DNA from: Nostoc sp. CENA543
GTDB taxonomy: Bacteria; Cyanobacteriota; Cyanobacteriia; Cyanobacteriales; Nostocaceae
Reading direction: 5' to 3'
Length of the DNA stretch: 64,000 nucleotides
Assembly (NCBI RefSeq): GCF_002896875.1
Contig: NZ_CP023278.1
Coordinates: forward strand, 4,286,501 to 4,350,500
This document shows, piece after piece, positions 1 to 64,000 of the stretch. The notes beneath the pieces are model-generated. The model was not told the origin of the DNA, did no database searches, and worked only from the letters and a program-made list of their open reading frames with translations. Each line of letters begins with the position of its first letter. The first letter of the stretch is position 1. The translations under genes were made by a program, and so were the position numbers.

Positions 1-56
1 ATTACTTGCGCCCGAAAAAATTGTAAATTTGATATGGACTAAAATCAGCCTTGCAG

Positions 57-2060
57 ATGGGACAAAATGTCATCAATGCCGACACTTTCTTGGTGTGTGG
101 TTTGGGCAATTTGGGGCAATATTGCGTATTATCTCTCAAGGAGTTTGGGGTAACAGTTAACGCGATTGAGGCGGTTAATCGTCAAAGCTGGGAAATCCCT
201 GGCTTACCGGATGCAATTGACAACTTAGTCATCGGTGATTGTTGTCAAACTAAAATACTGGAACAGGCGCAAATTCGCCAATGTCGAGCCATTCTGATGG
301 TAACAAGTGATGAGCGCGTTAACATTGCTGGGGCTTTTGCAGCGCGATCGCTCAATCCCGATATCCGGCTTGTCATTCGTTCCTCCCAAGAAAACCTCAA
401 TGATTTACTCAGTGCAAGTTTGGGTAATTTTGTCGCCTTTGAAGCTACGCAGTTACCCTCTAAAAGTTTTGCTTTAGCCGCTTTGGGGAGTGAAACCACG
501 GGCTTTTTTACTTTAGAAAATTATTTTCTCAAAGTAATGCAAGTTTCTATTGATGTGGGACATCGTTGGCGCAATTGTTGGCAAATTTACGAACTCAACA
601 CCAGTCATCGCCGCATCCTCACCCACAACCGAGCCGGGGAATCCCCAACGCAGACATTCTATCAATGGGATGCAGATGCTGTCATCCACCCAGGAGATAT
701 AATCACTTACATTGAAGCTACGGAAAATCTAGTTTATCGCTCGCAAAAACCAGCTAATCATATCAAGCATCTTTGGCTGACTGTATTGTCAACTATCACC
801 AAGACAAATCTGCGTGAGCAGCTGATTCAATTTTGGGTAGAGAGTAGCCAAACTCGTCGTGTAGCTTTGATGAGTTGTTTAGTGATGGTGAGTTTATTTT
901 TTGGCGGCGCATTCCTTTATAAACTGCAATATCCCCAACTAAGTTGGCAATCTGCCCTAAATATCTCATTAATTCTTAGTTTAGGGGGTTATGGTGATAT
1001 ATTTGGCGGCATAGAACAGTCATTTCCGATTGCTTGGTGGCTACATTTATTCAGCATTGCTCAGACTGTAGCTGGTACGGTATTTGTCGGGATTCTCTAT
1101 GCAGTAATGACTGAGCGTATCTTAGCTGCTAGATTTCAGTTTTCTATCCGTCATTTACCCATACCTAAATCAGATCATGTGGTGTTGATTGGTTTGGGAA
1201 GAGTAGGAAAACTAGTGGCACACCTCCTGCAAGAATTAAAACAACCCTTGGTAGGAGTCCACCCCCATGATATAGACCCCAGTTTACTGCCACCCATACC
1301 CTTAATTGTGGGTAACATCAAAAATGCTTTACATAGAGTCAATCTGGCCACTGCTAAAAGTGTAGTTGTGGTGACAGATGATGAGGTGACAAACTTAGAA
1401 ATTGCCTTGATGACCTATGCAGTCAATCCCAAAGCCTGCATCGTCATTCGCACCGTTGACCCGCGTTTTAGTCAGAATATTGCCAGATTACTACCTCATG
1501 CGAGGGTTTTGGGAGTATACGAACTAGCGGCTGAAGCTTTTGTGGGTGCGGCTTTTGGAGAAAATATTCTCAATCTCTTTCGTCTACACAACCAAACTAC
1601 TTTAGTTACCGAATATCGAATTGAAACTAACGATACTCTCAATGGGCGATTATTAGCAGAAATTGCCTATGGTTATGGAGTAGTACCGATTCTTCACGCG
1701 AGAAATAGCCAGCGCACACCGAAGTTTATGCCCTCTGATGATCTTAGGTTAGTTGTAGGCGATCGCTTAGTAGTTCTAGCTACTATTGAAGGACTACAGC
1801 GAGTAGAACGGGGGACTATGTTACCCCGTCAATGCTTAGTGCAAGTAGAAAAAGCCGTGTCGCAAGAAGCAGTTTTTGAAGGTGCAGCCTTAATTTCCCG
1901 CATATCTGGCTGTGATATGTATCTTGCTCGCACCTTGATGAATCAATTACCCGCCACTCTACAGTATCCTCTCTACAAACACCAAGCCCACCGCCTAGTT
2001 AATGAGTTAACGAAATGCCAAGTATCGGCTCATATTCTTGAAAAGGGTGTAGGGGTATAA
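57..2060 (+). CDS. K+ channel-like protein with two TrkA-N/RCK domains
   Basis: Probably an inner-membrane K+ (or other cation) channel or transport protein gated by nucleotide-binding domains. The N-terminal Rossmann fold has GLGNLG near residue 18. A hydrophobic helix lies at about 268-290, a pore-like loop with GGYGD at about 311-315 resembles the K+ filter TVGYGD, and a second helix spans about 325-350. A second Rossmann fold (GLGRVG) and TrkA-C-like sequence follow. Having one pore between two RCK domains is unusual compared with standard RCK channels, where they sit in tandem behind the pore. An in-frame TTG lies at 51, but the ATG at 57 is preferred; in-frame stops at 24 and 30 rule out a longer protein. 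Ion selectivity is inferred from the filter only. Confidence 0.75.
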   Translation: MGQNVINADTFLVCGLGNLGQYCVLSLKEFGVTVNAIEAVNRQSWEIPGLPDAIDNLVIGDCCQTKILEQAQIRQCRAILMVTSDERVNIAGAFAARSLNPDIRLVIRSSQENLNDLLSASLGNFVAFEATQLPSKSFALAALGSETTGFFTLENYFLKVMQVSIDVGHRWRNCWQIYELNTSHRRILTHNRAGESPTQTFYQWDADAVIHPGDIITYIEATENLVYRSQKPANHIKHLWLTVLSTITKTNLREQLIQFWVESSQTRRVALMSCLVMVSLFFGGAFLYKLQYPQLSWQSALNISLILSLGGYGDIFGGIEQSFPIAWWLHLFSIAQTVAGTVFVGILYAVMTERILAARFQFSIRHLPIPKSDHVVLIGLGRVGKLVAHLLQELKQPLVGVHPHDIDPSLLPPIPLIVGNIKNALHRVNLATAKSVVVVTDDEVTNLEIALMTYAVNPKACIVIRTVDPRFSQNIARLLPHARVLGVYELAAEAFVGAAFGENILNLFRLHNQTTLVTEYRIETNDTLNGRLLAEIAYGYGVVPILHARNSQRTPKFMPSDDLRLVVGDRLVVLATIEGLQRVERGTMLPRQCLVQVEKAVSQEAVFEGAALISRISGCDMYLARTLMNQLPATLQYPLYKHQAHRLVNELTKCQVSAHILEKGVGV

Positions 2061-2109
2061 AAATAATAAGTAAAACTAATCAAAAGTATTGCGTTTATAA
2101 AATTCTGAG

Positions 2110-3288
<1,179 letters not shown>

Positions 3289-3322
3289 TTCTTCAACTGA
3301 GTTTAATAAACTTAGTTAAATA

Positions 3323-3356
3323 AAAAATACCCTCCAGAAATGGGGGGTATTTTTGT
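3323..3356 (+). terminator. rho-independent terminator of psbA
   Basis: An A-rich left arm ending in ATACCCTCC pairs with GGGGGGTAT followed by TTTTT, around a short AGAAAT loop. It begins about 35 bases after the psbA stop codon. Confidence 0.85.
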
Positions 3357-3427
3357 TTGGTTCAAGAGAATAGTTGAGATGGAAGATGGTATAGAATTAA
3401 CGAAATCAACCCTAATGGAGATGTTAC

Positions 3428-4201
3428 TTGACGGAAAAGAGGACTCGACTACAGGCTAGTGAGATTAAACCCAGGTTGCAAGTTCTAAAAAAGAAAGCTT
3501 TATTTATAGAACCTAAGTTGGCATCTAGGATTAAAGAAATTGGAATTACACTATCTAAATATAAAAATGAGCTTCTTGATAAAAAACGATTTTTAATAGA
3601 ATTTCTGAATGAATTTTATTACGATATTCAAGCTTATATATATGAAGTAAAACCGATTGTTAATTTATCTGAAGCAGAAATAGAAAAATTTTGTCAGCAA
3701 AAGAATCTATCTGTAACTGAGTATTACTGGTACAGTGTCATATTCCCTAATTGGTTGAGTCAAGAAGACCCAAAATTTTCTTACTGGATGGAAAAGCTTA
3801 TACAAGAAGAGTATACTGGCAGCGATGAAGATTTAATTTTAGCTCTAATTCAAACCATTAATGCTAGAACTGACGGCAGTGCTTCAGAACGTTACATTCT
3901 AGACTTATCTATGGCTACGGATTTACTGGTTAGTCATTTTCCTACTAAACTTGAGCCTGTATTTGTTCAGCTTACAGGTATTTCTAACTTACAGGATGGA
4001 CAGCTTAACCCTGATTTTCTGAACAAGCAGCAACGATGGAGTAATACTTTATCATGCTGGAGTATTAAACGGGCTTTACTGGTGGCTCATGATGCACAAG
4101 TGAACACTCCAGACAATCTACTCAAGTTAGCAGATGTTATGCTTAAAGAAAGTAGCGATCGCCCTGCCAATTTTGTTGATATGATAACCTTCACTGGATA
4201 G
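3428..4201 (+). CDS. hypothetical protein, helical, first gene of a two-gene unit
   Basis: I do not recognise this 257-residue protein. It is predicted mainly alpha-helical and soluble, with no signal peptide or membrane segment. The N-terminal 70 residues are rich in Lys and Glu and could form a coiled coil. The start is TTG at 3428, supported by GGAG at 3417-3420 seven bases upstream; no in-frame ATG lies nearby. The next gene begins four bases after the stop, so the two are very likely co-transcribed and may work together. The pair is more AT-rich than the flanking psbA and aroC, which may indicate transfer. Confidence 0.7.
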   Translation: MTEKRTRLQASEIKPRLQVLKKKALFIEPKLASRIKEIGITLSKYKNELLDKKRFLIEFLNEFYYDIQAYIYEVKPIVNLSEAEIEKFCQQKNLSVTEYYWYSVIFPNWLSQEDPKFSYWMEKLIQEEYTGSDEDLILALIQTINARTDGSASERYILDLSMATDLLVSHFPTKLEPVFVQLTGISNLQDGQLNPDFLNKQQRWSNTLSCWSIKRALLVAHDAQVNTPDNLLKLADVMLKESSDRPANFVDMITFTG

Positions 4202-4205
4202 TATT

Positions 4206-5066
4206 ATGACTAAAGATGTAAAGATTTATAATCAGTCCAGTTCTGAGGTAGATGCTGATTATCTGGCAGCATCCCAGCAATTGCAGCTAGATAAACAAAA
4301 TTATGGTGCTGATTATATTCATCTTTATGTTGATGATATAGACGGTGATTGGCTGGAAAATTGGGATTGGGAAGAAGATTTAGTAGATTATATTGAAGCT
4401 TTTTATCATCATTGTGAACAGGAAAATTATCAATTTGCTTTTGATACTTTGAATAGTTGTGATGATATTTTAAATCAGCCAGAAAATCATGAAAAATGTT
4501 TAGAACTCTATAGTTATTTGATTCAAAAATTAGAATCATTAGAAATTGCAAAACAGGCTGAGATAAATAATCAAGATATTTTGGCACAAGCTAAACAGAG
4601 TGTTTTAAACTTGAAAAATAATAGATCAAGAGAAAATATGTCAGAAGAAATTACTTTTCCTATAAACGAGCGAAAAATCACTCGTATAGAATATATACGA
4701 AAACTTTTAGAAAAAATTCACAATGGAGTGATTAGAAAGACTTGGAAATTTCAAAATGAATTTATAAGGCAAGATAGTGAACATTATTATAATCTAAAAG
4801 CAACGGCTTATATTGCTGATTTTTTGGTAAAAGTAGAAGTATGGGAAACTTTCGATGCAGCATCTTATTACTTAATTATAAAAAATGGTGTGAATCCAGA
4901 AGAAAAAATAGTTCATGAAAGATATGATAATTGTGAATTTGATCGTGGGTGGAGTAATCCAAATTTTAACTATGAAGAACTTAAATTAATAAAAGAGTAT
5001 TTAGAAAAGATTGAGCAAGCAAATTGGCAGTCTAAGTTCTCTGATTTAGATGCTTTACCTGAATAA
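4206..5066 (+). CDS. hypothetical acidic protein, second gene of the pair
   Basis: This 286-residue protein is not recognised. The first 150 residues are very acidic (IHLYVDDIDGDWLENWDWEE) and helical, and could be a TPR-like or adaptor region. A basic linker (NNRSRENMSEE) leads to a C-terminal domain at about 155-275 of mixed strands and helices rich in aromatic residues. The two-domain layout, the four-base gap to the upstream gene and the shared AT-rich composition suggest a functional pair. An acidic partner could serve as an inhibitor or chaperone, but no toxin family is recognised upstream. A terminator lies about 90 bases downstream. Confidence 0.7.
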   Translation: MTKDVKIYNQSSSEVDADYLAASQQLQLDKQNYGADYIHLYVDDIDGDWLENWDWEEDLVDYIEAFYHHCEQENYQFAFDTLNSCDDILNQPENHEKCLELYSYLIQKLESLEIAKQAEINNQDILAQAKQSVLNLKNNRSRENMSEEITFPINERKITRIEYIRKLLEKIHNGVIRKTWKFQNEFIRQDSEHYYNLKATAYIADFLVKVEVWETFDAASYYLIIKNGVNPEEKIVHERYDNCEFDRGWSNPNFNYEELKLIKEYLEKIEQANWQSKFSDLDALPE

Positions 5067-5154
5067 AATATTGTAAATAACTATTGCCTCGACTGCATCC
5101 GACAGGCAATCAACAAAATAAGTCTTATTCTGATTAATCTTGATTTAAAGTAAT

Positions 5155-5192
5155 AAAAAGCATTTTCTGAAAAAAAGATGCTTTTTTATTTT
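5155..5192 (+). terminator. terminator after the two-gene unit
   Basis: AAAAAGCAT pairs with ATGCTTTTTT across a 14-base A-rich loop and ends in a T tract. The A tract on the left means it could also serve the convergent gene at 5211-5702. Confidence 0.7.
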
Positions 5193-5210
5193 ATGAGAAG
5201 CCGTAGTTGG

Positions 5211-5702
5211 TTAGATACCGTGTGTCGTAAAGAAATCTTCCCATGACAATACTACCTGATCTGCCCAGCTTAAAATGTTATATTGATTTCCTTCTAATGT
5301 AGAAATTACAAGTATAAACCCTGTCACAGGAATACTACTAGAACAAGTAATGCTTGTCATACTTACCTTTAGTGGAGAATCCCCAATACCGGTTGCCGTT
5401 GATCTTGCAGATGTTAAAATTCGATGTTTACTACCATTACATAGGTCAGCACAGATACTTAGAAACTCATGACTACTAACATAGTGTTCAACATCTTGAG
5501 GAGTAAAAGTTGTTGCTTCCTGCTTTAACCAATCTTTTAGATGATATGCGGTTACTACAAAATTGAATATGGCATCAGCTATTCTCTTATGATCTTGGCT
5601 GTTAACAGATTCATACAATTTATCTTTGTCTCGGTATACTTTACCAAATAAATCTCGTGCTGAATTATACCAGTAATTTAGACCAGGGATAGGGCTAGGC
5701 AT
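5211..5702 (-). CDS. hypothetical protein
   Basis: The family of this 163-residue soluble protein is not recognised. The N-terminal half is helical (RIADAIFNFVVTAYHLKDWL) followed by a Cys/His-containing stretch (ICADLCNGSKHRIL). The C-terminal half alternates hydrophobic residues in strand-like fashion. A helical N-terminus with H-x-x-D-W and N-G-x-K-H resembles HEPN-like or other small defence-associated proteins, but this is only a resemblance. It is convergent with the preceding pair and shares the AT-rich island between psbA and aroC. Confidence 0.65.
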   Translation of the reverse strand: MPSPIPGLNYWYNSARDLFGKVYRDKDKLYESVNSQDHKRIADAIFNFVVTAYHLKDWLKQEATTFTPQDVEHYVSSHEFLSICADLCNGSKHRILTSARSTATGIGDSPLKVSMTSITCSSSIPVTGFILVISTLEGNQYNILSWADQVVLSWEDFFTTHGI

Positions 5703-5867
5703 AATTATTTTAATAAAGTTACATAAACTATTATAATCAGTATTTTTACATTTTACAAAATGGTCACTGTATGTATACGAGATATTCGTTCTTTTAGACT
5801 ATTGGCAATTAATTTTGACTGAAACTCTAGGTACAATACATAAGCTTCATCCTTTTTCCTGAATACT

Positions 5868-6956
5868 ATGGGCAATACTTTTGGACATCTATTTCGGATC
5901 ACTACTTTTGGCGAGTCTCACGGCGGAGGCGTGGGGGTTGTGATTGATGGTTGTCCTCCGCGACTGGAAATTTCGGCTGAAGAAATTCAAGTAGAGTTAG
6001 ATAGAAGACGACCAGGACAAAGTAAAATTACTACTCCCCGTAAGGAAGCAGACACTTGTGAGATTTTGTCTGGGGTGTTTGAAGGTAAAACCCTGGGGAC
6101 ACCAATCTCGATTTTGGTGCGAAACAAAGATACTCGTCCCCAAGACTATGACGAGATGGCGCAAAAGTATCGTCCTTCCCACGCGGATGCTACCTATGAT
6201 GCAAAGTATGGGATTCGCAATTGGCAAGGTGGGGGCAGGTCGTCAGCCCGTGAGACAATAGGGAGAGTAGCAGCAGGTGCGATCGCTAAAAAAATTCTCC
6301 GTCAAGTTGCGAATGTCGAGGTTATCGGTTACGTCAAGCGCATCAAGGATTTAGAGGGTGTAGTTGACCCCAACACCGTCACGTTAGATGAAGTAGAAAG
6401 CAATATTGTGCGCTGTCCTGATGGGGATTGCGCGACCAAAATGATTGAATTAATTGAGCAAACTGGTAGACAAGGTGATTCTATCGGTGGTGTGGTGGAA
6501 TGTGTGGCGCGCAATGTTCCCAAAGGTTTGGGTGAGCCTGTATTTGATAAATTGGAAGCTGATATTGCTAAAGCTGTGATGTCTCTCCCTGCAAGTAAAG
6601 GTTTTGAAATTGGTTCAGGTTTTGCTGGGACGCTATTAACAGGAATTGAACATAACGACGAATTTTATATAGATGAAAATGGGGAAATTCGCACCGTAAC
6701 TAATCGTTCTGGTGGAATTCAAGGCGGTATTTCTAATGGGGAAAATATCATTTTGCGAGTTGCATTTAAGCCTACGGCTACCATTAGAAAGGAGCAAAAA
6801 ACAGTGACGCGAGAGGGTGAAGAAACATTATTAGCAGCGAAGGGAAGACATGATCCCTGTGTTTTACCCCGTGCAGTTCCAATGGTAGAGGCAATGGTGG
6901 CGTTAGTTTTGTGCGACCATTTGTTACGCCATCATGGTCAGTGTAAGATGCTGTAA
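5868..6956 (+). CDS. aroC: chorismate synthase
   Basis: Converts 5-enolpyruvylshikimate-3-phosphate to chorismate with reduced FMN, the last step of the shikimate pathway in the cytosol. The 362 residues match family length. Signature segments are all present: GESHGGGVG near residue 18, RRRPGQS near 48, [15 protein letters not shown] near 110, GRSSARET near 132 and a C-terminal RHDPC motif. The ATG at 5868 gives the standard [11 protein letters not shown] start. Stand-alone gene; its neighbours are not in the pathway. Confidence 0.98.
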
Positions 6957-6963
6957 TTTTGAT

Positions 6964-7006
6964 AGCGATCGCCTGATTTCAAGTATGAATGATTTTGGCG
7001 ATCGCT
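6964..7006. repeat. inverted pair of HIP1 sites
   Basis: Two HIP1 octamers lie as perfect 10-base inverted arms, AGCGATCGCC at 6964-6973 and GGCGATCGCT at 6997-7006, separated by 23 bases in the aroC 3' spacer. The transcript could fold into a hairpin, but no T tract follows, so a terminator role is uncertain. Confidence 0.7.
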
Positions 7007-7027
7007 GATTAATTAAAGTTAGGGAAT

Positions 7028-7924
7028 ATGACCAGATTTATTCATGACCAGTTTGCAAAAGACTATCTAGAACAAATACTCACTCCCTACGGTGAAGTCC
7101 AAGCAGCGCGAAGAGTAGCAGGTGAAGTTAGAGAAATTGATGTTTATTTCATCCCCAAATCCCAATCAAGCACTATTCCTGAAAACTTTGGATTATTATC
7201 ACAATTAACTACTACACCTGCATTATTTGAACCGTTTCGCAATGCTGCATCTATTACAGAAATTTGCGATTGTCTTTTAAAATTACTAGAGGTGCGGGGA
7301 GATTTGCAACGACAAGCAAATCGGAATGACACACGCCTGCTTGACTCTGACTTACCAAAATTATGGATTCTCACCCCCACAGCATCAGCACCACTTTTAT
7401 CAGGATTTGGTGCTACTCTCCACGCTGACGAATTACCTGGAGTTTATTTTCTTCCAGAACACCTTCGTACAGCTATCATCGCAATTCATCAATTACCCGT
7501 CATTACTGAAACGTTGTGGTTGCGAATCATTGGTAGAGGGAATGTCCAAAAACGAGCGATAGATGAACTAGAATCACTGAATCCTGATAATCCTTTTCGC
7601 CAAGCAGCGTTAGAATTACTATACAACTTGCGACAGAATTTACAATTAACTCACAGTCAAGATGAAGATGATCAGGAGTTAGTTATGCGGTTAGCACCAC
7701 TTTATCAACAAGACCGAGAACAGGCTATACAAGAGGGTGAAGAAAGAGGGATTCAACAAGGAGAAAGATTAGTAGTAGAAAACTTACTCAAAGTTCGCTT
7801 TGGAGAATTGGATAATGAACTGCAATCAATTATTCAACCTTTATTAGAGTTAAATCCAGAGGAGTTTACCCCCCTGCTTTTACAATTATCTCGTGAAGAA
7901 TTAATTACTAGATTTTGCCAATAA
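7028..7924 (+). CDS. Rpn-family PD-(D/E)XK nuclease-like protein with DUF4351 C-terminus
   Basis: The N-terminal region (about 1-190) resembles Rpn/YhgA-type recombination-promoting nucleases, with a candidate PD-(D/E)XK strand VREIDVYF at about 36-43 and a preceding Glu. The C-terminal 50 residues (from VVENLLKVRFGEL) match the DUF4351 helix-turn module common in cyanobacterial members. A Gln/Glu-rich linker joins them (EGEERGIQQGE). These genes are multicopy in Nostoc genomes and are thought to be selfish or recombination-linked. The gene stands alone between HIP1-containing spacers. The family is fairly sure; activity is unknown. Confidence 0.8.
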   Translation: MTRFIHDQFAKDYLEQILTPYGEVQAARRVAGEVREIDVYFIPKSQSSTIPENFGLLSQLTTTPALFEPFRNAASITEICDCLLKLLEVRGDLQRQANRNDTRLLDSDLPKLWILTPTASAPLLSGFGATLHADELPGVYFLPEHLRTAIIAIHQLPVITETLWLRIIGRGNVQKRAIDELESLNPDNPFRQAALELLYNLRQNLQLTHSQDEDDQELVMRLAPLYQQDREQAIQEGEERGIQQGERLVVENLLKVRFGELDNELQSIIQPLLELNPEEFTPLLLQLSREELITRFCQ

Positions 7925-8097
7925 TGCTGATTAAAGTAGCATAATGGAGAGTTAAAATTATTATCATAATTTCAGCGATCGCCTGTCTCAACCATTCTCT
8001 AAAAACCTATCATTTTGTCTGAAAATGAAAATACTGGAAGAAGGTACTATTGAGTATCTTCTTTATTGTTTGTGTATAATATATCGCTAATATTTAT

Positions 8098-8352
8098 ATG
8101 AATTTCATTACAATTTTAGGGTTAGCAGCCGCTACATTAACCACCATTGCTTTCTTACCACAAGTCTTGCAAACATGGCGGACAAAATCAGCAAAAGATG
8201 TATCATACACTATGCTGATTACCTTTATGAGTGGTCTATTTTTGTGGTTAATGTATGGAATTTATCTCCAAGCTTGGCCAATTATTTTCGCTAACGGCAC
8301 AACTTTAGCTCTCAACTTTGTAATTCTGTGGCTTAAAATTAAATATAGATAA
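8098..8352 (+). CDS. SemiSWEET family sugar transporter
   Basis: An 84-residue membrane protein with three predicted helices at about 4-22, 39-57 and 62-80 and a PQ-loop motif (LPQVLQTWRTKSAKDVSY, Pro21-Gln22). This is the size and layout of bacterial SemiSWEETs, which dimerise to pass sugars across the inner membrane. The substrate is not evident. It is preceded by a 170-base AT-rich spacer with one HIP1 site and sits 70 bases before a radical SAM gene with no obvious functional link. Confidence 0.9.
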   Translation: MNFITILGLAAATLTTIAFLPQVLQTWRTKSAKDVSYTMLITFMSGLFLWLMYGIYLQAWPIIFANGTTLALNFVILWLKIKYR

Positions 8353-8422
8353 GTCTTTATCAACTAACCGTTATCAAAATATCTGCCAACTGTTCCCTTT
8401 CACCTAATTTAATTAAACACCT

Positions 8423-10045
8423 GTGACATCTTCTTTATTTACTGCTGAACGCCTGTTATTTACCCCTGCTACGCCGGAAAACAACGCCATACCACTGATA
8501 TTCGCTTTCCCTAATGAGTATACAGTAGGTATCACTAGCTTGGGCTATCAGGTAGTTTGGGCAACTTTGGCGATGCGTAATGATGTGCAGGTGAGTCGTT
8601 TATTTACTGACACGTCCGAATCACTTCCTAGACGGCCGGAAATTTTGGGATTTTCGATTTCTTGGGAATTAGATTATGTAAATATTTTAAATCTATTGGA
8701 ATCTCTAGAAATTCCTATTAGAGCAAATAACCGTGATGATTCTCATCCTATAGTTTTCGGTGGTGGCCCAGTTCTCACGGCTAACCCTGAACCTTTTGCG
8801 GATTTTTTTGATGTCGTTTTATTAGGAGATGGGGAAAATTTATTAGGGAATTTTATAGAAGCTTATAAAGAAGTGAGAAACGCTTCTAGACAAACTCAAC
8901 TGCAAGCACTGGCACAAGTACCAGGAATTTATATACCGAGTTTGTATACAGTAGAGTATCAAGATTTAGATGGGGAAATTAGTTCTATTCAACCAATTTC
9001 TTCAGAAATTCCTGCCGTGGTGCAGAAGCAAACTTATCGTGGAAATACTCTCTCAGCCTCAACTGTGGTGACTGAAAAAGCGGCTTGGGAAAATATTTTC
9101 ATGGTGGAAGTGGTGCGGAGTTGTCCAGAAATGTGCCGCTTTTGTTTAGCTAGTTATTTGACTTTACCTTTTAGAACAGCGAGTTTAGAAAGTTCTTTAA
9201 TTCCGGCAATTGAAAAAGGGTTACAAGTAACAAATCGCTTGGGTTTATTGGGTGCTTCTGTTACACAACATCCAGAATTTGAAACTTTATTAGATTATAT
9301 TAGTCAGCCAAAATATGATGATGTGCGCCTGAGTATTGCTTCAGTTAGAACTAATACGGTGACAGAACAGTTAGCGAAAACTTTGGCAAAACGAGACACG
9401 CGATCGCTTACCATAGCTGTAGAAAGTGGTTCGGAAAAATTACGCCAGATCATCAATAAAAAGCTACACAACGACGAAATCATCCAAGCAGCCATTAATG
9501 CGAAAGCTGGGGGCTTGACAGGCTTAAAACTCTACGGCATGGTAGGTATTCCAGGGGAAGAACCAGAAGATTTAGAAGCCACAGTTACCATGATGCGGAG
9601 TGTGAAAAAAGCCGCGCCAGGACTACGCCTCACCTTTGGTTGCAGTACGTTTGTACCGAAATCCCACACACCCTTTCAATGGTTTGGGGTAAATCGTCAA
9701 GCAGAGAAGCGGTTGCAGAGGTTACAGAAACAACTCAAACCCCAAGGTATAGATTTTCGCCCAGAAAGCTATAATTGGTCGATTATACAGGCTTTGATAT
9801 CGAGGGGCGATCGCCGCATTTCTCAACTGCTGGAACTTACCCGCAACTTTGGCGACTCCTTGGGAAGCTACAAGCGCGCTTTTAAGGAACTCAAAGGTAA
9901 AATTCCCGATTTAGATTACTACGTCCATAATAATTGGTCACATCAGCAGATATTACCCTGGAGTCACTTGCAAGGGCCATTGCCACAGTCTACACTACTA
10001 AAGCATTTGGCAGAAGCGACTAGTCATAACAATTTTGGATTTTAG
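8423..10045 (+). CDS. B12-binding domain radical SAM protein
   Basis: The 540-residue protein begins with a cobalamin-binding-like Rossmann region (about 25-160, with FGGGPVLTANPEPFADFFD). A radical SAM domain follows, with cluster motif CPEMCRFC (Cys234, Cys238, Cys241), and then a helical C-terminal region. It resembles the cyanobacterial paralogues of TIGR03960-like proteins whose substrates are unknown. The start is GTG at 8423; there is no better in-frame ATG. Tetrapyrrole, lipid or tRNA modification are all possible. Confidence 0.85.
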   Translation: MTSSLFTAERLLFTPATPENNAIPLIFAFPNEYTVGITSLGYQVVWATLAMRNDVQVSRLFTDTSESLPRRPEILGFSISWELDYVNILNLLESLEIPIRANNRDDSHPIVFGGGPVLTANPEPFADFFDVVLLGDGENLLGNFIEAYKEVRNASRQTQLQALAQVPGIYIPSLYTVEYQDLDGEISSIQPISSEIPAVVQKQTYRGNTLSASTVVTEKAAWENIFMVEVVRSCPEMCRFCLASYLTLPFRTASLESSLIPAIEKGLQVTNRLGLLGASVTQHPEFETLLDYISQPKYDDVRLSIASVRTNTVTEQLAKTLAKRDTRSLTIAVESGSEKLRQIINKKLHNDEIIQAAINAKAGGLTGLKLYGMVGIPGEEPEDLEATVTMMRSVKKAAPGLRLTFGCSTFVPKSHTPFQWFGVNRQAEKRLQRLQKQLKPQGIDFRPESYNWSIIQALISRGDRRISQLLELTRNFGDSLGSYKRAFKELKGKIPDLDYYVHNNWSHQQILPWSHLQGPLPQSTLLKHLAEATSHNNFGF

Positions 10046-10083
10046 ATTTTGGATTTTGGATTAAATTGATACTCAAAAAGTAA

Positions 10084-10272
10084 ATGCAAAACACAGCTGA
10101 ATTTTATTGCGCCTATTGTGGTGAACCCAACTTAACTTTTATTGACTTGAGTGCTGGGGGACAACAATCTTATGTGGAAGATTGTCAAGTTTGCTGTCGT
10201 CCTAATATTTTATATATCCGAGTGGATGAAGATACCCTAGAAATTGAAATTGATACTGAGTACGAAGGCTAG
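10084..10272 (+). CDS. CPXCG-motif cysteine-rich small protein
   Basis: A 62-residue protein with two zinc-knuckle pairs, CAYCG and CQVCC, followed by an acidic tail, matching the Cys_rich_CPXG family of small probable zinc-binding proteins. It lies about 40 bases after the radical SAM gene and may be co-transcribed. The function of the family is not established. Confidence 0.85.
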   Translation: MQNTAEFYCAYCGEPNLTFIDLSAGGQQSYVEDCQVCCRPNILYIRVDEDTLEIEIDTEYEG

Positions 10273-10399
10273 TACGAAAAGGTAAAAGTAAAAAGGCAAA
10301 AGTAAAAAGAAAAAATGCTTATTTTGTCAGCTTTCTCATTGTTTTAAACAGGGTTGTTTATTTATGCTGTGTTGTACTAGATTTTAGGTTTCTCTTTCC

Positions 10400-10849
10400 A
10401 TGCTGTACTTTCAACATTCTTCAGTTATTGACGCGCCAGTAGAAGTAGTTTGGCAATTCCACGAAAGACCAGATATCTTACAGCTACTAACCCCACCTTG
10501 GCAACCTGTGCAAGTAGTTCGTCGTGAGGGAGGACTTGCAGTAGGCGCAGTTACAGAGTTTCGCTTGTTTCTCGGACTTTTACCATTAACTTGGTTAGCA
10601 CGCCATACTGAATGCGAGAAAAATCACTACTTTACTGATGTCCAGATATCCGGCCCTTTCGAGTCTTGGATACATCGCCATCTATTTGTAGCAGAAGGTA
10701 ATAAAACCAAGCTGACTGATGATATTTCCTACATTATGCCTGGAGGCGAGACTGTAGAATTTTTTAGCGGTTGGTTAGTACAAACGCAGTTAGAAGCGAT
10801 GTTTCGCTATCGTCATTTTGTGACTAAGCGAGAGTGTGAATCTAAGTAA
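10400..10849 (+). CDS. SRPBCC (START-like) family protein
   Basis: The 149-residue protein begins SSVIDAPVEVVWQFHERPDILQLLTPPW, which is the opening strand and helix of the SRPBCC/polyketide-cyclase fold that binds hydrophobic ligands. The C-terminal helix carries FRYRH, typical of cyanobacterial 'cyclase/dehydrase' homologues. It is probably cytosolic. The ligand is unknown. Divided from the upstream gene by a 127-base AT-rich spacer. Confidence 0.85.
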   Translation: MLYFQHSSVIDAPVEVVWQFHERPDILQLLTPPWQPVQVVRREGGLAVGAVTEFRLFLGLLPLTWLARHTECEKNHYFTDVQISGPFESWIHRHLFVAEGNKTKLTDDISYIMPGGETVEFFSGWLVQTQLEAMFRYRHFVTKRECESK

Positions 10850-10946
10850 GAAAACTGAGGCAAAATCAAGTCAAATTTCGGATGTGAGAGTTCTCAATTG
10901 TTGATTGGGAACAATATTCTTATGAAAATTGAGCAGGGATTGCATT

Positions 10947-11984
10947 ATGCCTCAAATTCAACTTCTCACTCCCGAACAAGAAGCTTTTATCCCTGAATAT
11001 CAGGAAAAATGGAGACCCATTTATCTATCGACTCAACCTATTGACCAAATTAGAGCTGAAGCATCTGTTAAAGCCGTCTATACGGTTATGGGTCAAAGAG
11101 AACCAAAGGTAATGTTCTCTACTAGTCCATATGCTGCACTACAACAACTTCGGGAAATCGCACAAAGCAATACAAATCACTCCTCACAACCTAGTCAAAC
11201 AGACCCTTTTTTATTTATTAAAGCTGTTTGGGAAACCTTCAAGTTGATTAATCAAAAACGTCAAGCAGCCTCCCAGCCAATACAGAAATTACATGAGCAG
11301 CTTTCTAGCGCAGCACATCAACATTTAATACAAGAAATAGAGCGTCAAATCCCTAATGATTTAACAACGCAAGATATTGTCGAAAATTCTTTTGTTAATT
11401 CATCACCACTAATTGATTCCCTTGGTAAACGGCTAGACAGTCAAGGAAATTCAGATGTTTCCGCAGCTATGCGAGAGAAACAACCAGAAGAATGGCAAGA
11501 GTCATTTCAAATGACTGCTAATAATGTTGATGCTCAATTATCTTGGCTACCAGCAAAAAAAATGCTCTTTCGCGGATGGTTGAAGCAGATGTTACAAGGT
11601 ACGTTAACCGCTAAAGTACACGGCGTTGATCATCCCCAATTTCAAGGTGCTATCTTTAACACCTTAGCACCATCAGAACAAAAAATCATGTTTGAGCATT
11701 CACCAATAATTGTTACAGACTTAATAATTAACTGTATTTGGTTAGATTTTGCTTTTTCTGTGTTGAATTATCCTCATGATGTGAGGAAATGGACAGCATT
11801 GCAAAATCTGGTGCAAAATTGCGGTTGGATTTTGATAGTAAATGACACTTGTATTGTTTGCGATCGCCCCATGCAAATTCTACTAGATGAAAATCATCAA
11901 TTGCACGCCGAAAATCAACCTGCGGTGAAATTTCGAGATGGTTTTAGCATTTATGCACAACACGGCACAATACAAACACATTAA
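10947..11984 (+). CDS. DUF6745-like protein of unknown function
   Basis: 345 residues. The N-terminal region WRPIYLSTQPIDQIRAEASV and the later FSTSP segment resemble the DUF6745 family, often seen with repeat or amidoligase-type accessory genes. The ATG at 10947 is preferred to the in-frame TTG at 10929 because GCAGGG lies just upstream of it. The C-terminal domain contains VCDRP and a predicted beta-rich end. It ends four bases before the convergent amidoligase gene. No catalytic motif is seen. Confidence 0.7.
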   Translation: MPQIQLLTPEQEAFIPEYQEKWRPIYLSTQPIDQIRAEASVKAVYTVMGQREPKVMFSTSPYAALQQLREIAQSNTNHSSQPSQTDPFLFIKAVWETFKLINQKRQAASQPIQKLHEQLSSAAHQHLIQEIERQIPNDLTTQDIVENSFVNSSPLIDSLGKRLDSQGNSDVSAAMREKQPEEWQESFQMTANNVDAQLSWLPAKKMLFRGWLKQMLQGTLTAKVHGVDHPQFQGAIFNTLAPSEQKIMFEHSPIIVTDLIINCIWLDFAFSVLNYPHDVRKWTALQNLVQNCGWILIVNDTCIVCDRPMQILLDENHQLHAENQPAVKFRDGFSIYAQHGTIQTH

Positions 11985-11988
11985 TTGT

Positions 11989-13107
11989 TTACCCTCTACC
12001 AACGCTAGCAGCATGAGATAACCAAATTTGACGGAAATCTGCTGGCAGAGGTATTTCTGTGAGAAACTTCTGCACAGATTCTAGTTCCCATGCTAGGGGT
12101 GAACTAGGTAATATTTTGGGTGCGACTATGGCATAACGTAAGATAGCTTCTATTAATGCTGCTGCCTCAATTACAGGTTGTGAATCTATCCATGCAGGAA
12201 AAATCCGTACTTCAAAAGTATGTTTTTCTGTAATCTGATGAATGAAATTTTTCAGGTTAAAATCGCAGTATTTGGTTAACTGTAATTTCAGCAAATATTC
12301 TCTAGCCTCAGACCAAGATAATTCACAAAAATCAGGCTCATTAACTAACATCAATAAATCTTCATCCCATTTTCCCAAACGTCTACATTTGGGGTTAGTA
12401 CCAACAAGACGTTTAATGTTTTCCCCATGAGTCCATAAAAGATTAACTAAGTTAGCAAAAACCCTGGTAGAACATAAAGGCGTAGCATCAAAGTGGAGAT
12501 GAGTTGCACCCTCAAGCGGAATGGTAAACCCTAGAGAACGTGCTGATGCTAAAAGACTTTCTAGACGTTGGTAATGGTTAGTATCAATAGGTGGGGTAAT
12601 GAGTTCACAAGGACGTTCTCTTTCTCCTGGTAAGGGTGCTGCGATCGCGATCGGATTACCGATATAATCAGCAACACGTATCATTCCCCCTTCTCCTATT
12701 TCTAAATTGGTAGCAAATAAACTTGCAATTGGCTGGAGAACTTCATCGAGGGAAGCAGCCGCATCAGCATTACACATAATTAAATGTAGTAATCTCATAT
12801 CATCGCTGACAATGCGATACCATCCCGCCTGGGGTGCTTGAGTTCTATCTAAGTCGTCTTGTAGGGTTAAATCATCTACACATCGTGCTATCAAATTTCC
12901 TTGCTGATCAATTACTTCAAACCCCAAAGTGAGATTATGAAATAAAGGAGTTCCTGGTACATGACTCGGTTCTGACTGGGGATGAAAGATGCGGCGTACT
13001 GAACCTTGATGTTGTTGGGATATTATTTTTGCTAAATCCTGTCGGCTAAATCCCTTCGGTGCAATTAACTCAATTTCAAAGCCAATTTTCCAATTTAATT
13101 CAGACAT
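11989..13107 (-). CDS. putative amidoligase (COOH-NH2 ligase fold)
   Basis: The N-terminus WKIGFEIELIAP matches the GxExE strand of the Amidoligase_2 family, which is related to glutamine synthetase and gamma-glutamylcysteine ligase and forms amide bonds on peptides or peptidoglycan precursors. Later segments THLHFDATP and FEVRIFP supply the His and Arg/Glu positions expected for ATP-Mg binding. 372 residues is a normal length. It is convergent with the DUF6745-like gene. The substrate is unknown; gene-context work on the family suggests peptide tagging or cell-wall modification. Confidence 0.8.
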   Translation of the reverse strand: MSELNWKIGFEIELIAPKGFSRQDLAKIISQQHQGSVRRIFHPQSEPSHVPGTPLFHNLTLGFEVIDQQGNLIARCVDDLTLQDDLDRTQAPQAGWYRIVSDDMRLLHLIMCNADAAASLDEVLQPIASLFATNLEIGEGGMIRVADYIGNPIAIAAPLPGERERPCELITPPIDTNHYQRLESLLASARSLGFTIPLEGATHLHFDATPLCSTRVFANLVNLLWTHGENIKRLVGTNPKCRRLGKWDEDLLMLVNEPDFCELSWSEAREYLLKLQLTKYCDFNLKNFIHQITEKHTFEVRIFPAWIDSQPVIEAAALIEAILRYAIVAPKILPSSPLAWELESVQKFLTEIPLPADFRQIWLSHAASVGRG

Positions 13108-13173
13108 AATTTTCCATAAAATCAGGGTGCATTCAGCACCCCATAGTGATTTAAAAATATCAAGTAGAATAAT

Positions 13174-13731
13174 TTATCTATTGCGAGAACGCGCGTATTT
13201 TAAAGCTTCGTCAATTACTTCGTCATTGCCTAAAATTAAATTGCGTTCAATGCGAACTTTCGCATCTATCGCTGATTTTTCACCCCAAAATCTCGCCAGT
13301 GCCTCTGCATCATTATAGTTATATGTGGAATCTTGGTAAAATTTGTAGGGGCTAGAATCACCAGGACGGGGTGGTTTGACGGCTCGTAGTGCTTGCACCC
13401 TAGCATCTACAATAAACTGTTCTAGAATTGCAATGTTTTCTCCTCCCCAAATAATTTTTCTGCCCATTCTAGCTTTTGCATTGTCTACAGTCACACCCCA
13501 GAAACTGGCTAAAACACGCGCGTCCCAGTAGTCGTATTTGCTAGTTAAAAATGCTCGTAGTTCGTTATCTTTATAGTTTTTAGTTGCTGATTTTGTAGTA
13601 TGTTTTAGGATTTGATGGTGGGAATTTACAGTTATCTCTTGAGCCATAACTGTATTAATAGCCGTACTAAAAGAGCCTACAAATACGCCTAATAATAATA
13701 AGAAAATCCGTAGGTTATATTTCATCGTCAT
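13174..13731 (-). CDS. secreted protein with an internal duplication
   Basis: A signal peptide with a long hydrophobic core (IFLLLLGVFVGSF) ending near VMAQ precedes a mature domain of about 155 residues. Two copies of a roughly 40-residue module can be aligned: DARVLASFWGVTVDNAKARM... and DAEALARFWGEKSAIDAKVRI.... Both have the pattern D-A-x-x-L-A-x-FWG followed by K-x-R-x-x-R-x-x-I-x-G. It is probably periplasmic or secreted. The function is unknown; similar small secreted proteins are found in many filamentous cyanobacteria. Confidence 0.8.
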   Translation of the reverse strand: MTMKYNLRIFLLLLGVFVGSFSTAINTVMAQEITVNSHHQILKHTTKSATKNYKDNELRAFLTSKYDYWDARVLASFWGVTVDNAKARMGRKIIWGGENIAILEQFIVDARVQALRAVKPPRPGDSSPYKFYQDSTYNYNDAEALARFWGEKSAIDAKVRIERNLILGNDEVIDEALKYARSRNR

Positions 13732-14099
13732 TACCTATCAACGTAAGTATTAATCATTGTCAAATGGTAAAAATTCTATCTGAACAAGCTGTCAGTAGTT
13801 TTGTGATTTTGTATCTTACCTTTTGATGTTATTAATTTTATACTTCGTGAAATTGAACTATTCCTGAAAATCACGGTAAGTTTTCAGAGGATTAATATCT
13901 GTTAATAATTGGTTAGCAAAAGCGTATTTAGAAGTGAGATGACGCTAATGCCATTATGCGAATAAGCGAAAGTATGAGGCAAAATTATGAAATTATCGTT
14001 CTTTAGACTTGTTTCATGTTTAAAACTACAGACAGATAATAATTATTTGTTGAATAAATAACATAAACAATATCAGAAGTATTCTCAGGAGAATTAAAC
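13732..14099. other. intergenic region with hli upstream sequence
   Basis: A 368-base AT-rich spacer between divergent genes. A small inverted repeat (TTATTTGTTGAATAA) lies near 14043, and a strong ribosome-binding site AGGAG at 14087-14091 precedes the hli ATG. No RNA gene or other structure was recognised. Confidence 0.5.
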
Positions 14100-14291
14100 A
14101 TGGAATCTTATCCTACTGATGCCACTGAAACTGCACATAATGGCAAGGATCGGAATGCTGGCGACTTAGGTATTACTCCGCAAGCCGAACTTTGGAATGG
14201 TCGCTTGGCGATGATTGGTTTTTTGGCTTATTTAATTTGGGATCTCAATGGTTATAGTGTATTGCGTGATGTGCTAAAACTTATAGGCTAA
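14100..14291 (+). CDS. high-light-inducible protein (Hlip, one-helix chlorophyll-binding)
   Basis: The 63-residue protein has the chlorophyll a/b-binding motif ELWNGRLAMIGFLAYLIWD at about 31-49 on its single membrane helix, preceded by a polar stromal N-terminus. Hlips bind chlorophyll and carotenoid, dissipate energy and protect photosystem II assembly in thylakoids; they are induced by high light and other stress. The AGGAG ribosome site confirms the start. Confidence 0.95.
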   Translation: MESYPTDATETAHNGKDRNAGDLGITPQAELWNGRLAMIGFLAYLIWDLNGYSVLRDVLKLIG

Positions 14292-14423
14292 AGGCTTTCA
14301 AAGCCAAATTTTTGTCACAAACTATAGAGTTGCAAAACAATTCTACCGCAGGCGATCGCTTACAGAAAAACCAATGAGCGATCGCTTTGTCAATACTTCA
14401 CTTCAGACCGCAAAAGCAATATT

Positions 14424-15068
14424 TTAAGTATTGTTTTCTAAAGATGGGCGTATGCACAGATAAGTTAGGGGGCCAAATAAAGGAATTAAAGTGACAATCC
14501 AAAAGACAGATATGTTGTTCCAATGGCGACAAGACATATCATCTTTAAGAATTGTGGGAAATAGAATAGCGAACAGGCAAAATGCTAAACTCATGCCATG
14601 AATAAAGCGATCGCTCTGAAATTCTTGGATAAAATCTTCCCAATTACCTAAACTAATAGCATAAGCTAACAGGCTAATCGTACTCAAAATCAAAATTGCA
14701 CCGTACCAACGAGAATCTAGCAACTGCAAAAAAGCATCTTTTTTTCCTGAGAATTCTCTATTCGGTTTTCGTAAAGCTAAATATGGCAATAATCCCAAAA
14801 CACCAGAAGCCACAGATGCAATAGCAAAAGGCCAAAACGGAATCCACTGCATCCTACCATCAATAAACAAAATACCACTGTAAATTAATAGCCAAATACC
14901 AATGAGCGAGAATAAACAGAGAATCACAGGATTAATATCAGCCCACTGAAGAGTAAGTATATTTTTTAATAGTGACAGTGTTTCTTCTAGATGCAAAGGT
15001 GGAGCTAGAAGCAATATATAGCTAATAAATCCCACCCACAATAACCATAATCCTAATTTTCCAACCAT
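14424..15068 (-). CDS. conserved membrane protein, tandem paralogue 1
   Basis: 214 residues with about six hydrophobic helices. It aligns along its whole length with the gene at 15166-15849: shared segments include APP..(E/D)T..L.KN, the LFSLIGIW/LFNLMGIW pair, LLPYLALR(K/Q)PN, GKK, RFIH.MSL.FCL and PLFGPL.YLC(L/I)RP. The two genes are about 100 bases apart in the same direction, so they arose by tandem duplication. Function is unknown; homologues occur in cyanobacteria and chloroplast-containing eukaryotes, suggesting a thylakoid or envelope role (inference). Confidence 0.8.
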   Translation of the reverse strand: MVGKLGLWLLWVGFISYILLLAPPLHLEETLSLLKNILTLQWADINPVILCLFSLIGIWLLIYSGILFIDGRMQWIPFWPFAIASVASGVLGLLPYLALRKPNREFSGKKDAFLQLLDSRWYGAILILSTISLLAYAISLGNWEDFIQEFQSDRFIHGMSLAFCLFAILFPTILKDDMSCRHWNNISVFWIVTLIPLFGPLTYLCIRPSLENNT

Positions 15069-15165
15069 AATCTTTGCTAAATATCAATGAGCAAGAGTTG
15101 TATTCTCTCTTGTTCATTGATATTGCTTAACCCATCCGGGAGAAGATTTTAATCGCTTAGATTGT

Positions 15166-15849
15166 TTAACTTGTGACTGATTGTTGCTGAGTGGATATCA
15201 AATTTGAAGTTGTCTGTGTTAGTGGTGGACGTAAACATAAATACAACAACGGGCCAAAGAGGGGAATGACAGCGAATAACCAGAAAAACTGCTGCTGATT
15301 TTGCCAGTTACGCCGCGTCATATCATCTCTCAGCAATACTGGAAATAATAGACAGAGTAGGCAAAAATCTAAACTCATGACATGGATGAAGCGACTAGTT
15401 TGCCACTGTTGTAGGAAGTTACTCCAATCTCCTGCTATTAAACCATAAGCTACTAAAACGGTTGCTGTTAAGGTGAGGAAAATACCAGTAAAACGCGAGT
15501 CTAGTTGTTTTACTAAGCTTTCCTTTTTACCACCAAAGTGAGGATTTGGTTGGCGTAACGCTAAATAAGGTAAAAGCGCGAATGCACCCACAGCAAAAGA
15601 AGCAGCCGCAAACGGCCAGGCGGCGATTTTTTGCCCTCTCCCGTCCACAAATAAAACTGCACTATAAATCATCGGCCAAATGCCCATGAGGTTAAATAAC
15701 GCTATGACTAGGGGATTTATACCTTGCCACTGACCAGTAGACAAGTTTTTGATTAACTCAAAAGTATCGGGACTATCAGGTGGTGCGAAGACGAAAGCAT
15801 AAACTATGAACCCTAACCACAGCACCCCAAAGGCAATTTTTTTGACCAT
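15166..15849 (-). CDS. conserved membrane protein, tandem paralogue 2
   Basis: 227 residues, a paralogue of the preceding gene. Predicted helices lie at about 6-23, 47-69, 78-96, 120-138, 155-172 and 190-206. Conserved loops include DGRGQKIAAWPFAAAS and RQPNPHFGGKK. The Gln/Thr/Ser-rich C-terminal tail is absent from the sister copy. It lies 12 bases downstream of hrcA in the same direction and could share its transcript. Function unknown. Confidence 0.8.
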   Translation of the reverse strand: MVKKIAFGVLWLGFIVYAFVFAPPDSPDTFELIKNLSTGQWQGINPLVIALFNLMGIWPMIYSAVLFVDGRGQKIAAWPFAAASFAVGAFALLPYLALRQPNPHFGGKKESLVKQLDSRFTGIFLTLTATVLVAYGLIAGDWSNFLQQWQTSRFIHVMSLDFCLLCLLFPVLLRDDMTRRNWQNQQQFFWLFAVIPLFGPLLYLCLRPPLTQTTSNLISTQQQSVTS

Positions 15850-15861
15850 GATTTCATCTAA

Positions 15862-16959
15862 TTAACTGAAGGCTTCCGAGAGGTAATCAGCCGCCGCCGC
15901 CACAACTGCGATCGCATTTTCATAATCTAAGCGTGTCGGGCCTAAAACTCCCACACTCCCCACAGGAACTGCACCCCGGCGATAGGTGGAAGAAATCAAA
16001 CTACAATTGCGAATCGGTTCTAGGGGGTTTTCAGCACCAATTCGCACTGTTACCTTGGGTTTAGTAGCTTCTTCTACCTCTGGTTCTTCAAAGATTAACG
16101 GCCATAGCTGTTCCTGTTCTTCTTCCAGGAGGTGGAGAATAGTCTGCACTTGTTGGAGTTGGGAAAATTCCGGCTGGCGTAACACTTCCGCCACACCCCG
16201 CACCATAATGTGGGTAGCGGTTGGTGCAACTGTACGTCGCGCCAATTCCGCCACGGAATCCTTTAAAAATTCACCGTACAGTTGAAATTCCCGATCTAAC
16301 TGACTCCAGTCTAAATTACTAATTTCCAGTAGACTTTGCCCCCGCAAATGACTGTTGAGGAAGTTAGAAACAATCTGCAATTCCCTGTCTATAACTTCTG
16401 CTTCGGGTTGTGTTTCTTTTCGGGTTGGGGGTAAATCCATCAGCTTGGAATGGGTTTCATAACCATCCGTTACCAAAATCAGCATGATGCGTCCAGCTTC
16501 AATCTGCATTAATTGCAAATGTCGCACAATAGCTGTATTAGTTTGCGGCATGGTAATCAAGCTAATACACCCACTCAAACTAGCTAAAATCTGCGCTGCA
16601 CCTTGGAGGAGGATTTCCATACTCCAATCTTCCCACTGGAGACGCTGCTGTAAAGCTAGTTCGACATTCTTGGCTAAATTATCTGTGCGTGTAGCGTCTT
16701 GCAAAGAGGGGGTAATAAACTGGTCAACATAGATGCGATAACCTGAGTCAGAAGGAACTCTCCCAGCAGAAGTATGTGGCTGGTAGAGTAACCCAGATTT
16801 TTCTAGCATACCCATGACATTGCGAATGGTGGCCGAACTCACGCCCAGGTCATACTCCTCGACCAAAGCTTTTGACCCCACCGGTTCTGCGGTAGCTATG
16901 TAATGACGCACCGTTGCCCAAAGTATATGCTGTTGTCGATTTGTCAACTGGACTTGCAT
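15862..16959 (-). CDS. hrcA: heat-inducible transcription repressor HrcA
   Basis: HrcA binds the CIRCE operator upstream of groESL-type heat-shock genes and represses them when GroEL is free. The winged-helix N-terminus has the family signature [20 protein letters not shown], and GVSSATIRN with [14 protein letters not shown] follow. The C-terminal domain ends in an [12 protein letters not shown] segment. An in-frame TTG at 16983 would add eight residues; the ATG at 16959, giving MQVQLTNRQ, is preferred. I saw no CIRCE element in the window, so its targets are elsewhere. Confidence 0.95.
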
Positions 16960-16983
16960 AGGAAGATGTTTGGCAGAAAGCAA

Positions 16984-17304
16984 ATTTTAATCAAGTTTTA
17001 AAAAAGTTTTTGAAATTGAGTGTCAAATATTGAATATTGACTAATTAAATTGACGAAATATTTAGTTCTATTTTAACTGCTCATCAGAAAGAATGTACTT
17101 GCTATTTGGGATAGCATATTTTGAGGCAAAAAACCTTTAATTCTAAATATTATTTGTTTTTTAAGTATTATTCTATAGATTGATCAAGTAAATTGTATTT
17201 TGGGATACGTATTTTTTGGGGTGTTGGGAATAGGGCATTGGGCATGGATGAAAATTCATTTGTTTCCCTTACACCCCTATACCTTTATACCCCTAAACCC
17301 TTAA
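16984..17304. other. intergenic region, no gene recognised
   Basis: About 320 bases of AT-rich sequence between hrcA and the rhodanese gene. It ends in low-complexity spacer text (GGGCATTGGGCATGG and runs of ACCCCTATACC) of the kind dispersed in Nostoc spacers. No promoter is convincing by eye. Confidence 0.5.
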
Positions 17305-17697
17305 TTAATACTGAGGAATAGAACTATCAACTACAAGAGAATAAGCATCAATCCCACCAGCAATATTTTTAACGTTTGTAAAGCCTTGAGCCATTAACCA
17401 CTGACACATTTGAGCAGAACGCATACCGTGATGACACAGCACTAAAGTTTCTGCATCAGGATCAAACTTGGTAGGAATTTGCTCTGACCACTGAGTAAAT
17501 TCACTGAGTGGTAAGTTCACAAAACCGCTAATTTTTGCTAAAGCTACTTCTTGGGGTTCACGTACATCAATTAACTGAATACTTGCATCATTAGCAGCCA
17601 GACGTTGCGCGAGTTCTTCTACACTAATTTGAGTAATGGGTTGACCAGAAATATTCCCTGTCATGTCGTTTTTTTTTAACAATCCGATATTATTCAT
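17305..17697 (-). CDS. single-domain rhodanese-like protein
   Basis: A 130-residue protein with one rhodanese domain. The N-terminal motif is LIDVREPQEV, and the active-site loop CHHGMRS carries the catalytic Cys. The last conserved helix has NIAGGIDAYS. Likely a cytosolic sulfur-transfer or sulfide-handling enzyme. The ATG at 17697 is used; an internal ATG at 17664 (MTGNISGQ) is an equally possible start because no clear ribosome site separates them. Confidence 0.92.
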   Translation of the reverse strand: MNNIGLLKKNDMTGNISGQPITQISVEELAQRLAANDASIQLIDVREPQEVALAKISGFVNLPLSEFTQWSEQIPTKFDPDAETLVLCHHGMRSAQMCQWLMAQGFTNVKNIAGGIDAYSLVVDSSIPQY

Positions 17698-17735
17698 GTT
17701 GACAGAAATTGGGGAATTAGGGACTGGGGACGGAT

Positions 17736-17770
17736 CAATTCAAAATTCAAAATTCAAAATTCAAAATTAA
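17736..17770. repeat. STRR heptanucleotide repeat (AATTCAA type)
   Basis: About four tandem copies of the heptamer AATTCAA in the spacer between rhodanese and DUF3352 genes. The same heptamer recurs at 32133-32170. Confidence 0.85.
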
Positions 17771-17883
17771 AGAAGAATTGGGGACTGGAAGGTAGACAAG
17801 GTGGACAAGGTAGATTTTATCCCTAAGCCCTATACCCTATGCCCAATTTCTGTAAACTTTCGTGCTAGATAATTAGGTATATT

Positions 17884-19539
17884 GTGAATACACAACGCTC
17901 ATTCTCTGGTTTTATCGTAGCTGGTGCGATCGCATTGGTGATTGCGGCGATCGCAGCTGGTTATTGGTTCTTTACTAAAAGTCCAGTCAGTCTCATTACT
18001 GCTACCTCCCAATCTGGTGCAGCTATATTTGTGTCTAAACTCGCACCTGTGACAGTGTCTTTACTGGTCAATCCTGACCGTTTGCAGTCTCTGGAAAGTT
18101 CAGGGGAATTATCTAAGCTCAAAACTAGTTTATTGGCTAATAGTGGTCTAGATTATCGCCAAGATATTCAACCTTGGCTGGGAAATGAAATTACTCTGGC
18201 TGTAACTACTCAAGATATTGACCGTGATTCTGCAAATGGTCAACAACCAGGGTACTTGATGGCTCTAGCGACGGAGAAGCCAGAAAAAAGTAGTGAGTTT
18301 TTAGAGTTATTATTTTCCAAGCGCGTCTTATCGGGGGCTACCCTCGCCACTGAGGAATATAACGGTACTAAGCTGCTTTATGATGACGCACAACCCAAGC
18401 TAGAACCCTTAGCGGGTGCGGTGGTAGATAACTTTGTCCTATTGGCTAACGATGTGAGAGTGCTACGGGATGGGATTAATAATGTCCAAGCACCTGATTT
18501 GAATTTGACTAGTTCTCCCCAATACCAAAAAGCGATCGCACAGTTACCAAAAGGTGCGGTAGCAGTCACTTTTTTCAATCTCCCCACTTTGGCACGATGG
18601 CAGGGGTTAGAATTACCTGAACCTATTTACGATAGTCAAATTCTGGCTTTGACATTAAACCCCAAAGGACTGTTAGCCGAAACGAGTTTTCTTGCTACCT
18701 CAGAAATTGCACCACCATCGCCCCCATTGTCTCAACCTGTGGGAGCATTGCAATACATCCCCGCCTCCGCAGGTGTGGTAGTTTCCGGTTCTCATTTAAA
18801 TAATTTGGGTGACAGTGATTTAGGTAAACTATGGAAACAAGCGAAAACAGCCATCTCCGGTTCCGAAACAGACGTAATTTCTCGCCTGGAACAACCCTTA
18901 CTAGCCATACAAAAAGCTTGGGGGATGAATTTGCAACAGGATGTATTTAACTGGGTACAAGGAGAATATGCTCTCGGAATCATTCCCCGTAGTGGGAAAA
19001 CTGCTCCTGGCTGGGTTTTTGTGGTGGAAAAACAAGATGGTTTTGCAGATGGGATTGCGCGTTTAGATGCGATCGCCTCTGCTAACGGACTCAATACCAA
19101 TTCTCTGAGTTTGGAACAGCAAAAAGTCGCCGCTTGGATAGAATTAATCGCCAATACCAAGAAGTCTGAGGCTCAAAACCAACCCTCATTTACGGTAGAC
19201 GCTAAGGTTAAAGGTATACATACAACTGTAGGAAATTATGAGGTTTTTACCTCTGATTTAGAAACAATTAATGAAGTTTTAACCAATCAAGATAATTCTC
19301 TGGTCAAGAATCGTAATTTCCAAAATAGTATTGCAGAAATTCCCGCACAAAACCAAGGTTATGTATATCTGAACTGGGATAAAAGCCACAATTTATTAGA
19401 GCGACAGTTGCCTGTTTTGAAGCTCTTAGAAGTCTTAGGTAAGTCATTTTTTCAACAACTGCGATCGCTCACCTTCAGTAGCTACAGTGATGATGCAGGG
19501 ACTCTCAAAGGTGCAGTATTTCTGGAACTCAACTCCTAA
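17884..19539 (+). CDS. DUF3352 family protein, membrane-anchored
   Basis: 551 residues. An N-terminal hydrophobic helix at about 9-29 is followed by a large extracytoplasmic region. Segments such as VSLLVNPDRL, DIQPWLGNEITLAV and YVYLNWDKS are typical of cyanobacterial DUF3352 proteins. The start is GTG at 17884, right before the hydrophobic segment. Function is unknown; the family is widespread in cyanobacteria, which suggests a housekeeping envelope or thylakoid-lumen role. Confidence 0.85.
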   Translation: MNTQRSFSGFIVAGAIALVIAAIAAGYWFFTKSPVSLITATSQSGAAIFVSKLAPVTVSLLVNPDRLQSLESSGELSKLKTSLLANSGLDYRQDIQPWLGNEITLAVTTQDIDRDSANGQQPGYLMALATEKPEKSSEFLELLFSKRVLSGATLATEEYNGTKLLYDDAQPKLEPLAGAVVDNFVLLANDVRVLRDGINNVQAPDLNLTSSPQYQKAIAQLPKGAVAVTFFNLPTLARWQGLELPEPIYDSQILALTLNPKGLLAETSFLATSEIAPPSPPLSQPVGALQYIPASAGVVVSGSHLNNLGDSDLGKLWKQAKTAISGSETDVISRLEQPLLAIQKAWGMNLQQDVFNWVQGEYALGIIPRSGKTAPGWVFVVEKQDGFADGIARLDAIASANGLNTNSLSLEQQKVAAWIELIANTKKSEAQNQPSFTVDAKVKGIHTTVGNYEVFTSDLETINEVLTNQDNSLVKNRNFQNSIAEIPAQNQGYVYLNWDKSHNLLERQLPVLKLLEVLGKSFFQQLRSLTFSSYSDDAGTLKGAVFLELNS

Positions 19540-19737
19540 CCATGATTCAGCAAATAAACACAAACTTATCAGCCGTATCTTCTGAATTATGCGCCTTAAT
19601 TTAACTTGACAATGTTTAGTAAAATTTCAATTGTGGCACATAAGAATGTGTCACATTTTTTTGTTACTTCATGGAAAATTATTAACTAAAATGTGTATAT
19701 ATCTTTATTCTTATAAAAGCATATTTGGCGGGTTAAT

Positions 19738-20229
19738 ATGAGAAATTTTCGTCCAGGACTTTATTCTGGTGGTGCATGGTTTTCAGCTTTATTAGCTGCT
19801 ATAATTGCTACCCCTGTGATTGCCCAAACTGTACCCAATTTCAGGACATTGAAATTAGCACCAGGATTTAGTTCCACACAGGGAAAAACCAACGGTTATA
19901 CTGGTGGAACTTTTTCTCTATCAGCCATCAGTAACCGCGATCGCGATGGCAAGATGTGTATAGGCTTTGCTGACTCTAACCCAGATTTTATCATCGAATT
20001 AGACAAAGATTTTTCCCGCTTACAGGTGTTAGTGAATAGTGGTGGTAAAGATACAACCTTAGTAATTAGAGGCCCTAACAAAACTATTCGTTGCGGTGAT
20101 GATACTGGTAAAAGTAAAGATGCCAGTATTGATGACCAGCAATGGCCGAGTGGAAAATATGAGGTGTGGGTGGGTGCGTTTGAGCCTGGGGTAAAGTTCA
20201 ATTACACTTTGAGCGTGAAGGAAAAATAA
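19738..20229 (+). CDS. secreted protein with PPC-like beta domain
   Basis: 163 residues with a signal peptide (hydrophobic core about 12-27, cleavage after VIAQ). The mature part has the strand pattern and Asp/Gly turns of bacterial pre-peptidase C-terminal (PPC) type domains (TTLVIRGPNKTIRCGDD, then WPSGKYEVWVGAF). Two cysteines (CIGF and RCGD) could form a disulfide. Exported to periplasm or outside; role unknown. A 46-base heptamer repeat follows the stop. Confidence 0.75.
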   Translation: MRNFRPGLYSGGAWFSALLAAIIATPVIAQTVPNFRTLKLAPGFSSTQGKTNGYTGGTFSLSAISNRDRDGKMCIGFADSNPDFIIELDKDFSRLQVLVNSGGKDTTLVIRGPNKTIRCGDDTGKSKDASIDDQQWPSGKYEVWVGAFEPGVKFNYTLSVKEK

Positions 20230-20235
20230 TAATAC

Positions 20236-20282
20236 CAATTCGCAATTCGCAATTCGCAATTCGCAATTCGCAATTCGCAATT
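20236..20282. repeat. STRR heptanucleotide repeat (CAATTCG type)
   Basis: More than six uninterrupted copies of the heptamer CAATTCG, just after the stop of the secreted protein gene. Confidence 0.9.
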
Positions 20283-20395
20283 GAATCCAGTGGTCTTTTT
20301 TTCAGAACGCTAGGTGAACAAACAGTGGCAGGTTAAGCCTTCACTGTCTGTCCTCTTAAATGTAAAGAATTTTGAGTGAATTTCATGAGACAGTT

Positions 20396-21151
20396 CTAAG
20401 CCATACTGACAGTTAATAGCTGTTCTGACATATCGAAGTTAGATGTCACATTCTGGACATCGTCTAGACTTTCTAGAGTATCAATTAACTTGAGGAGCGA
20501 TCGCGCTTGGTCTGGTTCTGTCACTTCGATATTGTTGCTGGGAATCCAGCGCAATTCTACTTCAGTGACTTTAAAGCCTTGTTCTTTGAGGGTTTGGTTG
20601 AGAATTTCTAAATTGGCGACTTCCGTAAAGACTTCGGCTGTCTCTTCCTCGGTCATTTCGTAAGACTCCGCACCACCTTCTAAGGATGCTTCTAATAACT
20701 GGTCTTCATCTACAACACCTTGGACTACACACACACCCTTTTGGTCAAACATCCAGCTAACACAGCCAGTTTCGCCCAAATTTCCACCATTTTTGCTAAA
20801 AGCCACCCGTAAATCAGCCGCCGTGCGATTGCGATTATCAGTCAAAGCTTCTATTAAAATAGCTACACCACCAGGGCCATAACCTTCGTAGCGAATTTCC
20901 TCTAGGGTGCTATTATCGCTAAATGTGCCTGCACCTTTGGCGATCGCTCTTTCAATATTGTCATTGGGAATCCCCGCAACTTTAGCTTTTTCAATTGCTG
21001 TACGTAATTGGAAGTTCCCGGCTGGGTCTGGTATGCCGTTTCTCGCCGCTACAATAATAGCTCTAGATAACTGTGTGAAGGTTTTTCCTTTTTTCGCATC
21101 GACTACCGCTTTTTGGCGTTTAATATTTGCCCATTTACTATGACCTGCCAT
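20396..21151 (-). CDS. YebC/PmpR family regulatory protein
   Basis: The 251-residue protein starts [14 protein letters not shown], the family's near-invariant N-terminus, and contains [13 protein letters not shown] and GYGPGGVAI. YebC proteins are described as transcriptional regulators and, more recently, as translation factors helping ribosomes at polyproline. The reading frame stays open upstream to 21358, overlapping the divergent binding-protein gene, but the family N-terminus and a CAGG site fix the start at 21151. Confidence 0.95.
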
Positions 21152-21301
21152 AACCTGAAAATATTCCTGCTCTCTCCAATAAACTAGGATATACATAGCT
21201 TCTGCTTGAATGCAAAATAACTGGAAATTAGCCTTCAGAGGGTTGGTTTGTGTCCCCAGATCAGCATAGTCTGGCTGTAGAAAATTACGAATCGGTTTGC
21301 T

Positions 21302-22645
21302 ATGCGGTTTTTTTCTACTTCCCACCCATCTAAAGTGAGAAACAGAAGATGGCAGCACAGTCTGCGTCGTTTACTATTGTTGATGCTAGTCAGCATATTA
21401 ACTGTAAGTGGATGTCAGGCTTGGCGGACTGGAGTAGAAGCTAGTAAAGTTACTCACATCACTTTTTGGCATGGAGTCAACCCACCACCGAATCGGGATG
21501 TCTTACAAAAGTTGGTAGATAAATTTAATCAAACACATCCCCAGATTCAAGTAGAGTCACTGTATGTAGGACAGCAAGATCAGCAAATGCCAAAAATTTT
21601 GGCGGCGGTGGTAGGTAATGCACCACCTGATTTATTGTGGTTTAATCCGACGATCACAGGTCAATTAGTAGAACTAGGTGCATTAATTCCTGTGGATGAG
21701 ATGCTGTCCAAATCACCAATTAAGCCAGAAATTGACCCCACTTTATACTCTTCAATGGAATATCAAGGTCAACTGTGGTCAGTCCCTTTTGCTACGAATA
21801 ATGTCGGCATTTTCTACCGTCCTAGTTTATTTGCAGCCGCAGGGATTAAAGCCATACCTCGTACTTGGGAAGAGTTTCGCCAAGTTGCTAAACAATTAAC
21901 TCGTGATGTTAACGGTGATGGACAAGTAGACCAATATGGAATGTTTTTACCTTTGGGGAAAGGGGAGTTTACAGTTTTTACTTGGCTACCATTTATGTGG
22001 AGTAGTGGCGGTGAATTAGTCAACGGTGATGGACAGAATGCAGCAGGTGTGATGTTGCAAGATAATCAAGGAGCGATCGCCGCCTTACAATTTTGGCGTA
22101 ATCTAGTACAAGACGGTTCCACCATGCTATCTGGCCCGGAACGGGGTTATGAGACAGACCCCTTAGTTTCAGGAAAGGTAGCAATGCAAATCAATGGCCC
22201 TTGGAATTTAGGACAATTGCAAACAACTAATGTAGATTTTGGTGTGTTTCCGCTACCTGTCAATCAAACTCAAGCTACTAGTATAGGCGGGGAAAATTTA
22301 TTCTTTTTTAAGACCACACCAGAACGCCAAAAGGCAGCATTTAAGTTTGCCGAATATACCATGAGTCAAGAATTTCAAACAGAATTAGCTTTAGCAGCAG
22401 GCTACTTACCAATTAATTTAAAATCTCGTAGTAGTGAAAAGTATCAAGCATTTGTACAGAAGTTACCACAGGTGAAGGTATTCTTAGAACAAGCACAATA
22501 TGGACGTAGTCGTCCTATTTTCCCTGGTTATAATCGCATTTCTGATAGTATAGGTAGAGCCGTTGAAGCAGTTATTTTAAGTAAAAGTTCTCCCCAAACA
22601 GCACTGCAAGCTAGCCAGCAACGTTTGGATTTAATTTTTAAATGA
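21302..22645 (+). CDS. extracellular solute-binding lipoprotein, sugar ABC type
   Basis: 447 residues with a lipoprotein signal peptide ([15 protein letters not shown], lipid-modified Cys near residue 38). The mature part follows the family-1 binding-protein pattern: [44 protein letters not shown] and [11 protein letters not shown]. It probably delivers a sugar or glycerol-3-phosphate to an ABC importer; no permease or ATPase is adjacent, so the partner is elsewhere. It is divergent from the YebC gene. Confidence 0.9.
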
Positions 22646-22669
22646 CCATTCACTATTTACTAACAGCTA

Positions 22670-23587
22670 TCAACATTCATTCGTCATATTTCTTTTCTCT
22701 TGTTTCTTATTAACAGGAAGTTGATTTTTTGACATTTGAATTAATTTTTGTGGCGATAAGTGGCGATTTACCATGAGTCGGGGAATTTGATAATGATTAT
22801 TGATGCAACTATGATTCAAAATTTCATTATTATATAAATAACCCGTAAGATAATAGCGAGAAACATAAGAGGCTACCTGTTTATTAGTAGCACCATAAGG
22901 ATAAGCAAAATGAGATGCGACTTCCTGTTTAGGGTCTAAATCTTGTGTGCAGTTTCTGAGGATAGTTCTAGCTTGTACAAGTTCTCGCAGAAGTTCGCGC
23001 CGAGATATCTGAGTTAAGTCTTTATGCGTTAAACCATGAGACTGGATGTCATAAAATCCTTTTTTTAAGCCTTCTCTTAAGTCCTGGCATCCCATATGAG
23101 TTTTGCTATTAACACCTGGTTTAGCTAAATTACCAGGATTAATAAACAAAACGATTTTAATTTTTTTATGATATTTCTTCTCTAACTTCAATAGAATCGG
23201 TAATAATTTTGTATGTACTGATTTATAACCATCATCAAAAGAAATCATAATAGGCTTTTGTTGACGACGATTATCGGGTATTGCTTGAGATTTTGTGAGA
23301 AAAAAATCGTATAAATCTTGAGTTGATAAAAACCAATAATCATTAATAATTAAGTAATCTAATAGTTTCTCTATTTCTTGTTGAGAATATTGCATCTCAT
23401 TAGTATTGCGAGCTACAGCAGTATTTTTCGTATCAACAAGTCCATGAAATCCTAAAACTGGTACTATCGGTTCATTGTGATTGAGGTTAAGCACTGCTAA
23501 TGAAATTGCAGACACCAAAGCGAGGTTAAATAAAAAGTTTTGGGGTTTAGCAGTGGGTAATGATGTCTGTTCGTAACTATCAGTCAT
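22670..23587 (-). CDS. polysaccharide deacetylase (NodB homology) protein
   Basis: 305 residues. A membrane anchor at about 18-36 precedes a NodB domain. The metal/catalytic motif SFDDGY has Asp118 and Asp119, and the second motif SHGLTH supplies the His ligands; HFAYPYGA is motif 3. It likely removes acetyl groups from an exo- or cell-wall polysaccharide outside the inner membrane. It lies 8 bases downstream of a Ser/Thr kinase gene in the same direction and may be co-expressed. Confidence 0.9.
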   Translation of the reverse strand: MTDSYEQTSLPTAKPQNFLFNLALVSAISLAVLNLNHNEPIVPVLGFHGLVDTKNTAVARNTNEMQYSQQEIEKLLDYLIINDYWFLSTQDLYDFFLTKSQAIPDNRRQQKPIMISFDDGYKSVHTKLLPILLKLEKKYHKKIKIVLFINPGNLAKPGVNSKTHMGCQDLREGLKKGFYDIQSHGLTHKDLTQISRRELLRELVQARTILRNCTQDLDPKQEVASHFAYPYGATNKQVASYVSRYYLTGYLYNNEILNHSCINNHYQIPRLMVNRHLSPQKLIQMSKNQLPVNKKQEKRNMTNEC

Positions 23588-23595
23588 TCTGGTGA

Positions 23596-24975
23596 TTAAT
23601 TTAATAAACGCTGCTGAAACTGCAAAGCTTGTTGAGAGTCTGGAATATTTGCAGCCAGTGTTTGGACAAATTCTATCCGAGAAATGGATAATCCAGCCGA
23701 TTTGATAGTTTTTTGAATCAAGAACTTACCCATCGGGCCGATTAAATTAACTAATTCTCGCTCACATTCAGCAATAAAACTTTCGCTGAGAGTGGAGTTA
23801 ATTACAGGTGGAGTGATATTCGCCACAGGTTGAACAGCAGTTGGCGGTTGACTAGGTGAAGGTTCTAATAACAGCGACATTGCTGTTTTTTGAAATTGAG
23901 TACGCTGATTTTCAGCTATGTGTAGAGATAAATTATCTATGAGTGTTTGGTAATTGGGTGCTGATGCGGCGCGCCGTAATAATGTTGTGGCTACAGGGCC
24001 GACTAATTCTAAGAGTAATTTTTCCAGGCGATCGCTTTTTTCGCGCGACAAAATAGTCCCAGTTTGTTGACTAGTTCCCTGTTGATGAGATGGGGGAATT
24101 GGTGGTGGCGATGTCCCCCAGGGAGTTTGAGTAAATAAAGTCGCAGCGTCAGGATGAAAATTTTGCTGGAGTGCTTCTAAAACTTCTGTCGCAGATTGAT
24201 AACGTTGTTTGTAGTTATTCACGACCATTTTCGTGATCATCGTCCCCAGTTCAGGACTGACTGTAGCTCGATGTCGCCACAGAATTTCCCCGGTTTGGGG
24301 GTCTTCTTCAAATTCTCTGGGATGCAGTCCTGTCAGTGCTTGGATACAAACCACACCCAAAGAGTAAATATCACTATTGGCGTGGGGTTTTCCTCGTCCC
24401 TGTTCGATGGACATATATCCTGGTGTCCCAATCGCCACAGTCATTTCTGTTTGACCAGGAGCCGTTACCAGTTTTGTATGAACTTGCTTGACAGCACCGA
24501 AATCAATTAGCACTAACTTATGATCATGCGATCGCCTAATAATATTTTCTGGTTTAATATCCCGATGAATGACTTTGTAGCTATGAATAAATCTCAGAAT
24601 ATTTAGGATCTGCTGCAACAAAAAGATAACTTTGTCTTCTGCCCATTTTTGCCCAGCAACCATTTCAACTTTAAGAGCATATCCATCAATATACTCTTGC
24701 ACTAAAAAAAATTCTTGCTTTTCTTCAAAATATGCTAATAATCGGGGTATTTGCTCATGATGTCCGAGTTGTTCTAGGGTTTCGGCTTCACTAGTAAATA
24801 ATCTTCTAGCAGTTTCGAGAAATTCAGGGTTATGAGTGACAGGCCGAAAGTGCTTGACAACACATCTAGGATTCCCTGGACGTTGGGTATCAAGCGCAAT
24901 ATAAGTTTGACCAAATCCTCCTCCCCCTAAGATTTGGAGGACTTGATAACGACTAGCTAGCAAGTTTCCTAACAT
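23596..24975 (-). CDS. Hanks-type serine/threonine protein kinase
   Basis: 459 residues. The kinase domain (about 10-270) has all catalytic motifs: GGGGFG at 17-22, Lys41, HRDIKPEN with Asp139, and DFG at 158-160. A proline-rich linker follows, and then two copies of a ~50-residue helical module (LEKLLLELVGPVATTLLRRA and CERELVNLIGPMGKFLIQKT). No membrane helix, so it is cytosolic. The paired C-terminal modules resemble the extra domain of many cyanobacterial kinases, perhaps for oligomerisation. Confidence 0.93.
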   Translation of the reverse strand: MLGNLLASRYQVLQILGGGGFGQTYIALDTQRPGNPRCVVKHFRPVTHNPEFLETARRLFTSEAETLEQLGHHEQIPRLLAYFEEKQEFFLVQEYIDGYALKVEMVAGQKWAEDKVIFLLQQILNILRFIHSYKVIHRDIKPENIIRRSHDHKLVLIDFGAVKQVHTKLVTAPGQTEMTVAIGTPGYMSIEQGRGKPHANSDIYSLGVVCIQALTGLHPREFEEDPQTGEILWRHRATVSPELGTMITKMVVNNYKQRYQSATEVLEALQQNFHPDAATLFTQTPWGTSPPPIPPSHQQGTSQQTGTILSREKSDRLEKLLLELVGPVATTLLRRAASAPNYQTLIDNLSLHIAENQRTQFQKTAMSLLLEPSPSQPPTAVQPVANITPPVINSTLSESFIAECERELVNLIGPMGKFLIQKTIKSAGLSISRIEFVQTLAANIPDSQQALQFQQRLLN

Positions 24976-25262
24976 TGTATGACTTGTCTAAGTCCTCACC
25001 TTCATATTGACATAATCACTAATGTAGAGAGAAATTATTCAAAACATCCACAGTAGAAGTGATATTTAATGTCCAAAATTCTAGGGAACCGCTAAGGTCA
25101 TCTACCGTCTAGAGGAAAATAAAACTGAGCAGTTTATCTCTAATGAGTGATGAATAGAGAATTCTGTCAAGCATCTACGCACGCCCCCGTATGCTTACCC
25201 TTTTCATTCTGGGGTATCGTGGTTAACAATGGGTTGAATGTTTTTGATGAAGATTCAATCTT

Positions 25263-25517
25263 ATGGCTAGAACCCCGAATGAATATGCAGTCTACCTCTT
25301 ACTAGAAAGTGGTCATCGTGAGGAAGTGCGGTTTCCCTCAATTCAAGAATTCCAAAAATGGTATAGTGGGGAACTTGTACCCAAGTCTGCTTCTGGTGAT
25401 TTTATTAGTGTACCAATCAAAAATATTCAAGGTGAGTATATGGTGGTACGTCCATCTCGGATTGTCGCTATCCGAGTAGAACCGGTGTTTAGTTCTAGTG
25501 TTGAAAGATTCAACTAA
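25263..25517 (+). CDS. small conserved hypothetical protein
   Basis: 84 residues, soluble, predicted beta-alpha-beta. MARTPNEYAVYLLLESGHREEVRFPSI begins with a strand pair, followed by a short helix and the strand pair MVVRPSRIVAIRVEP. Its stop codon overlaps the ATG of mltA (TAATG), so the two are translationally coupled. Conserved in cyanobacteria as far as I recognise; function unknown, perhaps tied to cell-wall turnover through mltA. Confidence 0.75.
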   Translation: MARTPNEYAVYLLLESGHREEVRFPSIQEFQKWYSGELVPKSASGDFISVPIKNIQGEYMVVRPSRIVAIRVEPVFSSSVERFN

Positions 25518-26770
25518 TGATGAAAAAAACCCTTGCTTTGCTTTCCTTGAGTCTGGGAATTCCCCTTGTCAGCCAAATTGCTGTTGCTCAGGTAATCATT
25601 AATGTCCCTTTACCCAACTCACCCAGTCCTGAGTTACAACCACCAGTCAAGCCAAGCACACCTGAAAATGAAGCCCCCCTCAAACTGGTAAATATCGGCA
25701 ATTGCACTGCCCAAAGCACTTGTTTGGGTTGGGATGAGCAAATTTTCGGTAGCAGGGGTCAATCAGGCGATCGCCAAGCTCTGTTAGCATCAATTGATAA
25801 CAGTCTGCGTTATCTAGAAACGAGTACAGCACAACGTATATATCAGAATTATCCTGTACGGGGAATTACCTTAGCCCGTGTAAGGCGGAGTTTGCTGCGG
25901 TTTCGCCAATTAGCGGCTAGTTCCCTGTCTCCAGCCCAATTACAAGCCGCAGTCCAAAAAGAATTTGCTTTTTATCAGTCTGTTGGTAATGATGGGCGCG
26001 GGACAGTTAAGTTTACTGCTTACTATGAACCTGTTTATAATGCCAGTCGTGTCAGGACTGCGGCTTATAAGTATCCTTTGTATCGACTGCCACCTAACTT
26101 TGAGAAATGGTCTAAACCCCATCCAACACGTTTGCAACTAGAAGGCAAAGACGGTTTACAGGGAAATAAAGGCAAGTTACGCGGCTTAGAATTGCTGTGG
26201 TTTCGCGATCGCCTCGATGCCTATATGATACATATTCAAGGTTCTGCCCAAATTCAGTTAGCTGACGGCAGCAGAACAGCCGTTGGTTACGCAGGTGCAA
26301 CAGATTATCCTTGGACAAGTATCGGACGAGAATTAGCCAAAGATGGCAAAATGCCATTGTCAGGCTTAACTATGCCCAAAATGATTAGCTTTTTTCGGGA
26401 ACAACCCCACGAATTAAGCAACTATCTCCCCCGTTGGGAACGGTTCGTGTTCTTCCAAGAATTCCAAGGAAGACGAGCTACTGGTAGTATTAATGTACCA
26501 GTCACACCAGAACGTTCCATTGCCACAGATAAATCAATTATGCCTCCTGGTGCGCTAGCACTAGTTCAGACCTCCTTACCTTATCCTGCTGCTGGCGGTA
26601 GGTTAGAGTACCGTAACGTGAACCGCTTTGTCTTAGATCAAGATACAGGCAGTGCCATCAAAGGAGCGGGCAGAGTTGATTATTTTATGGGAACTGGTAA
26701 ACTAGCAGGCGATCGCGCCGGTGTTACAGGCGGCAATGGTTCATTATATTACTTGCTGTTAAAAGAATAA
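25517..26770 (+). CDS. mltA: membrane-bound lytic murein transglycosylase A
   Basis: Cleaves the glycan strands of peptidoglycan with formation of 1,6-anhydromuramyl ends. 417 residues: signal peptide to about AVAQ (residue 25), then the MltA domain with FTAYYEPVY and IHIQGSAQIQLADG. The C-terminal 3D domain has LDQDTGSAIKGAGRVDYFMG with its Asp cluster. No lipobox Cys is seen at the signal-peptide end, so it may be a soluble periplasmic form. Overlaps the upstream 84-residue gene by one base. Confidence 0.93.
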   Translation: MMKKTLALLSLSLGIPLVSQIAVAQVIINVPLPNSPSPELQPPVKPSTPENEAPLKLVNIGNCTAQSTCLGWDEQIFGSRGQSGDRQALLASIDNSLRYLETSTAQRIYQNYPVRGITLARVRRSLLRFRQLAASSLSPAQLQAAVQKEFAFYQSVGNDGRGTVKFTAYYEPVYNASRVRTAAYKYPLYRLPPNFEKWSKPHPTRLQLEGKDGLQGNKGKLRGLELLWFRDRLDAYMIHIQGSAQIQLADGSRTAVGYAGATDYPWTSIGRELAKDGKMPLSGLTMPKMISFFREQPHELSNYLPRWERFVFFQEFQGRRATGSINVPVTPERSIATDKSIMPPGALALVQTSLPYPAAGGRLEYRNVNRFVLDQDTGSAIKGAGRVDYFMGTGKLAGDRAGVTGGNGSLYYLLLKE

Positions 26771-26777
26771 AATTTGG

Positions 26778-26909
26778 GCATGGGGCATGGGGCAAGCAGG
26801 AAGTGTGGGAGGGGTGGGACGATAGGGAAGAAATCTTTCCCCCCTCTCTCCCCACACTCCCCACACTTCCCAGTCCCCAGTCCCCAGTCCCCAATCCCCA
26901 ATCCCTAAT
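26778..26909. repeat. dispersed imperfect-palindrome spacer element, copy 1
   Basis: G-rich text (GGGAGGGGTGGG) faces C-rich text (CCCCACACTCCCCACAC) around GATAGGGAAGAAATCTTTCC. The transcript could fold into a long hairpin. The same block recurs at 33986-34122 with a 10-base insertion. It lies between convergent genes. Tandem CCCCAGT/CCCCAAT heptamers end it. Confidence 0.8.
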
Positions 26910-27789
26910 ATGGCGGATAACCAAAATCATCTTCATCAGGATAAATATAGGAACTAGCAACACCAGCAGCTACTGCCATTTTCGGTGTTTCTGTTCTCAC
27001 TGGTTCCTTAGCGAAGTCTTTGTAATCTTCAAAGGCTTTGCAAATAATTGTTGATTCTGGAGCATCGGAAGCAATTAAATAATTAGTTAAATTCGCCACT
27101 GTGGGATGTTCATAATCTACAGTGGAAGCTACTAATACTGTATTTGGTTCAATACCTCTTTCTTCACATTCAATAATTGGGCAGAATATGCCGTGAGCGT
27201 GGAATAAAGGGCCTTTGGGTGTAATAGGTTGTTTACGAAATAAGGCATACGCCCTTTCTAATTCCGATACAAAACCACTAACTACTTTTCCCTGTTGAAA
27301 TTCACAATAGGTTTTACTAAAACTTGCTCCGGCTGCACCGTTGAGAGTTAATTGCAGTGGGGAATCATGTAGGAATTTTTTGTTTTCACCTACTAAAAAT
27401 ATTAAGTAGCGAGTGAAGGTTTTAAATTTTAATTTATCTGCTAAAAACGCATCATAATTATCTTTGAGTGTCCCCAGTTTTATCCCTGTCTCTCTATCTT
27501 TGACAGACAAAGGCCCCCGACGCACTATCACTATGCGGGGTGTAGTGGTGATAAAAACTGTTTCTCCTCCAGAACTAAATTCATGTTCTATTTGCTGCCA
27601 ATTACCGTCAGGCTGAAAACCTACAGCTTGAGCGTTGTCCAATTTAATTGCTAATCCGTGAGATTGCACACCATCTGCACCATACCGAGGATTAATCATC
27701 TGACACCAGGGGATGACTTGAGAAGGCGGTGCATTAAATTTCTCATCCTCAAAGTCGAATTTAGCAGATGCTTTCATCGTTTTAGGCAC
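26905..27789 (-). CDS. DUF5895-like conserved cyanobacterial protein
   Basis: 294 residues, soluble, not recognised as an enzyme. The opening KFDFEDEKFNAPPSQVIPWCQMINPRYG and later LFHAHGIFCPIIECEERG resemble the cyanobacterial DUF5895 group. An acidic, Tyr/Pro-rich tail (YIYPDEDDFGYPPY) ends the protein. Homologues often occur in several copies on plasmids and chromosomes of heterocystous strains. The start could also be the Met at residue 5. The family name is offered with moderate confidence and function is unknown. Confidence 0.65.
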   Translation of the reverse strand: MPKTMKASAKFDFEDEKFNAPPSQVIPWCQMINPRYGADGVQSHGLAIKLDNAQAVGFQPDGNWQQIEHEFSSGGETVFITTTPRIVIVRRGPLSVKDRETGIKLGTLKDNYDAFLADKLKFKTFTRYLIFLVGENKKFLHDSPLQLTLNGAAGASFSKTYCEFQQGKVVSGFVSELERAYALFRKQPITPKGPLFHAHGIFCPIIECEERGIEPNTVLVASTVDYEHPTVANLTNYLIASDAPESTIICKAFEDYKDFAKEPVRTETPKMAVAAGVASSYIYPDEDDFGYPPY

Positions 27790-28105
27790 GGTGGTACTTT
27801 ACTATACAAGTTTATCAATAGGTTGCCGGTGCCAGACAGGGGGTCGAGCAAACAGGCGTACTGTTTTTCCAGATTAGAGCAGAATCAATCTTTGTTGCAA
27901 TCCCTTTTTTGTTTTTTAACACTCTTGGAAAAGTATTAAGTAGGGCTTGCTGAAAAAGTTCTTTGGTAGGGGTGGGGAACGGGGAACAGTTTAATTTTTG
28001 CAACCATTTTTGAGGACTGAAGTCCTCACTACAAACAGGGTTGAGAAGAAGTTTTACAGGTTGTGTTTTGACAAAGTTGCCAGTATCCCTTAAACGTAAA
28101 TAAAT
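27790..28105. other. intergenic region with a small palindrome
   Basis: 316 bases without a gene. A perfect 7-base-arm hairpin, GAGGACTGAAGTCCTC, lies at 28012-28027 and belongs to the 'gaagtcctcactac' dispersed repeat style of Nostoc spacers. Nothing else recognised. Confidence 0.6.
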
Positions 28106-29377
28106 ATGCTAGATTTATCACTCATTACTATTCTGGGGTTCTTGGGTAGCTTTGGGCATTGCTTTGGGATGTGTGGGCCGCTAACGGTGGCGTTTTCCCT
28201 TTCTAATCGCCCAAATTCGCCATCCCACAAATCAGCACAAGTATTAACTCTAGGGAAACCTGCCAACACTTGGCAGCAGCAATTAATCTTTCATTTCTGG
28301 TTAAACTTAGGGCGGGTATTGAGTTATGCCCTAGTTGGTTCTGCAATTGGGGCTTTGGGGGCGGTACTTTTACAAGGTGGACAGTTAGCTGGGGTAGGTA
28401 GTGACCTCCGGCGGATCATGGCCATAATTACCGGTGTAATGCTGATTTGGTTCGGTTTGGGGCAAATTACACCTAATTTACTGCCTCATGTGCCTTTGCT
28501 GCATCCTTTCTTAAAAAGTGGCTTGCATAATCGCCTCAGTGCGGTGATGATGCGGCTATCTGGACAACAGCGATGGTGGACACCGCTAATTTTGGGAATG
28601 ACTTGGGGTTTAATGCCCTGTGGTTTTTTGTATGCTGCTCAAATTAAAGCGGCGGAGACTGGGAATTTGTGGCTGGGAATGGCGACTATGTTGGCTTTTG
28701 GTTTAGGAACAATGCCAACTATGCTAGGTGTTGGGATTTCTACAGCTTTGGTGAGTCAAGATAGGCGTAGTCAATTATTGCGTTTGGGTGGCTGGGTAAC
28801 GCTGATTATTGGGGTGATTACTCTGCTGCGGACTGGTGACACAATGGTAGATTACACCGGACACGCAGCTTTATTTTGTCTGATGCTGGCGTTAATTGCT
28901 CGGCCTGTGAGTAAATTGTGGGCATCACCTCTGCGCTACCGTCGTGCTTTGGGTGTGGGGGCTTTTGTCTTAGCTGTAGCACATACTACCCATATGACTG
29001 CTCATACGTTGCAGTGGAAATTGTCGGCTGTGTGGTTTTTACCGCCACAGTTTCAAGTGGCTATGGTTTTAGGTGCTGTAGGATTAATATTGATGACTCC
29101 CGCCGCTTTAACAAGTTGGGAATCATTGCAGAAGACTTGGGGTAAAAGATGGCGGCAAATCCATTTATTAAGTGTGCCTGCTTTGCTGCTGAGTGTGATT
29201 CATGCGGTGTTGATCGGTTCTCATTACTTGGGTGCTTTAGAATTACATTTGGGGAATCAATTAGCAACACTGTTTTTAGGACTAATTAGCATGGGTGTAT
29301 TGCTAGTTAGAACACGCTTTTTTTGGTCACAGTTAACTCTAGAAAAGTTTTATGTCCCACCGAGTAAATCAAAGTGA
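28106..29377 (+). CDS. TauE/SafE-like (UreH/cytochrome-biogenesis type) membrane protein
   Basis: 423 residues with about ten hydrophobic helices. The N-terminus GSFGHCFGMCGPL matches the GHCxGMCG motif of the UreH/CcdA-like heavy-metal branch of the TauE/SafE superfamily. The second half (from about residue 245) is a further multi-helix domain with His residues (AHTTHMTAHTLQ) suggestive of a haem/ferric-reductase-like fold. This looks like a fusion of a metal or redox exporter and a cytochrome-like membrane domain. It overlaps the next gene by 26 bases, so they are coupled. Confidence 0.8.
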   Translation: MLDLSLITILGFLGSFGHCFGMCGPLTVAFSLSNRPNSPSHKSAQVLTLGKPANTWQQQLIFHFWLNLGRVLSYALVGSAIGALGAVLLQGGQLAGVGSDLRRIMAIITGVMLIWFGLGQITPNLLPHVPLLHPFLKSGLHNRLSAVMMRLSGQQRWWTPLILGMTWGLMPCGFLYAAQIKAAETGNLWLGMATMLAFGLGTMPTMLGVGISTALVSQDRRSQLLRLGGWVTLIIGVITLLRTGDTMVDYTGHAALFCLMLALIARPVSKLWASPLRYRRALGVGAFVLAVAHTTHMTAHTLQWKLSAVWFLPPQFQVAMVLGAVGLILMTPAALTSWESLQKTWGKRWRQIHLLSVPALLLSVIHAVLIGSHYLGALELHLGNQLATLFLGLISMGVLLVRTRFFWSQLTLEKFYVPPSKSK

Positions 29378-30005
29378 AGTGTTTACAAATCAGAGTAGAA
29401 AATATATTAAGTATGTTACGGCTTTGAGTTGTTTAACGCTGGGACTCACCAACGCTGAATTAGCTTCCGCCCATAAGGTAGAGATAGCCGCAGATGTGGG
29501 TGCAACACTGCACATTCAGCCCAATGATAATCCTCGTGCGGGGGAAACTGCACAGGCTTGGTTTGCCCTGACGCGCAAGGGCGGGAAAACGATTCCTCTT
29601 GCACAATGTAATTGTCAGTTAGCGATTTATGCTGAACCCCACAGTCCAGGAGAACCGGCACTGATAGAACCGTCTTTAAAGCCTGTGAATGCGGAACGTT
29701 ATCAAGGTATTCCAGGGGCAGATATTACTTTTCCTAAGCCTGGAATTTATCAGTTACAACTTACAGGAAAGCCCAAATCAGGGGCAAACTTTCAACCGTT
29801 TAAGTTTAATTTTGAGGTGACTGTGGCGGCTGGTGTTGGAGTAAAGAAGAACCCAGTATCCAGCCAGCAAACAATTGATGATGTGGCTATTGAGAAGAAT
29901 TTATCATCATTTCCAGTTTGGGCGATCGCTATCCCGACTGTGACATTTTTAGGTATAGCATTTGGTGTTTGGCAACTGCAAAAAGGCAAGGGGAGTGCTG
30001 ATTGA
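29352..30005 (+). CDS. periplasmic CopC/FixH-like partner with C-terminal anchor
   Basis: 217 residues: a signal segment ending near ASAHK (residue 42), an extracytoplasmic immunoglobulin-like beta domain and a C-terminal helix at about 190-209 (WAIAIPTVTFLGIAFGVW). The mature protein begins with His (AHKVE), as CopC-like copper-binding proteins do. A Cys pair (QCNCQL) may bind metal. Overlap with the upstream exporter gene and this architecture suggest metal handling (copper is the obvious candidate), but the metal is inferred. Confidence 0.7.
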   Translation: MSHRVNQSEVFTNQSRKYIKYVTALSCLTLGLTNAELASAHKVEIAADVGATLHIQPNDNPRAGETAQAWFALTRKGGKTIPLAQCNCQLAIYAEPHSPGEPALIEPSLKPVNAERYQGIPGADITFPKPGIYQLQLTGKPKSGANFQPFKFNFEVTVAAGVGVKKNPVSSQQTIDDVAIEKNLSSFPVWAIAIPTVTFLGIAFGVWQLQKGKGSAD

Positions 30006-30010
30006 ATTTT

Positions 30011-30050
30011 AGTCATTAGTCATTAGTCATTAGTCATTAGTCATTAGTTA
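30011..30050. repeat. STRR heptanucleotide repeat (AGTCATT type)
   Basis: Five to six tandem copies of AGTCATT, followed by a CTTGTCTTC repeat and the CCCCAGTCCCC text. The same heptamer recurs at 47348-47393. Confidence 0.85.
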
Positions 30051-30135
30051 TTGGCACTTCTTCTACCTTGTCTTCCTTGTCTTCCTTGTCTCCTTTTCCC
30101 CATTCCCCAGTCCCCAGTACCCAATCCCCATTCCC

Positions 30136-31134
30136 CTACTTATGCCTTCTCAGATGCCATTGCCAGGCGTGGGTGACGATATCTTTGATGTCTGGGTATT
30201 GGGGTTGCCAACCTAAGATTTTTCGGGCTTTTTCGCCGCTACCAATGAGGCTGGGGGGGTCTCCGGGGCGGCGATCGCATTCTACTATGGGGATGGTTAG
30301 TCCTGTGACTTGTTCGGCGGCGGCGATGACTTGGCGAACTGAGAAGCCTTGACCATTACCTAGATTAAATACTTCGCTTTCGCCACCTTTTAAGAGATAT
30401 TCCAAGCCTAAAATGTGGGCATCGGCTAAATCGTTAACATGGATATAGTCGCGGATACAAGTCCCGTCGGGTGTGGGGTAATCTGTGCCAAAAATAGAAA
30501 TAGATTCGCGTTTACCCAAGGCTGTGAGGAGTACCAAGGGGATAAGATGGGTTTCAGGGTTATGGTCTTCACCTAATAACCCTTGGGGATTTGCGCCAGC
30601 CGCATTGAAATAACGGAAACGTACTGATTTTAAACCGTAAGCCACATCAAAATCTGCTAAGATGCGCTCCACCATTAATTTAGTAGCACCGTAGGGATTA
30701 ATGGGATTTTGGGGATGGTTTTCGGGAATTGGTACTACATTGGGTACACCATAGGTGGCACAAGTGGAAGAAAAGACAAATTTCTTAATAGATGCCGCCA
30801 GCATGGCTTCTAAAAGCACTAGAGTTCCAACAACGTTATTGCGGTAGTATTTGGCTGGGTCGGTCACAGATTCGCCTACATAAGCGTAAGCGGAAAAGTG
30901 CATAACGGCGGCAAAATTGCGACTTTGAAATAAATTATCTAATAGGGTGCGATCGCTAGTATCACCAACAATGAGTTCGACTTGTAAAACTTGTTCTACT
31001 AAATCACGGTGGCCATAAACTAAGTTATCGAGTATCACCACGTCATAACCTGCTTGTTTGAGAGCTAAAACGGTGTGTGAGCCGATATATCCTGCTCCTC
31101 CCGTGACCAAAATGCTGGGTTTTCTAGGTGACAT
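30136..31134 (-). CDS. galE: UDP-glucose 4-epimerase
   Basis: Interconverts UDP-glucose and UDP-galactose for polysaccharide and glycolipid synthesis. 332 residues of the SDR family with the NAD-binding motif GGAGYIGSH at the N-terminus, catalytic Tyr and Lys in PYGATKLMVE, and the GalE segment RYFNAAGA. An in-frame TTG at 31164 would add ten residues; the ATG at 31134 has AGAGGA at the right distance and is used. Confidence 0.96.
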   Translation of the reverse strand: MSPRKPSILVTGGAGYIGSHTVLALKQAGYDVVILDNLVYGHRDLVEQVLQVELIVGDTSDRTLLDNLFQSRNFAAVMHFSAYAYVGESVTDPAKYYRNNVVGTLVLLEAMLAASIKKFVFSSTCATYGVPNVVPIPENHPQNPINPYGATKLMVERILADFDVAYGLKSVRFRYFNAAGANPQGLLGEDHNPETHLIPLVLLTALGKRESISIFGTDYPTPDGTCIRDYIHVNDLADAHILGLEYLLKGGESEVFNLGNGQGFSVRQVIAAAEQVTGLTIPIVECDRRPGDPPSLIGSGEKARKILGWQPQYPDIKDIVTHAWQWHLRRHK

Positions 31135-31376
31135 AGTTTTTCCTCTTGAGTGACAACTAATCAATTAATCAATTTAGTTCACCGATGTCCCACATTCCTA
31201 ATCTGGAAAATTATAAATATTAGACGCAGTGGCAAAAAATTGCACTAAAATCACTACGACGGTAGTCATTGGTGTGAGGGTCGGGATATTTTAAGTCAAA
31301 TTACCGTTGACGACAAAATAAATCCACTTTAAGAAACCTCTAGGCTTACCGCAAAAGGAGATTTGAGTGTAAATCT

Positions 31377-32075
31377 ATGTTTGAACTTTTAAGTCGGGTC
31401 TTGGTGTGGTTACTGATTGGAACTATCGCCTACACGTTGTTTCAGAGGTTTTACCCCACAGGAACTTTTGTAGGGCGAGCAGTTTTCGTCATCATTATTG
31501 TTGTGATTGCTTTGTCATTCATCAACCCTAATGAGCCAGCAGTCGCATCATTGTGGAGATTAATATCATTTCCTCTCAAACCGTTGGGAGCTTCAGTGTT
31601 AATGTTGATGTTTGCGGCACAAAAAATCAAAGCTGGTGGAATTGATAAACCGGCAGGATATTTAGTAGGTTGGTCACTAGCAATTTTACTTTTATCCAGC
31701 ACACCAGCGATCGCCTATTTTTTGGTCAGAGCGCCCTTAGTCACTCAAGAAGCAATGATTCCTCGTTCTGAGTTAGTCGCATCACAACCAGAAACAATTG
31801 TGGCTTTAGAAATCCCAAGCAATGCCACACAAGTTACAGATGTTACCGGGAATGGCATTTTACCCAGTTCTAGAATCAGTCAGACAGATTTAGCATTCAA
31901 TTACTGGCAAACCCAAATTCCCCCCTACCTCATGCAAAATCCTCAACAAATCAGAGAACGAGGCCTACGGATAGAAGATTTTGTACCTAGTGCCGAAACA
32001 CTGCAACTTACAACCCAAGTCTGGGAAAGTTATCTCAATCAGGTTTACACTTTCTTGCGTGGTCGTCGGGGATAG
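31377..32075 (+). CDS. membrane protein of unknown function
   Basis: 232 residues with helices at about 5-22, 35-53, 62-80 and 96-116, then a soluble C-terminal 110 residues with no signature. Similarly arranged N-terminal helices occur in some YdcF-type cyanobacterial proteins, but no DUF218 motif is found here, so it may be a truncated relative or a separate family. Clear spacing on both sides suggests its own promoter in the 240-base upstream spacer. Confidence 0.7.
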   Translation: MFELLSRVLVWLLIGTIAYTLFQRFYPTGTFVGRAVFVIIIVVIALSFINPNEPAVASLWRLISFPLKPLGASVLMLMFAAQKIKAGGIDKPAGYLVGWSLAILLLSSTPAIAYFLVRAPLVTQEAMIPRSELVASQPETIVALEIPSNATQVTDVTGNGILPSSRISQTDLAFNYWQTQIPPYLMQNPQQIRERGLRIEDFVPSAETLQLTTQVWESYLNQVYTFLRGRRG

Positions 32076-32132
32076 AGGCAATAGTCAATCGATACTATGT
32101 ATACTGAGGGCTGTATTGGGACTGGGGACGAA

Positions 32133-32170
32133 TCAATTCAAAATTCAAAATTCAAAATTCAAAATTCAAG
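32133..32170. repeat. STRR heptanucleotide repeat (AATTCAA type)
   Basis: About five copies of AATTCAA. They fall in an in-frame upstream extension of the ABC transporter frame, which shows that extension is not real coding sequence. Confidence 0.85.
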
Positions 32171-32234
32171 AAGGATTGCTCCCCTTGCTCCCTCTGCTCC
32201 CTGCTTTCTGCCTTCTGACTTCTGCCTTACTTCC

Positions 32235-33986
32235 ATGCAAAAATCTCGGCGAATTGCAAAAATCGGTGCTTATCTACGTCCCCACTTGCGAGATGCAACG
32301 TTGGGGATTTTGGCTTTGTTGTCTGTCAACGCATTAGGTGTTTATATTCCTTGGTTAATTCGCGCTTGTGTTGATCAAATTGCGAAAAACTTTAGCTGGC
32401 AGGAAATACTACGTTATGTTGTAATCATTGTTTTACTCAGTTCGGCGATGTGGTTGATTCGCATGGCTTCGCGTCTGTGGATATTTGGCGTAGGGAGACA
32501 AGTAGAATTTGACCTCAAACAAAAGATTTTTGAACATTTACTGCAATTAGAGCCAGCTTATTTTGCCACTAATACTATTGGTGATTTAATCAGCAGGGCT
32601 ACTAGTGATGTAGACAATGTGCGGCGGTTGTTGGGTTTTGCGGTGTTAAGTTTAAGTAATACAGTGTTTGCTTATGCCTTAACACTGCCAGCAATGTTAG
32701 CAATTAGCGTCAATCTCACATTGGCTGCTATTGCAATGTATCCTTTTATGTTTCTGTTGGTACATTTATTTAGCAATCGGCTACGTCAGAAACAAGCCAA
32801 AGTCCAAGAGAAAATCTCTGATATTAGTGAACTCATCCAAGAAGATATGAGTGGCATGGCTTTAATTAAAATCTATGCCCAAGAAGCAAATGAACGTCGA
32901 GCCTTTGCTCAAAAAAATCAAGAATTATTAGAGGCAAACTTAGCATTAGCGAAAATTCGCAATATTTTGTTCCCTCTGATTGGTGGTTTAGCGGGGTTAA
33001 GTTCACTCATCATTATTTGGTTAGGAACAGCACAAATTACAACTGGTAATTTGGCGGTTGGTGATTTTTTGGCGTTATTAATTTATGTAGAAAGGTTAGT
33101 TTTTCCCACGACTTTGTTAGGTTTTACTATTACTGCCTATCAACGGGGGGAAGTGAGTATAGACCGCTTAGAAGCGATATTTAGCGTCCAACCCAAGATT
33201 AAAGATAGTCATGATGCCATTCATTTACCTTTAGCTGAAGTCAAAGGAGAATTAACAGCGAAAAATCTCAGTTTTAGTTATCCAGGAGCAAGGCAATCAG
33301 CTTTAGATCGTATTAATTTTACAATTCACCCTGGGGAAACAGTCTCCATTGTGGGGGCAATTGGTTCAGGAAAGTCTACTTTGGCTAATGCTTTACCGCG
33401 ATTGTTAGATATTGCCCCAGGACAGTTATTTTTAGATGGGGTGGATATTACCAAGATAGCTTTAACTGATTTACGCAGTGCGATCGCCTACGTACCTCAA
33501 GATAGCTTCTTATTCAGCACTACCATCAAAAATAATATCCGCTACGGCAGTCCCGAAAGTGACCAGTTAAATATAGAATCTGTGGCGAAATCAGCCCAAA
33601 TTCACCCAGAAATCATGAACTTCCCCCAACAGTATGAAACCATCGTAGGGGAAAGGGGAATTACTCTTTCTGGCGGTCAGCGACAACGCACAGCTTTAGC
33701 AAGGGCGATGTTAGTCAATGCACCAGTGTTAATTTTAGATGATGCCCTTTCGAGTGTAGATAATCAAACTGCTACCCAAATCCTCAATCATTTAGCCAGT
33801 GGTGTAGGACGCAAAACCGTAGTATTTATCACTCACCAACTTTCGGCGGCGGCAGCAGCTGACCGAATTTTCGTCATGGATAAAGGTAAAATCGTCCAAG
33901 TAGGCAATCATCTAGAACTGATGCAGCAAGAAGGAATGTATCGCCAACTCTGGAGTCAGCATCAGGTAGAAGAATTATTGCGATAG
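32235..33986 (+). CDS. ABC exporter (fused membrane and ATPase domains)
   Basis: 583 residues of the MsbA/LmrA-like type. Six membrane helices fill residues 1-310, then an ATPase domain has Walker A GAIGSGKST, Q-loop YVPQDSF, signature LSGGQRQR, Walker B VLILDDALSSVD and the His switch FITHQ. It probably works as a homodimer exporting lipids, peptides or drugs. The ATG at 32235 (MQKSRRIAKIGAYLRPHL) is chosen because the longer frame from 32097 runs through tandem heptamers. Confidence 0.93.
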   Translation: MQKSRRIAKIGAYLRPHLRDATLGILALLSVNALGVYIPWLIRACVDQIAKNFSWQEILRYVVIIVLLSSAMWLIRMASRLWIFGVGRQVEFDLKQKIFEHLLQLEPAYFATNTIGDLISRATSDVDNVRRLLGFAVLSLSNTVFAYALTLPAMLAISVNLTLAAIAMYPFMFLLVHLFSNRLRQKQAKVQEKISDISELIQEDMSGMALIKIYAQEANERRAFAQKNQELLEANLALAKIRNILFPLIGGLAGLSSLIIIWLGTAQITTGNLAVGDFLALLIYVERLVFPTTLLGFTITAYQRGEVSIDRLEAIFSVQPKIKDSHDAIHLPLAEVKGELTAKNLSFSYPGARQSALDRINFTIHPGETVSIVGAIGSGKSTLANALPRLLDIAPGQLFLDGVDITKIALTDLRSAIAYVPQDSFLFSTTIKNNIRYGSPESDQLNIESVAKSAQIHPEIMNFPQQYETIVGERGITLSGGQRQRTALARAMLVNAPVLILDDALSSVDNQTATQILNHLASGVGRKTVVFITHQLSAAAAADRIFVMDKGKIVQVGNHLELMQQEGMYRQLWSQHQVEELLR

Positions 33987-34122
33987 GGGCATAGGGCATA
34001 GGGCAAGCAGGAAGTGTGGGAGGGGTGGGAGGTGTGGGAGGATAGGGAAGAAATCTTTCCCCCTCTCTCCCCACACTCCCCACACTTCCCCATCTTCCCA
34101 GTCCCCAATCCCCACCCTAGCG
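33986..34122. repeat. dispersed imperfect-palindrome spacer element, copy 2
   Basis: Second copy of the element at 26778-26909. It keeps GGCAAGCAGGAAGTGTGGG, the GATAGGGAAGAAATCTTTCC centre and the C-rich arm, with an extra GGTGTGGGAG. Located just before the tube/spike region. Confidence 0.8.
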
Positions 34123-34198
34123 GAAAGTCTAATGGTCATCGCTGCCAAATCAGGGTAGTATGCGATGCCAGAAGCGCGATCGCTAGGGGTTTTTAGTT

Positions 34199-36463
34199 GT
34201 GGTTTATGCACAAATCAAAGCCAAGTTAACTGGACTTTTTCCCCAGTCACCAGGGGTAGAAGTTGCTAATAATGGTGTTGTTCCTGGGGAAATGAGTGTT
34301 GTACCACAAATTCCTTTGGGGGTTGATGAGGTATATAAGCGTTATGTTTGTGAGAACAGCAACCCTTTAACTTGTGCATGGACGCAAAAAAGCCTGGAAC
34401 AAGACCCCACGGCGAAACAATGCCTTAATTGCGGTTTTCCGGCGATTTTACCCCCCAAAACTGAAATTCGCGGCTATCGGGGACGATACCGCATAGATGG
34501 CTTTTTGGGAGGACGGGGAATGGGACGCTTGTACCAAGGTGTGCAGCTTGCAGACCAGCAGCCTGTGGTCATTAAGGAATATCTTTTACCACAACGGGTT
34601 TTTAATCAAGAGGAAACCAGGGAAAAAAAACAGGCTTTTGAACGGTTGGCGGGTTTAAGTTTAGCTGATGGTCGAGTTCAGGATATCCGCTTGATTTTAC
34701 CTTGGGATGCGATCGCTGATCCCACAGCCGAGCGTTGTTATCTTGTCACCACTGGTATTCAAGATACCTATCCCACTTTGCGGAAGTATCTTCATGAACA
34801 TGGTGCAATGAATGAAAACGAGGTTTATCATGTGCTGAACCAAGTGCTGCAAACATTGCAATTTCTCCACGGTCAAAAATTTACCTTACCTTCCGGTCAA
34901 GTACAACAAGGAATTGCACATGGTAATCTCAGTTTAGATAGTTTGTTATTAATTGCCCATGAACTAGAGTTTTTTACCCATGTTTGTGATTTAGCAGTTT
35001 GGGAAACTTTATTTGAATTACCTAATACTAAACAAAGCTCACCTACATTTACTCAAGATTTAAAAAATTTAGGATATATCGCTTTTTATTTATTATCTGG
35101 AAATACTGTAGACTCCAATAATCAAGCACTTGACCCGAAAATAGAACAGCATTGGCCGTCGGTGAGACAGGAATTTCAGGCTTTTCTGTTTCGCTTGTTA
35201 GAACTAGATAAACCATTTATTAGTGCCGAAGAAGCCAGACAAGCACTGATTCAAATTACACCAGTTACTCAAAACCAAGTTTTAGTCATAGAAGGGGAAG
35301 AAGAAACTAAAAAAACTTTTCATCCTCTTTATTGGTTATTGCTAAGTCTTTTAGGATTAGCATTTTTGGCTGGAATTATTTGGTTATTAATCAAAATATT
35401 TTATAAGCCAGAAGTGACTACACAAGATGCGGTAGTTTGTTGTTTAAAAGATGTGCCTGGTGTACCTCCAGGTAAATACAATTATACGGGCGAAAAATCG
35501 GCTACTTGGAGTTATATTTTACAGCAAAGCAATTTAATTTTACAAAATCAAACTTTAGAAGAGAAGCTCAAAGAGAGCCAACCTAAACTACAAATTAATT
35601 ATCGACCAGAAGAGAAATTAGAAATAGCGATCGCTAAGGTTCAATCTGGTCAGTATAATTTTGCTGTGACTAATTTGGTTAATCAATTACCACAACAAAT
35701 GAGATATAAAGAATTTGCCTATGACGGCTTGGTAGTTTTTGTGGCTTTTAGCTACTCTCAACGAGACCAAAATTTACCTGAACCCTTGCGGGGTCAAATT
35801 AGTCTTGAGCAATTGCGAAATTTATATACAGGCAAAATTAAATATTGGAATCAATTAAATCCTCAGTTACCTAAATTACGTGTAAATTTATATATACCCT
35901 CAGAAGCAGAAGCAGTAAATATTTTTAAAGAAAGAGTTTTAAAAGAACCTAATGCTATAGATACATTTGAGCGACTACAAAAAATAAATAACCAGCAGGA
36001 TACATTTACAGATAATGAGCCTATAGTAATTACTCGCTTGCATACCTTAGAAATGGTGAGAAGGATTTTACAAGATTTTGAAAAAGACGATAAAAATCAA
36101 GCTGAAAGGATTGGCAGTATAGGTTTTGCGACACTTAGTCAAGTATTTGGACAGTGTTCCGTATATCCTTTAGCCATCGTAGATGGTAATCAAGAAGCTG
36201 TACAATCTTTAGTCCAGAGTGATACAAATAAACCGATAAATCCCAAGACAGACTTATGTGATGATAAAGGAAGTTATAGTCCTAATCTTGAAGTTTTCAA
36301 GAACGGAACTTATCCCCTGAGTTATCCAATGGTTGTAGTTTATCTAGGAGATAATAGCCGTCCTCCCATTGGACAAAAATTTGCTGAAATGCTCAAAACG
36401 CAAGAAGTACAGAATCTCTTAGAACAAACTGGATTAGTACCTTTACAAAAAAACAATAAGTAA
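34199..36463 (+). CDS. pseudokinase - transmembrane - periplasmic-binding-protein fusion
   Basis: 754 residues in four parts. (1) A 4-Cys zinc-ribbon-like prefix (Cys51, Cys59, Cys75, Cys78). (2) A Hanks-kinase-like domain, about 95-350, with a degraded glycine loop FLGGRGMG at 102-109 and Lys126; HRD is replaced by HGN at 241-243 and DFG by CDL at 263-265, so phosphotransfer is unlikely. (3) One helix at about 378-401. (4) An outer PstS-like binding-protein domain, about 415-750, with NLYTGKIKYWNQLNPQLP and VVVYLGD. It starts at GTG 34199. It is the first gene of the tail-tube cluster, two bases from the next, so it probably senses an external ligand and passes a signal to the cluster. Confidence 0.85.
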   Translation: MVYAQIKAKLTGLFPQSPGVEVANNGVVPGEMSVVPQIPLGVDEVYKRYVCENSNPLTCAWTQKSLEQDPTAKQCLNCGFPAILPPKTEIRGYRGRYRIDGFLGGRGMGRLYQGVQLADQQPVVIKEYLLPQRVFNQEETREKKQAFERLAGLSLADGRVQDIRLILPWDAIADPTAERCYLVTTGIQDTYPTLRKYLHEHGAMNENEVYHVLNQVLQTLQFLHGQKFTLPSGQVQQGIAHGNLSLDSLLLIAHELEFFTHVCDLAVWETLFELPNTKQSSPTFTQDLKNLGYIAFYLLSGNTVDSNNQALDPKIEQHWPSVRQEFQAFLFRLLELDKPFISAEEARQALIQITPVTQNQVLVIEGEEETKKTFHPLYWLLLSLLGLAFLAGIIWLLIKIFYKPEVTTQDAVVCCLKDVPGVPPGKYNYTGEKSATWSYILQQSNLILQNQTLEEKLKESQPKLQINYRPEEKLEIAIAKVQSGQYNFAVTNLVNQLPQQMRYKEFAYDGLVVFVAFSYSQRDQNLPEPLRGQISLEQLRNLYTGKIKYWNQLNPQLPKLRVNLYIPSEAEAVNIFKERVLKEPNAIDTFERLQKINNQQDTFTDNEPIVITRLHTLEMVRRILQDFEKDDKNQAERIGSIGFATLSQVFGQCSVYPLAIVDGNQEAVQSLVQSDTNKPINPKTDLCDDKGSYSPNLEVFKNGTYPLSYPMVVVYLGDNSRPPIGQKFAEMLKTQEVQNLLEQTGLVPLQKNNK

Positions 36464-36464
36464 T

Positions 36465-36611
36465 ATGAAAGATGCAGACAAACAGATATTACTAGCAAAA
36501 CTAGCAGGTAAAATTTTAGGCGATCGGCAATTATTAGGAATGCTTGGCGATAGAGTTTATGAGTTAATGCTAGAAGAATTACGTCTGACAAAAGAGCGCA
36601 ATAGAAATTAA
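36465..36611 (+). CDS. 48-residue protein sharing a motif with the giant repeat protein
   Basis: Begins one base after the previous stop and ends 14 bases before the tube gene, so it is inside the operon. The amphipathic helix LGDRVYELMLEELRLTKERNR aligns with LAQEIYKILQQRLAIERERR near the C-terminus of the 2533-residue protein two genes downstream (pattern L-x3-[VI]-Y-x-[LI]-[ML]-x3-L-x-[LI]-x2-E-R). Both may bind the same partner, for instance the tube or adaptor. No known family name is assigned. Confidence 0.75.
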   Translation: MKDADKQILLAKLAGKILGDRQLLGMLGDRVYELMLEELRLTKERNRN

Positions 36612-36625
36612 TTAAGAGGTAAATA

Positions 36626-37141
36626 ATGACTAATACTGCTCGCGAATTAAATTATGTAACCACTAATAGATTTTATGTAGAAATGGAAAGCAGTATCACC
36701 GCTTGCTTTACCGAATGTCAAGGATTAGGTGTGACAGTCAAAACAGAGAAATTCTCCGAAGGTGGTGTAAATGATCAACAAAGAGTGCTGTTAAACCCAG
36801 CAGAGTTTTCTGATGTCACACTGAAGCGAGGAATTACTAATGATTTAACCTTCTGGACTTGGATGAGTCAAATTTTGAGTAGTGTTGGTGCTAACGCTAA
36901 ACAACGTCGTAACGTCAATATTTTATTATTTAACCAAGCTGGAGAAATTATGCAATGTTGGACTCTGATTGGTGCTGTTCCTATTGGATGGAAAGCACCC
37001 AGTTTTAGCGCAGAATCCAACACAGTAGCTATTGAAGAATTGACCTTAACCTATGAAGGCTTAAAAGTTGATAAGACTAGAGCAGGCGGTGCATCCATTT
37101 TATCAGGTCGAGATAGTGCGGGATATTTTTCTAGTAACTAG
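36626..37141 (+). CDS. phage tail tube (gp19/Hcp-like, TIGR02241-type) protein
   Basis: 171 residues. The N-terminus LNYVTTNRFYVEMESSITACFTECQGLGVTVK matches the beta-barrel opening of contractile-system tube proteins, and VTLKRGITNDLTFWTWM and the ending YEGLKV are typical of the gp19-like family (Pvc1/Pvc5, Afp1/5). Such proteins stack as hexamer rings to form the inner tube. RBS AGAGG precedes the ATG. Only one tube gene is present here, while known extracellular systems usually have two or three. Confidence 0.88.
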   Translation: MTNTARELNYVTTNRFYVEMESSITACFTECQGLGVTVKTEKFSEGGVNDQQRVLLNPAEFSDVTLKRGITNDLTFWTWMSQILSSVGANAKQRRNVNILLFNQAGEIMQCWTLIGAVPIGWKAPSFSAESNTVAIEELTLTYEGLKVDKTRAGGASILSGRDSAGYFSSN

Positions 37142-37152
37142 ATTAGTGATTT

Positions 37153-40100
37153 ATGACAGATAAATTAGCAGCTAATTTTGGTGAGTACCCAGAACTAGGA
37201 ATTAAAAAACCATTACTTCCTCATAAGCCTTTGGGACAAAAATTAATCAGACCTAAATTTTTGTCGCCTTTAGGTTATCAATCTCTATCAAGTTTTGATA
37301 ATTTAATATTTTCTGATTTTGAACTGACAGATGATACTTCTTCTAGTAATTTAAGTGCCACACAATTTTCATCTGAATCTCAGCCTGCGAATTTAAAACA
37401 ATCGAATTTAACCTTACAAAGATTTCCTAATAACAATAAATTTATCACTCTTAATGTTCCAGATAATTTAGTTATTCAACCACAACGAGAAAATCAGCCT
37501 TCTATTTCCAGTTCACCAGAAATCACATCAACAACACCAACAAATTCTGCACCTGAAACCACAGTTATTCAGCCACAACGAGAAAATCATTCATCCGTTG
37601 ATAATTCAGCAGCATTATCGCACTCAGAAATAATTACATCCAATACCACTAACTCAACACCTGAAATCACATTAATTCAACCACAACGAGAAAATCAGCC
37701 ATCAGTTGAAAGTTCACCAGAAATCACATCAACATCAACATATTCGGTGACGGAAACCACATTAATTCAGCCGCAAATGGAGAATTATCAAGCAGTTGGT
37801 AATTCAGAAGCATTATCACACTCAGAAGTAACTACATCAAACACAACTAACTCAACACCTGAAACCACAGTTATTCAGCTACAACTGGAAAATCAGCCAT
37901 CAGTTGAAAGTTCACCAGAAATCACATCGAAAACATCAACAAATTCTGCACCTGAAAACACAGTTATTCAGCCACAACGAGAAAATCATTCATCGGGTGA
38001 TAATTCAGCAGCATTATCGCACTCAGAAGTAATTACATCCAATACAACTAACTCAACACATGAAACCACGTTAATTCAAGCAAAACGGGAAAATCAGCCA
38101 TCAGTTGAAAGTTCCGCAGAAATCACATCAACACCAACGCATTCGGCGACGGAAACCACACTAATTCAGCCGCAAATGGAGAATTATCAAGCAGTTGGTA
38201 ATTCAGAAGCATTATCACATTCAGAAGTAACTACATCAAACACAACTAACTCAACACCTGAAACCACAGTTATTCAGCTACAACTGGAAAATCATCCATC
38301 GGGTGGTAATTCGGAAGCATTATCGCACTCAGAAGTAATTACATCAAACACAACCAACTCAACACCTGAAATCACATTAATTCAACCACAACGAGGAAAT
38401 CAGCCATCAGTTGAAAGTTCCGCAGAAATCACATCGAAAACATCAACAAATTCTGCACCTGAAACCACATTCATTCAGCCACAACGAGAAAATCATTCAT
38501 CAGTTGATAATTCAGCAGCATTATCGCACTCAGAAGTAATTACACCCAATACAACTAACTCAACACCTGAAACCACATCAATTCAACCGCAACGAGAAAA
38601 TCAGCCTTCCATTTCCAGTTCACCAGAAATCACATCAAAAACATCAACAAATTCTGCACCTGAAACCACATTCATTCAGCCACAACGAGAAAATCATTCA
38701 TCAGGTGATAATTCAGCAGCATTATCGCACTCAGAAGTAATTACACCCAATACAACTGACTCAAAACCTGAAACCACATTAATTCAAGCAAAACCGGAAA
38801 ATCAGCCATCAGTTGAAAGTTCACCAGAAATCACATCAAAAACATCAACAAATTCTGCACCTGAAACCACAGTTATTCAGCCACAACTGAAAAATAATTC
38901 ATCAGGTGATAATTCAGCAGCATTATCGCACTCAGAAGTAATTACATCCAATACAACTAACTCAACACCTGAAACCGCATTAATTCAACCACAACGAGAA
39001 AATCAGCCATCAGTTGAAAGTTCACCAGAAATCACATCGAAAACATCAACAAATTCTGCACCTGAAACCACATTCATTCAGCCACAACGAGAAAATCATT
39101 CATCAGTTGAAAATTCAGCAGCATTATCGCACTCAGAAGTAATTACACCCAATACAACTAACTCAACACCTGAAACCACGTTAATTCAAGCAAAACGGGA
39201 AAATCAGCCATCAGTTGAAAGTTCCGCAGAAATCACATCAACATCAACATATTCGGCGACGGAAACCACATTAATTCAGCCGCAAATGGAGAGTTATCAA
39301 GCAGTTGGTAATTCAGAAGCATTATCACATTCAGAAGTAGCTACATCAAACACAACTAACTCAACACCTGAAACCACAGTTATTCAACCACAACTGGAAA
39401 ATCATTCATCAGTTGATAATTCAGGAGTATTATCGAGCTCAGAAGTAATTACACCCAATACAACTGACTCAACACCTGAAACCACAGTTATTCAGCCACA
39501 ACGAGAAAATCATTCATCAGTTGAAAATTCAGCAGCATTATCGCACTCAGAAGTAATTACACCCAATACAACTAACTCAACACCTGAAACCACGTTAATT
39601 CAACCGCAACGAGAAAATCAGCCTTCCATTTCCAGTTCACCAGAAATCACATCAAAAACATCAACAAATTCTGCACCTGAAACCACAGTTATTCAGCCAC
39701 AACGAGAAAATCATTCATCAGTTGATAATTCAGCAGCATTATCGCACTCAGAAGTAATTACACCCAATACAACTAACTCAACACCTGAAACCACGTTAAT
39801 TCAACCGCAACGAGAAAATCAGCCTTCCATTTCCAGTTCACCAGAAATCACATCAAAAACATCAACAAATTCTGCACCTGAAATCACATTAATTCAACCA
39901 CAACGAGAAAATCATTCATCAGTTGATAATTCAGCAGCATTATCGCACTCAGAAATAATTACATCCAATACCACTAACTCAACACCTGAAATCACATTAA
40001 TTCAACCACAACGAGAAAATCAGCCATCAGTTGAAAGTTCACCAGAAATCACATCAAAAACATCAACAAATTCTGCACCTGAAACCACAGTTATTCAACC

Positions 40101-43100
40101 ACAACGAGAAAATCATTCATCAGGTGATAATTCAGCAGCATTATCGCACTCAGAAGTAATTACACCCAATACAACTGACTCAAAACCTGAAACCACATTA
40201 ATTCAAGCAAAACCGGAAAATCAGCCATCAGTTGAAAGTTCACCAGAAATCACATCAAAAACATCAACAAATTCTGCACCTGAAACCACAGTTATTCAGC
40301 CACAACTGAAAAATAATTCATCAGGTGATAATTCAGCAGCATTATCACACTCAGAAGTAATTACATCCAATACAACCAACTCAACACCTGAAATCACATT
40401 AATTCAACCACAACGAGGAAATCAGCCATCAGTTGAAAGTTCCGCAGAAATCACATCGAAAACATCAACAAATTCTGCACCTGAAACCACATTCATTCAG
40501 CCACAACGAGAAAATCATTCATCAGTTGAAAATTCAGCAGCATTATCGCACTCAGAATTAATTACACCCAATACAACTGACTCAACACCTGAAACCACGT
40601 TAATTCAAGCAAAACGGGAAAATCAGCCATCAGTTGAAAGTTCCGCAGAAATCACATCAACATCAACATATTCGGCGACGGAAACCACATTAATTCAGCC
40701 GCAAATGGAGAGTTATCAAGCAGTTGGTAATTCAGAAGCATTATCACATTCAGAAGTAGCTACATCAAACACAACTAACTCAACACCTGAAACCACAGTT
40801 ATTCAACCACAACTGGAAAATCATTCATCAGTTGATAATTCAGGAGTATTATCGAGCTCAGAAGTAATTACACCCAATACAACTGACTCAACACCTGAAA
40901 CCACAGTTATTCAGCCACAACGAGAAAATCATTCATCAGTTGATAATTCAGCAGCATTATCGCACTCAGAAGTAATTACACCCAATACAACTAACTCAAC
41001 ACCTGAAAACACATCAACATCAACATCAACATATTCGGTGACGGAAACCACATTAATTCAGCCGCAAATGGAGAATTATCAAGCAGTTGGTAATTCAGAA
41101 GCATTATCACACTCAGAAGTAACTACATCAAACACAACTAACTCAACATCTGAAATCACATTAATTCAACCACAACGAGAAAATCAGCCATCAGTTGAAA
41201 GTTCCGCAGAAATCACATCAACATCAACGCATTCGGCGACGGAAACCACATTAATTCAGCCGCAAATGGAGAATTATCAAGCAGTTGGTAATTCAGAAGC
41301 ATTATCACAGTCGGAAGTAGCTACATCAAACACAACTAACTCAACACCTGAAACCACAGTTATTCAGCCACAACGAGAAAATAATTCATCAGGTGATAAT
41401 TCAGCAGCATTATCGAACTCAGAAGTAATTACACCCAATACAACTAACTCAACACCTGAAATCACATTAATTCAACCACAACGAGAAAATCAGCCATCAG
41501 TTGAAAGTTCACCAGAAATCACATCGAAAACATCAACAAATTCTGCACCTGAAACCACAGTTATTCAGCCACAACGAGAAAATCATTCATCGGGTGATAA
41601 TTCAGCAGCATTATCGCACTCAGAATTAATTACATCCAATACAACTAACTCAACACCTGAAAACACAGTTATTCAACCACAACGAGAAAATCAGCCATCA
41701 GTTGAAAGTTCCGCAGAAATCACATCAACATCAACATATTCGGCGACGGAAACCACATTAATTCAGCCGCAAATGGAGAATTATCAAGCAGTTGGTAATT
41801 CAGAAGCATTATCACAGTCGGAAGTAGCTACATCAAACACAACTAACTCAACACCTGAAACCACAGTTATTCAGCCACAACGAGAAAATCATTCATCAGG
41901 TGATAATTCAGCAGCATTATCGCACTCAGAAGTAATTACACCCAATACAACTAACTCAACACCTGAAAACACAGTTATTCAACCACAACGAGGAAATCAG
42001 CCATCAGTTGAAAGTTCACCAGAAATCACATCAACATCAACATATTCGGTGACGGAAACCACATTAATTCAGCCGCAAATGGAGAATTATCAAGCAGTTG
42101 GTAATTCAGAAGCATTATCACACTCAGAAGTAACTACATCAAACACAACTAACTCAACATCTGAAATCACATTAATTCAACCACAACGAGAAAATCAGCC
42201 ATCAGTTGAAAGTTCCGCAGAAATCACATCAACATCAACGCATTCGGCGACGGAAACCACATTAATTCAGCCGCAAATGGAGAATTATCAAGCAGTTGGT
42301 AATTCAGAAGCATTATCACATTCAGAAGTAACTACATCAAACACAACTAACTCAACACCTGAAACCACAGTTATTCAGCCACAACGAGAAAATCATTCAT
42401 CAGGTGATAATTCAGCAGCATTATCGAACTCAGAAGTAATTACACCCAATACAACTAACTCAACACCTGAAATCACATTAATTCAACCACAACGAGAAAA
42501 TCAGCCATCAGTTGAAAGTTCCGCAGAAATCACATCAACACCAACGCATTCGGCGACGGAAACCACATTAATTCAGCCGCAAATGGAGAATTATCAAGCA
42601 GTTGGTAATTCAGAAGCATTATCACATTCAGAAGTAACTACATCAAACACAACTAACTCAACACCTGAAACCACAGTTATTCAACCGCAACGAGAACATC
42701 ATCCATCGGGTGATAATTCAGCAGCATTATCGCACTCAGAAGTAATTACATCCAATACAACTAACTCAACACCTGAAACCACATTAATTCAACCGCAACG
42801 AGAAAATCAGCCTTCCATTTCCAGTTCACCAGAAATCACACCAAAAACACCAACAAATTCTGCACCTGAAACCACAGTTATTCAGCCACAACTGGAACAT
42901 CATTCATCAGTTGATAATTCAGCAGCATTATCGCACTCAGAAGTAATTACACCCAATACAACTGACTCAACACCTGAAACCACGTTAATTCAAGCAAAAC
43001 CGGAAAATCAGCCATCAGTTGCAAGTTCCGCAGAAATCACATCAACATCAACATATTCGGCGACGGAAAGCACATTAATTCAGTCGCAAATGGAGAATTA

Positions 43101-44754
43101 TCAAACAGTTGGTAATTCAGCAGCATTATCACATTCAGAAGTAACTACATCAAACACAAATAACTCAACACCTGAAACCACATTTATTCAACCGCAACGA
43201 GAACATCATCCATCGGGTGATAATTCAGCAGCATTATCGCACTCAGAAGTAATTACACCCAATACAACTAACTCAACACCTGAAACCACATCAATTCAAC
43301 CGCAACGAGAAAATCAGTCTTCCATTTCCAGTTCACCAGAAATCACATCAAAAACACCAACAAATTCTACACCTGAAACCACAGTTATTCAGCTACAACG
43401 AGAAAATCATTCATCGGGTGATAATTCAGCAGCATTATCGCACTCAGAAGTAATTACACCCAATACAACTGACTCAACACCTGAAACCACGTTAATTCAA
43501 GCAAAACGGGAACATCAGCCATCAGTTGAAAGTTCCGCAGAAATCACATCAACATCAACGCATTCGGCGACGGAAACCACATTAATTCAGCCGCAAATGG
43601 AGAATTATCAAGCAGTTGGTAATTCAAAAGCATTATCACAGTCGGAAGTAGCTACATCAAACACAACTAACTCAACACCTGAAACCACAGTTATTCAGCT
43701 ACAACTGGAAAATCATTCATCAGGTGATAATTCAGCAGCATTATCGGATTCAGAATTAATTACATCCAATACAACTAACTCAACACCTGAAAACACATTA
43801 ATTCAACCGCAACGAGAAAATCAGCCTTACATTTCCAGTTCACCAGAAATCACATCAAAAACACCAACAAATTCTGCACCTGAAACCACAGTTATTCAAG
43901 CACAAATAGAATATCAGCCATCAGTTTACAATTCATCAGAAATCACATCAACACCAACACATTCGGCAACGGAAACTACATTAATTCAGCCACAACCTGA
44001 GAAGTATCTATCAGTCGATAATTCAGTAGCATTATCGCAGTCAGAGGTAACTACACCCAATACAACTAACTCAACACCTGAAATGGATAATATTAAATCT
44101 GTAAACAAGAACGATGCGACAAAAATTATTCAAGCGAAAAATACAATAATTCCTGAGTTACCTCAAGCTATCGAAAATATCTCAATTCTCTCACCAATAT
44201 CTCAACCATCGGCATTAATTATATCTAGGTTGATTGATAACAAATCACAAAATACAAAAAAATCTACAAACGTTGACTATAAATCAACATCCAAAATCCA
44301 AAGAAAACAAAATGAAGAAGTATCAGATTCTTGGTCTAGCATTGCTGACTTAGTAGATGGGATACCAGCTATTAATCATACTAAAAAAATAGTAATTCAA
44401 CCTGAAATTGATAAAGAACAATGGCAAAAAGTTTTACCTAATAAAAATAAGCGATCGCCAAACCTTTATCAAACTATAAAACATCATCATCAATCCCCAC
44501 CCAACATTAGTTTCTCATCTAAAAATAACTCTAGGAATGATTTAATACAGACATTCTCGAATCCTGCTGAATCACCAATGATACAAATGGTTAAGAATGA
44601 CTCTGAACAACCAGAATCTAATAATAACTTAACTAAGGACGAAACCGAAAATATAGAAATACTTGCCCAAGAAATATACAAAATACTCCAACAACGTTTA
44701 GCAATAGAACGAGAACGCCGAGGTAATAATTATTCAGGACGATTACCTTGGTAA
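37153..44754 (+). CDS. giant Ser/Thr/Gln/Asn-rich repeat protein in the tube/spike cluster
   Basis: 2533 residues without a visible signal peptide or membrane helix. An N-terminal ~105-residue region (ELGIKKPLLPHKPLGQKLIRP...) leads into 65 near-identical units of 31 or 36 residues at about 107-2310. Most follow one of three types: IQPQRENHSS(V/G)DN...ALSHSE; IQPQRENQPSVESSPEITS; IQPQMENYQAVGNSEALSHSE. A unique C-terminus (about 2311-2533) ends in a helix EIYKILQQRLAIERERRGNN and YSGRLPW, a tail I associate with injection-system clusters. It sits between the tube and adaptor genes where Afp/Pvc systems have small assembly proteins. A long, disordered fibre, linker or length-setting protein is likeliest. 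No similarity to an enzyme is evident. Confidence 0.9.
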   Translation: MTDKLAANFGEYPELGIKKPLLPHKPLGQKLIRPKFLSPLGYQSLSSFDNLIFSDFELTDDTSSSNLSATQFSSESQPANLKQSNLTLQRFPNNNKFITLNVPDNLVIQPQRENQPSISSSPEITSTTPTNSAPETTVIQPQRENHSSVDNSAALSHSEIITSNTTNSTPEITLIQPQRENQPSVESSPEITSTSTYSVTETTLIQPQMENYQAVGNSEALSHSEVTTSNTTNSTPETTVIQLQLENQPSVESSPEITSKTSTNSAPENTVIQPQRENHSSGDNSAALSHSEVITSNTTNSTHETTLIQAKRENQPSVESSAEITSTPTHSATETTLIQPQMENYQAVGNSEALSHSEVTTSNTTNSTPETTVIQLQLENHPSGGNSEALSHSEVITSNTTNSTPEITLIQPQRGNQPSVESSAEITSKTSTNSAPETTFIQPQRENHSSVDNSAALSHSEVITPNTTNSTPETTSIQPQRENQPSISSSPEITSKTSTNSAPETTFIQPQRENHSSGDNSAALSHSEVITPNTTDSKPETTLIQAKPENQPSVESSPEITSKTSTNSAPETTVIQPQLKNNSSGDNSAALSHSEVITSNTTNSTPETALIQPQRENQPSVESSPEITSKTSTNSAPETTFIQPQRENHSSVENSAALSHSEVITPNTTNSTPETTLIQAKRENQPSVESSAEITSTSTYSATETTLIQPQMESYQAVGNSEALSHSEVATSNTTNSTPETTVIQPQLENHSSVDNSGVLSSSEVITPNTTDSTPETTVIQPQRENHSSVENSAALSHSEVITPNTTNSTPETTLIQPQRENQPSISSSPEITSKTSTNSAPETTVIQPQRENHSSVDNSAALSHSEVITPNTTNSTPETTLIQPQRENQPSISSSPEITSKTSTNSAPEITLIQPQRENHSSVDNSAALSHSEIITSNTTNSTPEITLIQPQRENQPSVESSPEITSKTSTNSAPETTVIQPQRENHSSGDNSAALSHSEVITPNTTDSKPETTLIQAKPENQPSVESSPEITSKTSTNSAPETTVIQPQLKNNSSGDNSAALSHSEVITSNTTNSTPEITLIQPQRGNQPSVESSAEITSKTSTNSAPETTFIQPQRENHSSVENSAALSHSELITPNTTDSTPETTLIQAKRENQPSVESSAEITSTSTYSATETTLIQPQMESYQAVGNSEALSHSEVATSNTTNSTPETTVIQPQLENHSSVDNSGVLSSSEVITPNTTDSTPETTVIQPQRENHSSVDNSAALSHSEVITPNTTNSTPENTSTSTSTYSVTETTLIQPQMENYQAVGNSEALSHSEVTTSNTTNSTSEITLIQPQRENQPSVESSAEITSTSTHSATETTLIQPQMENYQAVGNSEALSQSEVATSNTTNSTPETTVIQPQRENNSSGDNSAALSNSEVITPNTTNSTPEITLIQPQRENQPSVESSPEITSKTSTNSAPETTVIQPQRENHSSGDNSAALSHSELITSNTTNSTPENTVIQPQRENQPSVESSAEITSTSTYSATETTLIQPQMENYQAVGNSEALSQSEVATSNTTNSTPETTVIQPQRENHSSGDNSAALSHSEVITPNTTNSTPENTVIQPQRGNQPSVESSPEITSTSTYSVTETTLIQPQMENYQAVGNSEALSHSEVTTSNTTNSTSEITLIQPQRENQPSVESSAEITSTSTHSATETTLIQPQMENYQAVGNSEALSHSEVTTSNTTNSTPETTVIQPQRENHSSGDNSAALSNSEVITPNTTNSTPEITLIQPQRENQPSVESSAEITSTPTHSATETTLIQPQMENYQAVGNSEALSHSEVTTSNTTNSTPETTVIQPQREHHPSGDNSAALSHSEVITSNTTNSTPETTLIQPQRENQPSISSSPEITPKTPTNSAPETTVIQPQLEHHSSVDNSAALSHSEVITPNTTDSTPETTLIQAKPENQPSVASSAEITSTSTYSATESTLIQSQMENYQTVGNSAALSHSEVTTSNTNNSTPETTFIQPQREHHPSGDNSAALSHSEVITPNTTNSTPETTSIQPQRENQSSISSSPEITSKTPTNSTPETTVIQLQRENHSSGDNSAALSHSEVITPNTTDSTPETTLIQAKREHQPSVESSAEITSTSTHSATETTLIQPQMENYQAVGNSKALSQSEVATSNTTNSTPETTVIQLQLENHSSGDNSAALSDSELITSNTTNSTPENTLIQPQRENQPYISSSPEITSKTPTNSAPETTVIQAQIEYQPSVYNSSEITSTPTHSATETTLIQPQPEKYLSVDNSVALSQSEVTTPNTTNSTPEMDNIKSVNKNDATKIIQAKNTIIPELPQAIENISILSPISQPSALIISRLIDNKSQNTKKSTNVDYKSTSKIQRKQNEEVSDSWSSIADLVDGIPAINHTKKIVIQPEIDKEQWQKVLPNKNKRSPNLYQTIKHHHQSPPNISFSSKNNSRNDLIQTFSNPAESPMIQMVKNDSEQPESNNNLTKDETENIEILAQEIYKILQQRLAIERERRGNNYSGRLPW
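37471..44082 (+). repeat. 65-unit coding tandem repeat (93/108 bp units)
   Basis: Each unit begins with an ATTCAACC(A/G)CAA-like block. Units of about 93 and 108 bp mostly alternate. Third-position identity is high, so conservation is at DNA level and expansion is recent. Two multi-unit duplications are described in the findings (period 1419 and 1011 bp). Confidence 0.95.
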
Positions 44755-44786
44755 ATTCAACAGTCAACAATTAACAGTCAACAATC

Positions 44787-45311
44787 ATGAGTACCACCCT
44801 TTTAGTTAAAGCCAAATTAATTGCAACAGAACAAGCTGCACCCGATATTGAATTTATGTTCAATCCCACCCAGCTAGATTTTTCCCAACAAATCAACCTC
44901 ACCAAAAGCAGTGGTGCGCGGACTGGACGAGGATTACCCAAAGTCAGCTTTGCCTATCCCGAACCTTGCATCCTGACTATTAACAACATTATCTTTGATA
45001 CCTACGAAGCAGGTACAAGCGTCCTAACTCATCTGAAAAAATTTGAAAAAGCCGTCAACTTTGCAGAGGCTGGAACAGGTGTAGATAAACGTCCACCTAT
45101 ATATATATTTACTTGGGGTGATCAACAGTATATCCGTTGTTTTGTTCAGTCACTTAGCTATAGTTTGACGCTATTTTTACCAGATGGTACGCCTGTAAGA
45201 GCCAAAGTAAACCTGACACTAGAAGAAGTAGACGAATCAATTACACAACCAGGAATGGGCGCACCTGCTAGCGTCAATAGAGGCGGTGACAACAGAAGCA
45301 AGCGCAAGTAA
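44787..45311 (+). CDS. CIS tube/adaptor protein (Pvc7/Afp7 N-domain type)
   Basis: 174 residues. EFMFNPTQLDFSQQINLTKSSG followed by a hydrophobic segment and the beta-rich end DGTPVRAKVNLTLEEVDE is the pattern of the CIS_tube family that joins the inner tube to the VgrG spike. In Afp/Pvc systems this protein carries a C-terminal LysM domain; here it stops after a short basic tail (NRSKRK), so the LysM part is absent. Located directly before the spike gene. Confidence 0.85.
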   Translation: MSTTLLVKAKLIATEQAAPDIEFMFNPTQLDFSQQINLTKSSGARTGRGLPKVSFAYPEPCILTINNIIFDTYEAGTSVLTHLKKFEKAVNFAEAGTGVDKRPPIYIFTWGDQQYIRCFVQSLSYSLTLFLPDGTPVRAKVNLTLEEVDESITQPGMGAPASVNRGGDNRSKRK

Positions 45312-45381
45312 TTCGACTTTTGGTTAATAGCCTAGTGCCATTGATCCTCTTAGGCTATGGAAAACCCATTGTGCTTATCCT

Positions 45382-47349
45382 ATGCCCGGAGTCAGTTACA
45401 TCCCCGAACCCCTATTGCAAATTGATAATACTGATGCTTCAAAAGAATTAATTGAAGACATTTTGCAAATCTCTGTAGAAGAGAGTCTCCATCAACCAGG
45501 GATGTTTACCTTAGTCATTCGTAATGACTACTTTCCCGGAAAAACGACTGAAACTACCTGGAAACATCAAAGTTTATTTGCTATTGGCAAAAAAATCAAA
45601 ATTGGCTTTGTTTCCAGCACCACAGAAAACGCAGAGTTTCAGGATGTAGAACAGGGTTATGTATTGGAAGGGGAAATCACTGCTATAGAAACTGAATTTA
45701 CACCTGAATCACAAGCTCCGATTGTGATTCGGGGTTATGATATTTCTCACAGATTACATCGGGGACGTTATAACCGTTCTTTTCAAAACGTCACTGATAG
45801 TGATGTTGTCACCCAAATTGCAGGTGAAACAAGTATCACAACCGGCACAATAACTACCACAACTCCCGTTCATGAATACATCTTTCAAGAAAACCAAACT
45901 AACATGGAATTCTTGCGAGAAAGAGCCGCCCGCATAGGTTTTGAATTATACGTGCAGGATGGGAAACTCAACTTTCGTCAACCCACACAAAACCAGACTT
46001 TATCTCTGAAATGGCTCAAAGACATTCACAGTTTTCGTGTTCGTGTCACCAGTGCGGAACAGGTGAGTTCTGTAGAAGTGCGGGGTTGGGACTACTCTAC
46101 AAAGAAATCAATTGTATCAACAGCCACAACAGAACAAGTAATTACCAGTACAGATAATGGTAAAGGTAGCCTCAGTAGCAAGAAATTTACCATTCAGCCC
46201 AAGATGATAGTTGTAGATCAACCTGTGTTTAGTACAGCTGAAGCGCAAAAAATCGCTCAAGCTTTGTGTAACGAACTGGGGGGAGAATTTGTCTATGCAG
46301 ACGCGAAAGGAGAAGGTAATCCTTTAATTAGAACAGGAAAAGTCATCAAGCTGACAGAGATGGGGAATTACAGTGGCAGTTATTACGTTACAGAAACTCG
46401 TCACCTCTTCCAAAAGCGCAAATATACCACAGAATTTAGTGTGCGGGGATTACGTCCAGGAGACTTATTCGCTACATTAACCCCGCAGCAACACTTGCAA
46501 CCAGGACAAACTCTGTTAGTGGGAATTGTCAGTAATAATAAAGATCCTAAAGGTTGGGGTAGAGTCAGAGTGAAATTTCCCACCTTGACTGAAGAACATG
46601 AAAGTAATTGGGCGAGAGTAGTAAGTGTAGGTGCTGGGCCAGGTAGGGGTTTTGATTGTTTACCAGAAGTTAATGATGAGGTTTTAGTAGCATTTGAACA
46701 TGGTGATATTCATCGCCCCTATGTAATTGGTGGGGTGTGGAATGGTACAGATGCGCCACCAGAAAGCGTAAATGATACCATTGTCGATGGTAAAGTCCGC
46801 CTCCGCACCTTTAAAACTCGTGTTGGACATAAATTACAGTTTGTAGAAGAAGATAAAGGCACTAAAAAAGGCGTTTATTTACAGACAATAGGTGGTCATA
46901 ATTTTCGTTTAAATGACAGTGATAAATTTGTAGAATTAGAGACAACTGGCGGACATAAATATCGTGCTGATGATAGTGATAAAACAATTAGTTTAAATTC
47001 TACTGGTGATATTGCAGTTAAGTCGGGAACTACTGGTACAACAAAGAAAATTAGTGTAAATGGCGGAGAAATAGCCCTAACTGCCACGCAAAAAATTAGC
47101 CTCACTGTTGGGGGTACTAGTATAGAATTAACTCCTAGTGGCATTACTATGAGAACCACTGGAACAGTGAGTATACAAGCTGGTAGCTCTATGAGTGTAC
47201 AATCTGGTGGTTCTTTGAGCGTAACCTCTGGTGCGTCAATTAGTGCTTCTGCGGGTGCGTCAATTAGTGCTTCTGCGGGTGCGTCAGTTAGCATTAATGG
47301 CGCAGCCACAGTTGGCATTATGGGCGGTATAGTTAGGCTGAATTGTTAA
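45382..47349 (+). CDS. VgrG-like baseplate spike (Pvc8/phage gpD + gp5 fused type)
   Basis: 655 residues. The N-terminal ~360 residues resemble the phage late-control D/VgrG hub (IEDILQISVEESLHQPGMFTL and QENQTNMEFLRERAARIGFE). An OB-fold at about 375-455 has LVGIVSNNKDPKGWGRVRVKFP and DIHRPYVIGGVWN. The remaining ~190 residues are a Gly/Ser/Thr-rich triple beta-helix ending in repeated SASAGASISASAGASVS. No enzymatic extension follows, so it is a structural spike capped by the PAAR protein. The 5' spacer of 70 bases may hold its own ribosome site. Confidence 0.9.
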   Translation: MPGVSYIPEPLLQIDNTDASKELIEDILQISVEESLHQPGMFTLVIRNDYFPGKTTETTWKHQSLFAIGKKIKIGFVSSTTENAEFQDVEQGYVLEGEITAIETEFTPESQAPIVIRGYDISHRLHRGRYNRSFQNVTDSDVVTQIAGETSITTGTITTTTPVHEYIFQENQTNMEFLRERAARIGFELYVQDGKLNFRQPTQNQTLSLKWLKDIHSFRVRVTSAEQVSSVEVRGWDYSTKKSIVSTATTEQVITSTDNGKGSLSSKKFTIQPKMIVVDQPVFSTAEAQKIAQALCNELGGEFVYADAKGEGNPLIRTGKVIKLTEMGNYSGSYYVTETRHLFQKRKYTTEFSVRGLRPGDLFATLTPQQHLQPGQTLLVGIVSNNKDPKGWGRVRVKFPTLTEEHESNWARVVSVGAGPGRGFDCLPEVNDEVLVAFEHGDIHRPYVIGGVWNGTDAPPESVNDTIVDGKVRLRTFKTRVGHKLQFVEEDKGTKKGVYLQTIGGHNFRLNDSDKFVELETTGGHKYRADDSDKTISLNSTGDIAVKSGTTGTTKKISVNGGEIALTATQKISLTVGGTSIELTPSGITMRTTGTVSIQAGSSMSVQSGGSLSVTSGASISASAGASISASAGASVSINGAATVGIMGGIVRLNC

Positions 47350-47480
47350 TAGTCAATAGTCAATAGTCAACAGTCATTAGTCATTAGTCATTAATACGTT
47401 GTCTTCCTTGTCTCCTAATCCCCAGTCCCCAATCCCTACCAGTCCCCAGTCTCCAATCCCCAGTCCCCAATCCCCAATCC
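47348..47480. repeat. STRR and CCCCAGT-type repeats between spike and PAAR genes
   Basis: Copies of AGTCAAT/AGTCATT heptamers (47348-47393), then GTCTTCCTTGTC and a CCCCAGT/CCCCAAT tandem array. It separates two genes that otherwise would be adjacent and is probably untranslated. Confidence 0.8.
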
Positions 47481-47490
47481 CTAATTCCCT

Positions 47491-47778
47491 ATGTTTCCAG
47501 CCGCACGACTTACTGATTTAACTGTTACCGGTGATCCAATTACTGCACCTGGTGTTCCTAATGTGTTGATTATGGGTTTACCCGCCGCTTGTGTTGGTGA
47601 TTTGGTGGTGGGGCCTGTGATTACAGGTAATATTGTGATGGGTTCTTTGACTGTATTAATTGGTGGGCGACCAGCTGCTAGAATCACTTCTCAGGTAGCT
47701 GGTGTGAATACTGTAACTGGTATACCTTTAACTACTGTTGTAGGGATAGGTGCGCCGACTGTATTGATTGGTGGTTAA
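47491..47778 (+). CDS. PAAR-domain spike tip protein
   Basis: 95 residues. Begins MFPAARLTDLTVTGDPITAPGVPNVLIMGLPAA, the PAAR pattern, with a second repeat at NIVMGSLTVLIGGRPAARITSQVAG. PAAR proteins sharpen the VgrG tip and may carry effectors. The classic His/Cys zinc ligands are few here (no His; one Cys), so metal binding may differ. Single domain, with no effector fusion. Confidence 0.88.
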   Translation: MFPAARLTDLTVTGDPITAPGVPNVLIMGLPAACVGDLVVGPVITGNIVMGSLTVLIGGRPAARITSQVAGVNTVTGIPLTTVVGIGAPTVLIGG

Positions 47779-47785
47779 ATTTAAC

Positions 47786-47907
47786 AGGACTTACGCAAGT
47801 GTTACAATTGATAGCTGGTGCGTGATGCGATAATTCTCATGACTACGTTTAAATTCTGTCACAGCGTCACACACCCTACAAAAAAATATGCCAGTTGCGG
47901 AAGTCCT
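47786..47907. mobile_element. MITE-like element with imperfect terminal inverted repeats
   Basis: 122 bases start AGGACTTACGCAAGTG and end with the inverse complement of AGGACTTCCGCAACTG. The flanks also pair (TTTAA on each side). It has no coding capacity, as expected of a miniature inverted-repeat element. It lies between the spike and GTPase genes. Target duplication not certain. Confidence 0.65.
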
Positions 47908-47981
47908 ACTTAAAAGTCATTGACTGCGTAAGTTCAATTAATCATCAAATATAAGTCTTATATAAAACCTGATATTTATTT

Positions 47982-50183
47982 ATGAGTAGAACTGAGCGCA
48001 TTGCTAAGATTATTGCAAAACGCCAACCGTTGGCGAAAAAAATTACAGAGGTAGAAGAGAATTTAAATTCTATTTCCTATGCACTCCACTACTTAGAAGA
48101 CTACCGCAATCAGTTATTAGCAACGGTTGAAGATATTAGTATTTCAGGAAAATTGCAAGCCATTGATTTTGCCAAAATCCAATTGAGTCTGGTAGCTGAG
48201 TTAGAAGCTTTAAGTAAGCTCAAAGCTCGCTTTTCGCGTAACACTCTTAACATTGGTGTGATTGGACGCGCTAGACAGGGAAAAAGCCGTCTATTACAAA
48301 GTTTAACGAAATTGACAGCAGCAGAAATTCCTGATGGGAGTGGTGAACACTGCACGGGAGTTCGCAGCACAATTTACCATAACCCAGCTTTTGAAACCTA
48401 TGGAGAAGTAACTTTCCATACAGAACGGTCTTTCTTGGATGAAGTGATTGCTCCCTATTATGAACAATTGAAATTGGGTGCTAAACCAATTACATTAGGA
48501 GAATTTGCCACTCAACCATTGCCGTCTTTACCTAGTAACTTTGCTGGTGCAGAGGGGGGTGCAAAGTATGAACATCTGCGGGGATATCATAAAAATATTG
48601 ATAAATATCGTCATCTGTTTCGAGAAATTTCACCACGGCGGATTTCTAGAGATGAAATTAGAGCTTATGTAGCACAAGATAATCTTGAAGGTGAACGTAT
48701 TTATTTTAATTACGTAGCAGTTAAAGATGTAAAAATTGTTTGTAAATTCCCTAATGATGATGTGGGGCAAATTGCTCTAGTTGATTTACCAGGATTGGGC
48801 GATACAGGGATTGGTGATGAAGAAAGAATGGTCAAAACTATTGGTCAAGAAGTTGACGCAGTTCTCTTTGTCAGAATGCCAAAACCTTCTGGTGATTTTT
48901 GGGGAGATGTGGATGTCAAACTTTATGATACAGCTCGTTCAGCTTTAACTGATTTGCCGATTGAGCAGTGGTCTTTTATGGTTCTCAACCGCACAGATAG
49001 AGGTTCTAACTATGGAGATAATGCTTCTAACTGTGAACGATTGACACAGAGTATTACTGATAAACATATCAAACTTGTAGAATGTATAACGGCAAATTGT
49101 GCTGATCCTGATGAAGCCAATAATAAAGTTTTGGATCGTGTGGTTGATTATTTGGCTACTGAAATCACCTCTCTAGATAAAAAATATGCCTCTTCTTGTC
49201 AAGAACGACTTGAGCAACTCCAAAGTGCTATTGATGCTGAATTAGATAAAGCTAAAAATGCGTTAGGACAGCCGATACAGTCAGCCGAAACTAGTAGATT
49301 TGAAGTTCTATTTAAACAACTTTGGGAACAATTGACGACTGGTCTAGAGATTTTACTGAAAGAATTAAGTAAACAGATAGATAAGCATGATCGTGACTTT
49401 AAAGAGGCAGTTGAAGCTGCAATTAAAGCTTGTTATGAAGATACTAAATTACCGTCTTCAATAGAGGGAATTGAAGTTAGACGTAATGTGAGTAATTCTT
49501 ATGAAACAGCTTATAATGAATATTTAAATGAAATTCGCGCCCATATTTCCAAACATTTTTTAACTTTAGATGAGGGGTTAAAAAATTCTTTGAACCGTGT
49601 TAAATCTCAGGTGGCGCAAGTATTGATAGAAAAAGGTAATTTAGGAGGGCTAACTGAGGTAAGAGGGGCTGATTTTGTTCAGGCGATCGCCAAACTATTA
49701 CCTGATGACCTTATAGGCGATGGACAACCTTGCAGAATCAAATTCGGTTTCCAAATTCTAGCAGAATTCGAGTTATCTTACCGAGGCATGATTCAACACC
49801 GCATTCGTAAATGTCTGAATGATTTATCTCCTGATACAAAAACTCTCAAACTCCCACCAAATCCCAATGCTCAACAAGTAATGAGCAATCTCAAAGCACT
49901 ACACGGGGAAGCAGTTTATCAATGCGAAACAGCCTTAGATGAATTACTGTGTGAGCCTTCCCAAGCGGGTTTTGCCATAGTGGAAGAGTTTCTTGATCGT
50001 GTGCTGCGTGCAGACGAAGTTGAAATAGAGTGGCGGATATTTTTGCGGGAAGAACGCGCTGCCATCTGGCCTGATGAATTTGAGTTACTGGGTGAACGTA
50101 CTAGACTAAGAAGAGAGTGGTTAGAAGCAATAGAAAAAGTCGCGATCGCCAATCAATTAGACTCTATGAAATTTCTCAATTAA
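47982..50183 (+). CDS. dynamin-like large GTPase
   Basis: 733 residues. GTPase motifs: G1 GRARQGKS at 95-102, a G2 Thr near 125, G3 DLPG at about 268-271 and G4 NRTD at about 336-339. An N-terminal coiled-coil helix (about 5-60) and a long helical C-terminal region (about 400-733) flank the domain, as in bacterial dynamin-like proteins that remodel or guard membranes. No membrane helix was seen; peripheral association is expected. It ends 18 bases before the second GTPase gene, so the two are co-transcribed. Confidence 0.85.
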   Translation: MSRTERIAKIIAKRQPLAKKITEVEENLNSISYALHYLEDYRNQLLATVEDISISGKLQAIDFAKIQLSLVAELEALSKLKARFSRNTLNIGVIGRARQGKSRLLQSLTKLTAAEIPDGSGEHCTGVRSTIYHNPAFETYGEVTFHTERSFLDEVIAPYYEQLKLGAKPITLGEFATQPLPSLPSNFAGAEGGAKYEHLRGYHKNIDKYRHLFREISPRRISRDEIRAYVAQDNLEGERIYFNYVAVKDVKIVCKFPNDDVGQIALVDLPGLGDTGIGDEERMVKTIGQEVDAVLFVRMPKPSGDFWGDVDVKLYDTARSALTDLPIEQWSFMVLNRTDRGSNYGDNASNCERLTQSITDKHIKLVECITANCADPDEANNKVLDRVVDYLATEITSLDKKYASSCQERLEQLQSAIDAELDKAKNALGQPIQSAETSRFEVLFKQLWEQLTTGLEILLKELSKQIDKHDRDFKEAVEAAIKACYEDTKLPSSIEGIEVRRNVSNSYETAYNEYLNEIRAHISKHFLTLDEGLKNSLNRVKSQVAQVLIEKGNLGGLTEVRGADFVQAIAKLLPDDLIGDGQPCRIKFGFQILAEFELSYRGMIQHRIRKCLNDLSPDTKTLKLPPNPNAQQVMSNLKALHGEAVYQCETALDELLCEPSQAGFAIVEEFLDRVLRADEVEIEWRIFLREERAAIWPDEFELLGERTRLRREWLEAIEKVAIANQLDSMKFLN

Positions 50184-50201
50184 TTCACTCAGGAAAATAC
50201 A

Positions 50202-51152
50202 ATGCCATCAGAATTGAAAATTACTATGCTAGGACATAGAGGTGTAGGTAAAACTAGTATTTTAACCGCTATGTATGAGCAGTTTGATACTACTATAGGT
50301 GAAGCAGGTCTGCAACTCACACCAGATTTAGAAAGCTCGGCTCTATTATCAAAACGTTTAGGTGAATTAAAAGCTCTATTAAATGATTTTGAAGCAACAG
50401 GAGGCTTAGAAGGAACTGAAGGGCATAAATCTTTTAAATTTGGTCTGGGAAAATTGGGAGGTAAACCCAATTTACAATTGAGTTTTCAAGATTTCCCTGG
50501 TGAATATCTGCAAAATAATTGTGAATTTGTCAGTAATGTAGTAAAAGAATGTGCAGCAGTTTTAATTGCTATTGACACACCGCCTCTCATGGAAGCAAAC
50601 GGTAGATGGCATGATTTAATCAATAACCCTAAGCAAATTACTGATTTTTTTAAGATAGCATATGCTGACTTAGAAGAACCAAAACTTGTGCTGTTAGTAC
50701 CAGTTCGCTGTGAAAAATACGTCCAAAATGAGCAAGATGCAAAAAAGCTAACAGAGCGCATAAAAGACAAATACAGTGGTTTATTACGCTTGTTTAACAG
50801 TGAAAATCTACTAACAAAGGTGGCTTGTGTGGTGACACCTGTGCAAACGGTGGGAACTGTATTTTTTTCTCAGATTAAAGAAATTGATGGTAAACCCAAT
50901 TTTTATTTCCGCAAAATTGATCATCATGCTGAGTACAGTCCCCAAGATAGTGATCAGCCACTACGATATCTTTTACGCTTTGTACTCAAGCTTCATTTAG
51001 ATACTAAGCGCGGCTGGTTTAATCGCATTCGGCGTTGGCTAGGTTGGGATGAATACTTAAAGGAAGCAGCTCGTAAATCTGCTGAAAAATGTAAGCATAC
51101 TGGTGGATTTGAAATTTTGCAAGGTCTCGACTTACTGGATATTAAAAAATAG
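50202..51152 (+). CDS. TRAFAC-type small GTPase
   Basis: 316 residues. G1 GHRGVGKTS at 11-19 and G3 DFPG at 97-100 are clear. In place of NKxD there is VPVRCEKY, so guanine specificity is unusual or ATP could be used. The C-terminal third is basic and helical. RBS AGGA lies upstream. GTPases of this kind paired with an associated protein encoded next to them occur in bacterial conflict and signalling systems; here the associated protein would be the next gene. Confidence 0.8.
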   Translation: MPSELKITMLGHRGVGKTSILTAMYEQFDTTIGEAGLQLTPDLESSALLSKRLGELKALLNDFEATGGLEGTEGHKSFKFGLGKLGGKPNLQLSFQDFPGEYLQNNCEFVSNVVKECAAVLIAIDTPPLMEANGRWHDLINNPKQITDFFKIAYADLEEPKLVLLVPVRCEKYVQNEQDAKKLTERIKDKYSGLLRLFNSENLLTKVACVVTPVQTVGTVFFSQIKEIDGKPNFYFRKIDHHAEYSPQDSDQPLRYLLRFVLKLHLDTKRGWFNRIRRWLGWDEYLKEAARKSAEKCKHTGGFEILQGLDLLDIKK

Positions 51153-51161
51153 GAGTTGGAC

Positions 51162-52370
51162 ATGGAAATTTATGTTTACACTGCTGGTTTTGATCAACAG
51201 TACGGCTATTGTTGGCGAAGAATTACAGAGAATAATCAGGAAGAAATCAGTGAACCAGCATTAGTCAGCAAATTTAAAGAACTCCTAGAAACTGAATCTC
51301 CCTCTCTACTTTTAGCGCGTGATTATAACCAGTTAATTTTACTAGTCACGGGTATAAAAGCCAGTCAAAGGAAAGATTATCGTGGTCGGACTATTCGTAA
51401 TTCCGTGGCTTGGATTTTTCCCTACTCTGAAGAAAATGAGCAGAAGTTACAAGAATTAGCGGCTCTTTCATTAAGAGGAGAATTAGATCATAAAATTGAT
51501 GATGCCATCACACAAGATGATGAATATGGGTTTAAAGTTTCTTTTCAGGAAATAGTCGATATAATTAGTAGTTTAAATAAAAGAGATAGAATTAACACAG
51601 CAGAATCTAGTTATATGTTAGCTTACAATTCCCCAGCTAACAGAGATAAACTAGCAACTCTTTTGGAAACAAAAAGTTTGCCTCCTCAAGAAAAAAATGT
51701 AGACGTACTAATAGTAGTTACTGGTATTAAAGCAGAGGATACTTTAATCAAATATTTAGTCTGGCGAGGACTATCGAATTTGATTCAATATCAAAGTTTT
51801 ACTGAATACAATCCACAAGTTACTAATATAGTTAAAAAAAACTCAGGCGGTTCAAGAAAACAAGAAAATAACAGTCAAACGTTAATTTTAATCTTTGCCG
51901 GTTTAGGCCTGATGGCAATATTCTTGTGGTTTTTTTTTAGGCTTTTTTCGCCAATTCAAGGTTTAAAAGTAGAATATCCCCCTACGGGTGCTATAGCTGC
52001 TATGAGTTTGGGAGGACAACATATTGTTAGTAATACCAATGGGAATTTACTTGTACAGAATCTGACAACTACAAACACTAGTAGTCCTCCTAGAGAAGTA
52101 AAACCAACTATTGAAGTCTCATCTCTTGCCGTCAACTCTGACGGTACAGTTATTATTGGTGGTGCTAATGATGGGCAAATATGGTTATGGCAATATGATA
52201 ATGCTCAGAAGCAATTTCAAGGTAAACCTTTTCTCAAAAAGCATATTGGCAAAGTTTTATCAGTAGCCATTAGTCAAGATGGTAATACTATTGCTAGTAG
52301 CGGTGCTGATGGAATGGTGTTTATGTGGAATAGAAAAGGAGAAATTATAGATGAGAAAAAATTAAAATAA
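51162..52370 (+). CDS. membrane-anchored WD40 protein with GTPase-associated-like N-domain
   Basis: 402 residues. The start is ATG at 51162 with AGGAG (51151-51155) overlapping the previous stop; a TTG at 51156 is also in frame. The N-terminal ~220 residues (EIYVYTAGFDQQYGYCWRR...) resemble domains found beside bacterial GTPases (GAP1-like; weak). A transmembrane helix at about 241-262 (TLILIFAGLGLMAIFLWFFF) precedes two to three WD40 blades (KVLSVAISQDGNTIASSGADGMVFMWNRKGE). So few blades make an incomplete propeller; it may assemble in trans or be truncated. Confidence 0.75.
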   Translation: MEIYVYTAGFDQQYGYCWRRITENNQEEISEPALVSKFKELLETESPSLLLARDYNQLILLVTGIKASQRKDYRGRTIRNSVAWIFPYSEENEQKLQELAALSLRGELDHKIDDAITQDDEYGFKVSFQEIVDIISSLNKRDRINTAESSYMLAYNSPANRDKLATLLETKSLPPQEKNVDVLIVVTGIKAEDTLIKYLVWRGLSNLIQYQSFTEYNPQVTNIVKKNSGGSRKQENNSQTLILIFAGLGLMAIFLWFFFRLFSPIQGLKVEYPPTGAIAAMSLGGQHIVSNTNGNLLVQNLTTTNTSSPPREVKPTIEVSSLAVNSDGTVIIGGANDGQIWLWQYDNAQKQFQGKPFLKKHIGKVLSVAISQDGNTIASSGADGMVFMWNRKGEIIDEKKLK

Positions 52371-52427
52371 ATCAAGTTGGTGTTGTAGCGATCGCACCCC
52401 CATTATACAGAGGCGATCGCATAATCA

Positions 52428-53273
52428 TTACTTAGTCCGGCGCACGAAGGGTAATAAGTCTTGTAAAATTACCTCATGATAGTGTTCTTGCGGATAGTGA
52501 CCGACGTTATTGAGTTTAATTACTTCCGCATCAGGTACAGACTTAGCAAAACTTTCGGCTATCTCTATCGGTAGCCAAGGGTCAATCATCCCCCATTGAA
52601 TTAAAATTGGTTGTTGCCATTGTTGAAAACCAGAGGTAATCTCGCTCATGGCGGTTGGTAGTTGCAGATTACGAATCGTGGTTAATAGCGCGCGTCCCAC
52701 GGCGGAAGTTTTTAAATAGGGTTTGCGGTACACATCTAAATCTGCATCTCCAATGCGATAGCGACTCCCACCTTCTAAGGTGCGGTCAACTAACAAAGGG
52801 TCTTGAGTCATCATATCACCCACAAAAGGCCAACCCATCTGTTGCAGTTTCCAGGGTAATTTTGCATCCAGAGAAATAGGTGTATTTAAAATAGCAATGT
52901 TAGCAATTTTTTCGGGATTTCTTAAAGCATATTGCAGACCGACAGAACCTAAAAAACCTTGCACAACTAGCGAAAAACGTTCTAGTTCTAATGCGTCAAT
53001 AAACCCTGATAAAGCCTTGATGTAAGCATCAGGAGTGTAGGGAAACTCTTGTTTTTCCGGCTTGGCAGAAAATCCAGAACCAATCCAATCTGGTGCGATC
53101 GCTCTTGTACCTTGTCCGGCTAATCCTGGTAAAATATTACGCCAACTGTAACTTTGTGATGGGATTCCATGTAATAAGACTACAGGCAATAAATCAGTTT
53201 GACCAATTGGCGCAGATTCTCGATAAAACCACTCTAAAGAATCTACTGTTATTTTATTTTCTGTTATCGACAC
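52428..53273 (-). CDS. alpha/beta-hydrolase-fold protein without a recognisable nucleophile
   Basis: 281 residues with the haloalkane-dehalogenase-like layout: VVLLHGIPSQSYSW (oxyanion HG), IAPDWIGSGFS, and a C-terminal NVGHYPQEH (catalytic His). The nucleophile elbow reads VVQGFLGS, where dehalogenases have HDWGG and esterases GxSxG; the nucleophile position is Gly. The DNA on the minus strand confirms this reading. The protein is therefore probably not a classical hydrolase; lyase or binding roles are possible. Plant and cyanobacterial homologues with similar elbows exist, as far as I recognise. Confidence 0.85.
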   Translation of the reverse strand: MSITENKITVDSLEWFYRESAPIGQTDLLPVVLLHGIPSQSYSWRNILPGLAGQGTRAIAPDWIGSGFSAKPEKQEFPYTPDAYIKALSGFIDALELERFSLVVQGFLGSVGLQYALRNPEKIANIAILNTPISLDAKLPWKLQQMGWPFVGDMMTQDPLLVDRTLEGGSRYRIGDADLDVYRKPYLKTSAVGRALLTTIRNLQLPTAMSEITSGFQQWQQPILIQWGMIDPWLPIEIAESFAKSVPDAEVIKLNNVGHYPQEHYHEVILQDLLPFVRRTK

Positions 53274-53765
53274 GCTATTTTCCTATCTGTTTTATATGGC
53301 AAATCTTACCATTTTGCTGGGTGTATGAAAGCAGAGGGTAGGAGGAGCGAATGTCTACATCATTGCAGATGCTGTAGTAGTGGACTGGCTAGGTTAACCA
53401 ATTTTAGATTTTGGATTTTGGATTGCAACTCCAGACCCACTCTGCATCGGTATTCCTAGATTGTTGCCTCTTATGCGACAAGGATTTCATACACCGAACA
53501 AAACATGAACGTCGCAGGTGATTGGTCAGAACACTCCGCCGAGAAAATCGCCACTCTAGACTATCTCAAAGGCTGTACTTCTTAGTGAGTTAAGAATCTT
53601 TACCACAATCGCCTAATTGAGTAAGCATCAACGGAAAATTTTTTATAATCCTCCTGTAAAGGTTGTTTATACGTCAAAATTCAGGATAATACCCAAATAC
53701 GCATGTAAAAAACAAGTTTTCCGTATCTTCAGACAGAAGTTCGTTGTAATGATTGATATGTACTG
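53274..53765. other. intergenic region, ~490 bases, no gene supported
   Basis: Contains a TTTTGGA-type heptamer run near 53402-53430 and a 26-codon ATG-start frame at about 53505-53585 (MNVAGDWSEHSAEKIATLDY...), which might be a fragment of a decayed gene. Neither is convincing as an expressed gene. Confidence 0.5.
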
Positions 53766-54629
53766 ATGCCGCGTGTTAATCCAGAAAACCTTGATCTCAT
53801 CTTCTTGGAAGAAACTGTTTGGGTTTTAGTTGGGGAGGTTGATTTACCAAGTTATGATTTTTCCCTTTCCCAGTTCTTTGCTTGTCGTCGTCCTTGGCTT
53901 CGACCTGAGCCAATTGCAGCGATCGGGCGATTTGGAGCAGCGACCAATTATGATGAGATTTATCACCAACTGGCAGCAGACGAAATCTTTCTGATTCACT
54001 CACCAGAACAGCATCTTCTTGCCAGCGAGTTGCCGCGTTGGTATCCTTTGCTAGAAGGGTTAACACCCAAGAGCCTTTGGTTTTCAGAGCCTCCTGATAT
54101 CGCTATTGTTGAACAAGCGATTGGGCTACCGCTATTTCTCAAAGGTAGTCGTCAAACCAGTCGTCATCAAGCAGCACTTTCAATCATTCGTTCGGCTGAA
54201 GATTACTATCGAGCAATTCAGATTTACCAGGAAGACCCCATTTTGCGGTGGCAAGACCTCGTTTGTCGTGAGTTTGTCCAACTACGCCCCGTTCCATCAG
54301 AACCAACTGCAAAAATTCCTGCATCTTTTGAGTTTCGCTCGTTCTGGTGGCGAGGTCAGTGTGTGGGTGCAGGGCAATACTGGTCAACCTCATATCATTG
54401 GAACTCGGATGAGGAGAGAGCCGCCTTAGCGATCGCTCAAGCAGCAGCAATGCGGCTCAACTTACCATTTGTTGTAATTGACGTTGCCCAAACTATTACC
54501 GGAGAGTGGATTGTGATTGAATGCAATGATGCCCAAGAAAGCGGATATACTGCTATTTCTCCTTTTGCCCTGTGGCAAAATCTGATTAATGAGGAGCGAA
54601 AATTTTCAGAGTTGCACCGTGATGTATAG
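53766..54629 (+). CDS. ATP-grasp (DUF4343-like) protein
   Basis: 287 residues. The C-terminal two thirds fit an ATP-grasp fold: LFLKGSRQTSRHQAA, then FRSFWWRGQCVGAGQYW and FVVIDVAQTITGEWIVIECNDAQESGY, supplying the Asp and Glu/Asn metal ligands. Such proteins join a carboxylate to an amine or phosphate using ATP; DUF4343 members have no defined substrate. Not clearly linked to its neighbours. Confidence 0.75.
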   Translation: MPRVNPENLDLIFLEETVWVLVGEVDLPSYDFSLSQFFACRRPWLRPEPIAAIGRFGAATNYDEIYHQLAADEIFLIHSPEQHLLASELPRWYPLLEGLTPKSLWFSEPPDIAIVEQAIGLPLFLKGSRQTSRHQAALSIIRSAEDYYRAIQIYQEDPILRWQDLVCREFVQLRPVPSEPTAKIPASFEFRSFWWRGQCVGAGQYWSTSYHWNSDEERAALAIAQAAAMRLNLPFVVIDVAQTITGEWIVIECNDAQESGYTAISPFALWQNLINEERKFSELHRDV

Positions 54630-55060
54630 GAATCCAACTTGATTCTTGGGCATTGTATAAATGCGGGATGAACTGAGGCTTATTGTGCAACGCAGAATAT
54701 TGATTCTTTTGTTAGCGGGGCGGGGCGTAGCCCGACAAAAATCATCCCACTAATCAGCAATGCTTTGATATGTAAACAATTAATTTTGCCAGCCGGGATC
54801 ATGCTGGTTTTGGGTTCTCCGGTCTTGGTAAAACTGCTGTAGTTACTTAGATACAAGGGATTTCATGCACGCATTGACTATTCAGTGCAGTGTTTAGTCG
54901 CTGCTGAGTTGAGAAATAAATTCTGCCTTGTCTACCTTGTACCTTGATTTTAGATAAATATCTATGATATCGTTAGACCGTTATAATTAAACTACAGTTA
55001 CTTGATAGACTAACAGTAGTTTATAAATACATAGTGTGCATCGAACGGGAATTAGCCCTT
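54630..55060. other. intergenic region, ~430 bases
   Basis: Includes the small GC-rich palindrome GGGCGTAGCCC near 54722, part of a dispersed repeat style seen in Nostoc, and otherwise AT-rich sequence. No gene or RNA recognised. Confidence 0.5.
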
Positions 55061-55717
55061 ATGCCGAACGATTGGTATGAATGGCACGACCTCTATAACA
55101 CTGAGCCAAAGTTGCAGCAGCGTCTAGAAATCGTGCGGGAATATATTGCTTATAGCTTGAATGCTTCCCCAGATGGAGCTATTCAGATAGTGAGTGTTTG
55201 CGCCGGTGATGGACGAGATTTACTAGGAACTTTACAAAATCACCCCCGCGCGAAGGATGTTTCTGCACGACTAGTTGAAATAAATTCAAATCTAGTTGAA
55301 CGTGGACAAGCAACTATAGAATCTTTGGGTTTAACCAAGCAAATTGAGTTGATCAATGGTGATGCAACTCTTGCTACTAACTATGTAGGTGCAGTACCCG
55401 CAGATATCGTAATTGTGTGCGGCGTTTTCGGCAATCTGGCTGATGAAGGCGAACTCAATCGTTTACTAGATAACCTCAGTTTTCTCAGTAAACCAGGTGC
55501 GTTTGTCATCTGGACTCGCGGACACTCTAACGGTTTTCCCTACTCTGACAATGTACGGAAAATTTTGTCTGCATCTGGATTTGAAGAAGTTCAGTTTAAG
55601 CTAACTGCTACAGGAGATATGGGAGTAGGTCTTCATCGATACGTTGGTGAAAATTTACCTCAACCCAAAGAACAACAGTTATTTGTGTTTTCCGGCGTTC
55701 CTAGTAAAGCGAGGTAA
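55061..55717 (+). CDS. class I SAM-dependent methyltransferase
   Basis: 218 residues. Motif I VSVCAGDGRDLLGTL (near residue 42) and the acidic end of strand 2 (LVEINSNLVERG) identify a Rossmann SAM-binding domain. Later IVIVCGVFGNLAD is motif IV-like. ATG at 55061 (MPNDWYEWH) is preferred to the GTG at 55034. It ends two bases before the next (GST) gene, which suggests an operon. The methyl acceptor is unknown. Confidence 0.8.
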   Translation: MPNDWYEWHDLYNTEPKLQQRLEIVREYIAYSLNASPDGAIQIVSVCAGDGRDLLGTLQNHPRAKDVSARLVEINSNLVERGQATIESLGLTKQIELINGDATLATNYVGAVPADIVIVCGVFGNLADEGELNRLLDNLSFLSKPGAFVIWTRGHSNGFPYSDNVRKILSASGFEEVQFKLTATGDMGVGLHRYVGENLPQPKEQQLFVFSGVPSKAR

Positions 55718-55719
55718 AA

Positions 55720-56943
55720 ATGTCTATTCAAAACACAATATCGAGTTGGGATGAACTTCTACAGACAGCTAGAAACCATACCTCTGCACGTCGAGTAAAA
55801 AGGCCAGGACAATCTCCTTCTACTGCACCCATACCTAGCAGTTTCGATAAACTTCCGCCAAATACAGAACCCCCAGTCCTGCTTTACCGAGATACTAATT
55901 CTTGGTGTCCTTTCTGTGAGCGAGTTTGGTTTGCGCTGGAAGAAAAGGAAATTCCTTTTGCTACAGAGTTTATTGATTTAAGTAATAAACCCAAATGGTA
56001 CACTGACCTAGTTCCTACTACCCTTGTACCGGCTGCTAAAATTGAGGGAAATTTAGTATACGAATCTAAAGATATTCTCCTAGCTCTAGAAGCAAGGTTT
56101 CCCAGTCCTGCATTATTACCGGAAAATCCAGAGGAAAATGCTATTGCTAGGCGTTTGGTTGAAGAATCAGAAACCAATGGTTTTCGGAATCTCGCTTATA
56201 AATTCTTGAGAGAAGCACCTATAGATGCTGAAGAGCTAGCAAAATTACAAGCAGAATTTGAAGCTAAATTAGATGAACTTGAGCAAGCTTTATCTGAATA
56301 TCCCGGCCCCTACTTTGTGAGTACCTTTAGCTTAGTAGATATTATGTATAGTCCCCATCTAGATAGATTGGCGGCTAATTTACCTGTGTATCGGGGATAT
56401 CATCTCAAAGGAAATCCGCGCTTTCCTCGAATTAATGCTTGGTTTGACGCATTAAATCAACGTCCGGCTTATCATCGGGTGAAGTCGGATAATATTACCA
56501 ACAATTTGCTGTTACGTCGTCGCTGGGGTGTGGAACCAATTGGAAATCCATTACCATTGGATGCAGTAGATAGCCAAAAAATTCAATATCGTGCCGAAGC
56601 TGCCGAAAGATTGAGCGATAATCGAGAAGTTGCGATCGCAGATATTATCAAAAATTCTGGAGTCCAAGCTTTAGCCGCAGATGGTGACTTTACCACAGTT
56701 AAAGAATCGGTTGATTTTCATCTCCGCCAACTAGCTGATTATCTCATTCATAGCAATGGCGAAACTTTACCGGGTGGTCGGACGGGTGGTAAAAATAGCA
56801 TTGTTGATCCTATCTTCGCTGCTGTGGGGGCGATTACATTCGCATATCTGAGAAATCGCATCTGCGCGCCTCGTGATATGAGTGCTGGTGCAGCAACAGC
56901 GTTTCGAGCAGCGATAGATAAGTTATTGGCTTCTGTTTATTAA
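55720..56943 (+). CDS. glutathione S-transferase family protein with a C-terminal extension
   Basis: 407 residues. N-terminal thioredoxin-like domain with CPFCERVW (Cys active site, as in omega/DHAR-type GSTs), a helical GST C-domain to about residue 270, and then an extra 120-130 residues with no recognised family. The CxxC pair favours glutathione-dependent reduction or lyase chemistry over simple conjugation. GAGG precedes the ATG. Co-transcribed with the methyltransferase. Confidence 0.85.
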   Translation: MSIQNTISSWDELLQTARNHTSARRVKRPGQSPSTAPIPSSFDKLPPNTEPPVLLYRDTNSWCPFCERVWFALEEKEIPFATEFIDLSNKPKWYTDLVPTTLVPAAKIEGNLVYESKDILLALEARFPSPALLPENPEENAIARRLVEESETNGFRNLAYKFLREAPIDAEELAKLQAEFEAKLDELEQALSEYPGPYFVSTFSLVDIMYSPHLDRLAANLPVYRGYHLKGNPRFPRINAWFDALNQRPAYHRVKSDNITNNLLLRRRWGVEPIGNPLPLDAVDSQKIQYRAEAAERLSDNREVAIADIIKNSGVQALAADGDFTTVKESVDFHLRQLADYLIHSNGETLPGGRTGGKNSIVDPIFAAVGAITFAYLRNRICAPRDMSAGAATAFRAAIDKLLASVY

Positions 56944-57010
56944 AGGCAGAAGGTAGGGGACAAGGGGGACAAGGTAGACAAGGTAGAATTTATTTCTCAA
57001 CTCAGCACGG

Positions 57011-57040
57011 GCTAAACGCCGCGCTACCGCTAACAGCACT
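57011..57040. repeat. dispersed repeat B, copy 1
   Basis: 30-base block GCTAAACGCC...CAGCACT, inside a longer unit of about 78 bases (56963-57040) that recurs at 60641-60718. It overlaps the 3' end of the oxygenase gene. A shorter third copy lies at 60762-60786. Confidence 0.9.
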
Positions 57041-58040
57041 CACCACTCTCAAACACTGTTTGACGTAGTTCGGGAAAGACTTTAGAGACTTTATTTAGGA
57101 GGTAATCGCCGTAAGTGCCGCGAAACTCATGGACACTAGCTTTATCCCAGCGATCGCTTTGATCATCATTTACTACTGCACCCTTGAGTTCAATGGGTTT
57201 GACTTCAACGTTAAAGTTAGGATCAAAGAAGAAAGGAAATGATAGGCGATTAGTTGTTGATAAGTTCTGAACGCGGTGGGGTGTTGAACGATATAGTCCT
57301 TGAGTCATACGATCAAGCATATCCCCAATGTTACATACGAATGAACCAGGTATAGGAGGTGCATCTATCCAACCAGACTTTGATTTGATTTGTAATCCAC
57401 CAATGTTATCTTGTTTGAGTATAGTTAATACTCCATAATCTGTATGCTCCCCAACTCCCCATGCGGATTGAGATGATGAATTAGGGGGATAATTAAAAAT
57501 CCGAAATAATATCAGGGGATCTTTGGTATAACGCTCTGTAAAGTATGACTTGTCTAAACCCAAACTCAGAGCAATACCAGCCATGAGGATATGTCCCAGT
57601 TGAGTCATTGATTCTATATACTCAAGTACCGTTTCCCTAAATTCGGGAATATTAGAGGGAAAGAGATTACGACCGTGCATTGGTATACCAGCTTTCACAA
57701 GTGGATTGTCTTCTTCTAGTTCTGCACCAAAGTAAATACCTTCTTTTAAATCTGGTTTACCTGATGTCAACTCATTACCAACGGGAAAATATCCTCGCCA
57801 TGCTCTACCACCAAAGGCCATACGCATTTTCAGCTTAGTTTCTTCATCCTGCGCGAAGAACTGTTGACTGAGATGTTCTAGCTTTTGTTGTAGTTGTTCA
57901 TCAACTCTATGTCCGACGATGTAGAAAAAACCGTAATTTTGGCACGCTTGTCTAATTTGTTTTGCCACTAAATCAGCAGAGTAATGGGTTGGTAAAATTA
58001 ACCCACTAATATCGATGATAGGAACTTGTGAAATTGTCAT
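57030..58040 (-). CDS. isopenicillin-N-synthase-like 2OG-Fe(II) oxygenase
   Basis: 336 residues. Iron ligands are in GVGEHTDYGVLTIL (His-x-Asp) and STPHRV (distal His), and NRLSFPFF carries the Arg/Ser for 2-oxoglutarate. The N-terminus VPIIDISGL is the DIOX_N start. Oxygenases of this type hydroxylate or desaturate small molecules. The last codons (ESGECC, stop) come from the adjoining repeat, so the C-terminal tail has been altered by repeat insertion. Confidence 0.9.
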   Translation of the reverse strand: MTISQVPIIDISGLILPTHYSADLVAKQIRQACQNYGFFYIVGHRVDEQLQQKLEHLSQQFFAQDEETKLKMRMAFGGRAWRGYFPVGNELTSGKPDLKEGIYFGAELEEDNPLVKAGIPMHGRNLFPSNIPEFRETVLEYIESMTQLGHILMAGIALSLGLDKSYFTERYTKDPLILFRIFNYPPNSSSQSAWGVGEHTDYGVLTILKQDNIGGLQIKSKSGWIDAPPIPGSFVCNIGDMLDRMTQGLYRSTPHRVQNLSTTNRLSFPFFFDPNFNVEVKPIELKGAVVNDDQSDRWDKASVHEFRGTYGDYLLNKVSKVFPELRQTVFESGECC

Positions 58041-58318
58041 GTTTAGTTTCTCTTAATTTGTCGTCATCTCATAAATATAATTATAATTTTGAGGATGGCG
58101 ATCGCTGATGTTTGTCAAGTATTAAGCTAAATTTGGTCTTTACATAAAATTGTGAACTTTATTTTAAACAAGGTAAATTAATAGACATACCGTATTAATA
58201 TCTAAATGGTTCTCCTGTGTTCTCACAAATAAAATATTTCACGGCATAAATAGTATTTATTGAGTAACACTAACTGAACAATAAAAATTTTCAATTCAAG
58301 AGTAAAGTTTTCCAAAAT

Positions 58319-59356
58319 ATGCAATATAATCAGTTAGGCAACAGTGACCTAAACGTTTCCGAAATTTGCCTTGGCACAATGACTTATGGGCGGCAAAATA
58401 CTCTAGAAGAAGCCCATCAACAGCTAGATTATGCAATTAATCAAGGAGTTAATTTCATAGATGCGGCTGAAATGTATCCCGTACCACCCAGTGGAGAAAC
58501 CTACGGCTTAACCGAAAGTTATATTGGGGAATGGTTAAAACATCAACAGCGAGATAAATTAATAGTTGCCACTAAAATTGCGGGGCCTGGTCGTGGGTTT
58601 AAATGGTTGCGTGGTGGTGCAGAAGGACTTGACCGAAACAATATCAAACAAGCAATAGATGATAGTCTTACAAGGTTACAAACAGACTATATTGATTTAT
58701 ATCAAATCCATTGGCCCGACCGCTATGTCCCTCGTTTTGGTCAAACCGTCTTTGACCCCACACAGGTCAAAACAACAGTTCCTATCACCGAACAACTGGA
58801 AGTTTTTGCTGATGTCATTAAAGCAGGTAAAATTCGCTATGTCGGACTAAGTAATGAAACCCCTTGGGGAGTTGTACAATTTAGTCAAGCAGCAAAAAAA
58901 TTAGGATTACCTAAAGTTGTTTCCATCCAAAACGCTTACAACTTACTCAACCGAGTTTTTGATGGCGCACTAGCAGAGGCAGTTTATTACGAAAACATTC
59001 CTTTACTAGCTTATAGCCCTTTAGGATTTGGTTATTTAACTGGTAAATACCTCAACGGTAAACCAGAGAAAACAAGAGTGACTTTGTTTGAAAACTTTGG
59101 TCAGCGTTATTTAAAACCCAATGTACAGGAAGCTGTAGCAGCTTATGTAGAAATAGCTAAACGTCATCAATTAAGTCCAGCACAATTAGCTATAGCCTTC
59201 GTGCGGAGTCGCTGGTTTGTTGCTAGTACAATTATTGGTGCTACCACACTAGAACAACTCAAAGAAAATATAGACAGCATTAATGTCGTTCTTGATAAAA
59301 ATATCTTGGCAGAAATAGACGCAGTGCATACTCGATATCCAAATCCTGCACCATAA
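58319..59356 (+). CDS. Tas-like NADP-dependent aldo/keto reductase
   Basis: 345 residues, TIM-barrel family. Starts MQYNQLGNSDLNVSEICLGTMTYG; the catalytic Asp/Tyr are in FIDAAEMYPVPPSGETYG, and the NADP segment is near GATTLEQLKENI. Length and sequence pattern resemble E. coli Tas. The natural carbonyl substrate is unknown. Lies between the oxygenase and arylsulfotransferase genes, possibly acting in the same pathway. Confidence 0.92.
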   Translation: MQYNQLGNSDLNVSEICLGTMTYGRQNTLEEAHQQLDYAINQGVNFIDAAEMYPVPPSGETYGLTESYIGEWLKHQQRDKLIVATKIAGPGRGFKWLRGGAEGLDRNNIKQAIDDSLTRLQTDYIDLYQIHWPDRYVPRFGQTVFDPTQVKTTVPITEQLEVFADVIKAGKIRYVGLSNETPWGVVQFSQAAKKLGLPKVVSIQNAYNLLNRVFDGALAEAVYYENIPLLAYSPLGFGYLTGKYLNGKPEKTRVTLFENFGQRYLKPNVQEAVAAYVEIAKRHQLSPAQLAIAFVRSRWFVASTIIGATTLEQLKENIDSINVVLDKNILAEIDAVHTRYPNPAP

Positions 59357-59501
59357 AAGTTCTGAGTGCTGGGTGCTGAGTTTTCAGTGAAGAGTTAGTT
59401 GAAAAGAAAAGTCGGTTGGGTTAAGTGTAGCTTAATCCAACAAAGTAATATCAATTTTAGGTTTAAAAACAGTTTTTAGTTCCCATATCAACTTATAAAC
59501 T

Positions 59502-60626
59502 ATGACGATCGCAACAGCATCAGTTGACCAAAATACTATTCGTCGCCGTGGTACTGGTTTAAGAGCATATAATCCTGACAAAGTGTTTAAAGGATTTACA
59601 CTTTTTACCCCACTTACAAGTAATGGAGAAGTCTATCTCCTGAATCTGGAAGGGGATATTGTACATCAATGGAATCTACCCTATCCACCAGGTTTGTATG
59701 GCTATCTCTTACCCAACGGCAACCTTTTTTATAATGGTAAAACACCAGAAATTCCGCCACGTTTTCCTTTGTGGGGTGCATTTAAAGGTGGCGTTGTTTT
59801 AGAGGTAGATCCCCAGGGAAAGATTATTTGGGAGTATAAGCATCCAGATCATCATCACGATGGACGCAGACTTCGCAACGGCAACACTATTTTATTAGCT
59901 ATTGAGAAGATACCTCAATCTTTGATTCCTCGCATCAAAGGTGGCGTACCTGGAACAGAAGCAGACGGTGATATCTATGCTGATGTGCTTTACGAAGTTA
60001 CACCTGGCGGTGAAATTGTCTGGACTTGGCACGCTTACGAACATTTAGATCCAGATATTTTTACTATTACACCCCAAGACCAAAGACACGAATGGACACA
60101 CGGTAATACTGTCGGTGAACTCGCTGACGGCAATATTATAGTCAGCTTCCGCAACATTTCTACTGTCGCAATTATCGATCGCAATACAGGAGAAATTATC
60201 TGGACGCTGGGAGATGATGTCCTAGCACAGCAGCACTTTCCTAACGAATTAGCTAACGGTAATATTCTGATTTTTGACAATGGCACACATCGTCGTCACA
60301 CTGCACTCAATTATTCTCGTGTGATAGAAGTTAACCGTCAAACTAAAGAGATAGTTTGGGAGTATGCTGATAACCCACCCCACAACTTCTTCAGTTCCTA
60401 TATATCCGGCGCACAACGTCTAGCGAATGGTAATACTTTAATTACAGAAGGTGCTTTCGGTCGGATATTTGAGGTGACAGTTAATGGTGAGATTGTCTGG
60501 GAATATGTCAATCCCCACTTTGCCGTGCGGAATATCCCTGGTGATAACTCAGCCGTAGCTCGTGGGGAACAAAATTCCGTCTTCCGTGCTTTTCGTTATG
60601 CGCCAGAAGAAGTTCCTTGGCTTTAG
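59502..60626 (+). CDS. arylsulfotransferase (ASST)-like beta-propeller protein
   Basis: 374 residues in propeller blades with repeated G-E/K-I-V/I-W-x-(W/Y)-x-(W/Y/H) units (GDIVHQWNLPYPPG, GKIIWEYKHPDHHHDG, GEIVWTWHAYEHLD, GEIIWTLGDD). The His-rich turns DHHHDGR and HRRHT are the catalytic-type positions of PQQ-independent arylsulfotransferase_2 proteins. No signal peptide is seen, which is odd since typical ASSTs are periplasmic. Function and donor are inferred. Confidence 0.8.
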   Translation: MTIATASVDQNTIRRRGTGLRAYNPDKVFKGFTLFTPLTSNGEVYLLNLEGDIVHQWNLPYPPGLYGYLLPNGNLFYNGKTPEIPPRFPLWGAFKGGVVLEVDPQGKIIWEYKHPDHHHDGRRLRNGNTILLAIEKIPQSLIPRIKGGVPGTEADGDIYADVLYEVTPGGEIVWTWHAYEHLDPDIFTITPQDQRHEWTHGNTVGELADGNIIVSFRNISTVAIIDRNTGEIIWTLGDDVLAQQHFPNELANGNILIFDNGTHRRHTALNYSRVIEVNRQTKEIVWEYADNPPHNFFSSYISGAQRLANGNTLITEGAFGRIFEVTVNGEIVWEYVNPHFAVRNIPGDNSAVARGEQNSVFRAFRYAPEEVPWL

Positions 60627-60640
60627 TTGGGGACTGGGGA

Positions 60641-60812
60641 CTGGGGATAAGGTAGACAAGGCAGAATTGATTTCTCAATTCAGCACTGGCTAAACGCCGC
60701 GCTACCGCTAACAGCACTTACCACTCAGCACTCATTACTCAGCACTCACCACTCAGCACCGGCTAAACGCCGCGCTACCGCTAACATTACTCAGCACTCA
60801 CCACTCAGCACT
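60641..60812. repeat. dispersed repeat B copies 2 and 3 with ACTCAGC-type heptamers
   Basis: The 78-base unit (60641-60718) and a further core (60762-60786), separated by CACTCAGCACTC/CATTACTCAGCA tandem heptamers. The unit matches 56963-57040. Confidence 0.85.
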
Positions 60813-60834
60813 ATTAATCAAGAGGAATATCAAT

Positions 60835-61500
60835 ATGTCCGACATTCAGATATATAGCGCAGTCGTTTGTCCTTATGCTCACCGTTCGCGCTTGGTATTG
60901 CAAGAAAAAGGTATCGACTTTGATTTAATTGAAATTAACTTGCAAAACAAACCAGAGGGATTTACAGATATTTCTCCCTATGGAAAAGTGCCGGCAATTG
61001 TACATGGTGAGCATAGAGTCTGGGAATCGGCGGTAATTAACGAATATCTTGATGAAGTATTTCCAAATCCGCCGCTTTTACCTAGTAGTGCTATTGCTAA
61101 AGCTCAGGCTCGTATCTGGATTGATTTTGCTAATACTCGATTTGTTCCGGCTTTTTCTACTCTCTTGCGTAGTCCAGAAGTTGCACAACAAGAAGCTGCT
61201 AAACAAGAACTATACAAACATCTGGAATTTATCGAACATGAAGGTTTAAGAAAGTTATCAGGAGATGGCCCTTACTGGTTTGGTGAATCTATTAGTCTGG
61301 TAGATTTCACCTTTTATCCCTGGTTTGAGCGTTGGCCTGCACTGAAGCATTATCGAGGTTTTGGTATACCAGAAGAATTTACTCGTTTGCGTCAGTGGAA
61401 AAAAGCTCTGAAACAACGTGATTCAGTCTTAGCGATCGCTAACAGTAAAGAGTTCTACATAGAACGATATGCTAGATTTGCTACTCCTGTAGCTGTGTAA
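60835..61500 (+). CDS. glutathione S-transferase
   Basis: 221 residues. The thioredoxin-like domain has VCPYAHRSRLVLQEKGIDFDLIEI, with CPYA in place of CPFC, followed by GKVPAIVHG and the ESAVINEYLDEVFP GSH-binding segment, then an all-helical C-domain. AGAGGA precedes the ATG. A second GST only 4 kb from the first supports a detoxification or organosulfur cluster. Confidence 0.92.
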   Translation: MSDIQIYSAVVCPYAHRSRLVLQEKGIDFDLIEINLQNKPEGFTDISPYGKVPAIVHGEHRVWESAVINEYLDEVFPNPPLLPSSAIAKAQARIWIDFANTRFVPAFSTLLRSPEVAQQEAAKQELYKHLEFIEHEGLRKLSGDGPYWFGESISLVDFTFYPWFERWPALKHYRGFGIPEEFTRLRQWKKALKQRDSVLAIANSKEFYIERYARFATPVAV

Positions 61501-61808
61501 TACAAGTTTTTCTGTTCAACAATAACAGGAATTAAATCTTGGGAATTGGGCAAACTATACCTCGTGTCGCAGATGCTCATAACTTTCACCATTTTTCCTC
61601 AATTCCCATTTCCTTATCCCCATTCACCACAAAGGAAAAATAATTACAAATTGCTTAATCTTGGCAATTTTTTACTATCTCAATAACGCCCATATGCTTC
61701 AGCCATAAGTTTTGCCACAGTAAACCTCTAATCGGTCATATAAGGTGGGTAAACCACCTTATTTTTTCTAATTAAACTTGATCCTCTTCAACAGCTTGGT
61801 AATGGCAA
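61501..61808. other. intergenic region, 308 bases
   Basis: A hairpin-forming pair GGTGGGTAAACCACC with a following T-rich stretch lies near 61744-61775, perhaps a terminator of the GST gene. Nothing else recognised. Confidence 0.5.
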
Positions 61809-62927
61809 ATGAATCAATTGATAAAAACTTTAAAACTTCAAATTAAATCATGGCAACGTCAACCTATTACTCGTCGTCATGCCTTATTTGCTTTTGGTTA
61901 TAGCTTAGTATTATCTACCACAATATTTAGTTGCAGTAGTCCACAAAATAATACTCAGCAGCAAGCAGATGTACCAAAATCAGATGTTGCGAATCAAACT
62001 AATACTAATAATATTAATAAAGTAGTCAGAATCGTCCGTTCTAAACAACTGACAGCATTAGCAGTTCTAGAACAAAAACGCATATTAGAACAAAGATTAG
62101 AACCTTTAGGCTACAAGGTGGAGTGGCCTGAGTTTGCTGCTGGCCCTCAGCAATTAGAAGCCTTAAATACAAACGCGCTGGATATTGCTTCAACAGCAGA
62201 ATCACCTCCTATTTTTGCCCAAGCCGCCGGGACACCTCTGGTTTATTTAGCGGCTAATTCTTCCGATGGGAAAGCAGTTTCACTTTTAGTTCCTGCTAAC
62301 TCGACTGCTAAAAGTGTGAAAGATTTAAAAGGAAAAAAAATTGCCTTCCAAAAAGCATCTATTGGTCATTATCTCTTAGTGAGAGCCGTAGAGAGAGAAG
62401 GGTTAAAACTCAGTGATATACAGTCCATTTTCTTACCACCTCCAGATGCGAATGTAGCATTTAGCCAGGGAAAAGTTGATGCTTGGTTTATTTGGGAACC
62501 ATTTGTGACTAGAAATGTTCAGCAGAAGGTAGGGAAAGTATTGACAGATGGTGGTAATGGTTTGCGAGATACTAATAACTTTTTCTCTACAACCCGTAAG
62601 TTTTATCAAGAAAATCCTGAAGTCATTAAGATTTTTCTAGAAGAACTGCAAAAAGCTCAGAATTGGTCTAAAAATAATCCTAAAGAACTAGCAACATTAC
62701 TTGCTCCAATTACTCAACTTGATGCACCTACACTAGAGATTATGCACAGTAAGTATGACTTTACACTCATACCAATTACTGAGCAGATTATTACTAAACA
62801 GCAAGAAGTGGCTGATAAGTGGTACACCTTGGGACTGATACCCAAAAAAGTCAATGTTAGAGATGGTTTTTTAACACCAGAACAATATACTGCAATTACT
62901 CCTCAAGAAGTTTTAGCTAAAAAATAA
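61809..62927 (+). CDS. sulfonate/nitrate/taurine-type ABC substrate-binding lipoprotein
   Basis: 372 residues. The N-terminus has a twin-arginine-like RRHALFAF, a hydrophobic core and a lipobox-like IFSCSS (Cys near residue 42). The mature protein follows SsuA/NMT1: GYKVEWPEFAAGPQQLEALNTNALDIA, LKGKKIAFQKASIGHYLLVRA and WFIWEPFV. It likely delivers sulfonates or a similar anion. Neither permease nor ATPase lies within the window; they may follow beyond 64 kb. Confidence 0.88.
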   Translation: MNQLIKTLKLQIKSWQRQPITRRHALFAFGYSLVLSTTIFSCSSPQNNTQQQADVPKSDVANQTNTNNINKVVRIVRSKQLTALAVLEQKRILEQRLEPLGYKVEWPEFAAGPQQLEALNTNALDIASTAESPPIFAQAAGTPLVYLAANSSDGKAVSLLVPANSTAKSVKDLKGKKIAFQKASIGHYLLVRAVEREGLKLSDIQSIFLPPPDANVAFSQGKVDAWFIWEPFVTRNVQQKVGKVLTDGGNGLRDTNNFFSTTRKFYQENPEVIKIFLEELQKAQNWSKNNPKELATLLAPITQLDAPTLEIMHSKYDFTLIPITEQIITKQQEVADKWYTLGLIPKKVNVRDGFLTPEQYTAITPQEVLAKK

Positions 62928-62987
62928 TATTGGGAGAATTTGCTGTTCACTTGATTCTGAATTGAGCTTTTAACCAAAAATATTTGA

Positions 62988-63024
62988 TAAAAAACCCTGG
63001 TTTATTCAACAAACTAGGGTTTTG
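62988..63024 (+). terminator. probable terminator of the sulfonate-binding gene
   Basis: AAAACCCT pairs with AGGGTTTT around a 17-base loop, 60 bases past the stop. Only short T tract follows. Confidence 0.65.
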
Positions 63025-63085
63025 CATTTATTTCTTGCTAAAATTAGATAATGTATAATTATATCCAGCTTATACATATAATATT

Positions 63086-63898
63086 ATGCAAAAAAATAAC
63101 ATTCCTAAAAATTTGCAAATCACGTCTTATTTATCTCCCAATTGGTTTGAATTTTATCAAGCGATCGCTACTTATTTAAGTCGTTGTTTACAAATAGATT
63201 TACACTTACAACAAAGTGAATATGACCCTTTAGTAGACCCCCTATTGTTGCAAGACCAAATAGACCTAGCTTTTATTTGTGGATTACCGCTAATTCGCTA
63301 CAGTCAAACAGTTCCCAATCAATGGCAAACTCTGGTTGCACCTGTAATGCAATCATCGAGATATCATAATCAGCCCATTTATTATGCAGATGTAATTGTC
63401 AATTCCCAGAGTGATATTCATAAGTTTACAGATTTAGCAGACAAAATATTTTGTTATAACGACTCTGGTTCTAATAGCGGTTACAATTTACTTTGTCAGA
63501 GATTAACTCAAGAAAAAAGTCCTCAAAATTTCTTTAGCAAAACTCTCCAATCAGGCTCACATCAGCACTCAATTCGCTGGGTAATTGAGGGATTAGCAGA
63601 TTGTGCTGCAATTGATAGTGTGGTACTCGAACAGGAATTAAAGGATTTTCCCGAACTATCACAGTATTTGCGTGTGGTGGAAGTGTTAGGGCCTTCACCG
63701 ATGCCACCATTAGCAGCAGCACAACATCTGGGTATATCTTTAACTCAACAAATACAGTTGGCATTACTCCAACCAGATGAGCAACTGCAAAAAGTAATGC
63801 AACAATTTGGAGTCAGACGTTTTGCACCAGTGCAATTAGAGGACTATGAAATATTAAATCAAATTTATCGCGATCGCTCTTTTCTCACTTTGTCCTAA
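63086..63898 (+). CDS. PhnD/phosphonate-type periplasmic-binding-like protein
   Basis: 270 residues matching the PBP-like fold of PhnD-type proteins: EYDPLVDPLLLQDQIDLAFICGLPLIRY, YYADVIVNSQSDIHKFTDLADKIFCYNDSGSNSGYN and CAAIDSVVLEQEL. No signal peptide or lipobox is visible, so it may be cytosolic (a sensor) or have an unrecognised export signal. The gene's partners probably lie downstream, outside the window. Confidence 0.85.
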   Translation: MQKNNIPKNLQITSYLSPNWFEFYQAIATYLSRCLQIDLHLQQSEYDPLVDPLLLQDQIDLAFICGLPLIRYSQTVPNQWQTLVAPVMQSSRYHNQPIYYADVIVNSQSDIHKFTDLADKIFCYNDSGSNSGYNLLCQRLTQEKSPQNFFSKTLQSGSHQHSIRWVIEGLADCAAIDSVVLEQELKDFPELSQYLRVVEVLGPSPMPPLAAAQHLGISLTQQIQLALLQPDEQLQKVMQQFGVRRFAPVQLEDYEILNQIYRDRSFLTLS

Positions 63899-63959
63899 AG
63901 AATAACGACAACCGTTAGAAACTATGTAAGTAGAATGGTGTAGATAATTCAAGGTTTGT

Positions 63960-64000
63960 AGTGTACCCCTGCGGGGAAGCAAGCTACGCGCAAGCGTCTC
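63960..64000. repeat. partial dispersed repeat at window end
   Basis: The last bases (CCCCTGCGGGGAAGCAAGC then TACGCGCAAGCGTCTC) are the start of a palindromic element common in Nostoc spacers. It is cut by the window edge. Confidence 0.6.

Follow-up and report, generated by a model that had tools for sequence, protein, structure and literature searches.

Is the tube and spike cassette of Nostoc sp. CENA543 a device of its own, or is it one part of a machine whose other genes lie elsewhere? The locus (positions 34199-52370) belongs to a 64,000-nt window, i.e., the whole stretch of DNA that was analysed (GCF_002896875.1, NZ_CP023278.1, 4,286,501-4,350,500, forward strand), and all of the locus coordinates below are window positions. 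The initial annotation described a sheathless cassette that was joined to a sensor and two GTPases, and proposed either a spike module of a contractile system or a distinct non-contractile device. Based on the genome-wide search and the comparison of related genomes that are presented here, the region 34199-47778 probably belongs, as one of four pieces spread over the chromosome, to a single contractile injection system (CIS) whose sheath, spike and Cis11 are nearest to the Streptomyces subtype IId, with the membrane protein kinPBP as its proposed receptor and with the GTPase/WD40 genes being unrelated to it.

The genes that were named initially were all recovered, each on the plus strand. The first, predicted as a pseudokinase-TM-PstS-like protein, encodes a 754-aa membrane receptor-like protein with a kinase-like/TM/PBP layout, referred to here as kinPBP (34199-36463). 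The gp19-like tube corresponds to a tube initiator with the gp19 fold in the Cis5 position (36626-37141; PF06841, 130.7 bits; TIGR02241, 144.5 bits), which scored 83.8 bits against the NCBIfam model CIS5_fam, under the family cut-off of 260. The 174-aa tube-spike adaptor in the Cis7 position (44787-45311) matched PF19266 (CIS_tube) with 72.5 bits and, as had been claimed, showed no LysM match in the family search; in the PDB, it matched the tube initiators 8kea (43 bits) and 9gtp (32 bits). It is followed by the VgrG-type spike, Cis8 (45382-47349; NF033848, 367.6 bits, over the cut-off of 275), and by the PAAR tip, Cis10 (47491-47778; PF05488, 54.3 bits). The ORF between the tube and adaptor genes (37153-44754), which was initially overlooked, encodes a giant repetitive protein of 2,533 aa with tandem repeats and no confident family, and it occupies the position of Cis6 (spike plug). 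Downstream, there is a cassette of a dynamin-like GTPase (47982-50183; PF00350, 24.2 bits, slightly below the Pfam cut-off of 27), a second GTPase with a weak DO-GTPase2 match (50202-51152; 17.2 bits) and a WD40 protein (51156-52370; PF00400, 43.8 bits). The PADLOC matches were taken to be cross-matches of kinase-, GTPase-, coiled-coil- and WD40-like proteins, and a reading of them as a defence system was set aside.

Remaining machine genes and their distribution

As had been stated, the 18 kb of the locus showed no gene for a sheath, gp25, a baseplate or an AAA+ protein. The label "sheathless" is correct for these 18 kb alone; it does not hold for the chromosome, on which the search for sheath and baseplate genes found both of them megabases away. 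The earlier reading arose because absence from 18 kb was taken as absence of the contractile machine. A contractile sheath (C1:2497278-2498948; Phage_sheath_1 and Phage_sheath_1C) lies with three further gp19 tube proteins at C1:2.495-2.499 Mb, and this piece also has two Pvc16 caps (Pvc16_N matched twice). The gp25 gene, at 6.487 Mb, is located beside Cis11/12/13-like genes (C1:6.483-6.487 Mb); the scores were 72 bits for PF04965 (gp25), 462 bits for TIGR02243 (with the C-terminal 545 aa given) and 133 bits for TIGR02242, while the CIS13_fam match was weak (35 bits vs a cut-off of 370). The cluster-type AAA+ ATPase, Cis15 (C1:24118-26085), shares 61% identity with the AAA+ of the cluster in the relative G039 and is flanked by two eCIS_core proteins (~0.02 Mb). 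A check of CIS features thus found genes for the sheath, tube, initiator, adaptor, spike, PAAR, gp25/Cis9, Cis11, Cis12, AAA+ and cap. For the tape measure, Cis14, an inspection of ten clusters gave no obvious candidate.

A survey of 120 related genomes, in which the presence cut-offs were set at gaps in the score, showed that the sets of genomes with the sheath and with Cis11 were identical (32/32). The spike was found in 31 of these 32 genomes and in none of the other 88, and kinPBP followed the same pattern (31/32 and 0/88). The exceptions were G076, which was without the spike, and G038, which had only a weak kinPBP-like neighbour. The gene order in the relatives was also compared, and some of them keep the sheath, Cis11, spike and kinPBP in one cluster. 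The sheath and Cis11 were each located within 60 kb of the spike in nine of the 32 system copies, and kinPBP was there too in seven of the nine; in all six of these seven clusters that were inspected, kinPBP adjoins the Cis5 gene. Many of the genomes are drafts, in which separate contigs do not prove distance, and in G057, G110, G076 and G077 the contig stops at or close to kinPBP and Cis5. In G060, kinPBP lies beside Cis5, the slot protein and Cis7, with the spike 3.2 Mb away. Because the missing parts occur elsewhere in the genome, share the presence pattern of the spike and, in nine genomes, lie close to it, the cassette is best regarded as the spike module of a dispersed CIS. The proposal of a spike module for a contractile system encoded elsewhere is therefore supported by the near-identical presence pattern of the sheath, Cis11, spike and kinPBP.

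kinPBP and the alternative readings

The suggestion that the sensor-like membrane protein is a part of the module agrees with the presence pattern that kinPBP shares with the system, to which it belongs even though it is sometimes unlinked. In G088 and G105, the spike is 0.45 and 1.3 Mb away from it, and the 17 kb inspected around it held no other system gene. kinPBP accompanies the system across 20 genera, and among 72,556 plasmid records, which served as an independent set, it was found (E <= 1e-10) in only three, the same three that carry such a spike and sheath. The protein consists of a Cys4 zinc-ribbon-like stretch (Cys 51, 59, 75 and 78), a kinase fold (residues 85-357), a TM helix (376-401) and a PstS-type fold (425-749). 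In an alignment of 20 rows, the four Cys were missing in four, and the catalytic Asp of HRD was Asn in all 20; judged by its sequence, the domain is a pseudokinase in which the fold is present and the HRD catalytic Asp has been lost.

By analogy with CisA, we propose that kinPBP is a membrane receptor that triggers firing. CisA is described as a membrane protein that is needed for firing and has a solute-binding-like outer domain (PMC12237407) and, according to PMC10020575, a Cys-rich stretch ahead of the TM. CisA (SCO4242) resembles kinPBP in having a single TM, a cytoplasmic zinc-binding-like part, an extracytoplasmic binding-like domain and a tie to CIS genomes. The parallel is architectural because sequence similarity is absent: comparing kinPBP with the CisA-like protein of S. 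clavuligerus, named by its position and layout, gave a best BLASTP E of 6.6. Moreover, the S. clavuligerus protein has no kinase match and a weak outer F5/8-type-C match, whereas kinPBP combines a pseudokinase with a PstS fold. In this model, the zinc-ribbon-like stretch and the pseudokinase, both cytoplasmic, would attach kinPBP to the baseplate, and the PstS-like domain on the outside would respond to a ligand or to stress. Depending on the ligand state, the system would be allowed to contract against the membrane of its own cell, as was proposed for CisA of S. coelicolor. As regards the target membrane, the cyanobacterial system of known structure is anchored to the thylakoid.

Another explanation is that kinPBP is a transcription or nutrient-status regulator that is co-inherited with the machine but acts outside it, with the PstS domain reporting phosphate. 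We consider this to be unlikely, although it deserves attention: kinPBP had no DNA-binding family matches, its catalytic Asp is replaced in every row and its gene adjoins that of the tube initiator in many clusters.

A role of the cassette as a spike island, spare or effector-specific, that serves a different contractile machine (for example, the prophage-like region at C1:2.67-2.71 Mb) is very improbable. Orphan vgrG islands occur in T6SS and offer a precedent, and the second sheath of the genome does sit in that region. However, the prophage-like region owns tube-, CIS_tube-, hub- and base_V-type genes, and the window spike has the sheath at 2.50 Mb and the Cis11 at 6.48 Mb as its partners by co-occurrence. 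At E <= 0.001, Phage_base_V had just one further match in the genome, within the prophage-like region; the window spike is hence the sole one outside it and for that reason not a spare.

Equally improbable is a real system in decay, whose cluster broke up following the loss of function. The system genes are far apart in four of the eight positive genomes that have at most ten contigs, and an insertion directly follows the cassette, as decay would have it. Against this, 31 of the 32 genomes retain the complete set, also where it is dispersed, the core ORFs of the window are intact, and the dN/dS against the sister genome G077 was 0.04-0.16 across the five window genes tested (tube initiator, 0.08; adaptor, 0.04; spike, 0.09; PAAR, 0.05). 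The core genes of the window are under purifying selection.

The joining of the cassette to two GTPases did not survive the comparison. The GTPase/WD40 genes were present in 15 of the 32 system-positive and 31 of the 88 negative genomes, a co-occurrence no greater than expected (p = 0.29, by a Fisher test that ignores shared ancestry). They were near the spike in one of the 15 genomes that hold both, namely Nostoc sp. CENA543, and in one of 80 named loci, which belongs to a very close relative; in other genomes, they are free-standing. A block with blastn breakpoints at 47784-52423, which holds this cassette, is missing at the equivalent site of G077, where there are 49 nt, and a 17-nt imperfect inverted repeat (47781-47797/47925-47941) marks its left edge. 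The GTPase/WD40 genes are an unrelated insertion outside the injection system, and the co-occurrence, co-location, empty site in G077 and free-standing cassettes led us to reject the GTPases as partners of the machine. A stand-alone non-contractile tube-spike device working with membrane-remodelling GTPases, which the 18 kb without a sheath or baseplate gene and the GTPase genes directly after the PAAR gene had suggested, is almost certainly not what this locus encodes, since the sheath and baseplate genes elsewhere match the presence pattern of the spike, some clusters hold the sheath near the cassette and the GTPases show no association and are missing at the site in the sister genome.

The giant protein in the plug slot

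In the dispersed CIS, the position of the 2,533-aa protein (37153-44754) fits Cis6, the spike plug, as does its architecture. The protein is rich in S/T/N/P; its PLG-rich N-terminus and a C-terminal segment, NLEILAQEIYxxLRQRLxIERER, are conserved in relatives, with a variable middle. Across the relatives, the proteins in this slot range from 151 to 3,110 residues. The C-terminus had no match in the PDB with either the single sequence or a 14-row profile (best E 0.72, unrelated), and a LupA match (22.9 bits, below the cut-off) was rejected as a low-complexity match. Reading the protein as a tape measure is only a possibility because its counterpart in Laspinema, with 270-271 aa, would be far too short.

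The protein has 62 copies of the motif [IVL]Q[RPAT][KQ]. Among 61 plug-slot proteins, the motif occurred 11.2 times per 1000 aa vs 0.56 after block shuffling, and 47 of the 61 had at least two copies; the shortest ones (about 270 aa) had none. The density was 5.7 per 1000 aa in 22 eCIS_core effectors and 6.7 in 19 held-out effectors, several of which are mutually close relatives and all of which had at least two copies, vs 0.56 in 1,461 other ORFs. A control of 59 other ORFs of similar make-up, obtained by removing seven plug-slot ORFs from an initial 66 (4.25), gave 1.8 vs 0.47 when shuffled. A part of the effector signal reflects common descent, since in several inspected effectors one copy lies within a conserved stretch of the family.

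The particles may assemble in the cytoplasm and load the eCIS_core effectors, of which one has a WHH-nuclease-like C-terminus. In a bolder scheme, which we regard as a long shot, the pseudokinase-PstS membrane receptor would gate the firing of the syringe, and the giant plug would form a cargo rope inside it, serving as the loading scaffold and possibly as the missing ruler. Disordered residues of the plug, in the hundreds to thousands, would run up the lumen of the tube, where the repeated motifs of the plug would engage the same partner as those of the effectors.

Relation to known systems

The initial annotation also suggested coupling to the thylakoid-anchored type of system, which is not favoured here as the sheath, spike and Cis11 are less similar to their Anabaena than to their Streptomyces counterparts. 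The S. coelicolor CIS (IId) was the best solved match for the sheath (394 bits vs 180 for Anabaena) and had the closest solved spike (9gtr, E 1.6e-52; 182 bits vs 124), and it was the only match of Cis11 at E <= 1e-5. Cis5, however, scored higher against 9rce, Pvc5 and Anabaena than against Streptomyces, and Cis7 scored highest against 8kea, with 9gtp second. The sheath also had full-length matches of 39-40% to Streptomyces and Deinococcus plasmids; in the tree, it formed its own clade (100/100), whose join to Streptomyces/Deinococcus the tree did not settle. The Streptomyces sheath is likewise the nearest one for a second CIS type of the order; hence, the nearest structure is not enough to define IId.

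The Streptomyces IId system is described as a cytoplasmic CIS in PMC10066040, PMC10020575 and PMC12237407, and as also having no recognised tape measure in PMC10066040; IId regions in filamentous cyanobacteria were already reported in PMC10020575. It differs from the system of Nostoc sp. CENA543, which has four scattered loci, and its 9gtp_P chain is a LysM protein, unlike the Cis7 found here. Moreover, the S. clavuligerus cluster has no room between Cis5 and Cis7 for the giant gene in the Cis6 slot. The thylakoid-anchored CIS of Anabaena is also cyanobacterial and, according to PMC8894136, is encoded in a single cluster, all3313-all3327, has the same gene logic of Cis5, Cis6, Cis7, Cis8 and Cis10, and has a part of Cis6 that extends into the tube lumen. 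It differs in its LysM on Cis7, which was not found here, and in its one cluster, as the genes here are split. In a CIS cluster of Deinococcus aquaticus, which has a related spike and an FHA domain fused to Cis12, there is a kinase-like protein (L207:14308-19098; kinase domain, 96.8 bits), likewise with HGN, and with a hydrophobic TM-like stretch. Unlike kinPBP, it has FHA and Ig-like repeats and no PBP match, and the two showed no significant similarity in pairwise BLASTP; WD40C matched the Deinococcus protein with E 7e-4 over 121 residues only.

We found no report of dispersed cyanobacterial CIS loci or of a kinase-PBP partner in the literature, in which the subscription journals were thinly covered and the compared papers, partly available, included PMC8894136, PMC10066040, PMC12237407, PMC12998442, PMC10020575, PMC12210884, PMC8894135, PMC8213781 and PMC11126660. 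Because of the dispersal, surveys that rely on gene clusters could overlook these systems or give them a wrong name, as the reading of one window did here. Through the hypervariable giant protein of the plug slot, cargo loading can be approached, as can the control of length in systems for which no tape measure has been recognised. The trigger of intracellular contractile systems and the way in which they locate their membrane are open questions in the field. As kinPBP follows the system across its genera and is in a few genomes even unlinked from it, it offers a direct way of testing, in cyanobacteria, whether a receptor gates the trigger.

Spike module and its probable distant partner loci

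The window (C1:4286501-4350500, C1 being the chromosome) lies within a 7.2-Mb cyanobacterial genome, whose nearest named relative is Nostoc sp. CMAA1605 (spike 98%). On the forward strand, a kinase-like/transmembrane/PstS-type binding protein (kinPBP, 754 aa, from 34199) is followed by a gp19-type tube protein (Cis5, 171 aa), a repetitive giant of 2,533 aa, a CIS_tube adaptor (Cis7, 174 aa), a VgrG spike (655 aa) and a PAAR protein (95 aa), in that order; next come two GTPases, the first of them dynamin-like, and a WD40 protein. The tube, adaptor, spike and tip genes of the initial annotation are present as described, except that its list left off the 2,533-aa gene, and its adaptor without LysM is borne out, as the 174-aa CIS_tube protein gave no LysM match. 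Values of dN/dS between the window and G077 (genomes of the comparison set are denoted by G and single loci by L) were 0.04-0.16 for kinPBP, Cis5, Cis7, the spike and PAAR.

The module had also been described as sheathless, which is true of the 18 kb only; both sheath and baseplate are encoded elsewhere on the chromosome. The sheath stands with three gp19 tubes, two Pvc16-type caps and two small paralogues at C1:2.495-2.499 Mb. The sole gp25 match of the genome (E <= 0.001) lies near C1:6.487 Mb and is followed by Cis11 (TIGR02243, 462 bits), Cis12 (TIGR02242, 133 bits) and a weak Cis13-like protein (35 bits), with two large proteins, one of them with WD40 repeats, in the same run. An AAA+ protein (C1:24118-26085), which is 61% identical to the AAA+ protein of the G039 cluster, has an eCIS_core protein on both sides, one of which bears a WHH-nuclease-like C-terminus; two more eCIS_core genes are found at other places in the genome. 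Other Phage_base_V and CIS_tube matches occur only in a prophage-like region (C1:2673976-2712756; L012-L014) that has its own sheath and tube-, CIS_tube-, hub- and base_V-type genes, which explains the second sheath and the second spike matches of this genome.

A probable dispersed contractile injection system

The window cassette and the distant sheath, baseplate and AAA+ loci probably belong to one contractile injection system (CIS). One set of 120 order-level genomes was searched with five proteins, and we placed the cut-offs at gaps in the scores (spike, 460 vs 190 bits in the next genome; sheath, 523 vs 245; Cis11, 265 vs 120; kinPBP, 101 vs 49). Above the cut-offs, the spike was present in 31 genomes and the sheath and Cis11 in an identical 32, with G076, which has the sheath and Cis11 and lacks the spike, as the single mismatch; the Fisher value for this co-occurrence, 6e-28, is descriptive only as kinship among the genomes is ignored. 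With the genomes passing the cut-offs included, matches extended to 44 of the 120 genomes for the spike (E <= 0.001), 46 for the sheath and 36 for Cis11 (1e-20), the weaker ones being mostly other phage-tail-like systems.

Both sheath and Cis11 were no more than 60 kb from the spike in 9 of the 32 system copies (31 spike-bearing genomes, G077 counted twice). All three were together in eight of the ten clusters examined (the G038 stretch ends within the sheath gene), and a composite cluster comprises caps, sheath, tubes, small proteins, AAA+, kinPBP, Cis5, the slot protein (the counterpart of the giant), Cis7, spike, gp25, Cis11, Cis12 and Cis13. Order, strand and completeness differ between genomes, the cluster of G101 being without kinPBP and Cis5. 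Eight system-positive genomes have no more than 10 contigs: in four of them (G000, which is CENA543 itself, G060, G088 and G105) the distance spanned by sheath, spike and Cis11 exceeds 1 Mb, and in the other four (G038, G046, G113 and G065) it is within about 135 kb. Separate contigs in draft genomes are no proof of distance. Six Nostoc strains (L072, L073, L074, L078, L080 and L091) have Cis7 and the spike without Cis5 and the giant immediately upstream, and the spike module is thus further split in these strains. Plasmid-borne systems were observed in Pseudanabaena sp. ABRG5-3 (ABRG53d, L206), in which the slot holds a 2,531-aa giant, and in Brasilonema octagenarum (pBOCT2, L209), in which the kinPBP gene and an FHA gene overlap. 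Cultured strains that have the system include Cylindrospermum sp. NIES-4074, Calothrix sp. NIES-4101 and Leptolyngbya sp. PCC 7375.

The explanation that best fits the whole, and which we regard as probable, is that the window carries the spike module of a dispersed CIS resembling type IId, the cytoplasmic Streptomyces subtype, with kinPBP as its putative receptor. The solved proteins closest to the sheath, spike and Cis11 are those of S. coelicolor, whereas Cis5 is not closest to Streptomyces (9rce 55, Pvc5 50, Anabaena 47 and 9gtp 43 bits) and Cis7 matches 8kea ahead of 9gtp, which slightly weakens this explanation. In the sheath tree (34 rows), the cyanobacterial clade received 100/100, but the branching between this clade, Streptomyces and Deinococcus was not settled, and the sheath of another CIS type of the same order is likewise nearest to Streptomyces; hence, the system is labelled only IId-like. 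This second type (L210-L214, in G035, G101, G088, G096 and G084) has more than one sheath paralogue and a spike match divided over two ORFs in the latter four genomes, and the spike search placed it alongside the IId-like system in at least six genomes. PMC10020575 reports filamentous cyanobacteria with type IId regions, so this kind of system is already known; as far as the literature searched shows, three features are new: the scattering of its genes, its pseudokinase-PstS partner and the hypervariable giant in the plug slot.

The kinase-like partner and the GTPase cassette

kinPBP (34199-36463) is probably part of the injection system. Orthologues above 100 bits were found in 31 of the 32 system-positive genomes (20 genera) and in none of the 88 negative ones; apart from two partial matches (49 and 43 bits), nothing else reached E <= 1e-10. 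In the exception, G038, a 752-aa protein adjoining Cis5 scores 61 bits against kinPBP. Among 72,556 plasmid records, only three carry kinPBP, the same three that carry a spike and sheath of the window type; of 80 named loci, many being truncated, 21 showed it. Of 31 system copies, 11 have it no more than 60 kb from the spike. It is close to a contig end together with Cis5 in G057, G110, G076 and G077, and in G060 its neighbours are Cis5, the slot protein and Cis7, the spike being 3.2 Mb off; the 17 kb around it in G088 and G105 show no further system gene. These linked and unlinked sites indicate that Cis5 is its usual neighbour, yet that it is retained where the two are apart.

The AlphaFold model of kinPBP (mean pLDDT 79.3, pTM 0.49), based on a 20-row alignment in which L063 and L119 are apparently one organism, predicts a kinase fold (85-357), a helix covering the hydrophobic stretch (376-401) and a PstS fold (425-749). 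HGN replaces HRD in all 20 rows, and four N-terminal Cys are retained in 16. The phosphate-binding motif of PstS proteins, RxxGSGT, is not apparent in the kinPBP sequence, and the ligand may therefore be other than phosphate.

The proposed coupling of the GTPases to the spike module did not hold. The dynamin-like gene occurs in 46 of the 120 genomes (E <= 1e-20), i.e., in 15 of the 32 system-positive and 31 of the 88 negative ones, is absent from the corresponding site in G077 and is free-standing elsewhere. At seven of eight sites (G065, G098, G118, G017, G067, G028 and G096), the second GTPase and a WD40-type gene come next to it, with no injection-system gene seen in the surrounding stretches; at the remaining one (G113), a gap separates it from the second GTPase, and the WD40 gene was not observed. 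Homology to G077 ends at 47783 of the window and restarts at 52424, with 49 nt between them in G077, and the left edge of the inserted block has an imperfect inverted repeat (47781-47941; AGGACTTACGCA in one arm), which is perhaps a small mobile element. Given the free-standing cassettes and the shorter G077 site, the cassette here is most simply an insertion; in the data examined, only the window and its 98% relative have it at the spike site. The free-standing trio of dynamin-like GTPase, small GTPase and WD40-type protein, observed in seven genomes (L157, L158, L159, L160, L161, L174 and L175), deserves separate study.

The slot protein and a putative trigger

The gap between Cis5 and Cis7 ranges from 285 to 2,933 codons in 32 named loci and is a single ORF in 30 of them, with slot proteins reaching 3,110 aa in L109 and only 151 aa in G024; complete ones mostly have conserved ends around a variable middle. 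Two reports describe Cis6/Alg6 as a small trimeric plug of a strand, a flexible loop and a C-terminal helix that is needed for assembly (PMC8894135), and the loop of the Anabaena Cis6 as extending into the tube lumen (PMC8894136). If the giant were a Cis6 with an enlarged loop, three 2,533-aa copies would fill about 80 nm of lumen at full packing, our estimate for an assumed 4-nm width.

A motif common to slot proteins and eCIS_core effectors, [IVL]Q[RPAT][KQ], was first spotted by eye; in an unbiased four-letter count, the high-ranking words include IQ.K and IQ.Q for slot proteins and LQ.K and IQ.K for effectors. All 19 held-out effectors from genomes with the window-type system bear it out (one twin genome was left out and several of the remainder are close relatives), as do five of seven from genomes with another CIS type alone, two more loci being without a usable ORF. 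Against its specificity, 59 ORFs of like residue make-up, which remained after removing seven slot ORFs that the classifier had overlooked, contain 1.8 copies per 1000 aa vs 0.47 when shuffled, and 12 of them have two or more. The shortest slot proteins, moreover, have no copy, and several effectors have one copy inside a conserved family stretch. We consider it unlikely that the system is a receptor-gated syringe whose giant plug acts as a motif-based loading scaffold, possibly also a ruler, a reading slightly weakened by the motif-free short slot proteins and the dropped rows. ORFs of about 2,370-2,850 aa with several tandem eCIS_core domains were observed in G057, G034, G110, G093 and G076.

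PMC10066040 and PMC12237407 report that the IId system of S. coelicolor is free in the cytoplasm, that it mediates the death of stressed cells and that its contraction requires CisA, a membrane protein whose outer domain is similar to solute-binding proteins. By analogy, we infer that kinPBP would take the role of CisA as a trigger receptor: its cytoplasmic part (residues 42-358) would bind the baseplate, its outer part would read a signal and contraction would come after. No sequence similarity was found between kinPBP and either the CisA-like protein of S. clavuligerus or a kinase-like protein of Deinococcus. The latter (1,596 aa) has HGN for HRD as well as FHA and Ig-like domains and belongs to a CIS cluster on the Deinococcus aquaticus plasmid pDATS01 (L207:13325-19098), in which the spike is 35% identical to the window type and an FHA domain is fused to Cis12, beside the kinase-like protein gene. 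Membrane proteins with a kinase-like domain may thus be a solution that contractile injection systems have reached repeatedly.
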